Shown here: positions 1-64,000 of the stretch, piece by piece
How the letters are laid out: every line of letters begins with the position of its first letter
Numbering within the stretch: the stretch's first letter is position 1
Assembly (NCBI GenBank): GCA_963969365.1
Contig: OZ017757.1
Location: forward strand, 2,356,001 to 2,420,000
Length of the DNA stretch: 64,000 nt
Source: Asterochloris sp. CNOR1
Taxonomy: Eukaryota; Chlorophyta; Trebouxiophyceae; Trebouxiales; Trebouxiaceae
Reading direction: 5' to 3'
Position numbers and translations under genes: made by a program
The notes under the pieces: generated by a model
What the model was told of the DNA's origin: nothing
Database searches by the model: none
What the model saw: the letters and a program-made list of their open reading frames with translations, nothing else

Positions 1-15
1 CTTTGCTGCCTACAG

Positions 16-1986
16 CCACTCGAGGCAGTGTCCCCTCTCCTCCTGAACCCCCACTTCAATGCTAAAAAGCCAGTCACCATTGAGATCCTAAACAAGGTGA
101 GCAAAGAGCTGGGGGTGATAGCCTACTGGCTGCCAGTCTTTGTGACGTGCATATCATCCTGCATGTGGTGCATTCTGCAGCTCTGTCTTGGGTCAAGCAG
201 CCTTGGCCCAGCCTGCCTGCCTTGTGACTTCTGGTACAGCACTCTAAACTTGCAAATTTGCCCGGCACCTGTGCTGCAGTTGAAAGGCGTTTTGATGGCG
301 ATCTACTTTGGGGCAGACCACATCGTGTGGGCCAGCCAGGCAGGGCTGTACACAGACAAGCAGGGCACCGAGAGGTGAGCTGTCCATTGCTGAACTGTGG
401 CTGGGTTTGCTGCCTGCATTGCAGTGTCCCACAGTTGGCCCTGCAATCCAGATTGTAGGCCAAGTTCCCAGAATGTTGCAGCCTGGTGCTCTGCACATGC
501 TGTCATGAGGTTCAGGCAGGAGGCTCTGCATCCTAGAACCTGCACAAGCTGCAGAAGCCGTCTCTGTGAGCTGCATCAGCCACTAAGGCTTTGAGGTTAT
601 GTCGCCTGAGGCCTTTGAAGGTCTGCCCCCGAGGGGGATCCTGTGGCGCAGCCAAGAGCACTCTTCCCTGCCGCATCTGCAAGGCGCAATGGTGTCTTTG
701 TGGGCCTTGTGCAGGGCCCAGCCCATGCAAGTGGCCAGGCAAATTTCCCTGTAAGAGCCCTGCAACTTCAAACCTGCAACTGCAACCCGTGCAGGGCGCA
801 GAAGGCGTCACTGTGGGGCTGGGCCCTGGGCTCTGTGTGCACCGTGGTGACCGAGTGCTACGAGGTGGTGACCCTGAGCAACATCCAGAAGAAGGACGAG
901 AGCGATGAGGCCTGGAGCGCCCGGCGCCTCAAGGCGCAGACGGAGATCAACAACAGGCTGGTGGTGCTCACGCACGCCCTGGTGCAGGTGGGCCCTGGTG
1001 GGCTTGCTGTGGGTCAAGCCGCAAGGCAGCAGTGGCATGGGCTGAAGGCGGGGCCTCTGGAATGGGTGATGGCAGCTGCTGCTGCCCTGGTGCAGGCAGG
1101 TGTGGAGGCTCAGGTGACTCTAACAATAGGCGTCTGTGCTCATGCACACCCTTATGCAGTAGAAGATCTGTGGAATTCTCCTGAGCGGAGGAGCAGTGGA
1201 GTCTTGTGTGCCTGTGGGTGGGTGCCTGTGGCTGTGCTGTGCAGGGTACGGTGCCTGTTGGAAGGTGCAGGCAGACATTGCAGACAAGCTGGCCGCGCCT
1301 GCACATGCCCAGTGCTGTAGCCCCTGACTGTCCAGGATGTGGCTCTACAAGGTCCATGCAGACATCAACAGGCTGGCTGCGATCAGGTGCATGTGTTGAA
1401 GCGGGTTTGTGCAGCAGGTGGGCCTCTGCCTTGAAAGTATTAATTGGTGCGAGCCCTTGCCAGTCTGCTGTGAAGGGTGCAACGTCTGGTGGACCTGTCT
1501 ATGGGGGTTTTGTAAGCGGTGGGTTGCTAAGGAGGGTGAGGGTGCTTGCCAGGCTTTTGGGTCTGGGCCCCGCTGTGGTCAACTGACCTTTGTGTCTGCT
1601 AGCATGAAGTTTGAGAAAACCCAGGACCTGTCTTGACGCACGGCATGACGGCCAGAGGGAAGTCCCTGGCTGACGACAGTGCGCTGAGGCGCTGCACTGC
1701 ATCTGGGGCTGCACGCCTATTACCAAAGCTGGCTGTAGATTCCGTGCCATTTCCCTTCAATGCAATGGCTTACACCCTGCAGGCGGTGCTGGCGGCTGGG
1801 CTGCTGCAGCTGCGGCCCATGAAGCCACGCACAGTGGGCCTGGTAGGGATTGTGGCCTCAGTCATGAACCTGTACCTGCTGTATCCCAGCCTGCCCCCAC
1901 CGGCAAATGCCAGCAAGAAGCCTGGCAAAGTGGCTGAGGTCATGCCCTCTGCCCAGCAGAGCAAAATGGAGCTCAAGAAGGCATGA
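16..1986 (+). CDS. PEX11: PEX11-family peroxisomal membrane protein (3' part)
   Basis: PEX11 proteins sit in the peroxisomal membrane and drive peroxisome elongation and division. Visible exons are 16-96, 280-374, 795-987 and 1783-1986; phases match at every junction, giving 190 residues and a stop. Family features seen are a segment reading YFGADHIVWASQAGLY, an Asn/Lys-rich middle part, and a C-terminal hydrophobic stretch (VGLVGIVASVMNLYLLYP) followed by a basic tail ending KKA. The first visible exon opens directly after a splice acceptor at 14-15, so the N-terminus lies outside the window. A TGTAA at about 2160 is a plausible chlorophyte poly(A) signal. PEX11 is weakly conserved, so the family call rests on the two hydrophobic blocks and overall order. 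Confidence 0.8.
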
Positions 1987-2895
1987 TTTTGCAACGCTGT
2001 GCACATTTTCCAACCTCCTGTTTTGTTGCAACATGGAGTATCGCTGCTGGTCTGTGCTGTAGAACGCTCATTCTGATCAAGGAACCATTGGCATTGTAGT
2101 TGCCTGTAGCAGCCCTGTCTGTGTCCACAAGCATCTGTACAGTTCTGGTGTGCTCGTGTTGTAATCTAAACAAGGCAGGCTGGTCTGTGCCAATTCACCT
2201 CAGGGAGTGTTGGACTGTCTGCATGTTGAGCTTCGCTGTCTGACAAGCAAACCTTCTCTGTTGCTTAGATGCTGAAGAAATCAGATAAGCTACAACGTTT
2301 CAGTTACTGGTGGTTTGGCTCATCCTGGCAGGTTCCGCATTCCCTCTGCAGCTAACTGAGTCCAACAAATTCAGCGGTCTGGTATCACGACGGCTGTTCA
2401 GTCAACCTCGTGCCCCTGCCATCTTAACCGATGAGGATGCAGACTAGCCTGGCGCTGCTTGCCAGGCTCAATGGCAGCTGCCTCATCAATCATACCTTGA
2501 TTTGGGGTCCCCTCCAGCCTCCAACTTGCAGGAAAGAAAGTGTCGCATTCACGTCCAAGATGCCCCTGTGCTCGTTGGCCACGGCCCAGTACAGGCAATG
2601 TCCCCATCTGTGCCCATCTGCAGTGGCTCCAACAGCCAGATCCACTTGGGGCTCACCATCTCCCAGGGCTGGTCGCGCAGGGAAGGCCTTCAGCCATCAC
2701 CATGCGCGATCATATGCAGCTGCAGCCCTGCCAGATGTGAGCTCTGCCCCATCGCTGCATTCTCATCGCTGCCATGAGCTTGTGGCTCTGCGCGGACAAG
2801 CTTGTGCGCTCTCCTGCAGACTGATTGTAGTGATCACTGCCTTGCAGCCCCTTTCAGATGACTCTGAGGAGGAGGAGCCTGCCCCACGGCCTGGC
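1987..2895. other. Intergenic region between PEX11 and P5CR
   Basis: About 0.9 kb without a convincing gene. It should hold the PEX11 3' UTR and the P5CR promoter and 5' UTR. An open frame just upstream of 2896 (acidic run DDSEEEEPAP, entered from an acceptor near 2847) could be an extra 5' exon of P5CR encoding a targeting extension. I could not connect it to an upstream ATG with confidence. Confidence 0.5.
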
Positions 2896-5634
2896 ATGGC
2901 CCCGCTGCCGGACAGAATCGGCTTTGTTGGCGCAGGCCAGGTGCAGCTCATTGCTTGCTGAAGCCATTGCCACCTGTAGCAAGATGGCACCATGTTGCTT
3001 GCAACACCGGTGCACATCTTGACCCTTGGGCGTCTCACTCCATTCCAGTCGGTCTTTTCGCACCCTGTCAGCTGCAGCTGCAGGCGGAGACAAGTGCTGG
3101 AGGCTCAGCCGTCAGTCTGGCAGGCTGTTGGCTCCTGGTTGCAGCAGCTGAGCTCTGTTTCCAGATGAGCGTCCCATGCCCCACAACTGCCGTGCAGATG
3201 GGAGAGGCTCTCATACGAGGCTTCACACGTTCAGGCGTGTCCACCTGGGAGCAGATCTGTGCCAGCGTGAAGAGCAAGGAGCGCCAGTCAGCCCTGTCCG
3301 CAATGGGCCTGCGTGTGTACGGCAACGCGCTCAACGGCGGGGCGGCAGACCTCGCCGCCAACAGCGACATCATCTTCCTTGGGGTGAGCCAGGGTGGGAG
3401 GGTGCACAGTGGTGGGAGGGCTGCTGCTGGCATCACTTTGCCCGAGGCCCAGGCAGATTTGGTGCTCTGCCCTAGAGGCGCTGCAATAGCTGAAGCTGTT
3501 GCTGGCTATCAAGTCAGCCCTGTCCTCTATGGGTTTGCAAGTGTACAGCAGAGTGCTCTGTGGCAGGGCAGCCGACCTACGGTCACTAGCGATATCACCT
3601 CTCTCGGGCTGAGTCTGAGGGCTCCCTTCAGCTGCATGTGTCTGGCAACACTTCTGCGGGCAGCTCATGGGGGCATCTGGGCATGGCGGACGCTGTTGCT
3701 GGGCACCACTGTTTAGATGCAGTGCACTGCGAGAGCACTGGCTGTGACCTGTGCCTGGCTTCTGCACAGCAGGCAGTGTTGGGCCAGGGGGTGGCCCCAG
3801 CGCACCTGTCAACACTTCACTGTTTGCCTCAGGCCTGTCCATGCAATTGCCAAGCCAGGGCTTGGATGGAAGGGCCTCTGCCTCCAGGAAGCCAGCACAA
3901 CTTACCCAAACCACAAGCAGCATCAACTCCATGCTGCAGCCAGCAAATCTGCCACCTGAAGGCGGGCAGACCTTGATTGATGCCAACATGCCCTGCTGCA
4001 GGTCAAACCTCAGTACTTAGATAGCGTTCTTGAAGCCCTGCGCCCTCACATCCTGCCCAACCACCTCGTTATCTCCATCGCGGCTGGCATAAAGGTCTCT
4101 GGGCTGGAGGCTGCGCTCCCAGAGGGGACGCGTGTGGTAAGCAGCGGCGCTGGGTCTTGTCAACTGCACCACATCACAGCTCGTGCCCTCTGGACGACTG
4201 GATGTGCGCTTGCATACTTGCATGTTGATCCAGCCAAGCATGTCTTGTTGTGGCATGGCATCATGTCACTGACACCCTTCTGCTGCTGCTCTGCAGATAC
4301 GAGTGATGCCCAACACTCCCTGCCTCATTGGTCAGGCAGCCTCGGCCTTTGTCATGGGCACGCATGCGACAGAAAGCGATGCCAACAAAGCTTACGCCCT
4401 AATGTCCTCAGTCGGTGAGCTTGCATTGCCTGTGTCAAGCTGGGACTGGTTGTGGACAAGGTGCAGTCTGACTTCAGGGAGACTGCAGTACAGCACATAC
4501 GCCGGCAAACTCTTCACAATGGGCATCTTTGGGGCACACTATCCTGTGCGCGTCATGTACAAAGCAGTGTACAATTGTTTGTATGCATGCATGGCAACTG
4601 CTCTCATGGGTTGGCCCTCCTCATAGATTGCCCAGCTTGCTGCTGTGCAAGCTAAGCAGGGGCCCATTATGCAGCACCAGTCAAAGGGGGAGACAAAGGG
4701 CTCGGGACCGTCAGCCAAGCCTTCTTTGTATGCTAGAGTCCCTCTCTAGCTGTAGCCTGCACGCCCTTGATAGAGAGTGTGATGGATGCAGCTTCAGAGT
4801 GATAAAGCTGCTGTTGGAAGCTTGATAGTGCCCCTGCCCTGTGCAGGCCTCACACTTCAAGTGGAGGAGAGAATGATGGACGCAGTCACAGGGTTGAGTG
4901 GCAGTGGGCCGGCCTACGTCTTCATGATCATTGAGGCGATGGCTGATGGGGGCGTTTTGGCTGGCCTGCCGCGTGACAAGGCGCTGGCGCTGGCAGCACA
5001 GACGGTTGTGGGGGCAGCTCGCATGGTGGGTCAGCGCCCTGCCCCACCAGAGTGTAGATACCAGGGGCTGGCTCAGTAGGCATAGACCGTCGCGCGGGCC
5101 AGCCTGCATTGTGCGTGCCTGCTATACAGGTGCTGGTTGTCGTGTGGTCGCCTGTATGCTAGCTGTCACGTGGCAGCCCGCATGGACACCACCTGCATGT
5201 GACGCGGCTGACTGCAAAGATGGTTCCTGGCTTGGCATGTGCAGCAGCCTGCTGCCGCCCATGGCTCTTTTCACCTGGCAGGATGGGGGCAAGGCGTTCT
5301 TGAGTGGGATGGGTGCGTTACTGAAATTGCTCTACCTGCCTGCACACCTGCTTGCTTGTCCGCCTCCTACATTCCTAGGGTCGGGGTGCTCGGCCAAACT
5401 CTGCCCCCCACTCAACAGGAGCCTGGCTCTTAGACCTGCTTCCCACCTGGCCTACAGATTTTTGAGGCAAACGATGACGGCCTGGTCACCCACCCTGCAC
5501 TGCTGAAGGACAAGGTCACCAGCCCGGGAGGGACCACCATTACAGGCCTGGCTGAGCTTGAGACATCTGGCGTCAGAGGGGCCCTCATGCGTGCAGTGAA
5601 AGCAGCTGCCAAGCGCTCTGAGGAGCTTGGGTGA
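2896..5634 (+). CDS. P5CR: Pyrroline-5-carboxylate reductase
   Basis: Catalyses the last step of proline synthesis, NAD(P)H-dependent reduction of pyrroline-5-carboxylate. Exons 2896-2940, 3198-3383, 4002-4136, 4297-4414, 4847-5025 and 5458-5634 join in phase to give 279 residues, the usual family length. The Rossmann motif [13 protein letters not shown] spans the first intron. The middle carries [12 protein letters not shown], and the C-terminal dimer and active-site block carries [12 protein letters not shown] and [14 protein letters not shown], the P5CR signature. The glycine motif has Gln where Asn is common. The start is the ATG just before the Rossmann strand; an acidic upstream extension is possible. 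TGTAA at about 5827 is a candidate poly(A) signal. The gene converges on SDHAF3. Confidence 0.96.
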
Positions 5635-5937
5635 GCCTTGTTGACCTCCCACAACCTGTAGATCAGAAATGTACAGCGAGCAGCCAGCTAGCAGAGAAGC
5701 ATAACCCCGGTTTTAGTCTATGAACCCATACACTGAGTGAATTTTGTTGGCTTTGATTGCATTTGCACTTGCTGAGTCTGTTCTGCTCCCCCCTCTGTCA
5801 AACTCCATAACTCTGTCCTGATACCCTGTAATGACCTTGTATGAGACCAATTCTTAAGGCAGCAACCAATGCCAAGGCTTTGTGATTGACAGTTCAGCGT
5901 CTTCCAACAATGCAATGCAGGAACTGAGGTAGTAGAG

Positions 5938-6294
5938 CTATTGCAACACATTGGGGTCTGGCTTGCCTCCAAGACGGGAAGCTTCGTCCTTCAAGCGAGC
6001 CAGTTGCTGCTTCTGCTCAGGTGTCAGGCTGGCAAGGATGTCGCTGGAGATGTCGCCAGAGCCAGACGGGGTGTCAGTGGTGCCTTGCAGCATGCTGACA
6101 TAGCGCTTCCATTCTTGAGTAAAGGTGGCCCACTGCTCAGGAGTGGTGGAGCCTTCCTGGTGCCTGCAGAGCTCCTCCCTCATATAGCTGTCTCCCAGGG
6201 AGCGCATGGGGGGTGGCAAGCGTTGCCGGTGTACGCGCAGCACCTGACGGAACACTGAGAGCGCTGCTCGCGGGATATGATGGCGGGGCGGCAT
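5938..6294 (-). CDS. SDHAF3: Succinate dehydrogenase assembly factor 3 (ACN9/SDHAF3, LYR family)
   Basis: Mitochondrial matrix chaperone that protects the iron-sulfur subunit SDHB while complex II is assembled. A single exon of 118 residues is close to the family length of about 120. Seen directly are an N-terminal helix reading FRQVLRVHRQRLPPPMRSLG, then DSYMREELCRH, then a WATFTQEWKRYVSML segment, the classic ACN9 order. The LYR-type tripeptide is degenerate here. The C-terminus is acidic (SLTPEQKQQLARLKDEA). The ATG chosen gives a short basic presequence suited to mitochondrial import. It converges with P5CR, the stops being about 300 bases apart. Confidence 0.9.
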   Translation of the reverse strand: MPPRHHIPRAALSVFRQVLRVHRQRLPPPMRSLGDSYMREELCRHQEGSTTPEQWATFTQEWKRYVSMLQGTTDTPSGSGDISSDILASLTPEQKQQLARLKDEASRLGGKPDPNVLQ

Positions 6295-6776
6295 TCCCAG
6301 AGCTTAGCACCTGCAGGCACAAGCTGGGCCTGTGGCTTGTGCAACATTTCGGCGGCGTCCAGCGCTGCGATGTCACAGAGACATGCAGGCCGACTGCACC
6401 TTCCGAAGGTGTTGGCTGCGTGCAGAAGTGTACGTTGCTGGAGGGCTGAGTGGCGCTCAGAGCTGGGGTGGCTCGATGAGGCGGAATCTGCAAAGCGAAG
6501 GCAGGCGCCGCTGCCTTGCAGATCGGCCATGGGCCCTGAGGATGCACGTGCTGTTGCAGAAGCACCTGCCCCTGTGCATGCTATGCCGGATTGGCTCCAG
6601 AGGGGGCCAGGCAGACCAGCAGCACACAACATGGGAGGTTGCATCAGGCTCGCCCGTAATGAACATGCTGACGTATTGCAGGCATGAAAGGCATTGCGCA
6701 GCCCTGGCCTGTACAAGGAACGCATCACTGCTGTAAGAGCATCCTCCATACGTCATGCGGCTCACCTCAGGGCAAG
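6295..6776. other. Spacer between SDHAF3 and TOM9
   Basis: Nearly 0.5 kb between two same-strand genes. A minus-strand frame stays open from about 6749 down into SDHAF3 in another phase. Its N-terminal stretch (MEDALTAVMRSLYRPG) could be a small exon, but nothing in it is recognisable and its 3' part is only a shadow of SDHAF3. No feature is supported. Confidence 0.4.
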
Positions 6777-6986
6777 TTACTTGGCAGGGCCGGTGAGCGC
6801 GCCCAGCTGCTGGCTCTCAAACTCCAAGAGCTGCTGCTCACGATCCATCTCCAGAATGAGGGGCACTCCCAGAATCAGGATGGTGGTACCAGCGATCCAG
6901 GCGGCCTTGCCAGTGTGCCAGCCCAGCTTCCTAAGGTTAGCCCAACCAATTGCAGCGTATTCACCCGCACCTGACTTGTTGGCCAT
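6777..6986 (-). CDS. TOM9: TOM9/TOM22-type mitochondrial import receptor subunit
   Basis: Outer-membrane subunit of the TOM complex, which organises the import pore. The 69-residue product carries the highly conserved plant block: TGKAAWIAGTTILILG as the single membrane anchor (about residues 25-45), then PLILEMDREQQLLEFESQQ facing the intermembrane space. Start at the ATG of MANKSGAGEY; an upstream in-frame ATG at 7049 would add 21 unremarkable residues. The long acidic cytosolic domain of fungal and animal TOM22 is missing, as in plant TOM9, which points to a green-lineage host. Confidence 0.93.
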   Translation of the reverse strand: MANKSGAGEYAAIGWANLRKLGWHTGKAAWIAGTTILILGVPLILEMDREQQLLEFESQQLGALTGPAK

Positions 6987-7906
6987 TGCGCAAGAGGCGT
7001 GGCACGGCCTCAATGCAAAGAAGGAGAAGAGATTGGGACTATGCGACATACCCTTATCATCTTCAGGGTGGCGCGTTCACCAGAGAGGGAGCGTCAGCCA
7101 TCCACAGAGGCTTTCACACCTTCACTTCCGACTCGCCTGGGCCTTCAAGTTCAGAGAATCGGCCCAGACCCTGCACCAGGCCCTGCATGCTAGGCGTAGA
7201 GCTTGATTTTTTGCATCTGCAACCATCACCTCTTCACAGCTTGGCATGAACTGACTGTTTGCTAATGTCCAGGTTGTCAAGGCAGGCCTCGTCGGCGTCA
7301 GCAGGCTGTTTGAACCTCTTAGTGTCTCAGGCTGGTTGGCATACAATTGTCCTGCCCCACAGTGGCTTGTGTTGATCCCTGGCAATATGAGGTCCGCGGG
7401 GAAAGCACTGCACATCAGCTATCCTCATCTGCAATGGTTGTGCTGACGTCGACGGCCTTGGCACGCCAAGGGACAGGCTTGCGCCTGATGGACAGGGCCC
7501 CACTGCAGCATGTCTGAGCCTCTGCAGATTTGACAAGCTCTGCAACATTGCAGAACGTGTGACAGGCATGCTCAGCTCTCAACTGTACCCCTGTTGCGGC
7601 TCCAACCAACCTGGGCAAGGCAGTGAAGCACCTGTTGGCACTGCCGCAGCCCGCGGCCCCTGCAATCTCAAAAATCAGACCGTCTCAGCGCAGTCGAACA
7701 TGCAATTGCAGGGGGAGGGGAGTGGGGCAGAATCAGCGCAGCCAGATTGTGCAGCCGGATGACTGCAAGTGCTGAGGGCATGCTTGAAGCTGGCAGCGAT
7801 GGGCAGGCAGCACAAAGGCTGACAGCGTTGCAATGAGCAGAAATGTCACTGCCCATAGGGCTGCAGGCCAGCTCCTCAAGGCGCTCGGTGGCCTCCCTGC
7901 GCAGCC
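6987..7906. other. Divergent intergenic region TOM9 / membrane protein
   Basis: About 0.9 kb between the start of TOM9 (-) and the start of the membrane protein at 7907 (+), so it probably holds both promoters. Several short frames are open on both strands, but none shows a family signature or a coherent exon chain. Confidence 0.4.
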
Positions 7907-9239
7907 ATGGTGCCTGCGCATCAGGACGCACAGAGTGTTCCTCCTGGGGCTAATGTGTTTGCAATTAATCCCACAAGTAAACTCCCAGTGACCATTAAGA
8001 CATCAGTGAGTGGTCCAGGCTTTGCGTATCCCCCCAGGCCCCATGGGAAGGGACCTTTAGGGTTTGTGTGATAAGAGCACCTATATGACGCAGTCGAAAG
8101 GGCCTGGATTTGGCTTTTGACGCAGAGTAAAGAACACCTTCAGTAGCGCAGACATCTCGGCGTTGCTTTGAACAGGTGTGGTGGCCCCCCACTCAGATGT
8201 GCGACTGTCACAGAGTGGTCCCTTTGCACCAAACTGCTCTTTTTGCTGACTGTCCATGCTGGCCTGCATGACTTTCAGGCAGAAGGAGCCACCACTATTT
8301 GGCTCACATGCGGATTGACCGCTGCTTTGGCAGGAAGAAACGGCTCATCCGGGCTGAGTTTTGCTGATCATGAGCGGCTCAACCTGCATGTAATTGACAG
8401 GCTCGCACCTGGTGAGTCGCATCTTTGTGACCGGCTGATGCATAGTGTGTCGTGCGACAACATCTGAATATTCATGGGCACCCCTGGCTCGGATACTGAC
8501 ACGACCTTCGATACTTTTGTGCAGCATTAGTCAATGGGCTATTGCCCCTTGCTGCTGCACAGTAAGCATGAAGTTGACATTCTCAGATTCAAGGATGGAG
8601 CTGCAGTTTGCGGGCCAATTTGCTCACAGAAATGCTGGACTAGCTTGGAGGATGAGCCTGGTGATGGCGGTGATCTGGATGCTGCGTCTTGGCGTCAGTT
8701 TCCACAAATGCCTCCCTCAAGGTGCCATCGGGTGCACCTTGGTGGGCCTCCTGTGCGCTTGTATGGCAAGCGCGCATCAGTGCTGTGTGGTACTAAGCTG
8801 GTACAGGGTTGGATGGGGCATGCATGAGGAAGGCAAGGCCCGCTTTGTCCTGTGTGACCTTACTGCTTGCATGACCCTAGTGATGCTTGCTAGGAACCAT
8901 GTAGCATTTCCTGTTGTGTTCAGTCCTGTGCTTGTTTTTGCCATCCATGGATGGGCTATACCCTTTGCTGGCTGTCGCTTGGTCGCAGACATCTACTTGC
9001 ATCTTCTGAACCTACTAGTGCTAGTGTTGCTCCTGGTGGAGAGCCAAATGAGCACACTGCAGAGTATCAGCTGGCTCAATTTTATTGCATGCGTCATGTT
9101 GGCCAGCGTATTGCCAGGCATGGCCAACCTGCTGTATGAAGCCAGATGCAGAGCTGCTTTTGCACAAAGCAGAGCCGAGCTGCACCAGTTGAGCCGATTC
9201 TGGTCTCATGCAGCTTGGTTGTCCTACTTCGTGTTCTGA
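7907..9239 (+). CDS. Multi-pass membrane protein of unknown function
   Basis: Three exons (7907-8005, 8279-8411, 8563-9239) with strong GTGAGT donors join in phase to give 302 residues. The first ~80 residues are soluble and Pro-rich (VPAHQDAQSVPPGANVF). From about residue 100 there are five to six hydrophobic segments, for example LVMAVIWMLRLGVSF, VGLLCACMASAHQCCVVL and LLNLLVLVLLLVE. The C-terminus is a short basic and polar helix with YEARCRAAFAQSRAE before a final aromatic segment. I do not recognise the family. The phase closure is the main evidence that the model is right. Confidence 0.62.
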
Positions 9240-11397
9240 ACTTCATTTGCTCAAGGCAAGATTGGTGAATCCTTGAGACCCTCACATCCTGGGCAACTGC
9301 AAGCAGCTTTCTGATGATTCAGTGCAAGGAATGCGCACAGGTCCTGGGCAGGACATTGTCAAAGGTCAAAGGATGCCATGTATCTATCCAACTAGAACAG
9401 AATGATACTGCAGGCATGAAGTGCACAGGTTGCTGCTCCCCTGGCTAGCCTCCTTCTCAGCTGCAGCTGATCACCTGGTCTGCTGCCTCATCAAGCCACA
9501 AGGCAGATGTTCCACAGCAAGCAGACCAGGCTGAAGCAACATAGCAGGCAGCCTTACTGGCGCATAGCCTGCGACCTCTGTCATGCTGTGCACCGCTGAC
9601 TTCCTCACACTGCCAGCAATATAGTGGCCCAGCCCTCTCAGCCCTACTGGGGACAACAGACACCTGACAGCAGAAGTGTTGAAGGGCAGGGGCAGATCTC
9701 TGTGAGTCAGACATGACTGGATGTTGAACTCATTGGTGGCAACCACCTTGGGTTATCAGACACACTCTGACACTCTGCAGCTTCTGCTGCTGTCCCCTGG
9801 CAACGCTGTTGCTGCGGTGGCCATGGGCAGTAAGTGATGTCTTGGTCATATGAGTGGCCACTCTGTCCCCTTGGACAAGGACGACTGCCTCATCTTGCAG
9901 TTTGGCCACCTCAGCAGCAGCAGCCTGCAGCTCCTCCCTAAGGATGGCAAGCCTGCCATGTGTGGGCTGCACGGCCGCCTGCGCCGCCTGGCCAGGCTGC
10001 AACTGCCCCCTCCAGGTCAGCCAGCGGAGCGTCCTGCACGGCCTGAGCAGAGTGTAGGCCCCTCTCAGGGTGGTCTTGCTGGTGGTCTTGCTGGCCAAGG
10101 CAGTTGGGGCTGGGGTCCTGTCTGCGCCGCTGTGGATAGGGGGTGTGCCATGCAGGAGCATGGCAAACATGAACAGCTTGTGCACTTTGCAGAGGGAGTG
10201 AGAGATGGGCTCCTGTTGCACCGGTCCCACCAGGGCCGGCTTGCCACAGCCCCAGCCTCATCTGGACCCCACCTGTCTGTGGGGTCTGATCCTGGAGGCC
10301 TGCCCAGGGGTCCTGCTGACGCTGCCACACTGTGACTCACAGGTGCGCCATCATTGGGCGAACTGAGCTGTGCATGTGACATCTCTTCTCCGCAGGCCCT
10401 GCTTGCCACTGCCAAAGCCTTGGCTGGACATGATCCGCCTGCAGGGTTCAGGTTCGGGGGCATGCTCAGCGGTCTTCATTGCACTGCACAATGGTCAAAC
10501 ACGCAGCTCATCTGCCGGTGGACGGCGCTGTGTGCCGCTCTGGACTGCGCTGTGTGCCACTGTTGGAAGGGCCCCTGGGCATGCCTCCGAGCTTGGGCTG
10601 AGTGCTGCAGGAAGGTGCACCTCGGCTTGGGCGGGCAGGTAGTGCGGCATGTCGTCATTCATCAGGGCAAGAGCTGATCAAGAGGGACCAGCACTGCATG
10701 CTCAGTCTAGATGCGCCAGATGTGGGAGAGCGCTTGCATGGCAACTACCACAAGCTGTACACTGACTCATTTCGCTGAGAGCTCAAGTGCCAGGGCCTGT
10801 GGACTCCCAAATCAGATCATAAGGGGTACTGCGAGGTGAAGGCTGCAGGTGGTGGTCTGCACTGTGGCCATGACAAGGGCTCAAGCTGGCGATCAAGATG
10901 ATGCTGAGCATAAAGATTACGAGATGCCTGTCTGCCTGGCGGCACCAGCGCTTGTGGGTACTCCTCAAAACGCCGCTCTACACCTGCAGCACGCAACTTC
11001 AGAAAGCTTGGGACCTTGCTCGCCGGAAGGCGGCACATGTTAAACAGGCTGCGGGGAGGCACAAGGCGAGAGCAAAGCTTTATGCTTGATGCTTTGCTGT
11101 GCAGGCTGCACTTCTGAGCGACCACTTTGGCTGCCTGTAGCTGGTGGAGCAGGCAGCCATACGGGAAGGGCAGTTCTTGCTGGAGTATGGCCTGCCATGG
11201 CTGCACATGCATCATATGGCTGCCTGAACAGGCCAAACCTGGCTGCACCCGATAGACTGTTGAGAGTGCATGGCTGCCATACGAACCTGCAAGCCGTTTC
11301 TGTACCGCACCTCTAAGGGAGCCTCCGCTACATGATCTGCTGACCAAATAGGGGAATCTCAATGTCTCCATGGGACCATAACACAGAATCTGCTGCC
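9240..11397. other. Long stretch without a convincing gene
   Basis: About 2.1 kb. On the minus strand 9730-10230 is open and ends in a helical stretch (LREELQAAAAEVAKLQDEA), which might be the 3' exon of an unrecognised gene. On the plus strand 10674-10779 reads into a stop through ELIKRDQHCMLSLDAPDVG and could be a terminal exon. A 253-codon minus frame at 10817-11578 overlaps the MORN gene and has no signature. I cannot chain any of these into a model. Confidence 0.35.
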
Positions 11398-12692
11398 ATG
11401 TCTCAGCCCACATGGGAGAGTGTGAAATGGTCAGATGGCACCACCTACGAGGGGCTTGTGCAGGATGAAAAGTGCCATGTGCAAGGAGTGTGCACCACTC
11501 CCACAGGGGACAGGTGGGCCCTGCCTGCTGGATCCACACTGGTCCAGAGTGATGGAAGCAGTCTGCAACTCTGTACACTGGGTGCAGGTATGAGGGGGAA
11601 TGGAGTGAAAATCAGTTTCAGGGCCTGGGCGTTTATGTGTGGAAGGAGGGAGGCAGGTGGGGGATGCACACGGTTCTACACATTATGCTGCACTCTGCAT
11701 GTTAACTGGAGCGTGCCTGCTGATCTTGCTAAGGCATGCCCAGCCAGTGACACGGTTCAAGCCTGAGTGCTAGCTGCTTGCACCAGCAGCCTAGGCTTCT
11801 GCCCCAGGCTGGAGCGCCTGACACCGTGGAGTCCTGCCAGCTGTGAGTCTTCCCACATTTCTTAGGCCTGCACAACACACTCTGCTGCAGCCTCTACCGC
11901 GGCGAGTGGCAGGGCAACAAGATGCACGGCTGCGGTGTGAAGCTTCAGAAGGACAAGCAGGGGCGCTTTGCAGAGCTGGCAGGGCAGTTTGTGGACGACG
12001 AATTCGCAGGCCCCTCCATGTCATGCTCTGTGGACACGTCCAGGCAGATAGCGTCAGAGGCAGACACCGCAGCTGCCATGGCGCGAGCCTTCCAGGTGGG
12101 GAGCTCCTGTGCTGCCGCTCTGACTGCCGTTTGCTGATAGAAGAGGACCAGAGTTGCAGACGCTGCAGCTGCCACTTGCAGGAGAGCTGGCTGTTGCTTG
12201 CTCTGCCAGCTGCAGTTTGCTGTGGGTGTGCTGTCACTTCACCTCGGGCACAAGCGCACAGTGAGCAGGCCCTGCCGAACCATAGCAGCTTTGAGGTGTC
12301 TCCATGTCAGAGCTTTGTGCTTGCAGCTCTGGGACTGCTCTGTGAGCCTGCTGCAAAACATTGGTTCATGTCTGGAAATGCAGCTCGAGGAACCTGGCAA
12401 AGCAGGCAGGGGCGCAAACCTGCCCTCTGGGGAGCAGTCTGCCTACAACAACGCGGGGCTGCGAAGGGAGCGCCATCCACCCACCCCTGGGGAGCCAGGG
12501 CAGCCAGTGCCATGGTTCGCCAGCCCCTATCAGCAGGATGCAGTCAACCTTGCATTACAGCAAGACTTCTTGCATGCCCAGAGGCAGGGTGCTGCCGCCA
12601 CCGAAGACGGCGACCAGAACGCATCCGGCCGGAAAAGCCAGCAGGCAACTGACAGGTGGTCGCCCTGGAGCCTGTATGACAGGGCATTTTAG
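11398..12692 (+). CDS. MORN-repeat protein
   Basis: MORN repeats bind membranes or partner proteins. Exons 11398-11513, 11588-11656, 11891-12095 and 12327-12692 join in phase to give 251 residues. The N-terminal half holds three repeats of the Y-x-G-x-x-x-x-G-x-G type: VKWSDGTTYEGLVQ, YEGEWSENQFQGLGVYVW and YRGEWQGNKMHGCGVKLQ, with FVDDEFAGP after the third. The C-terminal third is low in recognisable structure, Gln/Pro-rich, and ends WSPWSLYDRAF. A second in-frame ATG 36 bases upstream is an alternative start. Chloroplast-associated MORN proteins such as TIC100 are possible relatives, but the match is not strong enough to name one. Confidence 0.75.
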
Positions 12693-12903
12693 GCAGACAG
12701 TAGTGTCCAGTGCAGTGCAAATTCTTTTAACATTTCATGCACACTGAATGTGTGGAGGCTGCAGTCTGCAGCAAGCATCTGGGGGAACATATTTTCCAGC
12801 TACCAAGATGTCAGAACGTCAGACACTTGTCAGGCCATTATTGCAGGTTGTGGGTTACCAGAGCAGCAAGAGGGGACATGTGCTCAGTGAGTGTGTCAGT
12901 CTG

Positions 12904-14434
12904 TCAGAAGTCAGCTTCCTGGGCAGCTCTCTGCTGCAGCAGGCGGTCCAGCTCGCTCTGCAGGATCTCGCGTTCCCACTCACTGACGCTGTCCTGCTGC
13001 AGCTGCTCCTGCAGGTTGGCGATCTGCAGCTCTGCCTGCAGCATGGAGACTGCTTGTTGCTGCACGCGCACTTGACCAGGTCAACTATTTCACTCAATGG
13101 ACGAGTGCCAGATAGTAGCCTGCACACTGGCGTTCAGCGAGAAGGAATGGAGTCAAGGGTGTCGGTGGCAACAAACAAGCTGGCAGTGTTCGAAAACTCC
13201 CACAGCAGGTCACGGTCCAGGCTGGGACCTGAAGCAAGTGCGAGACTTCTCACCTCAGCCTCCTCACTGTCGATCTCGCTGGCCACCTCAGAGGCTGGCC
13301 TGCTCAGGCCACTTGGCCAGCCACTGTCTTCATCTGCGTGGGCACTGTGGTGCTGGACTGGTGCCGGCCCTGCCTGTGCTGGCCCTGCTGGCACAGGCAC
13401 TTGCACCCGACCGCTGGCCTCAGCAGAGTCAGGGAGGTGAGCTGCATGTCCATGCCCTGCAGAGCTGGCTGCAGGCTCTGGGAGAGCTAGCCTGGGGATG
13501 GCAGCGCCCTGCAGCTGGGCTGCCTGCAGCAGAGTGGAGGTCGCGCTGCTGCTGGCATTGCCGCCAGGCTGTGGCAATCCCGAGGCCCCACGAGGCTCTG
13601 GCAGGAGGTGCAGAGCCTCGCCACCTGCCTGAACAGCAGCACTCAGCGCGGGCTGCACATTTCCAGCAGGACCTGAAGCCCCAACAGCAGCTGCCTCCCC
13701 TGAACATTGCTTGGCACCCAGGCCAGGCAGAGCCGAAGCAGGAGCTGCATGACCATGCAGCTCCTGCTGGTGGCCCGGCCTGGCCGTAGCCACATCGTCT
13801 GCTGCCGCCTGCACAGACTGCAGCTGGGCGGCACCCCCGCCAAGCATTGTGGCGCGAGGCTGCTCCTGCTGCTGGCCCAGCCAAGCTGCACCCCGACTGC
13901 CTGCTGTCCCGCCAGCCTGCTCAGCTGCAGCACCACCGACCGCCTGCTGCTGATCCACACCGGCTGCCTGCCTCCTGCCCTCAGCTGCAGCCCGATCAGG
14001 AGCCTTTGGCACCCCACCACCGCCCGCCCACAGCGAGTTGTCCCGCACTGACATGCCTGCCACGCTGATCCCGCTGGCCTCTGCGACCAAGGGGCTGCCC
14101 GCCACACCCTCATGCTTCAAGCCCCCAGCAACTCCTGAGGCTGGAGCTGGGTGGGACTGGCCTGCAACTGCTGCCATGTCCAGCGGCGCAGAAAGGCCTC
14201 TGGCTGCAGGGCTAGGCCCGGGTGAATCGAAGGCTGAGTTGGTGTGAGTCGTCATGTTTGTGAGAGGGGTTGTGATGGCAGGGGAGCACGCTGCAGGGCA
14301 CCAAACGTACGAAGTAGCAGTGTACTGCAATCCATGAAGCTGACAGATATGTTCTGTGGGCGGGCTGAACTCCCTCGTGCAGCAATCAGCAGGAGCCTGC
14401 TGAATGCAGGCAACACATCTGCCAGAAAGGCCAT
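12904..14434 (-). CDS. Ala/Gln/Pro-rich protein with C-terminal coiled coil
   Basis: Three exons on the minus strand (14434-14311, 14203-13254, 13059-12904) join in phase through GTACGT and GTGAGA donors to give 409 residues. The N-terminus is a hydrophobic helix (MAFLADVLPAFSRLLLIAAR). The long central exon is low complexity, rich in Ala, Gly, Pro and Gln, and ends in an acidic patch (SEVASEIDSEEAE). The last exon is a clear coiled coil with leucines spaced as heptads (LQAELQIANLQEQLQQ). No enzyme family is evident. The frame is also open upstream of the chosen ATG to an acceptor at about 14505, so the gene may have a further 5' exon or be the 3' end of the coiled-coil gene to its right. Confidence 0.55.
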
Positions 14435-14825
14435 GTCATTAGCTGAAGGTCCCAGCACCTTGCAGCAGATGACCTCCAGCAACTGCAGCCTGCCCCCTCT
14501 GAATTAAAGGAAAACCACAGCGGTGTGACAGCAAGCTCGGATTGAGCACAGTGCCTACTTTGACGATCTTGTACAATTAGCCGCCTATACTTTTCTGCCC
14601 TTCTTTTTCTTCACCAGCACAAGCCCAACAGCTGCCGCAAAAGCATCTTCATCAGCAACCCATGCAGTCACACCCCTGCAAAATCCCCATCTCTGCACAT
14701 CGCAGGAGAACCTAAGCAGCAGTCACTTCCCTCTCTTTATGTACAGGCAGACACTGGCAACAACGGAAAAGCTCATCGCAGCTGCCATCCATCTGTAGCG
14801 ACACAAGTGTCGCACCAGCAGTGTG

Positions 14826-17800
14826 TCAGAAACCAACGGCCCCACCTGAGGCCTGCCACTGCACTGGGGAGCTGGCAGGGCTGGACAGCTGGGACACTGT
14901 GCTGGTGGCCTCATGCCCAGGCTCCAGCTCAGCAAAGGGGTTGCCGCTAGCCTGTTTGACAATAGGTCCTGGCGCCTCCAGCGCCTTCATCTGCTGGGCG
15001 ACCTCTGTCAGCGCATCTGCAGGGCACAGGGGGTGGTCGCAACCACTTTGGGTCTTATGTATGAGACGTATGAGTGCATGAAGGGGTGTCCGTGCTTTCC
15101 CAGGCCTCACACGCAGGGCCACGTTGTCACACATCTGCAGAGGCATAAGGCTGGGTCAGAAAATTGTGTGAGGCGCTCGTGCAGACAGCGACATTTGAGT
15201 GAGACGCCTCTGTTAGCGCATCTTCAGGGCAGAGCTTTATTGAACCTGTCTCATAGCCAAGGCACAGGGTTCTCCGGGTGGTGCTGCATTGCGCAAGCGC
15301 ATCTGCAGGGGCCAGCAGACCAGCTGCAGCTGCTGGAAGTATGCCAGCACCTGCCCAGGGCACCTGCTACTATCAGCTTGACCTTGCACGCCCCAAGCCC
15401 ATGCATGCCAGATCTGCCCTTGAACTTGTCAAGGGTGCCAGAGGAGCGGCAACAGCTGCAAAGCTTGCGCCTAGTATCTCACCTGCAACTGTCAGCTCCA
15501 CCTTGTTGATGCGCACTTCCACCTCCTCTGGCAGCCTCGCTTGGCCTCGGCTGCTGCTTGTGCTCCGAGACTGCTGCGGCAGTCCCCGCAACTGCTCCTG
15601 AGCAGCCAGCAGCTGCCTCTGCATCTCAGGCAGCGAAGCGGAGGCCACAGCCTCCCGCAGCGCTGCCAACTCTGCTGTCTGCTGGGCAGCCTGCTTTTGC
15701 AGCGCCTCCATACCACGCTGTGGCCCTGCAGACTCCTGTAGAGCCACAATGGCCCCCTGCTGCTGTGCCAGCTGCTGCTGCAGTGGCTGCGAGCTCTCCT
15801 GAGAGGGCTTGGGGTGGCCCTGCAGGGTCCCAAGCTTCACCTGCTGGTCTGCAAGCTGCCTGTGCAGGCCCTGCAGGCCCAACTCCACCGCCTGCAGGCG
15901 CTGCTGGCTGGCAGCCAGCTGCTCATGCACGCTCTCACCAGCTGCCTGAGCAGACGGTGCTGGCGCCCCTGGCTTCGCCTCTGCAGGGGCCTTGGATGGT
16001 GAGGCAGCCTCGGCAGCCTCCTCTGCGTGCAACTTGGCCTCCTCTGCATGCTGCTGCGCCAGCTCAGCCTGCAGGAAAAGGAAAAGCCAATATGTGGTGA
16101 CCCAGCACATCAGTCTGTGAAGTGATGTCTTGCACACAGCCAGTGTAGCATTGTGCTGTACAATGTCTTCAGGCATCCTGCTGAGCTTCCTGGTCACAAC
16201 ACACAGCACAATAGGGTCCTGGGGTACTGTCTTGGGATTTTCTTCAGGAGCCAGTCACTGGATGGTGTCTGGGGTGGCTGCAGGCGCAGACACTCAGGCC
16301 GTCACAGCTGGCTGGTCCATCTGGGGACGGAAGACAGTGCAAGCTGTTCTGCAGACATGCCTCTATCAGTACGCAGACGGCAAGCCCACCTTGAAATTGA
16401 TAGTTGCCATACTAAGACCCACATTCCTGTAGTTCCACACGCACCTCACTAGCCACCACTTGTGCACAGGTGGCAGGCCCACCTTGAGCTTGATGGAAGC
16501 GATGTTTATGCCCACATCCCCCTCCAGGTTCTGCACCTCCACTCGCAGCTCAAACAGGCGCCCATTCAGGTCCTCCACACTTTCCCTCAGCTCCGCCACA
16601 TCTGCAGCCACGGCGGCCACCTCAGGCTGCCAGGCCTGGCCGCCCCTGGGGTGGACGGGCTCGAGTGCCTGCCCCTCATCTGCGGGCGGAGCTGCCTGGG
16701 CAGGGTCTGCTGGCGTTGCCTGCCCCTGCCCAACAGCTGCTGGGCCTGCCGCCAGACTGTGCAGGCCTTTGCTGGCGGCCCCTTGCTGCTCCGATGCTGC
16801 TCCTACGCCTGCCACAGGGGCAGGCAGGCCTCTCCTGGCGACCCCCTGCTGCTGCACTGCCGCTGTCGTGTCTGCCACAGGGCCAGGCAGGCCCTTGCTG
16901 CTGGCAGCGCCTGGTGCCTGCACGCCGGGGGCGCCAGACACCACCTGCAGGCGCTCAAACCCACTGCCCATGCTGCTGTGCAGGGTGTGCAACTCGGAGT
17001 CCATGGCTGCCAGCTGGGTCTGCAGGTGCTGCTGCAGGTGCTGCTGCTGGTGCTCCAGTGCCTGCACGTGCGCAGCCAGCGCGGCCACATCCATGCCTGG
17101 CACCGCCTGCAGACAGCAGCCATGCATGAGACACAGCATAGATGCCGTATGCAAGGCCTGAAACATACTTCAAGCCAGGCAGGAGCTTCCCTGTCACTGG
17201 CGCACATGCAGCCGCATGATCAGCTGGCGACCATCACCTGGAGCATGCCGTGCACGGCATGGCCTGCCTGCCCTCCGTCAGCAGCAGCCGGCCCCTGACG
17301 TGCTGCCCCCAGGCCCTGCCTGAGCTCCGTCACAGCAGCCTCGTGCTGCTGCACGTGAGCAGCCAGGTCCACGATGTCCCTGTTGGCCTCCACCAGCTGG
17401 CGCTGGTGCTGCTCCTGGGCTGCCCGGGCCTGGGTGGCTGCCTCCTGCCCCTGCTGGGCAACCTGCAGCAGGCAAGGTTACACAGGTGGGGACAGATAAT
17501 GGAGAACTCGGGTTGGGTCGGCCTGGGCGCCTGCCTCCTGCCCCTGCTGGGCAAGCAACCTGCAGCAGGTGCTGGCACAGAGGTGGGAACCGAACGGACA
17601 ATTTGAGCTGAACCAGCCCCTGCTGAGCCACCTGCAGCAGGTAAGGCCCAGAATTGAGGATGAATATGCTGCTTTAGGTCGAGGGCACCTGGGCAGCTAC
17701 CTGGTGCCCCTGCTGGGCAACCTGCAGCAGGTAAGGCCCAGGGGTGAGGGCAGAGACGCAAGGCTGCCAGTGCCCCAGCTGCGCCACCTGCAGCAGGTGG

Positions 17801-20800
17801 ACCGTGCAAGAGGCGCTCCAGCCCTCCGTGTGACTCACTTGAAGGGTGTCAGCCAGGCATGTGCAGCAGTCATGGCGCCCACAGGTCAGACCACACCTGT
17901 AGGGGACAGGTTCAAGCAGGGTCCAGTGCCTCCCACCCCGCCCAGGGCATGCACAGTCAGGAAGCCTGGCAAGGCGGTGCAGCTTCCCCTCAGCCAGAGA
18001 CAATGTCCTGCTGCAGGCAGGTTGACCATGGGCCCACAAAAGCTGGCAGTGCGGTGCGGCATCCCCCCTGCCAAACATGCCATCCTGAAGGAAGTCTTGA
18101 CTCAGTCACATTACAGTGCACTGGCAGCGCCACGCAGCAGCATCTCGTTCAGAGGCACTATCCTGCGGTGGCAGACTGATTCCTGTCACATGCACACTGG
18201 TGATGCAGTGCAGAGCAGTGCCGTGCAGCCTCAGTCCAGCCAGAAACAAGGTCCTGCTGCAGAACGTTGGCTCAGTCGGCTCAGTCAAGTACCTGGGTGC
18301 TCAGGCTGGCCACCTCTGCCCGCAGCTGCTCCAGCTGAGCTGCCACACCGCGAGGGGAGGCAGCAGGCGAAGGCCGCCCCTGAGAGCGGCCACCAGCCAG
18401 ATCCTCCAGTCCAGCCACCCTACAGGCGTGGCAAGCTGAAGTTGAGCTGGCTGCCCACCTGCTGAGGACAGTTCAGTGGGTGGGAAGCAACCATTTCCAC
18501 ATCCAGCCTATGCCTTAGGCAATAAGCACCTGCTTCTGTCATTAACCATGTATTGTCAGAGGGCTCAGCAATCAACCATGGCTTGACTTCCTCACTGCAC
18601 AGAGGAGCAGACTTTCTTGCCAGAGAGGTGATACACTTGCACAGACTCAGCAGAAGCACTTGAAACAGCCAATACAGCCTGCTTCTTTCAGTTGGGCGAT
18701 TTGTACCATGCGCCCTATGTCATACACTGCTCTTACTAAACAATGATACATGTCCAGCAAGCATTGCTAGCGGCATTCTCCATCACACAGTGAGAAAGGG
18801 GGTCAGAAGGCTCACCTGCCAAGCAGGTGATTCAGGTCGGCCATGCGGACGCACTGCCCGCTGAGGGACTCCACCTCTGCGGCCACCCTGCTGAGGCGGG
18901 CGCCAACCCCGTCCAAACCCTCGGCCAGCCTCGCCACCTGCTCTGCTGACGCAGCTGGTCCTGCCACGCTTGAGTGCTGCTGCTCCCCATACACCAGCAC
19001 CTCCCGCACCTGTAAGTGTACAAGAGGAAAGGGCAGTTTACACATGCAGTCACCTGAGGCGGCCACAGGTGGCTGATTCGCATTGGGGGAGGCAGTCTGC
19101 ACAGAACAATTCTGCCTGTGGCGCAATTATTGGGACGATGGCGTTCATCCAGACCCTGCAAGGCGTGCATGCAGGCACATGGCAACGGCAAAAGCGCGCA
19201 ACTGCTGGGACAATGGGACTCCTCCAGACCCTGCAAGGCGAGGATGCATGCACACGGCACCTGGGCGCCTGCTTCACCCCTGGGAAGCCGCGGTCCTTGG
19301 CAGGAACATGAAGCAGGAACGGCCTATGCAACAACACTTGGACAGGAAGCTGGTCAGTCCCTGCAGGCTCCCAAGCGGCCAGTCCACCCAGGCGGGGCTC
19401 AGCCGCAGAACCTCAAGGAGGCCATGAGCCACCTGCCGCTGCGGCTCGTCCTTTCGGGCACCCGCTGCACCCGCGCCGCTCCTGGAGTCTAGTGAGCTGC
19501 TGCTGCCACTCCAGGCAGCTGCAGCTGAAGCTGTGGCCTCGCCTGTGTACAGCTGCTGCTGCTGGCGCTGGGTGACGGCTGACAGCTGCGCCTGCAGGCC
19601 GGCCACGTCGCGGGCAGAGGCCGTGAAGCCACGCTGCTGCTGGGACTGCAGGGCTGTGGCCTGCTGCTGCAGCTGCACCAGGGCTCCCTGCATCTGCAGC
19701 ACCATACAGCGCCTCAGGCATGGGTGCCAGACATGAGATGTTTGAAGCATGTCAGCATGCACACACTGTGCAGCAAGGAGATGCCAGCATTTGCATCTGG
19801 ATGCAATGCTGTCCGCAACAGGCACGTCAGGTGCTACACTGGCTGGCTGCAGGCACCATTTTCCTGATGATGCAGGGTACACATGCAGCCCTGCTGCTCC
19901 TCCCTGAACACGATTTGCCACAAGCTGAGTAGTGCACTGCTTGCTCTGCAGCAGGCCTGCAGCAGCTTGAGCAGGACACAGTCGGCCAGCCCACAATTGA
20001 GCAGCAAGCGCCCACTCGCCTCCTGCACCAGGCCTGGAAGCTGCAGCAGCTTGCTGGGACCAGGCGCAGCCCTGGCACCGCCTGCTGGGGCATCCTCTGC
20101 CTCCAGAGCTGCAGCCAGCTGGAGAGCCTCACCACCAGACTCAGTGCGCCGCGCTGTCGGGTAGCCCAGACTGCACATGACACAGGCTGCAGTCAGGGCA
20201 CAGGCAGCGATACCCGGTTCTGCAGACACCAGGGCACAGGCGTGGAATGCAACAAGCAGCTGCCTGCCAGGCTTCCTGAAAGTGCAGCATCACAGCCTGC
20301 ATGAGGGAGTGAAGTAAGGCTCCTGCTTTACTGTATGTTTCAAAGCCACAGGGTGTCTCAAAGACCCCCACCGCGCTGTAAGTCTACAGTGGATATACAA
20401 CTCAGCTCATCTTGCAGTGCTGTGAGACGACCCAAAGCTGTGACCATGTGGGGCTTTGCCACTGACCTGCGACTGATCTCCTGCACCTCAGACTCCACAA
20501 CCGTGAGGCGGCTAGCCAGCAGCCCACTCACAGCAGTGTCGAGGTACTCAACCTGCAGGCAGTCCAATTGACAGCTGAAGCCTGACTCCGCTGCTCCACG
20601 GAGTTCAGAAGGGTTGCTGGCACGCCCAGAAGGCACAGTCCAGCCCGACGCAGGTTCCGTGCCCAGCTTCCATGCTCCATCACAAGCCATCTGCCTGTGC
20701 AAACAGAGCAGCATGCTGCACCGTCTGGCCAAGCGAGCGCTGTGCACGGCACGCAGAGCCCCGCGCGGCACCAGTGCGCACCTGCTCCTGCAGCGTGTTC

Positions 20801-23800
20801 AGCTGTCTGGGCATGTCTGCCCCCGGGGTGGGGCTGCCAGGGTGCTCCACCTCAGACTGCAGCTGCCCCACCTGGGAGGCCAGTCTCTGCACCTCTGCCC
20901 GCAAATTCTGCACCTCTTTTTGATCCCCTTCCTGCCCCTGCCTCTGCCCCTGCTGCTGGTGTTCCTGAACCTGCTCCTGCAGGGCTGCCAGGGCAGCCTC
21001 CAAGCCTGCCAGCTGGGCAGCTTGCCCTTTCACCTGCGTCTGCAGGCTGGTGGCCGCTGCCGCAGCCTCCAGGTGAGAGCTGTCGAGCCTCTGCACGTCA
21101 GCAGCAAAGCGGGCTGAGCCCTGCACCTGCTGCTTCGTCACCACCTGCAGGTGCTGTGCCAGGTCAGCAGTGGCTGCCTGCCACGCTGGGGCGTCCTGAG
21201 CAGCCTGCACAGCAAGATGGCAGGGGGTGAGAAGCAGGGCAAAGGCACCTGGCAGATCGTTGCTGGCCACCTGCTCAGCACAAGTCTCCGCCGGGCAACA
21301 AGTGACGAGCAGCACAGAGCTGCCTGCGTCAAGCTGGCCTGCTGGAGGGCGTCGACTGATGTGCCATGCGACAGGCACAGCAAAGCCCATTCTGTGATGA
21401 GCTGCAAAGCACGCTGCATACTGAGCACCTCCGGCCGCAAGCTTGCAGCTGTCAGGCCTACATGAGCTCAGCAGGTGCAGCTGGTGACTCACTGCAGCAT
21501 CGTCCTGCAGGGCCTTCAGGATGCTCTGCAGCCCGTCATGTCGCTGCTGGGCTGCCAGTGCAGCTCCTTCGACAGCTGCTTGCTGGTTGCCCAGCTCCAA
21601 GTGCAGTGCATCCACACGAGCGTCCAGGCGCTCGTGGGCTGCAGCAAGCTGCTGTGCGTCCTGTCGTGCCTGCACATTGCAGCAGTGCAGGCCATCGTGT
21701 GCAAGCATCAGAGGCAATCTGGCTGCAGAGCCTGATGCTGTGCATTGGTCCTGCTGCATACGCAGCAGACATGCTGATAGGCTGCAGCCACTCGCTGTGC
21801 ATCCTTTCATGCCAGTACATTGCAGCCTTGCAAGCCAAAAGTAAAGCAGAGGCTGTCAGGGCTGTCACTCTGTTGCTGTTGCGCCTGCAATACTGCAGGC
21901 ACTGCCCCTCGCGCAGCAGCAGTGCCCATGTATGTGCTGCACATCCTGGCACACATGCAAGGGAGTGAGTACAGAGCACAGATGAGAATCTCTGGACGTT
22001 ATTGATCAGTAGTGCACAGCAGGTGCGATACAGCATGGGTCCGCCCATGCCCTAATTTTGGCAATACTATGTTGTGAATACTGTGCGTTTACAGGCACTG
22101 TACTGCACGCAACAGCAGCATCCATGGTGGCAGGCATTACCAAATGTGCTCACCCCCAGGTCTGCAACGGACTCTGCCAGCTGACGCTGCTGCTGCTGCA
22201 GCTCTGCATGGGCATCAGTCATCCGGCTGTGCATGGACTCCTGGGCCTCGCCCACAGCCTGCTGGTGCTTTGTAGCCTGGGCCTGCAGGGCGAGGTCCCG
22301 CTGTGCCAGCCCAAGCTGCAGGGCCTGCTGCAGATCAAGCAGCTGAGCCTGGATGCCTGACAGGGCAGCACCTGCAAGGGGACAGCCAACAAGAGATGCC
22401 TCCTGCAGGTTTATGAGGGCTCCTTGTGCAGGCACAAGTGCATGTCTGCCTCCCAAAGGCACCTTTTGACACAGTGCTCAAGGTAAGATGAAGGGCTGCC
22501 ACCTTCACCTGACGTGCCGCAAGCACTCTGCAGCCCAGGCTGGGCATACTGCTGCACCCTGGTGGAACCCCAGTCACTGCGCCTGCTTTGGCCTGCCAGT
22601 GACACACCATAAATGAAACTGCCCTCACCTCGCTCAGCATCCCTCTCTGTATGGCTGGCAAGGCCATCCACCTGCAGCTGCAGAGATTGCACAGCCTCCC
22701 TCATCTCAGCGACCACTGCCTCATGCTGCTGCTCCTGGGCCCTGAGGGCAGCGATCTGCACCTGCAGCTGCTGAGTCTCTGCTGACATGTGGGCTGCCAG
22801 CGCGGCGTCTGTGTGCTGCCGTGCCTCGGGCAGAATGCCATCCCGCTGCGCCTGCAGGGGGCTGGCATCGCCCACCTGCTGCTGCAGCAGCTGCAGGGCC
22901 TGCCCCTGTGCCACCAGCTGCTGCCTGAGGCCACCGGCATCTGTCAGGCCAGTGTCCCGCTGGCCGTCCACTGGGCTGGCACCGCCCACCTGCTGCTGCA
23001 GCAGCTGCAGAGCCTGGGCATGGCCCAGCAGCTGGTGCCTGAGCTCTGCAGCGGCGCTCTCGTGCTGCTCGCGCGGCAGGCAGGCATTTAGTCTCTGCCT
23101 GAGCCCATCCAGCAGGTCCCTCTGCTGGTCGCCGGGCAGGGCCCCATGCACCTGCTGGCGCAGCTCCTCGACTGCCCCCAGGTGCTCCTGCCTGAGGGCG
23201 GTGACTGCCTCGCTCTGAGCAGCCAACTGCTGGCACAGACCCTCGGCGGCCCGCTCGTGCTCCTCGCGGGACAGGCTGCCAAAGAGTTGCTGCCTGAGAG
23301 CGGCCATTGCCCCCTCCTGAGCAGCTGTCTGCTGCCTGAGCTCCTGAACCTCTGAGGTCTGCAGCTCCTGTAGAGCAGTCGCGCCTCCCAGCTGCTGCTG
23401 TAGAGAGGCCACCTGCTCAGCCTGGGCTGTCACCTGCTGCCTGAGAGCTGTGACTGCTGCCTCATGCTGTTGCCTCAGGGCGTTCATCTCACTTTTCAAG
23501 ATCCTGTCCTGAGCCGATGTGGCCTGTTGCGCTGCAGCCCTGGTTGCAGCAGCTTGCTCCTGCTCTGCTGCTGCAGAAGCCAGCCTCTGGACAGAAGCCT
23601 TAGCCTCTGCAGCACCTGCAGCAGCCTGCTGCTGCGCCGCCTGGTTCTCAGCAGCCGATAGCTGCTGCCGCTGGACGTCTGCAGCCAGCCTCTGCGCCAG
23701 GGCTTTGGCCTCGGCCGCGTCTGCAGCGGCCTGCAGCTGCTGGCGGGCGCTCTGCTGCTGCTGGGCAGCAAGCTGCTGGCTCTGCAGCTCCACCTCCTGC

Positions 23801-24862
23801 AGGCAAGCACTCAGCGCTGCCAGCATCGCCTCCACTTGGGGTGCCTGATGGGGCCCAGGCACCTGCAGCACAGTACACCAGCATATGAGCTGTTTGTAAA
23901 CTATGCTCTGATGTCACCAGCCTGCCAGCATGCCACCAGCTTATATGTTGTCAGGCAGCCAGCAACCACATGTTACACTGCAAAGCTCCACAGCAAACAT
24001 GCTAGATGCGCCCGGTTGCATGCAGCTGGGAGCCTGGCTGAGCGGCCTGTGGCCTCATGTTCCAGAGTGCTGCCCCTGCAGAGTGGCCCAGCATGTGTAA
24101 CAGTGCAGGGCATGGGTACCTCTCAATACAGCACTCACCTGCAGGGCCTGGATGCGTGGACTGCCCCCATCATCTGGCCCCGCACCCAAGCTACGCCTGG
24201 CGTCTGGCAGCAGCGCCTGCATGCTTTGCAGCCTGGCTTCCTGCACTGCTGGTGCTGCCGTTGCTGCCGCTGACACCTCGCCACGAAGCTCCTGGATGGA
24301 CTTCTGCAGCCCACAGCAGGTTGGTCGCAGCGAGTGACACCAGTGGCTGCAAGGGAGCCCGCCGTGCACTTCAAGTAGCATACTTTGTCAGGCAGTTTGC
24401 CTCTCTGCTTGATTCGCCACTTTGCTCTGACTGCATTTAGGGATCGCTGATGCATGTGCTCACTGTCTATTGCAGCGATTTTGGCAGTGGATTGTGCATG
24501 CATGGTGGTGATGAAGAGCAATCTGGGAGAAAAGGGCAATTAGAAAGTGCAGATCCTGTAAAGGGTGGCATTTGACATGCTGGCAGATCCTAGTGTGCCA
24601 CAGGAAGACCATAACTTGACAACCTCACCTGAACTGTGCCCAGCATAACTGCCAGCTCTGACGTGGCTGCATTGCCATGTCTCTGGACCTGCAGGAGCAG
24701 CAACATGCATGTTGTGCAGCACCATTGGAACCTCCGTGTACAGGTTTAACCAGTGCTCACCTCGACTGGCGGAGTCAAGAGTGGCTTCTGAGCTGCCTCC
24801 AAATTGCTGGAGGTGGCTGCAATAAGACTCTTAAGCTGAGCCTGCCAATCTACAGCTGCCAT
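14826..24862 (-). CDS. Giant coiled-coil protein, 16 exons, 1619 residues
   Basis: Exons, 5' to 3': 24862-24761, 24688-24629, 24303-24139, 23862-22629, 22371-22154, 21669-21493, 21204-20782, 20552-20467, 20170-20029, 19693-19388, 19009-18816, 18419-18293, 17462-17238, 17106-16483, 16068-15483, 15016-14826. Phases agree at all fifteen joins. Almost the whole product is predicted coiled coil: runs of Gln, Ala, Leu and Glu with heptad leucines, densest in the 1.2-kb fourth exon (about residues 110-520). No motor, kinase or membrane domain is seen, so a golgin-, centrosome- or tether-like scaffold is only an inference. The exit from exon 9 is the weakest join. A different last donor could extend it to a tail ending KKKKGRKV at 14585, or join it to the neighbouring 409-residue gene. 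Confidence 0.7.
15160..15310 (-). repeat. Degraded copies of the last exon's start (coiled-coil gene)
   Basis: The acceptor and first bases of the final exon (real copy ending at 15016, reading DALTEVAQQ) recur twice in the upstream intron: near 15200-15235, where DALTEA is still readable, and near 15285-15315 (DALAQC). Both keep a TGCAG- or TGAAG-like acceptor. Confidence 0.6.
17395..17830 (-). repeat. Tandem copies of an exon start (coiled-coil gene)
   Basis: The sequence around the acceptor at 17463 (CTGCTGCAG followed by the codons for VAQQGQEA) recurs at about 17550, 17635, 17725 and 17795, spaced roughly 70-110 bases. Confidence 0.65.
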
Positions 24863-25282
24863 GGCGAAGTGGCTTGAGGTCAAAGCAACATCACTGACAT
24901 CCCCTGAACTGCAAGCCACGCTGTTTTCTTGATCAAGCCGACAGTCTCTGTATATTTTCAGTGAAGTTTACATGAATTCTAAATCGGATTTTAACATACA
25001 CAATGGCTGGTGGTAAGGGCTGAAAGCCTTCATCGGCATGCCTTGCTGCACATCTCTTCTGAAGGCTATGTCCGATGGTTCTTCTTGATGTGGCCCGCCA
25101 TGATCTGCCCTGCAGGAGCAGAGGCACGTCAGAGTGGTGCACTTGCTACTGTGCTTGACACTTCTAATCTCTGTTGCTTGCCTGCGTCATGCTCCTTTTG
25201 GCATGTGGCCAATGCTTTCCCTCCTCAGCTGTTGAATAACGGTGAGGGCCACTGCAGCCATCACCAGGCGTGCCTCCATCAG
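24863..25282. other. Spacer upstream of the coiled-coil gene
   Basis: About 0.4 kb between the DUSP12 stop and the ATG of the coiled-coil gene, both on the minus strand. A minus-strand acceptor-like site at about 25110 is followed by a short frame (MAGHIKKNHRT then stop) of unknown meaning. Nothing else is recognised. Confidence 0.4.
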
Positions 25283-27550
25283 TCACCCGCCAGCCAGAGC
25301 TGCCGGGCCCACAAGCGGCCGCCTGATACGCAGCAGCGCCTCAGGCAGCTGCCCCAGATCAGCATCCATGCGTGCAGAGTGGAGCTGGAACGAGGGAGTC
25401 ACCCAGGCTCCGCTGCTGCTCTGGGAGCCAGACCAATTGAAGGACCCCAGGCGCGCCGAGCACCTGCAGCATTACAAGTGTGCTTTAATGTCACACGAGT
25501 GAATTAGGTGGCCATTGAGCCATGTGATGCTTGAAGGTCATCCAGCAGCTGTGCCCTCAGAGGACCTGCCACATTCTTGCTGGGCAGCAGATGAAGCAGC
25601 AACGCAGCTGCCACGGGAGCATGCAGCCTTTGTCACTTGCAGGAGGGCTGCGATGCTCCACATGCACATCTTAATCGAGACACCAATGCTGCCCAGAGCA
25701 GCAGGCGTGCTGGTGGATCGCCACTCTCTCCTTGTCAATGGTTTACCCTGGGCAGTAGAGCTTCCCCTGCACTGTGCCATCTGAGATGCCATCCATCCAC
25801 CTCATGGGCTCCACAAAGATCGAATCTTGGTCGACCCCAGGCCTACTCGCCCTCTGCTGTCCACTGCTGCTCCTGCATACACACCACTGGTCCTCCTTCA
25901 GGACCTTCGTGTCAGTGGCACCATGCAGTGAACATGGGACCTGTGCTTGGCAACAGGCGAATTGAAATAGGGCTTCCCAACATTGTGTAGTGCAGAGTGC
26001 GCCACCATGCTGACAGCCCTAGACAGCGCAGATATCAGTGGGCTGAAACTATGCGCACCTGCGCTTGCGAAATGGGAAGGCGCTGGGCCCTGCACCAGCC
26101 TCCACAGGGACTACATTGCGCTGCGTTGCCAGCAGGCGGCGGCATTTGCGGCAGCGGTACGTGGTGCCCTGCAGCAACAGCAGGTTTGTGATGCAGCTGT
26201 GGACTGAGGAAGCCCCTGATGCTTTCGCCTGGCCGTGCCTGAATAGCGTCTGCAGGTGCATTACTTCATGTCATGCATCATGAAAGCGAAATTAAGGACA
26301 GATGCGGGTGAGCAGAGCAACAGCAGCCTGTCGGCACAGCAAAAGTTGCCAGGCGCAGCAATAAGGCACTCAGTATCCGTAACTAGTCCTTCACGGGTAC
26401 TAGGATTGAACAGCAATTGTTTGTTTGTGTGTTTCGTCATTGTGCCTTGCCACAATATGCAATGCACGCCGGCATCCGGCTGCACAGACAGCAGATGCAA
26501 TCACTGGCTGCGGCACAGCCGCGAGCCTGGTGTGCAAGTGCACAAGCAGGCTGGAAGCAGGTGTCGGGACACGAGACACTCGCCTCCGTGTGCTGCAACC
26601 CCACCTGAGGTATGCGGTCTTGGAATCAGGCAGACTCTTCTGCTCCTCTGTGTCCGCTGAGGAAGGACCCAGTCACTCATGCAAAGGCGATTGATGCCCA
26701 CCTGAGCAAGGGAGGCAGCCTCAGGCTCAGGCAGGCTCTCCTGCGCTACGCTGCCATGCTCAGCCCATGAGTCGCCCAGTGTCTGTAGACTGAGGCGCTT
26801 GTACGCCTCATGCTGGGGGTCCACTCTGCAGCCCATGGCCTGCCACAGCTCCAGCTGGGCCCTGAAGCCTGCATTGGGGGCTATGCTGGGGTAGACCACA
26901 TGCAGAGAGGCCACCGCTGCCTCCAGGTCCAGCTGCTCGGACCACATGAGGTAGCCCAGCACCACCTGCAGTGCAAGTCGACGCCCTTTCTGGGGCTGTG
27001 TGGGGCTGAGCAGCAGCCCCTGGCTGTTGGCGCAGAGGTGCAACAATGCAGTCTCTCACCTGCACATGGCCTGACAAGTGCTCAGAGCTACAGTCCACAC
27101 AGCGTTGAAGGCTGCTGACTTGAGAGTGGATGTGGGCAGGTAAGTTGCTGCTGTGGCATGCAAGACTCACAGTGACGCTTCTGCTGACGCCCTCGTAGCA
27201 GTGGACCAGCACCCTGCCTCTGCTTGCCAAAGCTCCAGAGATGAAAGCAACTGCCCTGGGGAGATGCTGCAGCAAATTAGAAGTAGCCACGTCGGGCACG
27301 TCCACAAGCAGGTGCTCTGCACCTGCAGCCTCCACGGCTGTTTCCACCTCTGGTGATGCATTGATGACGCTCTGCACGGGGTCGAACACAAGTTATAGTC
27401 TCCTCTCAGCAGAGAGGCTGCTGAACTGCTATTGCAGAGGCAGCTCAAGGTGCCAGGCCTCACCAGGACATGGCTGATCTGAAAGGCCCCTAGCGACTCC
27501 AGTGCCTCCAGGCCACCGAGGTACAGGTCTGCACGGACTGGCCGCGCCAT
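25283..27550 (-). CDS. DUSP12: Dual-specificity phosphatase DUSP12/YVH1 with zinc-binding tail
   Basis: Protein phosphatase of the YVH1 type, which in yeast and animals also acts in late 60S ribosome maturation through its zinc-binding C-terminus. Exons 27550-27464, 27371-27171, 26965-26702, 26168-26059, 25842-25747 and 25463-25283 join in phase: 312 residues, against about 340 in human. The catalytic loop VHCYEGVSRS keeps the HCx5R signature (Cys87, Arg93). The C-terminal domain follows the family closely: YRCRKCRRLLATQRNVV, FVEPMRWMDG, KLYCPGCSARLGSFNW, then AWVTPSFQLHSARMD. Unusually, the Cys-x-Cys normally found after the FNW segment is Ser-Ser-Ser here, and the Cys before the FVEP block appears to be Asp. 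The CxxC pairs remain. Confidence 0.93.
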
Positions 27551-27883
27551 TGCTCTGGAACCTAAATTAGCTTGTGTGACAGAGCTACAACATCATCATG
27601 CACATTTGCAGAACTGCAGGGACAGCCAAGCGGCCTGGATTCTTATTAAGGACCACAATTGCTCTGGAAAGTACATGAAGCTTCATGGGCACAGCCTGCA
27701 GCAAGGTGCAGGCCGCTGAGTGATTCACGGCAGCAGATCACCCAGACTTGCTAAGTTTTGCAGAGAGACAGCAATGACTCCAGCTTCAGGTAAGTCTCCA
27801 TGTATTGCTGTTCCTGCAAGTGCAGCGCTCCAGCTGCCCTGCATTGCTGAGCTGCAAACCTACACGAGCTTGCTTTGTGGGCC
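27551..27883. other. Spacer between two minus-strand genes
   Basis: About 330 bases upstream of DUSP12 and downstream of the next minus-strand gene. A short open frame at 27751-27884 continues past that gene's stop in another phase. No feature is recognised. Confidence 0.4.
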
Positions 27884-28636
27884 TCAAGCGATGCCCATTG
27901 CTGGTGTTTCCAGCCGGCCTTCATGCCTGTACAGCAGCCCGTACAGCAACTGAAGCAAGCAGCCCGGCTCTGTGAGCTCACAGAGCTGCCGGCAGAACGC
28001 ATCACTGGTCAGCACCACAGCATCTGGGTGCTGGCGGTGGCCAGCACATCATGTTGTGGCTTCACAAGCAGGTGCAGCCCTCACCATGTTGCCACTATGG
28101 CTTCCTTGGAAAGCAGTCTATGCAGTGGCGCCCTTGTGACATGGGACCCCTGCAGCCTGCGCACTGGATGGTCGCCAAAGCAGCTCATAGGCAGGTCTGC
28201 CCTGCCTTCTCCTGTGGGGTCTCAACAGAGAGCAGCTCATAATCTGACCATTCCTTCACATTGCCCTGAGGGCGAGGGCTCAATGTGCACTGTCCACAGA
28301 CAACAACATCCTGCTCACTTGTCCTGAAGCGTTGGACAGCACACTTGTGATGGCATGATGAGGCTCGTCGCAGTTGCTCCTGATGATCTGCAAGCTGTAC
28401 ATGGTGCACAGGACTGGTGTGCCCATGTTGGCGGGGTCCAGGCAGTCTTCCTTAACCAGGATGGTGAATGTGACTGGCTCTGTGTCAAAAAAGTTGCTGA
28501 TGCGCATGTGTCCTGCCAGCAGCTGCAGCAAGAGACCAGCAGGGGCCATACTGGTGATGCTTCCCAGAGGCCTCGGCGTGTGCTGCTGACAGGCCAGCGA
28601 GCCCTGGGCTGATGGGGCAGTAGTTGCCTGCGCCAT
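27884..28636 (-). CDS. Unrecognised protein-coding gene (partial model)
   Basis: Three coding-looking segments on the minus strand. 28636-28319 (106 codons, GTGAGC donor) includes AGHMRISNFFDTEPVTFTIL and KEDCLDPANMGTPVLC. 28149-28085 reads SHVTRAPLHRLLSKEAIVAT. A terminal exon ending at 27884 reads DAFCRQLCELTEPGCLLQLL then YGLLYRHEGRLETP. Amino-acid use looks like a folded, conserved protein, but I do not know the family. The join between the second and third segments does not close in phase, so an exon (perhaps GNVKEWSDYELLSVETP at about 28270-28210) or a splice site is wrong. The start could instead be an ATG near 28743. Confidence 0.45.
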
Positions 28637-29356
28637 GCTGCAGGCACTCTATATGATGCCCAGCCTTTGTCCTGCCCCCTGCCTTGGTGGCATGGCAGAG
28701 CCAGGCTGCCTTGATAAATTTTTGGTGCTGCCACGGTGCTCATCGCAAAGCGCAGCAGCATGCTCTCAAGGCACGGACCCTGCTCACCTGGGTTGCGGCT
28801 GTGTCTGGGGCTTCTCTGTACTGCATTGCCTTGGCGCTACCCAGATCTATAGGTCTGTCAGAATTCCCTGGAGCTCAACTTGTTTCAGAGCAACCTCTGG
28901 GTTCATGCAAACATCGCAATGGCATCGTGAGCTGCAGCTGCTGCAGCAGTGCTGCACTGAAGCACATCATGGATCATGAAAACACATGACCTGTGCATGA
29001 CACGTTGATTGCGGATGATCGTCCAGCTCTGCAGGATGAAATGCTCAGCAGGTTAAGTGACGTCAAAGTGAACTAGAAATGAATTCACTTTTGCAGGCAG
29101 ATTTCAGCCTTGGAAGGACGACACCTCCCTGTGACAAGCACGCCCTCACGCATTGAGGCCCCTGCAGCTGACTCTTAGTTGTGCATCGTGGAAGAGACTG
29201 CTCGTCCCCAGGCCAGGGGAATTCCTCTGCAAGCTGTTTTCCGGCATGAGGCTGCCCTCAGCCACAACATAAGTGAAGCCCAATACATCAGGCCATGTTG
29301 AGGCTGACCTGGCGCAGGGGCCCAAGCTTGGCTCCAGATCAGTACAAGGGACTTTG
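28637..29356. promoter_or_regulatory. Divergent promoter region of receptor cyclase A
   Basis: About 0.7 kb between the unrecognised minus-strand gene and the ATG of the plus-strand receptor cyclase. The two are divergent, so both promoters should lie here. No specific promoter element was identified. Confidence 0.4.
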
Positions 29357-32300
29357 ATGCAGCCATGCTGGCGCACACTAGCGCTACTGCTGCTTGGGCA
29401 CCTCCTGACGACTACCTCACTGGTCGTGGGGCAGCCCGTAAGTCATTGTTTGCATATCTTGTGCAATCAGCCATGAAGCTGCGTGCCGGCATGTGGCTGT
29501 CTGCGATGCTCTGCATCACTGGCCCTTGCACCAAAGGCGTGTGTTGTGCGTTGCATGGGCACCCCCACTGCCAGACAGGAGTGGCCACCTTGCGAAAGCT
29601 GTTTGTACACATCTGCCTGCCAGAGGCTGCGGGCGACCGCCTGGCAGATGTAAACCTGCGTTGGAGGCCTGGCAGCCCATACATAGCCAACAGGCAAACC
29701 TCTCATTACCTGCCAGGCCGTGGCACCCCTTGATGAGCACCAGCTGCTTGGCAGCCATGCATGGCTGACCTGTGCCTGCACCAAACTCTCTTGCTGGTGC
29801 CTGCAGCCACTGCCCGCCGTCTGTGAAAGGCACGCCCTGCCGTGTGGCAGGCATGGCAGGCATGCATAGCTGACCTCTTTTCAGCGGACATACTTGTTGT
29901 CAGTACCTGCTAGCCCCTGGCATCGCCTGCCAGCTGCGCCTTGGCGTGGAGGCCTGGCAGGCATGGCTGACCTCTGCCTGCGTTAACATCTTATATTGGA
30001 GCTTGCCAGCCCCCGGGCTGCACCCCTGCAGGCTTTGGAACTTTGTAAAAGGCGTGGCAGCCATACATAGCTGACATCTTCTCAATAGGCACAATCCTCA
30101 TCAAAAACCTGCTGGACCTTGGCACCGCCTGCCAGCTGCGCTTTGCTGTGGTCACCTCACCTCTGCCTGCACTGACACCTCTTGATTTGGCTTGCAGGCC
30201 CCCAGCACCTCCTGCCAGCTGTGGATGTGTGTCGGAGGCGTGGCGGCCATGCATAGCTGGCCTCTTCCACCAGGCATACCTCTTGTTGGTGCCTGCAGGC
30301 TCCCAGCCCCCCCTGCCAGCTGCGCATTGGCCTGGATGGCTCCTATGGCGTGGCTGCTGTCACCAACAGGTGGACGCCCACCTTCTCAGCCTTCCTCAAC
30401 CAGCAGCTGCAGGGCAACCTGAGCTGCACCTTCACCGTGATGCCCTATGCGGAGCCCCTTGACCTCCTCTCGGCGGCCCATGCCGGGGAGCTCGACTTTG
30501 TGTTTGTCAACCCCAGCCTGCACGAGTGCCTCCAGGTGCGGGGCCTGTGCACAGCGCTGTGGATGTTTGTCTTGACTGTACTGTTCGCACAGTGCCTCCA
30601 GCTCTCATGCCTTGGTGCCATGCCTTTCTGCATAGGCGCGCAAAATCCAGCATGAGGGTCTCCAGGTGCAGGGCCGGTGTGTCTTGGCACATGGGGGTTT
30701 CCTGAGGATGACTGTGATTTGGGCTGCTTGCATGTGTCTCCAGGTGCAGAATGTATGGCTTTGCATGCATCCAGTTGTGCACACCAGTGGGTAGCTTGCA
30801 TGATGTGGAGATGCTCTAGGGCTCAGCTTCCAGGCCAAGAACTTGCCTGCACGAGGGCGCCTCCAGGGACCTTGCATCTGGTCGGCAGCCTGCACGAGTG
30901 CCCCCTGGTGCTGCGCCCTGCCTCTGCATGCTGCTTGTTGCACTGGGCTAGTTGACAAGGGTCGCTGCAGCACTCAAGTTGCCTTGGTGCTGGGAAGGTT
31001 GCTGGGAGACCCCGGCAGCAGGAAATGTTGGCTCCTCTGAGGTGTATTGCATGTACATCTGGCATGGTCCAAGAATTCAGCTTCTGCAACTTGAGCATCA
31101 GCGGCCATGGCAAGGCCTAGTGTGCAGTGCCCTGGGCTGAGCAGCTTCTGACATCCTGGCCATGAGCAAGCTGAAATCCCTGCCAGTAGCCTGGGTGTGC
31201 ATCCGCTGCAGGCAAACGACAGCATCAGCCCACTGGCCACTCTGGTGAGTTACTACAACCCTCCTGGCGTTGCGTGTGACGTGTACGGCGGCGCCATCAT
31301 CGTGAAGGCCAATCGTACAGACCTGAACGTTGTTCAGGACCTCAAGAACCAGGTGGTGAGTGAACATCTGTAACACATAGCTTGCGTACTGCCAGCCTGC
31401 CCCTGGGACTGGTGCTGCCCTGGTGGCATGCTTTCAGCGGGATGCACAAAGCCTGCAGGCCAAGCATTAGCCTGCATCTGACTGCCAGCACCCTGAAGAA
31501 CTTTTTGTAGAGATTGACAACTTTGGTGCATGTCAAGCATGCTGGGGACAGCTCACAGCGTGGGCTGCAGGCTGCCCCAGGCTAGCACTGCCGCTCTGTT
31601 CCCGTGCCAGCTGCAGCCTGCAGCAGCAAAATGCAGCGCGCTGGACTGCGCCATTCCAACATTGTCACCATGAGGTGACCCTGACAGGCTTCTGCATGCC
31701 TGACAGGTGGAGATGGGGTTCATTGATTTGATTTCAGCCTGGCAGATGCAGTATGAGGCGCTCCAAGCGAATGGGATCTACCTCTTTGCAGATGCTAAGC
31801 AGGTGCGATTGCAAGACCTGCATCAAGCCGCGGGGTCTGCTGTCAAACACTTGGGCAGCTTTTCTGGCTGGCATCCACAGAAGCTGAGGCTGCCCGTGCT
31901 GCGACCAGTCTGCAGCCCATGCTGTGCTCAGTGAGAAGCTTAGGGGTCTGCCGTTTTCTCATGGCATGTCAGCAGCAGCCGCAACTCCAGGACACCCAGG
32001 GGACAAGTTGGCAATTGCAGCTAAAAGCGTACCTGTTTCAGTGCAGCAAATGCAGCCACAAGCAGCACCTCAGTACAAAGAACATGACTTTCAGCACCCA
32101 GATGCATCACCACATGTGGCCCTGTTGACATCAGGCAGCACCATTGAGCCCTGAGACAATCGCCAGACGCTGCACCACACAGGAACAACACTCCAGAGCT
32201 GCAGTGCACAGCTCTGCTTCCTAGCCCAACATCCAAAGAGGTGTGTATCCCACAGAACCTCGACTCCACAGCTGTGCTGCTTGCAGGTCATCATGGCAGC

Positions 32301-35300
32301 CACACCCTTCATCCAAGAGGCCAACGATGTCCTTTCTGGCCAGGCCGATGCAGCCTTTGTGCGGGCCGACTGGCTAGCCACTGGCCAGGACGGGGTGGAC
32401 CCCAGCCAATTCAAGGTTCTCTCGGCGGTGAGCCTCTACATATGGGGAGTGTGCTGTGCACACCATCCAGCCCGTGAGACGTGCGTCTGGCAAGTGTCCT
32501 GCCTTGCTGGGCTGCTGCTGAGGGGGCGGGCTGCATTACAGCAGAGGTGGATTGACACTGCTTGCAGGGCCATTGTATGGCATGCTGCCTGGCCTTTGGG
32601 GCAGTACGCAGACAGGCAGGGGTGCCTCACTGGTGTGGGAATAAACTAATCCCTGCTGCTCGCCTGCTGCAGCACACCTACTCAGTCTACCCCTTCAACT
32701 GCAGCACTGACCTGTACCCTGAATGGGCCTTCTCGGCGCTGCCCAGCGTCTCAAAGACCATTCAAGTGGCAGTGGCATCGACCCTCTGGTCGTGAGTGTC
32801 CCACTGCTTGCTGCTTGTGCAAGGACATGTGGCCACAGAACTGCACCCTGGTTGCAAGCATCCCATTACATGGTGCTCATGCAGTGCAGCTGGGTGCTGC
32901 AGCATGCTGACTGTTCTCTGGGCGTGAGTAACCCGCTGCTTGCTGCCCGTGTGGCGCATCTGTGTCCTGCAGCATTCAGCCACGGGATGACTTTCTATGG
33001 TCTGTTGCCTGTTGGTCACACCTCAAAGCAGAGTAAGGCCGAACATGAGCCCTAAGGCCTTCAACTGCAGCGCTGCCTGCTGCTCACCCTTCACGCTGGT
33101 GGGCAGCACTGATTTTGTGCAGGAAACCTCGACCAAGCTGTGCAAACCCCAATGTTCAGGTGCCGCATGTCAGCTGGCCTGTGTCACCCGGTGCACATGC
33201 TGTCATGCAGAATGTCACAGACAGACCCAACCTCGAGTGCTTTTGTGGCTGCGGGCAACTACAGTCACTGGACCACACCAGGATCTTACTTGCAAGTGAG
33301 CAAATAAGGTTGCTGGCTGGGCCTGGACTTTGGCTGGCCTGTTTTAGGTCACATGTTTCACACCAGCAGTGACATGGTCGTTGCACTCTGCACTCTGGGT
33401 GCCTGCATGATTGTGTTGTTCTGCCCGAATGGTTGCTGGCTTGATGCTCATGTGCTCTGCTGTGTTGCTGTTGCCTTCTCTGGAAGCAGCATGCATCGGG
33501 CCAGACACCTTGTGACCTTACTGGCTGTATGTCTCAGAGCCCGTCTGCCATCTCTCGCCTGCTGGCGCTGCTTGCTGCATCCCTGACATTTCTGCTGCGC
33601 TTCCTGCTTCTGCCTGAACTGTTGTGATGCTTGCTGGTTGAGATCGCTCTCGTTGCACCTGGTGGAGAGCTGTGCACAAGCTCTACACACTGAAGCCCCA
33701 ATGTGCTGTTTGCTGTGCATGGCTTCATCTAATGTCATCTGGTGTTGAGCTTTGTGTATGTGTGTGTGTGCAGGTGCACACGCTGCAGAAGGAGGTGGGC
33801 CTCCTGGGCGTTAACGGGACATGTTTGCCAGAAGAGGACCCATACCAGATTGTGGCATGCCCCCCCGGCTTGGTGAAGCTGCCGCGCAGTCTGTGGAGCG
33901 ACATGTGCTCGCGCCATGGCTTGACTTGCCCCCAGGTCAGCGAGCAGCAGGTACAATGACCTTACACCTTGCCCCAGCCTGCTCCCTGCAGCAGGCATGC
34001 AGCAGGCATCTTGTTGCACTGCATTACTTCAGTCTGCGTACTTGCTACACGTCAGTGTGCACACTGCCAGGGCTTCACTGAGCCCCTGTCAGTAAGCAGT
34101 AGGTGCACTGCCCGCATCAGCTTGGCCCTTGTGCATCTGGTTGCAAGCAGGCGTGCACAGGCATCTGGGACGTGACAGATGCACTGCACCTTGTCGCGCA
34201 TGCCAGTGGCTCCTCAAAGCAAGCATGCAGCATGCAAGTGGCTCCTCAAAGCAAGCACGCAGCATGCAGGTAGGCATGTAGACAAGCAGCACCAGCGCAC
34301 AGTGCTGACTTGGCTCAAGTACAGAGGCCCTCTGCCTCTCAAACGCTCACATCTGTGACGTGTGCCCTGGCGGCCTAGCTGGGTGCACCTGCATGGCCAC
34401 ACCACTCCTGTAGGTACCTGGCTCCGCAAACAGCTCCTCACACGTGTCCTGTGCCCTGCAGCCTTCCCCTCTGGGCACGTACCAGTGCATCTGCCAGCCC
34501 TGCGTGCCCCCCATGCCAGTGGGTGGTGCCGCCTTTGGAGGTTTGGGCAAGGCTGGCTTCGCTGGCCTGGTGCTGGCCCTGTTGCTGCTGGTCTCCCTGC
34601 TGGTGTATGTCCTGCTGTTCCACCGGCCTGCGGAGTGGATGCCCCCACGCATCCCCTATGCCAAGCTGCACCTTGGGCGCCATCCGGAGCTGCTGGGAAA
34701 CAGCCGCACTGGGAGGGTGCTGAAGGGGCGCTACAGAGGCAGTGCTGTGGTGAGTGAATGCAAAGTGATCTTTGCATGCTGCTTGGAGGCTGCGTCAGGG
34801 GCATATCTGTGTGGGAGACATGCCAAGTGCAGAGACTTGCCGCCAGGCAGATGGGGACAGAGGTTATCTGCATTGCAGTGGTGCAAGGTTGCACTGGCAG
34901 CCACGCCGCCTGCAGCCACGACAAGGCTGCTGCTGTGTCAGGCCTGGTCCTGTAAGCAACAGCAGAGCTCTGAGCAGCACAGCACCTCACTGGCTGCTGG
35001 CCTGCAGGCAGTGAAGCGTATGCTTCCGCCAGCTGACCCCCTGAAGGCGTCCCCATTCAACCTGGATGCCCCAGAGCTGCTGCGCCTGCAGAGCCAGGTT
35101 TTGGACCGGGCGCTGATGGAGCAACGCAGCACGTTGGAGGACAGGTGGGTTTCTGCAATCAGGTTTGTGGGGCATACTGTTGCCAGTCCAACAGAAAGGC
35201 TGTAGAAGGCAGGTGAGCAGGCTTATGCTCAGCTGATGGGGCCTCAAGGAGCAGCGCAGTCCATCAGAACAGCAGTGAGATTGTGCAGCACCGCTGTGTG

Positions 35301-38300
35301 GGGCTGGGCAGGACTTGCACACCTGTGAATCCTGCAAAGGAGAGCAGGCTCAAGTTCACCCAAGCGCTCATGGCTCCTGGAGCTGCCGCTTGGGGGAAGG
35401 TGCGTCATGGCATAAAGGGAGCCAGAAGCTGGTGGGCTCTGCCATGGCCAACTGAGCATTGCAGGCAAGCTCAGGGACCAGCTCAGTATCCCAGAGGAGA
35501 GGTGGGGTTCGTTATGTCAGTGCAGTGCACTGCTCATGTTCTGTCAATGCCTGTCATTGTTGGCAGCAGATTGTGCTTTGGCTCATCAAGCATTGCAGCG
35601 CCCTTGGGGGGAAAGCAGGTGTCATACTAAAGCTCAGCACCCTTACGCCATAGTCAGGATGCAGCAGCTTGTCAGAATGCTGACTCGAGAAGCCCTATGA
35701 CGCATCCCGTTATCAATCATTGCTTTTGCAGGCCCTGGCCTATCAAAGTCATGGCGGGCTTGTGACAGTCATGCTGTAATTGACTATCACTTAATGATCA
35801 GATCCTGCTTGGTGCTGATTCAGGCTCCTATCTCTCACAGTTGCGGCTGATAGCAGCTGTGGCACAATGCTTGACGGCTCGTGGCCTGTCATCACTCCCT
35901 GGATCTCATTACAAGCTGCCGCAGGCCACTGTCCATCACTGCAGCCGGCAACACACCCTGCCATGCTCCCCCAATAGCTACTTCATCGGATCACTTGTTA
36001 TCAAAGACAGCCTGTGATTGCTGTAGGTGCTGTGCATCACTATGTCAGCTGGCAGCGCCCAGGCGTCCCGGCCATGCCTCACCTTGAGTGTTGGGTCCCT
36101 CAGATCGTTGATTTCTTGAAAGCAGTCTGTGACTGCTGCAGACCATTGTCCATACAACCATGGCCGGTCCACCTCGCCCTGCTTCACCCAATCATGTGTC
36201 ATCCCTCAGATCACATGTGAATGTGGTACAGCCTGTGACTGCTGCAGGCCATTGTCCATCACGATCGCGGGCGGCTCACCTCACTGTGCTTCACCCAGGG
36301 GTGCAATCCCTCAGATCACTTGCTTTTTTCCAATGCAGCCTGTGACTCCTGCAGTCTGTTGACCATCATATATGCAGGCGGCCAACCTCGCCAAATTTAC
36401 CCAATGGCGCAAACTCTCAGATCATTGATTCCCTGACTGCAGCTTCTGACTGCTACAGGCTGCTGTCCACCGCGATTGTGGGCAGCTCACCTCACTGTGC
36501 TCTACTCAAAGGTATGATGCCTTAAGTTACTTGTTTCTTGCAGCCTGTGATTGCGGCATTCTGCTGTCCATGTTAGTTGCAGACGGCCAACCTCGCCAGC
36601 AGCATCACCAGTGATGTGACCCCTCAGATCACTGAATTTGTTACTACAGCCTGTCATTGCTGCAGGCCTTGTCCATCACAACTGCAGCTGGCGGCATCCA
36701 GCCCGCCTCACCATGCCTCGCCCAATCAACTCTCTATGAGATCAGTAGTTCACAGAACGTAGCCTGTGCATCCTGACGTCCACAGTTGCTGACAGCCCAC
36801 CTTGCCGTGCTTCACCTAACGCCGAGTCCATCAGACCATCTGTGTACTGAGTACTTCTTGTGACTGCTGCAGGCCAGTGCCCATCACAGTTGTGGCTGGC
36901 AGCGCCCTGCCGAAGCCCTGAGACCCCCCTGCCATGCATCACTGGGTGGCCACTTGTTCAGGTCAGTGCATCACAGAAACAAAGCTTGTCGCTGCCTGCA
37001 GGCCGCTGTCCATCACCATTGCAGCTGGCAGCGCTCTGCCGACCCCAGGAACCCCCCTGCCACGCATCACCTCAGGCATCAAGCCCTCCCCCTTGGAGGG
37101 AGTGTCCCTGGACAAGGGCAACAGGGACTCCCTGGACATGCGCTTTGCCAGCCTCAGCCTGATCCAGGTGGTGGGCAGCTCAGGCTCGGTGGACTCTGAG
37201 ATCAGCGCCGGCACCGTCTCATCTGTGGCACCCAGGTGGCAATGGTTTGTGCTGGCCCGGCAGCATCCCCTGGACATTGTGCCAGAATTGCCTTGTCTGT
37301 GGTGGCAGGTGGGCATATTGGAGAGCTTTCCATCAGGCGTGTTTGTCAGCATCTTTGCCTGGCAATGTGGCATCAGCACCAGCCCTGAGTACGCATGTAA
37401 ACCTGGCTATCGGCGGCCTGTCAACAGTCTTTGAGGTTTGCGCTGGCCTTGTATCATACGGGCCACCCAGGTGGGTGGCTATTCGGGTCACGCTGGCTGA
37501 AGGCAGGCACCCTTCTCCCTCTGATATCCTTGATTGTGAGGAGCCTGACTGCTTCGCAGACAGCTGTCACTGTTCACGGGTCGAGAACTGTTGTGTAACT
37601 CAGCCAGACAACAGGAGATTCTATGACTAGGAGCGCCATCTGCACCATTAGACAGTGGAAACCCTTCTGCACATCTGTGCCTGCATCATCTTTGAACTTT
37701 CCGGATGTGTGCCTGTCTTCAGTCCTCGCACAGCCATCTGCCTGCCTGAAACACATACTGAGGGCGTTGTTGCTTCCAGGGGTGTCATACCGCATATGAG
37801 GCAGCAATTGCACCCACGGCACTGGGCGCGGCGGCTCGGGGGCCACACCAGAGTCGCCCTCAGCCCAGCAGCTGCCAGACAGCGACGCAGAGTCGTTGCG
37901 GTGAGCGGGGCCCCACGCATGCTCTGCAGATCTGCAGCGCAGGGTTGCGCTGCACATGCTGCCTTCACAAGCCCTCTAGGGAAGCATATGAGGCTGCCAC
38001 TTACAGTGCTGTCCCAGAAGCAGTGCATGTATGCAAGCATGCAGCACACCAAGCTTGCTTGCAACGAAGCCTATGCAGCTGTGTGGTCAGTCAGGCTGCT
38101 ATGGCTCCCCAAGAAAGGGTTTCGGCAAGTGTGCATCACATCAGGCGGCTTCCACCGGCCTGGCCTGTGCTCAACAAGAGATTGCAGTTTAATCCTGTCT
38201 GGCACTGGTAGGGTAGGCACAACCCCAATTGGAGGGTTGGTGGCCTGCGCTTGGTGCTTCACTCACAGCGCAGCTCCTGGCTGCAGGCTCTGAAGGAAGC

Positions 38301-41300
38301 CGCTCAGTGTGTCCAGTTGCGGCATCCCAACATTGTCAGTCTGCTGGGGGTGTCACAGGAGCCTGGCACAATGGACTGGCTGCTGGTCATGTCCTGCTTG
38401 GAGCGGGGCACACTGGCTGACCTGCTTCAGAATGAGATGGTGGAGCTGGTGAGCTGCTGCTCTCCCACATATGACAGGCTGCTGGTCATGTTACGTTTCA
38501 AGCCAGGCATGTTGGCCGACCTGTTCCAAATCAAGATCATGCAGCTGGTGAGCAATTTTACCCCCAGCATCTGACATGACTGTTAGAGTGGTAAGCTGCC
38601 TGGGAGGCGCCTTCAAGGCATGCGGTGCGCATTGTGGGAAGCTGTTGTGTTGGGCACCTGTGTGCCCAGTAACCGGTCATGTCCTGCCTGGATCAGGGCA
38701 CACTGGCAGACCTGCTCAGGGTGGTGGAGCTGATGAGCTTGATTTCCTGCAGCAAGTCATGTGAAGGCTGCATGAGAGACCATCATGGCACTTCTCCGCA
38801 CGAAAGGTGTGTGGTGGGCAAGTGTGCACCTCAATGCTTTGTGACTGACATTTGAATGCTGGAGAGTCGACCCGCTGCAGACTAAGATGGCCGAGCTGGG
38901 GGGTGCCTTCACCAATTCATGCTGCACATACAATCATGCAACTTGCACCTGCTTGCCTGCTACCAGGCAATGCTGGTGGAAGAACCTGCCGCACAGCAAG
39001 ATAGCGTGGCATTGGGTCAATGTTGGAGACGCAAATCAGCAGGTTTTGTAGGAAACTGTCGTGGTGGGTATATATGGACTAGGGAGTGAGCTGGTGAGTG
39101 CCGGCCTGATTGGTGGTGAGTGTGCTGCAGGTGTTGTCCTTCTACCTTTGCCCATGCCTAGATGGGCCCATGCGTAGTGCTCTGAGCAGCTGTTGCACAG
39201 CATATACCCACATGCTTGTCCTGAAGGATGCAGAGATGGGCCTATGCATCCTGCCCAAAGCAGTCGCTAAAGAAACACAGCATACAGGGATCATATTTGC
39301 CCTCCATCATGCAGAGGTGGGCCTGTCCATTTTGCGCAAAGGAGCTGCTGCAGGCACGTAGGATGAACCTCCCAGAGCTGCCCTGCAAGATGCAGAGATT
39401 GGCCTGTGTATTCCGCCCAAAGCAGCTGCTGCTCAGCAGATCATACAGTCCCCATGATGACCCTGCAGGATGCAGAGATGGGCCTTTGCATCCTGCGCGA
39501 TGCTGCAGCGGGCATCAACTATCTGCACCATGCACAGCCCCCTATAATTCACACTATGTTGGAGCCGAGGAAGATCATGCTGGACGCCAACTACCGGGGT
39601 CAAGTCGTGGCCATGCCCGTCCCTGAGGTGGGCCTGCACTACATGTGCGCGGGCAGCAATCTGATGCCTTTGTGCATTCCAAGCATTCCAAGGCGGCGCG
39701 CAGGGCAGCAATCTGTGGCCTTGGCGCGCTTCAGTTCATGTTTCAGGTCCTGGCATCTGTCTCTGACCTGGGCCTGGGCCTCACAGGTCTTGGCCCTGAG
39801 GTGAGGCTAGCCTGTGCTGCTGCACCAAAATTGCCCGACACACTTCCTAGCCTGCGCCTGGGGGTTCCTCCGCCACATCCTCCATCAAGACGCGGTCAAG
39901 GATGCACTCGAGGAAGGGCTGCAGCCATAAGGGTGCTGCAGGCATATTCAAGGGGGCTGCTGCTTACCTCTGACTGCCAGGTGCCTTGAACTGCCATCTT
40001 GGGTTGCTGCTATCCTGGTCATACCCACCTTTTCTATTGCCAGCAGCTGTGGGTTGCGGTGACTGCTGACAGACAGCGCTTTGTTCTTCAGACCAGATCT
40101 CAGTGCACGCTGCTTGGTCTCAGTGCATGCTGCCGAAAAGATTCCCTTGCTTGTGTGCCTGACGGCGCCTTGGGGGGTTGATGTGCCAGATAGCAATTCT
40201 TACGGCAGGGCAGCAGTGACCACACAAAGTTCAGTTGTGTGCAGTGCAATGATAAATGAGTAACGTCATGTATGCCTAGAGAGTGCTGCGTGCACCTGTG
40301 TCGCAATGGATGCAAATGCAAACCTGATGGCAGCGCAGCAATTGAGCAAGTTCCTGTGCCTGCAGGCGCCTCGAGAGGAAGGCTCTCCCTCAGATGCTGA
40401 GCAGTGCTGGAAAGCGCCGGAGCTGCTGCGCTGTGATCCCCCCGCAATGGCCAGCGATGCCTACGCCTTTGGCATGATCATCTTTCAGATGCTGCAGCGG
40501 GCGCAGCCCTTTGACGGGGAGAACCCAGAGGTATCTGTTTTTTAAGGGGGCTTCCCAGCGTCTTACTGACAATAGTCCGGCCGACACCAGCAGGAAGTGC
40601 CAGGCCATTGTATCCCTGCCTCTGCATGACTTGCTGGCCAGATTTGAGGCCATGCTGGGCCTTTTACATTGCGAAAGGTGTGTGTGGCATCTTGCAAATT
40701 GGGCTGGACATCAGCGGGCGCTTATCTGCGCTGCTTAGTTGAGAGGAACCCTGTACGACTATTTCGGCATCCTGGAATTACCTTGGAGTGCATGGATACT
40801 CAGCCGTCGCATGATGTGTGCTTGACCTTGCATGCGCATGAGACCCTTCTCAGAAAGCCAGTACCTCTGTTCTGGCCATGCAGACAAGAAGAGCCAGTCA
40901 CAGTGTAGTATTGATGCAGTGAGATGTTGGCCATGCAGAAGGTTAATGTGGCAGTTGCACAGGGTGCAAGTGCCCTGCAAGTGTGGGCCGGCTTGCAAAG
41001 TCAGGAATCCCTCTTTGCTGCCCTTTGTGTGCTGACTTTGCAGAAGGTGTTATGGCTTTAGCAAGAGCCTGCCTGGGCGCTTGACCCTGCAGGCGCCTAG
41101 CTCTGCATTCTTGGCCCTGCAGGAGGTGATGCTGGCTGTTGCAGAGGGCAGTGTGCCACCCAAGCGGCCGCAGCTGCGGGCGGTGGCCAACGATGCGCTG
41201 CAGCCACTGGTGGACCTCATGGAAGACTGCTGGGCTGAGGTGGGCCGAAGCAGCTTCTGTTGAGACTGGCGTGCCTCACATGTGTCAATCGGACCTCAGA

Positions 41301-44300
41301 GTGAAGTGCCCATGGGCAAGGAGCAAGGGGTGGCCCCAATACCTGTTGTCTGCAATGATCAGGGCATGCCTGCATAAGCACTCTGCAACCACAGCAGATG
41401 TCACCAAGACGTGCTTTGCTGAGATGAGGCAATGCAGACCTGGTGCCTCCAGCAGGCAGGGCTTGCATGACCCAGTTGTGTCTGCGGTGTGTGGTGCTTG
41501 GGTACGGTGGCAAGAGCCGCTGCTGCAAGCTGCAGCCGACTAGGGGTACCAGCACAGCCCATGCTCTTGTGCAAGCGCGCAGTCCCATGATTGCTGCGCT
41601 GAGGTGAGGTGCTGTGAACATGTTGCAGCAGTGGAGCTGTGCGTCATGAAACTGTGCATGGCTACTCGTTGCATGGCTCGAAGCACAGCAGTTCTGCAGG
41701 CAGCACCACTCCATTGACTCCTGCTGAATAAGCGGCTGCTCTGCATAGCCACATTGATCAGGAGACCTGCATCAAGTGGTGCTTGACAGCCCCTGTGCTG
41801 CAGAACATTCAAAGGACGCCTGGCAGGGTCCAGCCATATGGGCGCACAGCTGGCCAGCACTGGTCTTTGTGTTCCTGACATCCCAGAAGCTGGCACCTTC
41901 AACACCTTGCTGGGATGTTTCAAGAGCGCCGCGCCTTCCAGCTTCAGGAACCCCAGGAACTGGCTGCCTGCAGGAGCCCTCATCACGGCCAGACTTCAAC
42001 CAGATCGAGGCCCGCCTGGCCTCGATGGGCACAGTTCACGGCAGCATGCAGGAGGCCCACCGCGCGCGGCAGCAGGACCGACAGCTACTTGATCAGATGC
42101 TGCCACCTAGGGTGAGTGCTGTTGGAGAGGGCAGGACGGACCCACGTCTGACTGTGCAATGCATGGCTGTGGGCTGTGCAGCAGCAGACTTGTCAGCCAG
42201 GGTGCTGGCTGACACAGGTCGGCTGACATGGGCTGGCCTGCCAGCCAGGATGCTGGCTGACACAGGCTTCGGGGTGCTGGCGACATGTGCCGCTTTGCTG
42301 TCATGGCACTGTACTGCTGCTGTGGATGATATCGTGCTGCCTCTGTTTTGCAGAACGTGATGCTGTGAGGGGTGCTGCGTCCGCCAAATTGTCCGCCAGC
42401 TGACCACGTGACAATGGCGCCTGTACAGATGTGTCAGCCCTTGCCCAGACATCTCTTGCTCTACAGGTGTCTGCTGCCCTCAGAGCAGGGCGCCCAGTGG
42501 AGCCTGAGTCCTACCCATGTGTGACTATTTTCTTCAGTGATATCGTGGGCTTCACTCAGATATCCAGCTTGTTGCGACCAGCAGAGGTGAGCTCCAAACT
42601 GGCAGCCGCCCTGGTGTCTCACTGGGCTACTTCATGCAAGCAGTGCTGCCAAATGGCTACCTGGGGCAGTCATACATTCTTCACCAGCGCTGCCAGCAAC
42701 CAGCCGACAGGACTGGGCTGCTGGAAGGTGACAGTAGCATGACGCACACCTCGCCCCCATTTACGACCACTTAGAGACTGCTGTGGCTTCGTGGCTGTGA
42801 TGTGACTGGCATGCGCCGCGCTGACAGACGCACCTTGCGTGCTGCGCAGGTGATGCAGCTTCTGGATCGTCTTTACACCAAATTTGACCAGTTGGTCGCT
42901 CAGTATGAGCTGTTTAAAGTCGAAACGATAGGTGCGTACCTGTGGCTCTGGCCCTCTGTGGACCCAGAAGCTGGCACCACTTGTCGGACAGCCATTGGGC
43001 AGAGGGCAGCAGCAAACACCACTCACCCTGGCTGTGCCTGTAACCGTGCTGTGACAATGTGTCAGGCCTGCACATGCCGTGGGGCCACCTCACACATCTA
43101 GCACCTTTAGTTGACCTGAGCCTGCCGCTTCTTGTCCAGCAGCCTCAAGTGCAGGGTGGCCCCACTACCATGGGGGGAGTGCTGAGGCTGAGCTGATGTC
43201 TGCTCCAAACGCCAATAGGTTCACAGGAGACATGCTGCCCCTCAGTGCGCACTTGTTCCAGGGCCGCCTTGCTCGAGTCTGCAGGGACTGCATTCATGTA
43301 AAGCACAGGCAGCATGCCAACCCCCATCACGCGCCTGCTGCCTAGCCTCTGTTCGGCTGTGGTCTCTGCCTGCCTATGGCTGCAGACGAAGATGTTGTGC
43401 TCAATTACACGGCCGTGTCACCCTGGCATCTTGGAGCCTGCTGAGAATGAGCAACTCTCAGCCTGCCTGCCTGCTTGTATCTGCAGGAGACCCCATGCAG
43501 CATTGGTACATCGCTTAGGCCTGCCTGCACATGAGCCTGCCGGCTGGCCTGTGGGTGCAGGGCATGCTTGCATGTGCACAGGCCATATGCTGCCTTTGAG
43601 CATGACGCTGGTGTCCTGAACGCATTGGCAGAAGCTTGTCTCAGCTTGCCCGAGTCTGCAGGGGACGCCTCGCATGTGCACGGAAGATATGCTGCCTTGC
43701 AGCATGAGTCTGCTGCACAGCATGGCTTGGCAGCGTCGTGTCTCAGCCTGCTTGCGTGCCTATGTCTGCAGGGGATGCCTACATGTGCACAGGCAATGTG
43801 CGGGCCCCCCAGCGGGACCATGCTGCCCGCATCGCCCGCTTTGCCATTGATGCCGTTCATGCTGCCAGTGAGGTGGCCATCCGGGAAGGGGATGAGGCCA
43901 TGGGCACAGTCAACATCCGCGCTGGTGAGGCTTTCAATCTCAAGTGCACTGCATGAAGAGCAGGCATGGAGTGTGCTGCTTGGGGCTGCAGCCCTGCCCT
44001 GTCTGCATAGCAGGATGTGTCGCAGAGAAGGGGGAGCCGGTGGGCACAAGGGCCAGCAAACTTGACATGTTTGCACAGCAATCTGGTTTGCACTGCCTGA
44101 GGATGGCGCCGAGACTGACCTGCAATGCATGGGCTTTGACGAAGCTGCAGGTGCAGCAGTGCAGCATGAGCCAGCCCATCGACCTCAGATGACAGCAGAC
44201 ATGGGCGTCCTGTACTCAGCTGCCTGCAAATTTGCCCTCTGTCCCAGTGGTGGCCTCAGCTGCGGCCTGCAGAGCAGCCCTTCTGCCCCAAGCCTGGGGG

Positions 44301-45971
44301 GGGGGGGGGGGGGGGGGGGCAAAGTCTACAGCAGGCTAGCAAGCCAGCTCGGCTGGAGTCTCCGCCAGCACACACCACAGGCTGCTGACTTTCCTGTACC
44401 ATGGGTGCTGACTTCCAATCTTGCCTGAAAAGGAGGAAAGCAGGCATTCCCACCCTTGCATAAATCTCTGCAGGCTTCCACTCCGGCCCAATAGTGGCCT
44501 CAGTCGTGGGGCGCACTAACCCGCGCTTCGCCCTCTTTGGCGATGCTGTCAACACAGCTTCCCGCATGGAGTCCACCAGCATCGCAAACCGGGTGCAGGT
44601 CGGTGTGCTGGCTTGGACATGATCTTAGGCCAGCGCTTAGCCGTCTGTAGCCAGCAGTCAAACCACAGCTCAACAGCACAGCAGCTGGCCCTGCCAGCAA
44701 TGTCTTATGCAACTGCCAAGCACGCGTCATGATGACCCACACCCCTGTGATTCCTGCAGCCATTGCCGCCAGTTCACAATTCTGGGCGGCCAGCATGGTG
44801 GCTGCTCTTTGGCATCATGCATCACCCAGGCAGCAGCTCTGCTGGTGCCTGCCGGCGTACATCCATGGCTCTGCCACCCCTGGCCGCCCCTTCTGACCTG
44901 TGTTGTTTACGTGTGATCTGCAGGTCTCTCGTGCAGCCGCAGAGTTGATCGTCTTGCAGGCCCCTGAAATGAGGGGCCTGCTGACGCGACGCACAGGGCA
45001 AGGGGCTGGGGTGGGAGCCAAGCTGGGGCTGCGCACGTACTGGCTGCAGGTGCAAGAGGTGAGGCAGGGGCCAGCCAGAGGGGCGGCTGTGATGTCCGGG
45101 GCCAAGATGGGGCTGCGCACCTACTGCCTGCAGGTGCAATAGGTGGGCTGTTGTAGGGCTGCATGCTGGGGTTGCCCAAGGGTTGCTTGGACCGCTCTCT
45201 AGAAGTCCCTGACGTGGCGTGGGGAGCAGAAAGCTGTGGTGGTGGCCGATCTGTGGCTGCGCACCTGGTTGTAGGTGTATGAGGTGGGCTCTGTCAGGCC
45301 TGCCTGCTGTGGGTCTGCCAGGGCAGCCCTGCTCGCATGAAGCAGATGGTGTGGCACCTAGGGCAGGACAGAGGGGTCAGCGAGTGGGGGCCAAGCTGTG
45401 CTTGCACGTCTGCTGGCAGCAAGTGGTGAGGCAGGGTGCAGTGCACATCCCTTGTGATGGGCTGGCTGGGTGTGTGATATGGGTCTTCCAGGCTTGCAGC
45501 AGCTGCTGCTGTCGTGCAGCTGAGCTGCATGTCCTTTACTCACGGGCACTGCATACTCCTGGCTGCCTTCCTCATACAGGCAGGTAGGCACTGCAAGCCA
45601 CCCACCCAGGTGTCTAACTGCCCATCGGGATCCCCCCGCACACCATGCAGGCTTCCCCATCAGGGCTGCGAATGTCAGCCGCTTCCAGCGTGACAGAATT
45701 TGGGGGCGGACCCCGCTCGCAGCAGGCAAACCCCCTGCAGGAGCTCAGGGCCGCCTCCCGTCGCGGATCCTGTGCCTCCCTGAGCCTCAGCATTGCCTCA
45801 GGCGACTCTGTGAGCAGCATACAGGGCAGCAGCGAGCGGCGGCACTGCTCAGACCCTGCAGAAATTACGCTGTCGCGCAGTACGCCCAGCCTTGCCAGGA
45901 GCGCCAGCGGCGCCCTGGCCCTGCAGCCTGATGCAGCATCCCTGGCCAACAGTGCTGGCAGCGTCTTCTGA
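29357..45971 (+). CDS. Receptor nucleotidyl cyclase A: PhnD-like sensor, TM, pseudokinase, class III cyclase
   Basis: Twenty-three exons: 29357-29437, 30299-30535, 31212-31355, 31707-31802, 32287-32427, 32673-32791, 33211-33295, 33774-33935, 34462-34749, 35008-35144, 37002-37235, 37780-37900, 38287-38448, 39469-39627, 40366-40530, 41123-41239, 41974-42111, 42467-42586, 42850-42931, 43772-43924, 44474-44598, 44924-45058, 45651-45971. All phases close (1173 residues). A signal peptide spans 1-27. A PhnD-like solute-binding fold covers about 34-320 ([42 protein letters not shown]), followed by the CICQPC motif, TM 386-408 and kinase homology about 430-815. The kinase keeps the VAVK Lys454 but has HTM for HRD (697-699), Lys704 for the loop Asn and no DFG. 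After linker LLDQMLPP, the cyclase (863-1067) has Asp887, Asp931, Glu927 and Arg1011, with Ala1000 where guanylyl cyclases have Cys. The tail is Ser-rich ([11 protein letters not shown]). Predicted plasma-membrane receptor making a cyclic nucleotide inside. Confidence 0.9.
29640..30298 (+). repeat. Degraded tandem copies of exon 2 start (cyclase A intron 1)
   Basis: Five or so units of roughly 110-150 bases carry variants of the exon 2 start (CCTGCCAGCTGCGCATTGG) and the bases before it (CATGCATAGCTGACCTCTTC). The last copy is the functional acceptor at 30297-30298. Confidence 0.65.
35880..37001 (+). repeat. Array of about ten degraded copies of exon 11 start
   Basis: Units of about 105-120 bases repeat the acceptor and first codons of exon 11 (CTGCAGGCCGCTGTCCATCA, then GCAGCTGGCAGCG). 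Copies begin near 35921, 36020, 36137, 36240, 36350, 36455, 36555, 36655, 36775 and 36865; the real exon starts at 37002. A second conserved spot (CCTCAGATCACTTG) lies in each spacer. Confidence 0.8.
38449..38760 (+). repeat. Two degraded copies of an exon end (cyclase A)
   Basis: The 3' half of exon 38287-38448 ([16 protein letters not shown], followed by GTGAGC) is repeated at about 38478-38553, with its own GTGAGC, and again at about 38672-38745. Confidence 0.75.
39225..39468 (+). repeat. Three degraded copies of exon 14 start (cyclase A)
   Basis: The start of exon 39469-39627 (GATGCAGAGATGGGCCTTTG) recurs at about 39227, 39309 and 39389, at a spacing near 80 bases. Confidence 0.75.
43540..43771 (+). 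repeat. Degraded copies of the cyclase metal-motif exon start
   Basis: The start of exon 43772-43924 (GGGGATGCCTACATGTGCAC, encoding the GDAYM metal-binding turn) is repeated at about 43555 and 43660. Each copy has a TGCAG or similar acceptor just before it. Confidence 0.75.
44296..44319 (+). repeat. Poly-G run of 24 in a cyclase A intron
   Basis: Uninterrupted run of 24 guanines on the plus (coding) strand, between exons 43772-43924 and 44474-44598. It could form a G-quadruplex in DNA or pre-mRNA. The exact length is prone to sequencing error. Confidence 0.9.
45059..45470 (+). repeat. Three degraded copies of an exon end (cyclase A)
   Basis: The end of exon 44924-45058 ([15 protein letters not shown], followed by GTGAGG) recurs at about 45098-45141, 45235-45282 and 45385-45428. 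Each is followed by a GTGGGC- or GTGAGG-type donor. Confidence 0.75.
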
Positions 45972-46315
45972 CAGAGGCAGTCCAAACCACTGGAGTCTCA
46001 GCAGCCTACTCCCCCTAGTGTTTCTCTTCTGGTCTGGTTGGCGTCTGCCCATGCTCCCGCTCCCCGTGCAATTGTTTTATTTTCAGAACTGCAATAGAAG
46101 ATTGTGCACTAGGTTCACATATCTCTGCAAGTTCATCTTGTCTTTGAATGACATTTGCAATCATTCTGACCCAAGCTCTGATTTCATGTGCCACCAAACA
46201 ATATGACAAGCATATATGACAAGTTGCACTGAGGGGGGCAGAGGTTGGCATCCAGCCAAAATGCCAACCGATGAGACAGGACACAAACTTGCAATGCTAG
46301 CAACAGAAGGCAAGG
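45972..46315. other. Convergent spacer between the two receptor cyclases
   Basis: Only 344 bases separate the two stop codons, so the 3' UTRs of the paralogues must share or overlap this segment. It is AT-richer than its surroundings. No TGTAA poly(A) signal was noticed for either gene. Confidence 0.7.
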
Positions 46316-49300
46316 TCAGAAGAGGGAGCTGGGTCTTTTGCTGACAGGGCTGTTGTCTGTGACGCTGTCAGCAAAGCGGGCGCGCTGTCCTGTCCCTCTG
46401 GGAGGGGCAGGGCTGCCAGACAGCTCCATCAATGCCAACAACGCTGTGGAGCTGGGAGAGCTGGGGGACCCCTGGCTGTCGGCCTGCAGGACGGCATAGC
46501 TGCACCGACGCTTACCCTGGCTGGAGCTGCCCTCAAGGCCAGGTGCTGGCCCCAGGTCTGTGTCCCTGCTGTGGGTTCCGGAGGACAGGCTGCTGGCGGT
46601 GCGCACCATGACCTGATCAGAGTGGGAGAGGTTCTTAGCCTCCTGCAGATTCTGTGACAGGCAGCCTTGGATCAGGTAGGGCATGCACCAGCCACAGGGT
46701 GCTGTGACAGAGACCAGAAGACAGATTGAGACCAGCAAGTTGCCTTTCTCTCAGGGTGTTTCAAGGCTCCCTCCCGTTGCAGAGTGTGGTTCACTCAGGC
46801 CCCCACCTGGCTGGCAGTACGGGAGCCGCCGATGTACAGGCTGAGGGGATACTCCGATTTAGTCTCGCTGCCCTCCAGGGGGCGAGGGTGCAGCCAGTAG
46901 GTGCGCATCTGGCCCTTGCCCTTCACAGTCAGCTGCCCGCTGCGGCGGCCGATCATGAGGCGCATCTCGGGCCTCTGCTGCACCACCAGCTGGGCCGCTG
47001 TGCGAGACATTTGGATGCGGTTGGGCAGGCTGCTGCTCTCCATGCGGGAGGCAGTGTTCACTGTATCACCAAACAGGCAGAAGCGGGGGTTCATGCTGCC
47101 CACCACCGAGGCCACCACCGCGCCAGAGTGAAAGCCTGCAGACGGCAGGACAGGCTGATCATGAGGACAGCACTGTCAGACGAGGAGGCTGTGGGGTCGG
47201 GTCAGTCTCTATGCTGGCTTATCTGCAGTAAGGCTGCCCCAGGCTGGGTGTAGCGGCAGCCACCAACATGTGCATGGTTGCAATGTTCATTTGGGCAACC
47301 GGGCGCGCAAGGACATGGTGGCTAGATTGTCTGCTTCAGTAAGGACCGCCTCCTACCCCTTCCCCACTTGAAGCACGGTTCCACTGGTCAATGTGCTGCT
47401 CACTTTCACGTTGGGACACAGCGCCCCAGGCTGTGCCTTTCACAGAAATGCCCACCGTGTGCGCTTGTCAGGTCGTCTCTGTGCTTACTCGTTGCTCTTC
47501 AGGCTGCGCCCAGGCTGTGTTGACATGGTGTTGTCAAAACTGCTCACCTGCGCGGATGGACACGGTGCCAGAGCTGGTATCGTCCTCCAGTATGGGGATG
47601 CTGTTGGCCACGTGCACAGCCTGGATGGCAAACTGAGCCACACGGGCAGCATGGTCACTCTGTGGGCGCTGCAGGTTGCCCACCACCTGCAGCATGGACA
47701 GCTCTGGTCCTGCTGATTTAGCTGTCCAGTTGGTAGGTCTCACCCTACAGGTCAGTCAGCAGCAGAGAGGCATCCATGGTGCTCGTGGCGCAGGTCGTCG
47801 TGAGCACAGGCAGATGCAGATGCCAGCGTCTGGCGGGCATGATCTGAGAGTAAGGCTTTGGAGCTGATATGCATGCACTGCCTGCAGCGGGCGCCATTCA
47901 GAGCGCCTGAGAGCATGGCGGAGATCAGCCTGTCTGCATCGCCGCTCACCATGTATGCATCACCTGCAGCCAGGGTGGGTCCACGTGTCACAATCTTTAG
48001 TCAGACACCAAAGCTCATGCACAAGCCCATGCCAAGCTTGCAGCGGCCATCTCATGACATTGCAGGTAGGCCACACGCTACACTGGCTGGCTGCTCACCA
48101 ATAGTCTCAACCTTGAAGAGCTCGTGCACCCTGCAGAGGGTGCACGGCAAGCTCGCAGCCTGAGCAAGGCAATAGGAAAGCAGGAGCAGCTTCTGAGGCA
48201 GAGAGCACGCTGCTGCCTGCATGGCCTGTCAGTGGGAAAGGCCCCGTCCTGCCCCACCTGGTGAGCTCATCAAAGGCTGTATACAATCTGTCCAACATGT
48301 TGACCACCTGCACACACATACGCTGAATCGTGGCGAGGCACAGAGGTTAGCAGGAAGGGCAAACTCCCAGCTGCTGCCAAGCAGTGCCTAGGCCTGGACA
48401 GCGAACAGGCAGGCGACCGGGGCACGCCACCAGGGCACCCCACAAATGCCCCAGCAGGGCCTTCACAGCCCTGGAGCAGCTCAGCAGGGGCTTTCCAACC
48501 CTCAGGCAGGGCCCCAGCAGAGGCTTCACAGTCTACAAGCAGGGCCCGGCAGGGCAGTTTACAGGCGGCCAGGTCTAACAGAGGGGACAGAGGCCGGCCA
48601 AAGCCCAGAAGCTGTCAGGACTCACCTCCAAGGGGGCCAGCTTGGTGCAGATATTCTGGAAGTCAGGGACGTCTGAGAAGAAGATGGTGACACAGTCGTA
48701 GGCCTCGGGCTCCACAGGGCGGCCCTCGCGCAGCGCCTCTGCCACCTGCATTTGCCAAAGGGTTGATTGTAAAGGCACGGCTGCTTTAACGTAAAAATGG
48801 GTGGCCGTCTTGCAACTCCTCTGCAACTTGCAGGACCCAGGCTCAGGGTTGTGATTGTGTGCCCAGCCTCTTCTAGGCTGACACAATCAGCACTGCCTTG
48901 CTCGTGCCGCCTGCACAAGGCAGTGCGCGGGACACACAGCTCCTGGAGCAGGACAGACAAGTGCTCCACGGGGCCACCCTCTCGCAGCGGCTCTGCCATC
49001 TGCTTTTGAGTGGCAAATCCGCCACTGGCGACGAACAGGACTGGGCCGCTGCGCTCATCAAAAGGCAGCCCCTGTGTGGTACGTCTGCCATCTGTGGGCA
49101 CCAGGCAGGCGGACGGTGGCAGACAGTGGCGTGTCTGTGATTGGGCACACATGGGCGTTGCTGTGCTCAGTAAGGACCCTCCTGGCCCCAGCTCATGCCA
49201 TGACACTGGTGGTAAGGGGCTGTGCAGGTCTGCTGACCCTGGGTATCCCAAAAGTACCCTCGCCAAAACATGTGGGAAGGTCCTTCTCTGGGGATAACAC

Positions 49301-52300
49301 CACGCCATTCTGTTTGAAACTGCAACCAAGGCAGCCCAGCCCTCTCTGGGTACACGGTCTGCAAACGAGACAGAGCACTCAGTGCAGCCCTGACTCCTGC
49401 CAATGCCCTCTGGTCTCTGCAGGCTTGCATGTCTGCCCAACCTGAGCAACAGCATCTTGTTCAGCGGCTGAAACTCTCCCACAGCCTTGACACTCCCTCA
49501 GCCATGCATCCAGCTGGGGCAGGTGCCATGCACTGCCAGCCTTGTGTGGACAACGCCAAGTTGTCCTGAGCCTGCACGCCTGAAAGGGCACTGCCAACAG
49601 TCGCACGTGGCCCGTGGCAGCCCACCTTTGGGGGCAGCATCTGGTCCAGCAGCTGCCTCTCCCGCGCATGCCGCAGGACCAACGACTCCTGGCGCCCTCC
49701 CTCCATCTGGGCTGAGATGGCCGCCAGGTCAGTCTCGATGTCACTAAACGTGGGGCGGTGCACCGGGTCCTGCAGGGAGGCAGGCTGGACCTGGCTGCAG
49801 GGTTCTCCTGCGCAGGGCAGAGGGCATGGCTGCCTGCTGCAGACGCAGGCAAGGCCATGCCCGGTGCTGCCAGCGCTCCCTGAGGTCGTGCATGGCGTCT
49901 CTCACGGCAGGACGGTGCTGCTGTGCAGGGCAAAGGGCATGGCTGGCTGTGGGACATTCAGGCGAGGCCTCTGGAGCAGGCCTCACCTGGTGCCAGCAGC
50001 TCTCCATGAGGGCGTGCAGGGCGGCGCTGGGCCCCTCCTGCTCCCGCACAGCAGAGGCGGTGGCTGGCCGCTTGGGACGGAAGGCCGACCCTGCTGTCAG
50101 TTGCAGCAGCACTTCCTGCATGGCATGCCCGGCACCCGCTTCCAGGCTGCCCTACCACACTGCAGCTGACAGTGTTTCCAGCTGTGACGTCAGCACAACC
50201 CAAGAATCACACACCCCACAGCCATGCCCACCACTGTCTACAGCAAGAAAATTGGGCTGTGTCCTCGACCAAGCAACAAGTAAGCGCACCAGCACACCCC
50301 AGAGACTGACCAGCCCGCAGCCATGCCATCAGGCGCAACATGCCCACAAAACAGGTCAGACCCACCTCTGGGTCCTCGTCTTGATATGCATCCTTCCTGT
50401 AGATCATCTCATACAGTAGGATGGCAAAGGAGTACGCGTCGCTCTCCCGCGTGCTGGGGCGCCCCCTGAGCACCTCGGGCGCCATCCAGTACGGGTTCCC
50501 CTTCAGCTTCACCTCCTCCACTTTGAGCTGCAGCAGCAGGCAGGCCTGTCAGACCCAGGCAGGACAGCACTTGACCCGAGGAGCAGGACAGCAGGTGATC
50601 CGCACAACCCGCTGCTCTTTCCCGTCTGGGCTGAACCAGAGGCAGGGCTGACCGGTGCAGGCAAGGCATCAACAGCTGCAGAGCACCGCTGGCACCTTTC
50701 AGCAACCAGGTGCCCTTCAGCTTCACCTCCTCCACTCTGCCGTGCACGGCAGAGTTATCTTGGAGCCACTGTGCTTGTGCTGATCTTAGGTCAGAGGGCC
50801 ACACCAGGTGCGCGGCAAACAAGGTGCAAGGCGTGTCAGGAGACACATGTTGTTTCAGATCAGACTGGGCCAGGAACTATCAGCGCTTGCTCTCTCAGAA
50901 CCGTTTCAGCAGACACTGGGGGCAGCCTCTGCTAGACCATGGGGTGCTGCACATCACATCAGATGGGCTGTCTACAGCAATGGCAGCGACGTAAGCTGAC
51001 AGCAGTGCCCAGCAGTTGCTGTTCCTCGGGAAGGTGAACAACCCATTTGCAGATGCAGCACCGCAAGAATCACTCACCGGCTGGCTGACCACATCTGACA
51101 GCAGCGCCCGGCAGTTGCTGTCCAGCAGCACCTTGCTGCTCTGCAGCTCCTGGTGCACCATGGGCGGCTCGCAGTGGTGCAGGAAGTTCATCCCAGCTGC
51201 CACGTCCTTCAGGATGCTCAGTGTCATCTCAGGCTCCATCACCACTGTCTGCACCAGAACAATGGTTGGAATCATGTCAAAATGCCGGGAAATGACAGGA
51301 GTCACTGCTTGCAACTGGCTCTTCAGGTCGCTTAGCGTCATTCCAGACTCCACCCCCCTGTCTATAGCAGGATGCTGGCAGGCTCCCAGCCAACACATCG
51401 ATCCAGCAGGGCAAAGGAACTGCCTCCAGGCTGTACAGAAGTCGTTATAAATTCCACCATCTTCTATTGCAGTATAATCGGACAAGGGCTTGTCACCAGG
51501 CTGATACACCCCAGCAAGCACTGCCGTAAGCACAACACTGGTAGTGCCCTGCCCTGGCTTTCAGCCTCTTTGGTTGCACAGTCCAGCATACCCATGTGCA
51601 GCAGGCTATGCAGCGTGCCTGGCCTGAGGCAGCCCCTTGGGTTCTGTAAGTGCAGCAGCTTGCACAGGCTCAGCATTGTGTGAAGGCGGGCGAGGATATT
51701 GCTAAAGCCATGCGTCGGTCAGCAGTCCCCAGGCAGGAGCATGCCCTGCGCAGAGACCTGTACAGAGAGCACCCTCAGCATGTCATGCAGGGGACTGTCC
51801 AGCGTGCCCCTTGTGAGAGGCACCGCCCACCTGGCTGGAGCAGCTGCGTGCACAGGCACGGCAGCAGCAGATCCGGTCCCAGCCGGGCCTGACTGGTGGG
51901 CCCCTCTGCCCTCTTTGAGCAAGCAGGCCCACCTCGTTGTGCAGCAGGTCGTACAGGGTGCCCCGCTCAAGGTAGGCCAGCACGACCAGCAGGTCCCGTG
52001 TGACAGGGTCTATGGAGGTTCCCATCACCGTCTGAAGGTTGGGATGCCTCAGCTGCAGCTGGGCAGCTGTGGCCCGCAGCGCCTGCAGAGCAGGGCTGAG
52101 GGTGTGATGAAGCATGATGCCTGCGCTGACACATCATTGACTGCACGCTTGGGTGTTACAGCTGCAGCTGGGCAGCTGTGGACTGCAAGTGCCGCAGTGG
52201 ATGGGGACAAGTGGAGGCTGTGCGGAGCAAAACGGCCTTATGCAGGCAGAGACAGCAGTGGCTGGATGACAACATGTTCATTGCTGGGGTGTGATGTCAA

Positions 52301-55300
52301 GGCATACAGCTGTAGCAAAGCTGCAGCTGGGCGGTCAAGGCTTGCAGTGCCTGCAGTGAGGGGCAGGGTGAGACTTGCTGAGCGAGCAAAGATGGCAGGC
52401 TGGGACAGTGCAGTGGCAACTGGACGGCCATGGATCAGAGCATCTGCAGGTGAGCGAGGCAGAGAGCCTGGTATGAGCAGTTGAACCCTGACACGAACTC
52501 TGACTGAGCCTCAGCTGGATCGCTGTGGCTTACAGCGACCAACAGGCATGGTGCGTCATACCATGAACCACAATGGACAGGCGCAGTGTCACTGCTTGCC
52601 TTGCAGAACAGCAATGCATGCCAAGCAGAAGCGTGACAGAGGCCTTACAAGGGTCAGCTGCCTTTGCAAACAGGAGGCAAGGCACCCAGACCAAGATTGA
52701 CCAGGCAGGCCCTACAAAGGGCAGCTGCCTTCTCAAGGGTAGGCAAGGCACTCCAGCCAAGATGGAGTGGGCAAGCCCCACAAAGGCCAGCTGCCTTCTC
52801 AGCAGCAGGTAAGGCACCCAAGCCAGCAGTGCCAGGCAGGCCCCACCTGGGATCGTTTCCTCCACTGTGCAGGAGACGCAGCCTGTGCCACGGCCAGCAG
52901 TCGGTGCCACAGCATGCTGCAGCAAGTGCAGCGCGGGGCCTGCAGGCTGGGCCACTGCCTTGGCTGGGGCCCCAGCAAGGACGACTGCCTGCAAAGCCAA
53001 TGTCAGCTGATGAGTTGTGGCGCTGCCTGGGACAATTCGTTCCTAAATGTGGGCTGTTGGGCTGCTGCCTACATGGGCCCTCAGCAAAGGAGGCAGCCTG
53101 CAGAACCACTGTTAGCTGTTGAGCGGGCTATGTTTACAAGAGGTGGTCTCCAGCTTCACAATGACTCCTCTGGGCTGTTGCCTGGACTGGGGCTAACCCG
53201 AAAGTTGTAAGGCTGGACACAGAAGGCGACAGCTTGGTGTTGCAGGAAATGGGCGGGCATGGACCTGCCTGCGCAGCTGACCTGGCAGATGGCAGGCGTC
53301 GCCAGGCGTGGGCCACCTCGCTGCCAACTTTAACCTCAGGCACCATCTGTGGTGACTTGGCAAAGAGCAGGCACAGACCTCTCAGCTGCCCACCCATGCA
53401 GACCAAGCTGATATGGCAGCCACCAGGATGAGTATCCTCCAGGTCCTGGTCAAGGGCAGATGATGCCAGCGTTGTTCATGTCCGCAGCTGGGCTCGGCTG
53501 GCAAGCAACACCTCCACTGCCCCGGCAGAGAGCAGGCTTGGTTGTCCCTGCTGGCAACTCTTGGTGCCCAGACTAACCTGATGCAATCAGGCCCGGCTTA
53601 CCACTGCTCATGCAAACTGCCAGGCACCAGGCCAGCTGCCCTGGCCTAGAGTAGGGCCTGAGGTCGCGTGCAGGGGACCAGCCTGACCTGAAAAAGGGCA
53701 GACGCTGCCAGCGTCGAGCGTCTCGGCTGCTGGGCTCCGCCGACAACACAAAGTTGTTCTCCGCGTCCGGCAGCGCAAGGCTGGCGGCTGGGGACAGCAG
53801 CGGCGCCGGCTGCGCAAGCACGCTCTTCACGCGCCCCACCAGCTCCGCATGCGGGCTGCTGTCTGTAGGGCGCATCGAGCTTTTTCTGCGGGGCGCCACT
53901 CGGCTGCCCAACTGCCCAGAGGCTGGCACAGCATCTGGAATCATGGTGACTGGGGCTGCATCGATGGGGCCATCCGTGTCAAATATGGAGGCCAGCTTGC
54001 AAGCGCTGCGTGGCAGCAGGCGCTTGACGCACACGCTGGTGCCGCGGTAGCGCCCCAGCAGGACCCAGCCATATCGCCCCTTGCCCAGGATCTGCGACCT
54101 GCAGGCGGATATTGCAGAGTTGGGGAGACTGCAGGAGTGCTCCCAGATAGTTCCAGCCATACTGCCCCTTTCCCAGGATCTGCGATCTGCAGGTGGACAC
54201 CGCAGAAGTGGAGGGGCTTCAGCAGTGTGCCTAGCCAGATACAGCTTTACTGTCCCATGCCCCGCAGGGATTTACAACTCTCCTTTTGTGTCAGCAGGAG
54301 AAGTCCTCCCTTGTCTCAAAAGCCAGCCTGAAGGGCTGTAGAGGTCAAGGGTGAGCCAGCACAGGTGGAGCAACAAGCAGGCTGGGGCACAGCCACCTCT
54401 GTGCTGAATCTTGTGGCTTTCACACTAATGCAGTCAGTGTGACCTTCTCAAAAGGGTGTTGCTGCTAGTGGGTGCTGCATGAGCAGCGCTGCTGACTAGC
54501 CTCACCTGACAGGCCTAACCCACCTTATATGGACGGGCCCTTGCCAGTGGACTCTTGCAAATCTGCCCACCGGGACATCAGAAGAGGCCCTTGCAAACAG
54601 GGCGCTGGCAGGCCAGGCCATCCTACACTGACCTGACCTTCACATAGAGCACGCCGCGTCCTCTCACCTAGCAGCTAGCCCCAGCTCAGTAAAGGCAATG
54701 TGGGCTGGCCCCTTGACCGTAGGCAGCTTGCAGAGCAACAGCAACACACCTCATCTGAACAGGGCAGGCCGATTCTTCTCACCTGGCGTTCAGCCCAAGC
54801 TCATGGAAGGGAACGTGTGCGGGCCCCTTGGCTCGCAGCAGCTTGCAGAGGACCAGCATTGTGATGGCAACCACGAGAGCCAAGCCCACAACCAGCGCAA
54901 CGAGACCGCCGACGCCCAGTTCCCCGAACTTGTCGTCGTCAATGGCAATGATGCTGCAGGGGTTGCACACACAGGTAGCTCCCTGCAGGGCCAGGCAGGC
55001 AGAGTGTCTGTGCTCACAGGCCCACAGCGAAACAGTGAGATGCCTCCCACATCAACATGGTGGGAAAGAGAAGGGAGGCATTCAGGACGCTTTGTGCTTG
55101 AGCTATCATGGCCCAGAGTGTCAGTGTTCACAGGCCCGCTGCGGTCAGTGAATCCCCCCACATCAACATTCTGGGGAAGAGAAGGGAGGCATTCAGGACG
55201 CTTTGTGCTTAAGCAATTGCGGCCAAAAAGTCGACAAAGGAGCACGCCTGGTAAAGGGTCAGGCAGGCAGGGCGTGTTGCGGGCAGGCAGCTCATGTGCA

Positions 55301-58300
55301 CTGTCCACCCAGCCAGGCACCCCGGGCCTCAGAGAGGCTGTGCTCAGAGAAGGCCTAAAGCTGCTGCTTGGCAATGGAGCCGACAGCCGATAGCCCACAT
55401 GCAGCCATGCAGGCGTGACTGCTGCACTCACAGGCAGGCAGGGGATGCCCCGCATGGAGCAGGACACGTTGAGCTCCATCAGGGAGGCCCTGTCGCTCCC
55501 GTTGGGGCACACAACGCTGTCGAAAACGCTGGCCCTGTCGATCAGACAGGCTCCGTCCACCAGTGAGCCAATCTCAACCTCCACCTGGTACACATCTGCA
55601 TGCAGCACGCAAGCTCTTGGAGCTAGGAGCAAAGAACCAAGGCTGCCAGTATGAAGGCACTACATGCAGCCCTGTGGCAGAGGTGTCAAGCCGCAGTGCA
55701 TATACATGCACACAGTAGCCCGTGACATGAGACATGCTGGGTCACAGTGTCAGCCTGCCCAAGGTCCTGCCAGCACAGCAGCAGGGATGAATGATAGATG
55801 GCAGCATAAGGCATGGCGGCTGAGCACCCGGCAACAACACAGACCACCCACCAACATCAGACTGAGGCAGCGACCAGTGGTTGTAGGAGCCAGCCTTGGC
55901 TGCATCAGAGTCAGCAGTGATGCTGCAGGCATGGCAGTGGCCACATGTCAACCTCCAAGCAGACGCATTGCTTGGACAACACAACGCTGGAAGCCAACTG
56001 TGCAGCACACACTGTTGGAGCGCTCGCACTGTGCAGCAGGACCAAAGATTTGTCCAAAACTTGCAGGATGCCAGCAGCAAGGAGGAGTGGGGCTGTGTTA
56101 GCAATGGAGCAGGCATGCAGCTTGAGCTGTGAGATGCAAGCTGATGATATAGCATGTAGTGGTAAAGTCTCGATACAAAGAGCAACAGGCACTAGCTTGG
56201 GCCAGCAGGCCAGTAGCTGGTGCTTCGGTCCTGCTTGATGTAAAGTGCAGCAGGCGCACAGCTTGAGCCAGAACGTCCCACTAGCGTATGCTCTGGGGAC
56301 TGCTCAGATGATGCAGCTTGAGCCAGTCGGTGCAAGCTGCCTGTACGGCCACATGCTCCCCACCTGAACAGGGTTTCTGCCACAGCCACTCTGACAGAAT
56401 CATTCGCGCCTGGCAAGGCACTGAAGACTGACTGGGGGTAGGTGCGAGTCGAGACCGGCCAGGGCAGGGAGCTGTTCCTCTGCAGGGCAGCACCACCACC
56501 ATCAGCTAGCATGGCCATGCCATGTTCCCTGATAGAGGCACTTGAAGCCGCCCCGCTCAGCAGCCGAGCACAGCTGGTAGGTGTTCCCTCTGCAGAGCAG
56601 CAGCCAGCAAGGTCAGGCAGATGTCTCTCTGCAGAGCAGCACCTAGCAAGGTCAGCTAAGCATGGCAAGGTGGTGTCCCCGCCGTGGAAGACACACTGAA
56701 AGTGGTGGCCTGTTTGGCCCCCACCCTGCTTGGCAGGCAGCGCCTGCTGGGTGCTCTCCCTCTGCAGATGAAGTCCCCACAGCTGGGCTGTTGCTCAACA
56801 CCCTCCATGCTCAGTTGGTTGGCACTGCTACGAAGGGGATCTCTGCATGGCGGCACCTGTTGCAGTCAGCAGGCAGCAAAACTGTGAATCTCTGCAGAGG
56901 GCAGACCTCACAAGACCTTTGCAGCACCACCCACAGTGCTAGCAGGTAGGTGCTGCAGGGTGGTGAGTGTCTTCTGCAGGTCCAGTGCCTTGCATAGTCA
57001 GCAGGCAGGCGCTATAGGATGGCAACTGAGCCCTCACATGCAGCTCAGCAGTCAGAGGCTGTAAGCTAATGCATCTCTGCAACTGCATGCTGGACGCAAG
57101 CAGAGCATGTCAGGCTGCTCCTCTGCAGGACACTGATTCCCAGGATTAGCAGACATGCGATACAGGAGGCTAGCAGAAGCCGCCCGCACTTGGCAGGCCT
57201 GCATCGCTAGCAGGTGGCTGCAGCGGCAGGCACAGCAGGGCAGGGCTGCAGGCAGATCACTGCTGCACCAGAGCTTGTTGCACAGGACAGTCCCAGCTGT
57301 CGCACTACTCCTGCAAAGCAGCAGTTGGTGGTGACGAATTGGCGCCCTGGCTTCTGGCCTGGCCGGGGCAGCACTGTCACTGTCTGCTAGCGCAGAGCTT
57401 CTGATGCAGCTGTGTGCTCACCGGAGAGAGCACTTTGAGTTGGGTGACATCAATGAGGCCCTCTGCGCCCATCTGCTGTGGGATCTCTGCATTGACCAGC
57501 GCCACGTCTATGCTGCCGTTCAGCACTGCCAGCACCTGGTCCCTCTGGTTGTAGATGAAGGCAACCTGCAGATGGAGGAGTCCATACGTCACTGCTCCGC
57601 AGTGCAGGAGTCGCTGCCGCTGACCAGCAGCTCATGGAGGGCTGAGAGGGCCACGCAGCCCACCGATCCAGCAAGGTTCACTGAGACACAGCACAATCTG
57701 CTGTACGTTGCCAACTTCTGCTGTCAGGTTGGATCCAGTCTTCCACATGAGCGTCTCAGCCCGTAGCCTGGGCAGGGCAGGCGGCTGCTGTATCCTTGTG
57801 CCCTGTACCATATGGGTGCAGGCTTTGCTGGCAGCTGAGAGGCAAGCACACCCGGGGGGTGCTGCGTCTGCGGCGTATGCAGGCAGATAGGGGTGTTCAG
57901 CAGTCCTAGGGTGCCAGGGCTTTGCCTGCCTGTCCTGTGACTAGCTGCCCTAGCAGACTGGGCTGACAGCCTCTGTGCTGGCTTGAGGCAGAGATGCGCG
58001 GTCAGCATGTGCTAAACGGCTGGCTGGCCCTGTGAGCCTGTGCTGACAACCACCAAGCTGTGCATTTCAGCCGCAGACAGCCTGGCCTGCCTGTCACTGA
58101 GTGTAGCTCTGCTGCCTGTGCTGGCTGCTATGTTGCATCATCATAATGTGGCTGCAGTCGCTGGAGAAGCGAGGCCCACTTGCAACCTGGACGACCTTTG
58201 GCAGACAAGGAATTCTGAGGTGAAGGGCCCAACGTGCTGCAGATGGCTTGGCTGCATTCACCTGCTGAGTGGCTTCAAAAATGTCGATGCCCTCCAACTT

Positions 58301-59557
58301 GAGCTCCCGCCACTCCGACAGGCCCGAGTTCAAGGTTACAATGCTCGCCATGCTGATCTGCACAGCAGGAGCACTGACTGCCAGACCAGAACAGTCTTGA
58401 AGGTCACATTGGAGCAGTGTTCGACAATGGGAGCCTCCAGCAAGGCTGCTGCTGCTCTGGCCTGTCAGTCTCCCCATACCAGTCGCTCAGCATCCCATTT
58501 GCAGTAGCGGCCAATGAGCACTGCCATCAGCAGCAGCGTGCAAGCACCATCTGAGGTGCCGGCACGGCAGCACAGCGTGGGCGCACAGCAGCAGATCAGG
58601 TGTTCTTGCCCATCACTCCCATGCTCTTACCCTCTGGCCAACGATGTTTGCCAGCTCGACCAAGTCATCTCGTGAGGACAGCGCAATGGCCGCGCCAGCC
58701 TGCTGTGTCAAAGACTGGTTTCCATATTGAGTCACAATGCTGGCCAGGGGAGACGCGTCCAGGGAGCTCTGCAGCAGCCACAGACAACCTCTTCAGGGCC
58801 CCCAGCATGTCGCCGCACCGTTTCCATGCTGTGGGCGTGTGCGGCTGCGTCATAGGCTGCAAGGCACCCTGAAGGCGCGCTGTCCTGCTGATTCAGGCCT
58901 GCCTCCATGCTCCCCCAGCATGAAGGCAGTCTGCGATGCTCCTGGGGCTGCACGTGCAGCCTTCTGTGCCATCCAAAGGCTCACCTCCAGGCAGACGTGC
59001 AGGGCAGGATTGGAGTACATAAACTGCAGCTGTGAAGCATTCACGGCAGTGAACACCTGCCTGCAGGGCAAGCACTGCACATGTTGGGCCCCCAGCCTGA
59101 CAAGCTGCCGAGTTGATGGAGCACAAACACAGTCAACAGTGCCAGCACAGACCTGGTTGACGTGAGGGGCTGCATCGTGAAAGTGCAGCCCAGGCGCTGA
59201 GACAACTCCTCATTGAACAGCTCTACAAACGTGTAGTTAAACTGGCTTTGTGCCACGTCAACGCCCTGGGTTGCATCAATGCCAACTGCGCAGGCACAGC
59301 TCAGTCATGAGTGACACACAGGACGCAACTGCAGCATCAGATGACAGGCTGCCGCAGACCCGTGAAATTGCAGCCATCTGAGAACCCCTGCACAGGACAC
59401 ACATTCCTGGATCAAGGCTTTGCTTGACGGGCAGCACATTGCAGCAGCCTGTGAGGAGGTGTACTCATTGCATCAGTCACTGCAGAAGCCAATTGGCCCT
59501 GCAGCTCACCACGACCAGGCAAAGAAGCCCCAGTGGCCCGAGTTGCACCCTCCTCAT
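46316..59557 (-). CDS. Receptor nucleotidyl cyclase B: PhnD-like sensor, TM, pseudokinase, guanylyl-type cyclase
   Basis: Twenty-five exons, 5' to 3': 59557-59510, 59387-59360, 59285-59153, 59060-58985, 58768-58631, 58357-58262, 57565-57422, 56479-56364, 55922-55852, 55595-55432, 54982-54783, 54098-53688, 52988-52847, 52082-51933, 51248-51078, 50527-50366, 50115-49987, 49769-49626, 48745-48626, 48307-48258, 48130-48099, 47963-47950, 47686-47548, 47135-46807, 46651-46316; 1180 residues, all phases close. Same domain order as cyclase A: signal peptide, PhnD-like sensor ([26 protein letters not shown]), CVCNPC, TM 362-384, kinase loop GKGRYGWV with Lys430, HQE for HRD (671-673), Lys678 for Asn and DVV for DFG (691-693). 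The cyclase keeps Asp866, Glu906, Asp910, Cys979 and Arg990, the guanylyl cyclase set. Exon 52988-52847 is the least certain. The C-terminus is Ser-rich (KRPSSLF). Confidence 0.88.
47950..47963 (-). other. 14-base micro-exon encoding GDAYM of cyclase B
   Basis: Fourteen bases flanked by an AG acceptor (minus strand, ...CCTGCAG) and a GTGAGC donor supply exactly the metal-binding DAYM turn. Joined to its neighbours it restores [16 protein letters not shown], which aligns without gaps to [16 protein letters not shown] in cyclase A. Confidence 0.85.
48965..49005 (-). repeat. Degraded copy of the cyclase-domain exon start
   Basis: In the intron upstream of exon 48745-48626, a minus-strand stretch reads [13 protein letters not shown] after a GCAG acceptor. 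It mirrors the real exon start [13 protein letters not shown]. Confidence 0.75.
50700..50760 (-). repeat. Degraded copy of the APE-motif exon start
   Basis: A minus-strand stretch reads [11 protein letters not shown] upstream of exon 50527-50366, whose start reads [13 protein letters not shown]. Confidence 0.7.
52139..52370 (-). repeat. Two degraded copies of exon 52082-51933 start
   Basis: CAGCTGCCCAGCTGCAGCTG, the core of the real exon start (ATAAQLQL), recurs on the minus strand at about 52200-52160 and, more degraded, at about 52357-52308. Both follow TGCAG-like sites. Confidence 0.65.
52640..52846. repeat. Tandem repeat, about 72-base unit
   Basis: About three units containing GGCAGCTGCCTTCTCA and GGCAAGGCAC lie in a cyclase B intron and run into the donor of exon 52988-52847 (GTGGGG, minus strand). 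Confidence 0.7.
54114..54275 (-). repeat. Degraded copies of the glycine-loop exon start (cyclase B)
   Basis: The real exon (54098 downward) opens [19 protein letters not shown] copy at about 54196-54150 still reads [16 protein letters not shown], and a third, more degraded copy lies near 54275-54232. Each follows a TGCAG or CCTGC acceptor-like site. Confidence 0.85.
55001..55228. repeat. Two-copy tandem repeat, 114-base unit
   Basis: Copies begin at 55001 and 55115 (AGAGTGTC[T/A]GTG[C/T]TCACAGG) and stay very similar to their ends (GGGAGGCATTCAGGACGC). They lie inside a cyclase B intron and are the youngest-looking duplication in the window. Confidence 0.9.
56480..57330 (-). repeat. Degraded repeats of an acceptor region (cyclase B)
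   Basis: The real acceptor at 56480 (plus-strand TTCCTCTGCAGGGCAGCAC) is echoed at about 56585, 56628, 56757 and, more weakly, further up to 57300 (CTCTGCAGAGCAGCA, CCTCTGCAGATG, TCTCTGCAGAGG). Confidence 0.5.
59360..59387 (-). other. 28-base micro-exon joining signal peptide to sensor (cyclase B)
   Basis: Encodes GFSDGCNFT plus one base. It is the only phase-compatible link I found between the signal-peptide exon (ends phase 0) and the sensor exon (enters phase 1). The product [13 protein letters not shown] aligns with [13 protein letters not shown] of cyclase A. The donor (GTCTGC) is weak. Confidence 0.6.
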
Positions 59558-59999
59558 GCTGCATCTCACGAAGTTTGCAGCGTCAAGCTCATCGTTGGTA
59601 ATGACAGCTTACATTCATGTTCCGATGAGCCCACCTGCATCTGCCCAATGTTTCACACGTCGACTTGTATCCTTATTCAAATAAATCTCCAAGAATTCTC
59701 TCGGGCCTCCTGATCACCTAACGAGTGTGCTGCCATCCTGCTGTAAACTTGCCAATGCCTTCAACAAGCATTAAGCCTTCTCAAAATTCACAAGATGCAG
59801 TGCAGGCTGTCACACAGGAAAGTTGGCCCTGATGTAGCAGGGATGACAGGAGGAGGAGTGATGTATACCTAAGAAGGGGGTACCATTCTTCTGGCACACA
59901 CGTCAGGCCGGCAGCAACAGCATTCAGTCAAGCCCACCCCTGCAGTGTCTCATGGCAGGCCAGCAGGTTGGTCTGATGGGCACAACGCATCATGCAAGC
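59558..59999. other. Spacer between transporter and cyclase B
   Basis: About 440 bases between the transporter stop and the start of cyclase B, both on the minus strand. It should contain the cyclase B promoter. No element is recognised. Confidence 0.5.
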
Positions 60000-62900
60000 C
60001 TAGACTACGGCAATGCCGCCAAACAGGACCTCAGCCAGGACCACAGCCACCAGCAGCCCCGCAGTGTGGGACAGCTGAGAGGTCATGGCCATTAGTCCTG
60101 CCGCGCTGGCTTTGAGGTGTGAGGGGACACACTGCGGTGCCACCACATAGGCGTTTGTGTTGATGTAGCCACCGGCAGCCCACAACACCACCACATACCC
60201 TGCACTTGAGAACGGAATGCTGTGTGAGGGCAGGAGCAGATGCAGCCCTGAGGGACTCCCCTCAGGTTGCACTAGGCTTTGCGCAGGCACTGTGAGGAAG
60301 AAAGGACAAGAAACGCAAGCGAGCCCAGGTTGCTGTGTGCGTCCCATGATCAAAGGTGCATATGTGCGATCGTAAACAGAGATGCTGGCTCACCAATTGC
60401 TGCTAGATCACTGTGCCATGAAGGGCCGCTTTTGAAGTAGACAAAAGCAATGGGTGACACGGCAGCCTGTGCTACCGCCAGCGCCAGCAGAAAAAGGGGT
60501 GACCTGACTGACAGGGTTTTGAATTTGGGTAAGAGGCGGCCGAATAGGTTGGCAAATATGGAGCTGAAGAACAGCACCTGCACAGGATCGCCCATGCTTC
60601 ACCAGGGATGCCAGCAGCAGGTTGGTCCCAACTGGAAGGTGGAGTGGTCATGTGCCGACAGGCTGGCAGGTGGTGTGGACATCGCAAGCATGCTTCATCA
60701 GCTTGTTCCAGCATGCGGCTGCACTTGCACCGTGGGCGTGGAGCTGCACAGCAGCTGACCTTTGGCAGCATGTCACCAAGCCAACCAGAGGTCGGGCAGT
60801 ATGTGAAGAAGGGGAAGATCAGCACCTGAGCAGGGAGCAGAGGAGGTGTCATGGATTGGCGAAACTGCTGCATCAAGGCACGGCCATGGCAGCTGCATGC
60901 AGACACACCTCAGCAGCTGCATAGGGTCACCACATCGAGCTAAGCGGGCAAAGACTGCAGCACCACCACCAAGTGGACCCAGCAGAGGGCACCTACTCTG
61001 GTTATGCCGCATGAATGACACTGTGGAACACCTCGGCGCAGCTCACTATGACAAGGCCTGCCAGCAGAAACGCCAGCTTCACAGGCCACATCACCTTCCA
61101 CACCTGCCACTGCACATGATACGAGACATGCATGGCAATGGGTGGCAGCTCACCATGACAAGGCCTGCCAGCAGCAGCGCCAGCATCACAGGCCAGATCC
61201 CTTGCATCACCTCCCACACCAGGGCTGCCCCGCTGTTGCTGCGCGCAAGCTGGGCTTGCCCTGGCTGCGGCTGCAATGGCTCAGGCAGCGCTGACCGATC
61301 TGCAGGGGCTATGCCGCCAGCTCAAACGATGATGTGAAATGACGGTCAAGCAGGTCCTAGACCTTCTGTGAGCTGTGTCACAAGTGCAGCTTGCGTTGCA
61401 TGCCGCTGCAGGCTGGGACACTGACGCAGCAGGCAGGCTGCCAGCTCAAGGAGGCGCACTGCAGGCTTCTTGTGTCGGGCGGGATGTGCCATCAGCAGCC
61501 AACACCAGAGTCAGCAGCAGCAGCAGGGGCTGCTGCATCCCGTGGTGCCCATGGCCAGCAGCAGCAGCAAGCCGTGTTCCACACTCTCAGCGGGCAAGAC
61601 GGCGCACAGCAGCCAGCGGCAGAGCCAGCAAAAGCAGCGCATGCAGCGGTCTGCAGCCAGCAGCAGCAGCACTGACCCCATCGCACCTTGATCCTGACCA
61701 ACCTGTGGACTGAAGGCAGAGCGGGTCGAGGGGGACGTGCTAGATGCGGAGTGCTCCGACGACTCCACAATGGTCCCAATGCCTGCGGCATCGACTGACA
61801 TGGGTGGAGGAGCCTCCTGCGGGGAGTTTGTGCCTCGTTCCTGGCAGAGTTAAAGCAGAGGGTTGATGGAGCAATTGGTTGCTGGGGCACACGGCCCAGA
61901 CGCTGCCAGGTGTGGTGCAGTGCAATTCCCTCTAGTAAGCCCAGGCATACATCAATGCTGTGCCAAACACCAGCGCTGTGCTGGACATCTGATCCAACGC
62001 AGCAGGACGGCGCAGCCGACAGCAATCCGGGTTCACCTAGGGTTCACGAATGGGCAGCCGCAGGCTCAGAGGATGTCAGCCACCTGCTTCTGCAGGCCAC
62101 ACCTGCCTGCAAGCACGCCTGCGTGGCGGTCACGAGCATGCCCTGCCAGCACAGTAGTCTGCCTGCCCAACTCCAACACCACCTGTCCGCATTATTCCCC
62201 AAGGCACACTGGCCTGCCAGCAAGTCTGCATGCCTGCCAGTAAAACAAATGCAGGACATACTTTGCCAGCCACAGCTTCACTGAGACCCAGCCCACGGAA
62301 CCCACCTGCCTGCCAGGCGTCGCCCACGACCTTGCTGCTCCCCCCTGGCTTGCTCCTTAGAGCGGCCTGCGCCTGCCCCGAGGGCCGGGCGCCACCGCCA
62401 GACCCACTGCCCTGCACAGGCAGGGTGGCGCTGCGGCGGAGGGGCTGGGGTGCAGGGCTGAAGAGGTCCTCAGTGATGCGGTCCAGCTGGAAGGAGGGGT
62501 GGCGGATCACTGTGCGCCCTGCAGGCAACACCGGTCCCTTGCAAGCGGTGATACTGCTGCTGGAGCTACGACGTGGCTGGGAGGAGGAGTGGTGAATTGC
62601 CCTGCACCCAACGCTGCACAGTGCGAGAGGTGGTGCTGCTGGATGGTCCTTGGTGTTGTGGTCCAGCTGACTGGAGGGGTGGAGGATCACTGTACGCGCC
62701 TGCGGCCAGCACTGCTCCAACACGAGAGGTTGTGCTGCAGGGCCACTTGGCTGGTGAGAGAGGCCGCAGTCATGCTGTGCCCAGGAGCAGCACTGGCAGA
62801 CTGTGAGACATGGTGCGCCACAGTGCGCCCCAAATAGCACAGCTGCAGGCAGCTGCCAGTGCGACAAATGGAGGCAAGTGGCCACGCCATTTGGTATAGC

Positions 62901-63838
62901 GGGAGACTTGAGCACTTCCTCGACTGGCCCCCCCTTGGCACGCGGCGGACTTGTAAAGCCAGCAAGCTCACTGCTGGACAAGGTCATGGCGCCCTAGGAG
63001 ATGGTGTCTCCCTGTATTATGGTGCCCTTTAGCTCTCCCACAACACAAACCCCAAAATTCAACAGATAAGCCCCTTGTGTGTTGACCGGGGGGGGGGGGG
63101 CGCGGGGGGGGGAGTCGTGGCCCTGTCAATCACACTGACTCACTCTGAAATGGTGCCCTCACCCCTTACACACAACAAACAGTGCCTCACCACTGGGCAG
63201 GGTCATGGCGCCCTCTATCATGGTGTCCCCCTCTGAGATGGTGTCGAAGAAGCCCAGAGGAGTAAAGCCCAGCATACGGTACGATGCATGCTTCTCCAGG
63301 CCACGCTCGGGCTCAGCTCCCAGCCTGCCTTCTTCCTGCAAGCAGTTGCAGTGATGATGATTCTATGTGCCGTTTTCAGCATGTTCATCAGATCAGCTAG
63401 CTGCATGCATATGCACACACACACACACACACACACTTATCGAGGGCTGCAGCGAGCATGGGCAACTGCACTCATTCAGCTTGAGTGTGTTGCGGCCAGC
63501 CTGCCTGAGTTGTGACATAAGATACATAGGCTCCACGGGACAAAGGTGGGTGTTGGGCCATACAGCTTCGACGCGAGCCTGATGCTGCTGCAGAAGTGGT
63601 TGCGTCATGCTGGCTGGTTTGGGTTTGTCCCCTCCTCCAAACCCACTTTCCTTTATGTTTCACGAAATGACAAGGAAACCATGATGTTTGGATCACAACC
63701 AATCTGACCTGCTGTTGCAGAAGTGGTTGGGTCACGCTGGCTGGCTGGTTGTACCTCTCGATGGACTGCCAGTGCCGAAGCAGCAGGCTGATGGCAGCCA
63801 CAAAGCCCAGGACAACAACACCTGCACCATAGGCCGGA
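60000..63838 (-). CDS. ENT/SLC29-like nucleoside transporter, C-terminal part
   Basis: Equilibrative nucleoside transporters have 11 spans with a big loop between spans 6 and 7. Exons found, 5' to 3': 63838-63709 (span about 6, AGVVVLGFVAAISLLLRHW), 63335-63191, 62518-62262, 61840-61703 (long Ser/Pro-rich loop), 61299-61154 (span 7), 60825-60760 (VLIFPFFTYCPTSGWLGD), 60577-60394 (SSIFANLFGRLLPKFK, resembling the family's F-x-x-x-D-x-x-G-R), 60199-60000 (GYINTNAYVVAPQCVPSH). Phases agree except for one missing link between 61703 and 61299. The gene starts beyond 64000. The family call comes from span order, the loop and the GR motif; a divergent major-facilitator protein is the alternative. 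It lies head-to-tail upstream of cyclase B. Confidence 0.68.
61047..61103 (-). repeat. Duplicate of a membrane-span exon end
   Basis: This stretch reads VWKVMWPVKLAFLLAGLVI between a GGCAG acceptor and a GTGAGC donor. The preceding exon ends VWEVMQGIWPVMLALLLAGLVM before the same donor. Both are phase 0 downstream, so the copy could be included as an extra span or skipped. Confidence 0.8.
62640..62710 (-). repeat. Degraded copy of transporter loop exon start
   Basis: Reads RTVILHPSSQLDHNTKD on the minus strand, mirroring the real exon start RTVIRHPSFQLDRITED at 62518-62466. Confidence 0.75.
63088..63112 (+). repeat. G-rich tract (13 G, CGC, 9 G)
   Basis: Two long guanine runs interrupted by CGC, in a transporter intron. 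Here the G strand is the non-transcribed complement of the gene, unlike the poly-G in cyclase A. Confidence 0.85.
63414..63438. repeat. CA microsatellite
   Basis: About twelve CA dinucleotides in a transporter intron. Confidence 0.9.
63584..63622 (-). repeat. Degraded copy of a transporter exon end
   Basis: Reads KPASMTQPLLQQHQ on the minus strand, mirroring the end of exon 63838-63709 (QPASVTQPLLQQQ before GTCAGA). Confidence 0.7.
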
Positions 63839-64000
63839 CTGGAACAGATCAGCACGGCTGAATCACTTGGGGAGGAACAAACACATTGTGATCACATGCG
63901 GAGCATGTGACTCAGACGGCTGGATTTGCTTAGCAGAAAGCAGCGCTTCCCATTTTGACCTTACAAGAGGCCTCTTGTGCAGGTCTACACATGGGCTGCT

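Follow-up and report, generated by a model that had tools for sequence, protein, structure and literature searches.

A tail-to-tail pair of intron-rich genes

The window that we analysed, a 64,000-nucleotide stretch of an Asterochloris sp. CNOR1 contig (OZ017757.1), contains at positions 29357-59557 two intron-rich genes that lie tail to tail with 823 bases between their ends: gene A on the forward strand (29357-45971, 25 modelled exons, 1231 amino acids) and gene B on the reverse strand (59557-46795, 23 modelled exons, 1029 amino acids). All introns in both models are GT-AG, and each frame has one terminal stop (Table 1). A first-pass annotation of this DNA had described such a pair of receptor cyclases, and its coordinates were right, with A ending at 45971 and B at 46795. 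Pfam, motif and hydropathy scans (supplemented by eye for the leader of B) also recovered, in both genes, all the parts that it had claimed: leader, ectodomain, CxCxPC motif, one membrane span, kinase homology domain, LLDQMLPP linker and class III cyclase. The domains follow one another in this order in A and B, with a collar of seven cysteines between the Phosphonate-bd domain and the span, and in the full products the Phosphonate-bd, kinase and Guanylate_cyc domains are all over the Pfam cut-off. The CxCxPC motif lies at residues 364-369 of A (CICQPC) and 342-347 of B (CVCNPC), whereas LLDQMLPP starts at residues 912 and 790, respectively. A hydropathy scan (19-residue window, cut 1.6) gave one strong span in each product. 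A further weak hydrophobic stretch (1.61) occurs at A 681-699, within the doubtful exon 14.

A blastp comparison of the ORFs of the two regions (E <= 0.01) gave 16 matches, of which 15 follow a common order from the ectodomain through to the cyclase and one, with an E-value of 0.006, does not. With non-overlapping regions there were again 16 (best 1.65e-22); as controls, the wrong strand gave three matches (best 0.008) and reversed DNA a single one (0.008). Exon calling was anchored on this homology, for which the exon chain is therefore no independent evidence. The modelled proteins are 43% identical over 1001 aligned positions, and their cyclase domains 64%. Since 11 introns have identical position and phase in A and B, the ectodomain accounting for five and the kinase-cyclase part for six, it appears that the duplicated ancestor was intron-rich and that, most likely, its sensor and cyclase were already fused. 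The least certain parts of the models are exons 11, 12 and 14 and the join to the last exon in A, and exon 2 and the exon 12-13 join in B. Introns were also seen to hold decayed copies of exon edges.

Table 1. Modelled exons of genes A and B, with the parts of the products that they encode (positions in the window).
Exons	Encoded part	Span	Strand	Single exons	Evidence or remark
A 1	Start codon, 27-residue signal peptide	29357..29437	+		Hydropathy 1.74
A 2-7	TtrS-type Phosphonate-bd (PF12974) ectodomain	30299..33295	+	30299-30535, 31212-31355, 31707-31802, 32287-32427, 32673-32791, 33211-33295	Pfam E 4.6e-16, profile contest, tree
A 8	Collar cysteines 1-4	33774..33935	+		Alternative donor at 33950
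A 9	CICQPC, membrane span, kinase homology start	34462..34749	+		All in one exon
A 10	Kinase beta3 (AVKR), loop start	35008..35144	+		
A 11-12	Low-complexity kinase insert	37002..37900	+	37002-37235, 37805-37900	Doubtful; exon prediction only
A 13-18	Kinase homology domain	38235..41239	+	38235-38448, 39052-39115 (exon 14, doubtful), 39440-39627, 39747-39800, 40366-40530, 41123-41239	HTM in place of HRD, SDLG retained
A 19	Kinase homology domain end, LLDQMLPP linker	41974..42111	+		
A 20-24	Class III cyclase	42467..45058	+	42467-42586, 42850-42931, 43772-43924, 44474-44598, 44924-45058	Pfam E 1.4e-46
A 25	Ser-rich tail, stop codon	45651..45971	+		Join to exon 24 doubtful
B 1	Start codon, short hydrophobic leader (16 residues)	59510..59557	-		By eye, under hydropathy cut
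B 2	Cysteine equivalent to A Cys33 (28 nt)	59360..59387	-		Inferred from phase and alignment to A
B 3-9	TtrS-type Phosphonate-bd ectodomain	55852..59285	-	59285-59153, 59060-58985, 58768-58631, 58357-58262, 57565-57422, 56479-56364, 55922-55852	Pfam E 5.3e-21, profile contest, tree
B 10	Collar cysteines 1-4	55432..55595	-		
B 11	CVCNPC, membrane span	54783..54982	-		
B 12-16	Kinase homology domain	49987..54098	-	54098-53688, 52095-51933, 51248-51078, 50527-50366, 50115-49987	HQE in place of HRD
B 17	Kinase homology domain end, LLDQMLPP linker	49626..49769	-		
B 18-23	Class III guanylyl cyclase domain, stop	46795..48745	-	48745-48626, 48307-48258, 48130-48099, 47963-47950, 47686-47548, 47135-46795	Pfam E 8.9e-54

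Family placement of the ectodomain

The profile search against PF12974 that the first-pass annotation had proposed places both ectodomains inside the solute-binding superfamily; this was their sole Pfam match at E <= 0.5, with no type I ligand-binding family among the results. Among NCBIfam families, both match TtrS (tetrathionate sensor kinase) best, with E-values of 1.3e-13 for A and 4.1e-22 for B. The scores of 50 and 78 bits are under the full-length cut-off of 750 bits and Pfam finds no HisKA in the full products, so that the whole proteins do not classify as TtrS histidine kinases. The NCBIfam phosphonate-transporter family was matched by B with an E-value of 0.0049, and by A not at all within the limit of E <= 0.01. 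A profile of 40 bacterial sensors scored A at 176.1 bits and B at 156.8, and one of 18 transporter PhnDs scored them at 15.7 and 26.0; because all 40 sensors reach at least 30 bits against the latter profile, A and B lie further from the transporters than does any of the sensors. In the tree, A and B group together (100/100), the transporters stand apart (100/100), and A and B fall with 16 sensors (95/95), so that the ectodomain is nested among sensors, with the caveat that A and B have an unusual amino-acid make-up and long branches.

The sensor set was obtained from 42 ORFs by dropping L018 (a short best single match, on an Aliarcobacter contig) and L020 (a short ORF ending in a stop); L037 is included among the 40 and absent from one alignment of 39 rows. 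The transporter profile was built from 18 of 20 loci, after exclusion of L055 and L064, which scored below 10 bits. It includes L061, a 735-residue ORF that was trimmed to 420 residues and then scored -2.2 bits, and that was omitted from the tree and the motif-column comparison, leaving 17 transporter rows there. The 40 sensors originate from the phylum of a Rhodospirillales MAG (G001), the genomes of L006-L010 and four plasmids, a sampling so narrow that no bacterial donor can be named. Loci L005-L011 were found with gene A patterns that included DLYPEWAF, which biases the invariance of this motif among the sensors.

HisKA is the output in 25 of the 40 bacterial relatives and GGDEF in seven, and among the matches listed for plasmid relatives 27 of 40 bear a TtrS or sensor histidine kinase annotation. 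A class III cyclase was found on none of the 42 sensor ORFs (best E 0.88, several ORFs being cut by the locus end), which argues against a bacterial cyclase fusion as the source. A giant-virus origin was also rejected: two scans of viral contigs gave no relative, and a third gave five cyclase loci, none with a sensor domain in the available locus DNA. Viral structure models gave 14 matches to the model of the bacterial relative L005 at E <= 0.001, none of them named as a cyclase and five nameless or uncharacterised.

The STS-H motif comprises the residues that hold phosphorus oxyanions in PhnD/PtxB-type proteins (PMC5700983, available part). A keeps one of these four positions (L-I-S, F) and B none (T-L-N, Q). 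Of the 15 pocket columns that bacterial sensors conserve, 11 are retained in A and seven in B, and as a result of this drift ligand binding may have been lost or changed. The conserved GG and E of the sensors are gone as well, being S-A and A in A, and N-S and Q in B. Among solved structures PtxB, HtxB, ArrX and PhnD, all binders of small oxyanions, come closest, whether judged from profiles or from the fold of a bacterial relative; PtxB is the first match to the predicted fold of L005.

The first-pass annotation had called the ectodomain PhnD-like and had taken a phosphonate or phosphate as the obvious ligand. A bacterial-type domain of the PhnD superfamily, where animals have a type I fold, is indeed what we find, and S-T-x-L-Y-P-E-W was correctly regarded as a trait of bacterial sensor kinases. 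In contrast, a phosphonate binder of the PhnD kind did not stand up: TtrS is the best family, transporter-family matches are weak or absent, and the S-T-S/H positions are mostly or wholly lost. Since the profile contest, the tree and the motif check were all against it, the phosphonate reading was dropped as first choice. As judged from sequence, the ectodomain is a TtrS-type bacterial sensor domain rather than a PhnD phosphonate binder. Oxyanions of sulphur, or other small oxyanions like them, might be the likeliest class of ligand, ahead of phosphonate, a tentative guess in which we place low confidence.

Kinase homology domain and cyclase

The HRD aspartate is absent from both kinase homology domains, which are predicted to be catalytically dead. 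Both cyclase domains match Guanylate_cyc (class III), and the top two PDB matches of the kinase-cyclase half of B are guanylyl cyclase C (2.7e-69) and ANP receptor 1 (6.1e-64), in both cases running through the kinase homology domain and the cyclase. A and B both have a glutamate at the purine site. Each of the 30 bacterial cyclases used for comparison has lysine there; these were taken as the top-scoring loci from 80 sampled genomes and are not a random draw. The guanine-site cysteine is present in B and is an alanine in A; the Glu and Cys pair has a guanine-site role in cyclases (PMC2576301, available part). Both genes retain the metal aspartates and the N and R of NTASRM. The P-loop of B reads SDVPDF versus SDIVGF; its changed glycine differs also in nine of the 30 bacterial cyclases, though none of these has aspartate there. 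Given the alanine in A and SDVPDF in B, either cyclase may have altered or weak catalytic activity.

Proposed receptor and alternative explanations

We consider that A and B are probably paralogous single-pass receptor guanylyl cyclases, with a TtrS-type ectodomain, a dead kinase homology domain and linker-aligned cyclases. Outside the cell the two-lobed sensor (PhnD superfamily, type II solute-binding fold) would close on a small, probably anionic solute. This closure would be relayed via a disulphide-rich collar and the single membrane helix; on the inner side the dead kinase homology domain, together with a coiled linker, would receive it and bring two cyclase domains into line to produce cGMP. 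Here we infer the fold of A and B themselves, the disulphides, the dimer, the direction of signalling, the cGMP product and the anionic ligand.

It may well be, with a chance approaching even, that receptor cyclases of this layout are common among green algae or amoebae and have simply not been published or carry only automatic annotation, which is compatible with the explanation that we prefer. In Acanthamoeba, 67 nucleotidyl cyclases combine an extracellular receptor domain and a single membrane helix with adjacent kinase domains (PMC4053784, available part). Nevertheless, such an ectodomain on a cyclase was not found among the matches listed from a literature collection of mainly open papers.

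The paralogs, or one of them, might instead have decayed or lost signalling and act only as dominant or scaffold partners. The lack of the guanine-site cysteine in A, the changed P-loop in B and the decayed exon-edge copies within introns would fit this, but frames that are open across 25 and 23 exons, the conserved catalytic residues (metal aspartates, guanine-site glutamate, N and R of NTASRM) and the identity of the cyclase domains make it unlikely.

A bolder extension of the preferred receptor reading, which we regard as quite unlikely, is that a eukaryote took a bacterial two-component-system sensor onto a receptor guanylyl cyclase and that the paralogs then split duties, pairing into a heterodimer whose single canonical active site would combine the metal loop of A with the guanine pocket of B and which would respond directly with cGMP to a sulphur-type or other small oxyanion outside the cell. 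Such a complementary-site heterodimer was demoted as the main reading because of the variation of the P-loop glycine in bacterial cyclases.

Two neighbouring genes, one for a secreted or anchored solute-binding protein and the other for a membrane kinase-cyclase, might have been duplicated jointly as an inverted segment and so mimic one gene; the single transcript is a prediction, some kinase-insert exons are weak, and an inverted two-gene block would likewise preserve order and common introns. However, phases stay compatible from the ectodomain exons into the one that carries the collar end, the span and, in A, the kinase start, the seven-cysteine collar is kept in both copies across the supposed gene border, and in bacteria a single ORF continues, as judged by eye, from this sensor domain into a hydrophobic segment resembling a membrane span, so that we find this scenario very improbable. 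Equally improbable is a phosphonate or phosphate receptor guanylyl cyclase, which has in its favour the Pfam family name, the nearest solved structures and the third S of S-T-S kept in A, and against it the grouping with sensors, the transporter-family results and the differing S-T-S/H positions (the other three in A, all four in B), although many bacterial sensors lack these too.

If the proposed receptors are real, the kinase-homology/cyclase module serves outside animals with a different, bacterial-type sensor and would thus be rewirable by ectodomain swap, and a green alga gains a candidate class of small-solute receptors with direct cGMP signalling. It would also become testable to which solutes such receptors respond, and by what mechanism a two-lobed sensor acts on a cyclase through one membrane helix.

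Comparison with known systems

A and B share the PF12974 superfamily with the phosphonate and phosphite binders PhnD, PtxB and HtxB and with the arsenic-related ArrX and AioX, a group that their bacterial sensor relatives match by profile and fold. These are separate binding proteins, and, unlike A and B, the 17 transporter-type PhnDs mostly keep S-T-S and H and are gapped ahead of STxLYPEW. With TtrS-type bacterial sensors the pair has in common the ectodomain sequence, the S-T-x-x-Y-P and N-P motifs and the position ahead of a membrane stretch, whereas the scanned bacterial ORFs carry HisKA/HATPase, PAS, GGDEF, SpoIIE or EAL where A and B have a cyclase, and A and B are without the G-G motif and the conserved glutamate.

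The Acanthamoeba nucleotidyl cyclases resemble A and B in having an extracellular receptor domain, one membrane helix and a kinase beside the cyclase, yet theirs are flanked by two kinase domains (PMC4053784, available part). In A and B there is one, ahead of the cyclase only, and Pfam finds no second kinase domain after the cyclase in the full products.

The animal receptor guanylyl cyclases GC-C and ANP receptor 1 (GC-A) share with both genes a single span, a kinase homology domain that lacks the HRD aspartate, a linker and a class III cyclase, together with the guanine-type glutamate and, in B only, the cysteine. They differ in that A and B have a Phosphonate-bd/TtrS ectodomain instead of a type I one, and an extra seven-cysteine collar. 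As predicted here, the pair belongs to a known kind, the receptor guanylyl cyclases, but with a bacterial-type ectodomain.

Gene models and domain layout

Two neighbouring genes in the window, A and B, lie tail to tail with a gap of 823 bases, and are predicted to encode receptor guanylyl cyclases that carry an ectodomain of the bacterial TtrS (tetrathionate sensor histidine kinase) type. The models were built with an exon-chaining script anchored on matches between the two genes, followed by hand correction, in a window free of ambiguous bases. Comparison of translated ORFs from the A region with those from the B region gave 16 matches at E<=0.01, of which 15 were collinear from ectodomain to cyclase and one (E 0.006) was out of order; a repeat on non-overlapping regions again gave 16 (best 1.65e-22), and the controls gave three matches on the wrong strand and one with reversed DNA, none better than 0.008. 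All introns have GT-AG borders (median length 505 bases in A and 295.5 in B). The least secure parts of the models are, in A, exons 11, 12 and 14 as well as the final join and, in B, exon 2 and the 12-13 join.

Full-length Pfam scans showed the same domain order in both products, always above the Pfam cut-offs: Phosphonate-bd (E 4.6e-16 in A, 5.3e-21 in B), a kinase domain (PF07714; 4e-26, 2.7e-32) and Guanylate_cyc (1.4e-46, 8.9e-54). The hydropathy scan gave a single strong membrane span per product (A 378-413, B 356-391) and a leader at residues 7-25 of A; the leader of B was identified by eye. A weak hydrophobic stretch in A (681-699) lies within doubtful exon 14. The first 375 residues contain six N-glycosylation sequons in A and nine in B, and between sensor and membrane both products have seven cysteines, the last three forming CICQPC in A and CVCNPC in B. 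This juxtamembrane collar (residues 318-369 of A, 300-347 of B) looks EGF-like in its spacing by eye and had no Pfam match in the scan of the full products; the bacterial sensors, also by eye, seem to run into the membrane without it.

Features of the window, with positions in nucleotides
Feature	Position	Strand	Remarks
Pyrroline-5-carboxylate reductase pieces	3159-5028	+	F420_oxidored 4e-05, P5CR_dimer 3.7e-22
LYR-motif protein	5947-6276	-	Complex1_LYR_2 1.1e-12
MORN repeat match	11889-12107	+	2.5e-05
Gln/Ala-rich ORF series	12900-24000	-	High coding score; coiled-coil-like by eye; no Pfam match for 22609-23439
Weak dual-specificity phosphatase match	26687-27031	-	DSPc 0.0014, under cut-off
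Gene A	29357-45971	+	25 exons, 1231 aa, one stop
Exon-edge copies in A introns	29737-30341, 39208-39503, 45014-45145		Decayed, tandem
Gene B	59557-46795	-	23 exons, 1029 aa, one stop
Exon-edge copies in B intron	54066-54262		Decayed, tandem
Other tandem arrays in B introns	55000-55214, 52640-52843		111 nt x 1.9, 66 nt x 3.1; no exon-edge link shown
ORF just upstream of B	60000-60389	-	C-terminal part of a membrane transporter by eye, presumably nucleoside-transporter-like; no Pfam match at E<=0.01 for 60009-60239

Some introns of both genes contain decayed copies of neighbouring exon edges, as though exon borders had undergone repeated duplication. In one example a 54-nt unit is present four times, at a spacing of about 81 nt, and its final copy sits where A exon 15 begins.

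Eleven introns (A has 24, B 22) are identical in position and phase, five in the ectodomain and six in the kinase-cyclase part, and identity between the products is 43% across 1001 aligned positions and 64% in the cyclase. Since shared introns occur in both halves, the ancestor before duplication was already intron-rich in both, which counts against bacterial contamination as well as against a fusion after duplication. One may also consider that two adjacent genes were duplicated as one block and only resemble single genes, but this seems quite improbable, as collar end, membrane span and first kinase strands are all encoded by exon 9 of A alone.

Origin of the ectodomain

For A and B as single genes, the first-pass annotation had proposed a bacterial-type PhnD-like ectodomain. 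The presence of PF12974 in both bears this out as far as the superfamily is concerned, but profiles and tree point to the TtrS sensor type rather than to PhnD transporters. The top NCBIfam match was TtrS (1.3e-13 for A, 4.1e-22 for B, both far under its full-length cut-off), and the phosphonate transporter family matched B only (E 0.0049). Searches of a plasmid collection returned 106 and 111 matching records; the 40 matches listed comprise 27 with an annotation of TtrS or sensor histidine kinase, six of ATP-binding protein, four of PhnD/SsuA-family protein and one of hypothetical protein, plus two lacking a feature. The top match for A (Azospirillum thermophilum, 2e-22) adjoins response regulator, trxC, dsrO and nrfD genes, and an E. 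coli match adjoins ttrA, ttrB, ttrC and ttrR.

When custom profiles of 40 bacterial sensors and 18 transporter-type PhnDs were set against each other, A scored 176.1 bits versus 15.7 and B 156.8 versus 26.0; the sensors themselves scored 30.0 to 103.9 bits on the transporter profile. A tree of 59 rows united A with B (100/100), set 17 transporters apart (100/100) and grouped A and B with 16 sensors (95/95), A and B being flagged for unusual amino-acid make-up. The bacterial rows are narrow in origin, and the tree points to no particular donor. A, B and the sensors have in common an S-T-x-x-Y-P segment, with a gap at its leading S in 17/17 transporters, and an N-P motif, where 15/17 transporters have G. 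Sensors of this type were found at E<=1e-20 in 36 of 398 sampled genomes from the phylum of a Rhodospirillales MAG.

Among the 25 families listed for 40 bacterial ORFs, several of which end at the locus edge, were Phosphonate-bd (40), HisKA (25), HATPase_c (24), GGDEF (7), EAL (2) and SpoIIE (2). A profile of the two cyclase domains matched none of 42 sensor ORFs (best E 0.88), and thus the join of sensor and class III cyclase was not seen in the sampled bacteria.

Pocket and ligand

The fold was modelled for a bacterial relative (locus L005) rather than for A or B: its ectodomain model, predicted from seven sequences (mean pLDDT 83, pTM 0.75; below 50 at residues 198-212, beside the STDLYPEW segment), is closest to solved structures of PtxB, HtxB, ArrX and PhnD. 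According to PMC5700983, PtxB and PhnD hold phosphorus oxyanions by S-T-S and H, among others. These columns are well kept in transporters (S 17/17, T 15/17, S 12/17, H 16/17), read L, I, S, F in A (1/4 kept) and T, L, N, Q in B (0/4), and vary in bacterial sensors too (first S 19/40, last H 15/40). The motif being mostly lost in A and wholly in B, the earlier guess of a phosphonate ligand is weak. Fifteen columns are conserved across 90% or more of the sensors; 11 of these are retained in A and seven in B, and one falls past the point where both were trimmed. Kinship and gene neighbourhood offer only a lead, that the ligand might be a sulphur-type or other small oxyanion.

Kinase and cyclase

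In solved structures the kinase-cyclase half of B best matched guanylyl cyclase C (2.7e-69), followed by ANP receptor 1 (6.1e-64), both matches spanning kinase homology domain and cyclase. Motif scan and alignment show that the kinase HRD has become HTM in A and HQE in B, with loss of the phosphate-transfer aspartate. In animal receptor guanylyl cyclases, as described in PMC1592074, a signalling helix joins the dead kinase domain to the cyclase, and its loss abolishes activity and dimers; LLDQMLPP, upstream of the cyclase in both A and B, probably belongs to such a helix.

Both cyclases have the purine-site glutamate (KVETIGDAYM), a position occupied by lysine in 30/30 bacterial cyclases compared, and the guanine-type cysteine is present in B (RFCLFGD) and is alanine in A. 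The glutamate and the cysteine are proposed to read guanine; in each monomer's loop, the aspartate serves one site and the glutamate the other (PMC2576301). Since each loop serves both sites, an A-B dimer would pair an altered site with a fully canonical one, in which the metal loop of A meets the guanine pocket of B; the loop glycine changed in B also varies in 9/30 bacterial cyclases, and the dimer is therefore a testable idea only.

Comparison with known systems

Among the matches listed from the open literature, which covers few subscription papers, no description was found of a cyclase whose ectodomain is of the Phosphonate-bd or TtrS type. The nearest precedent found is Acanthamoeba, whose 67 nucleotidyl cyclases have an extracellular receptor domain, of a type unnamed in the text covered, and one membrane helix (PMC4053784). 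There the cyclase sits between two kinase domains, a layout that, according to the same text, also occurs in amoeba-infecting giant viruses.
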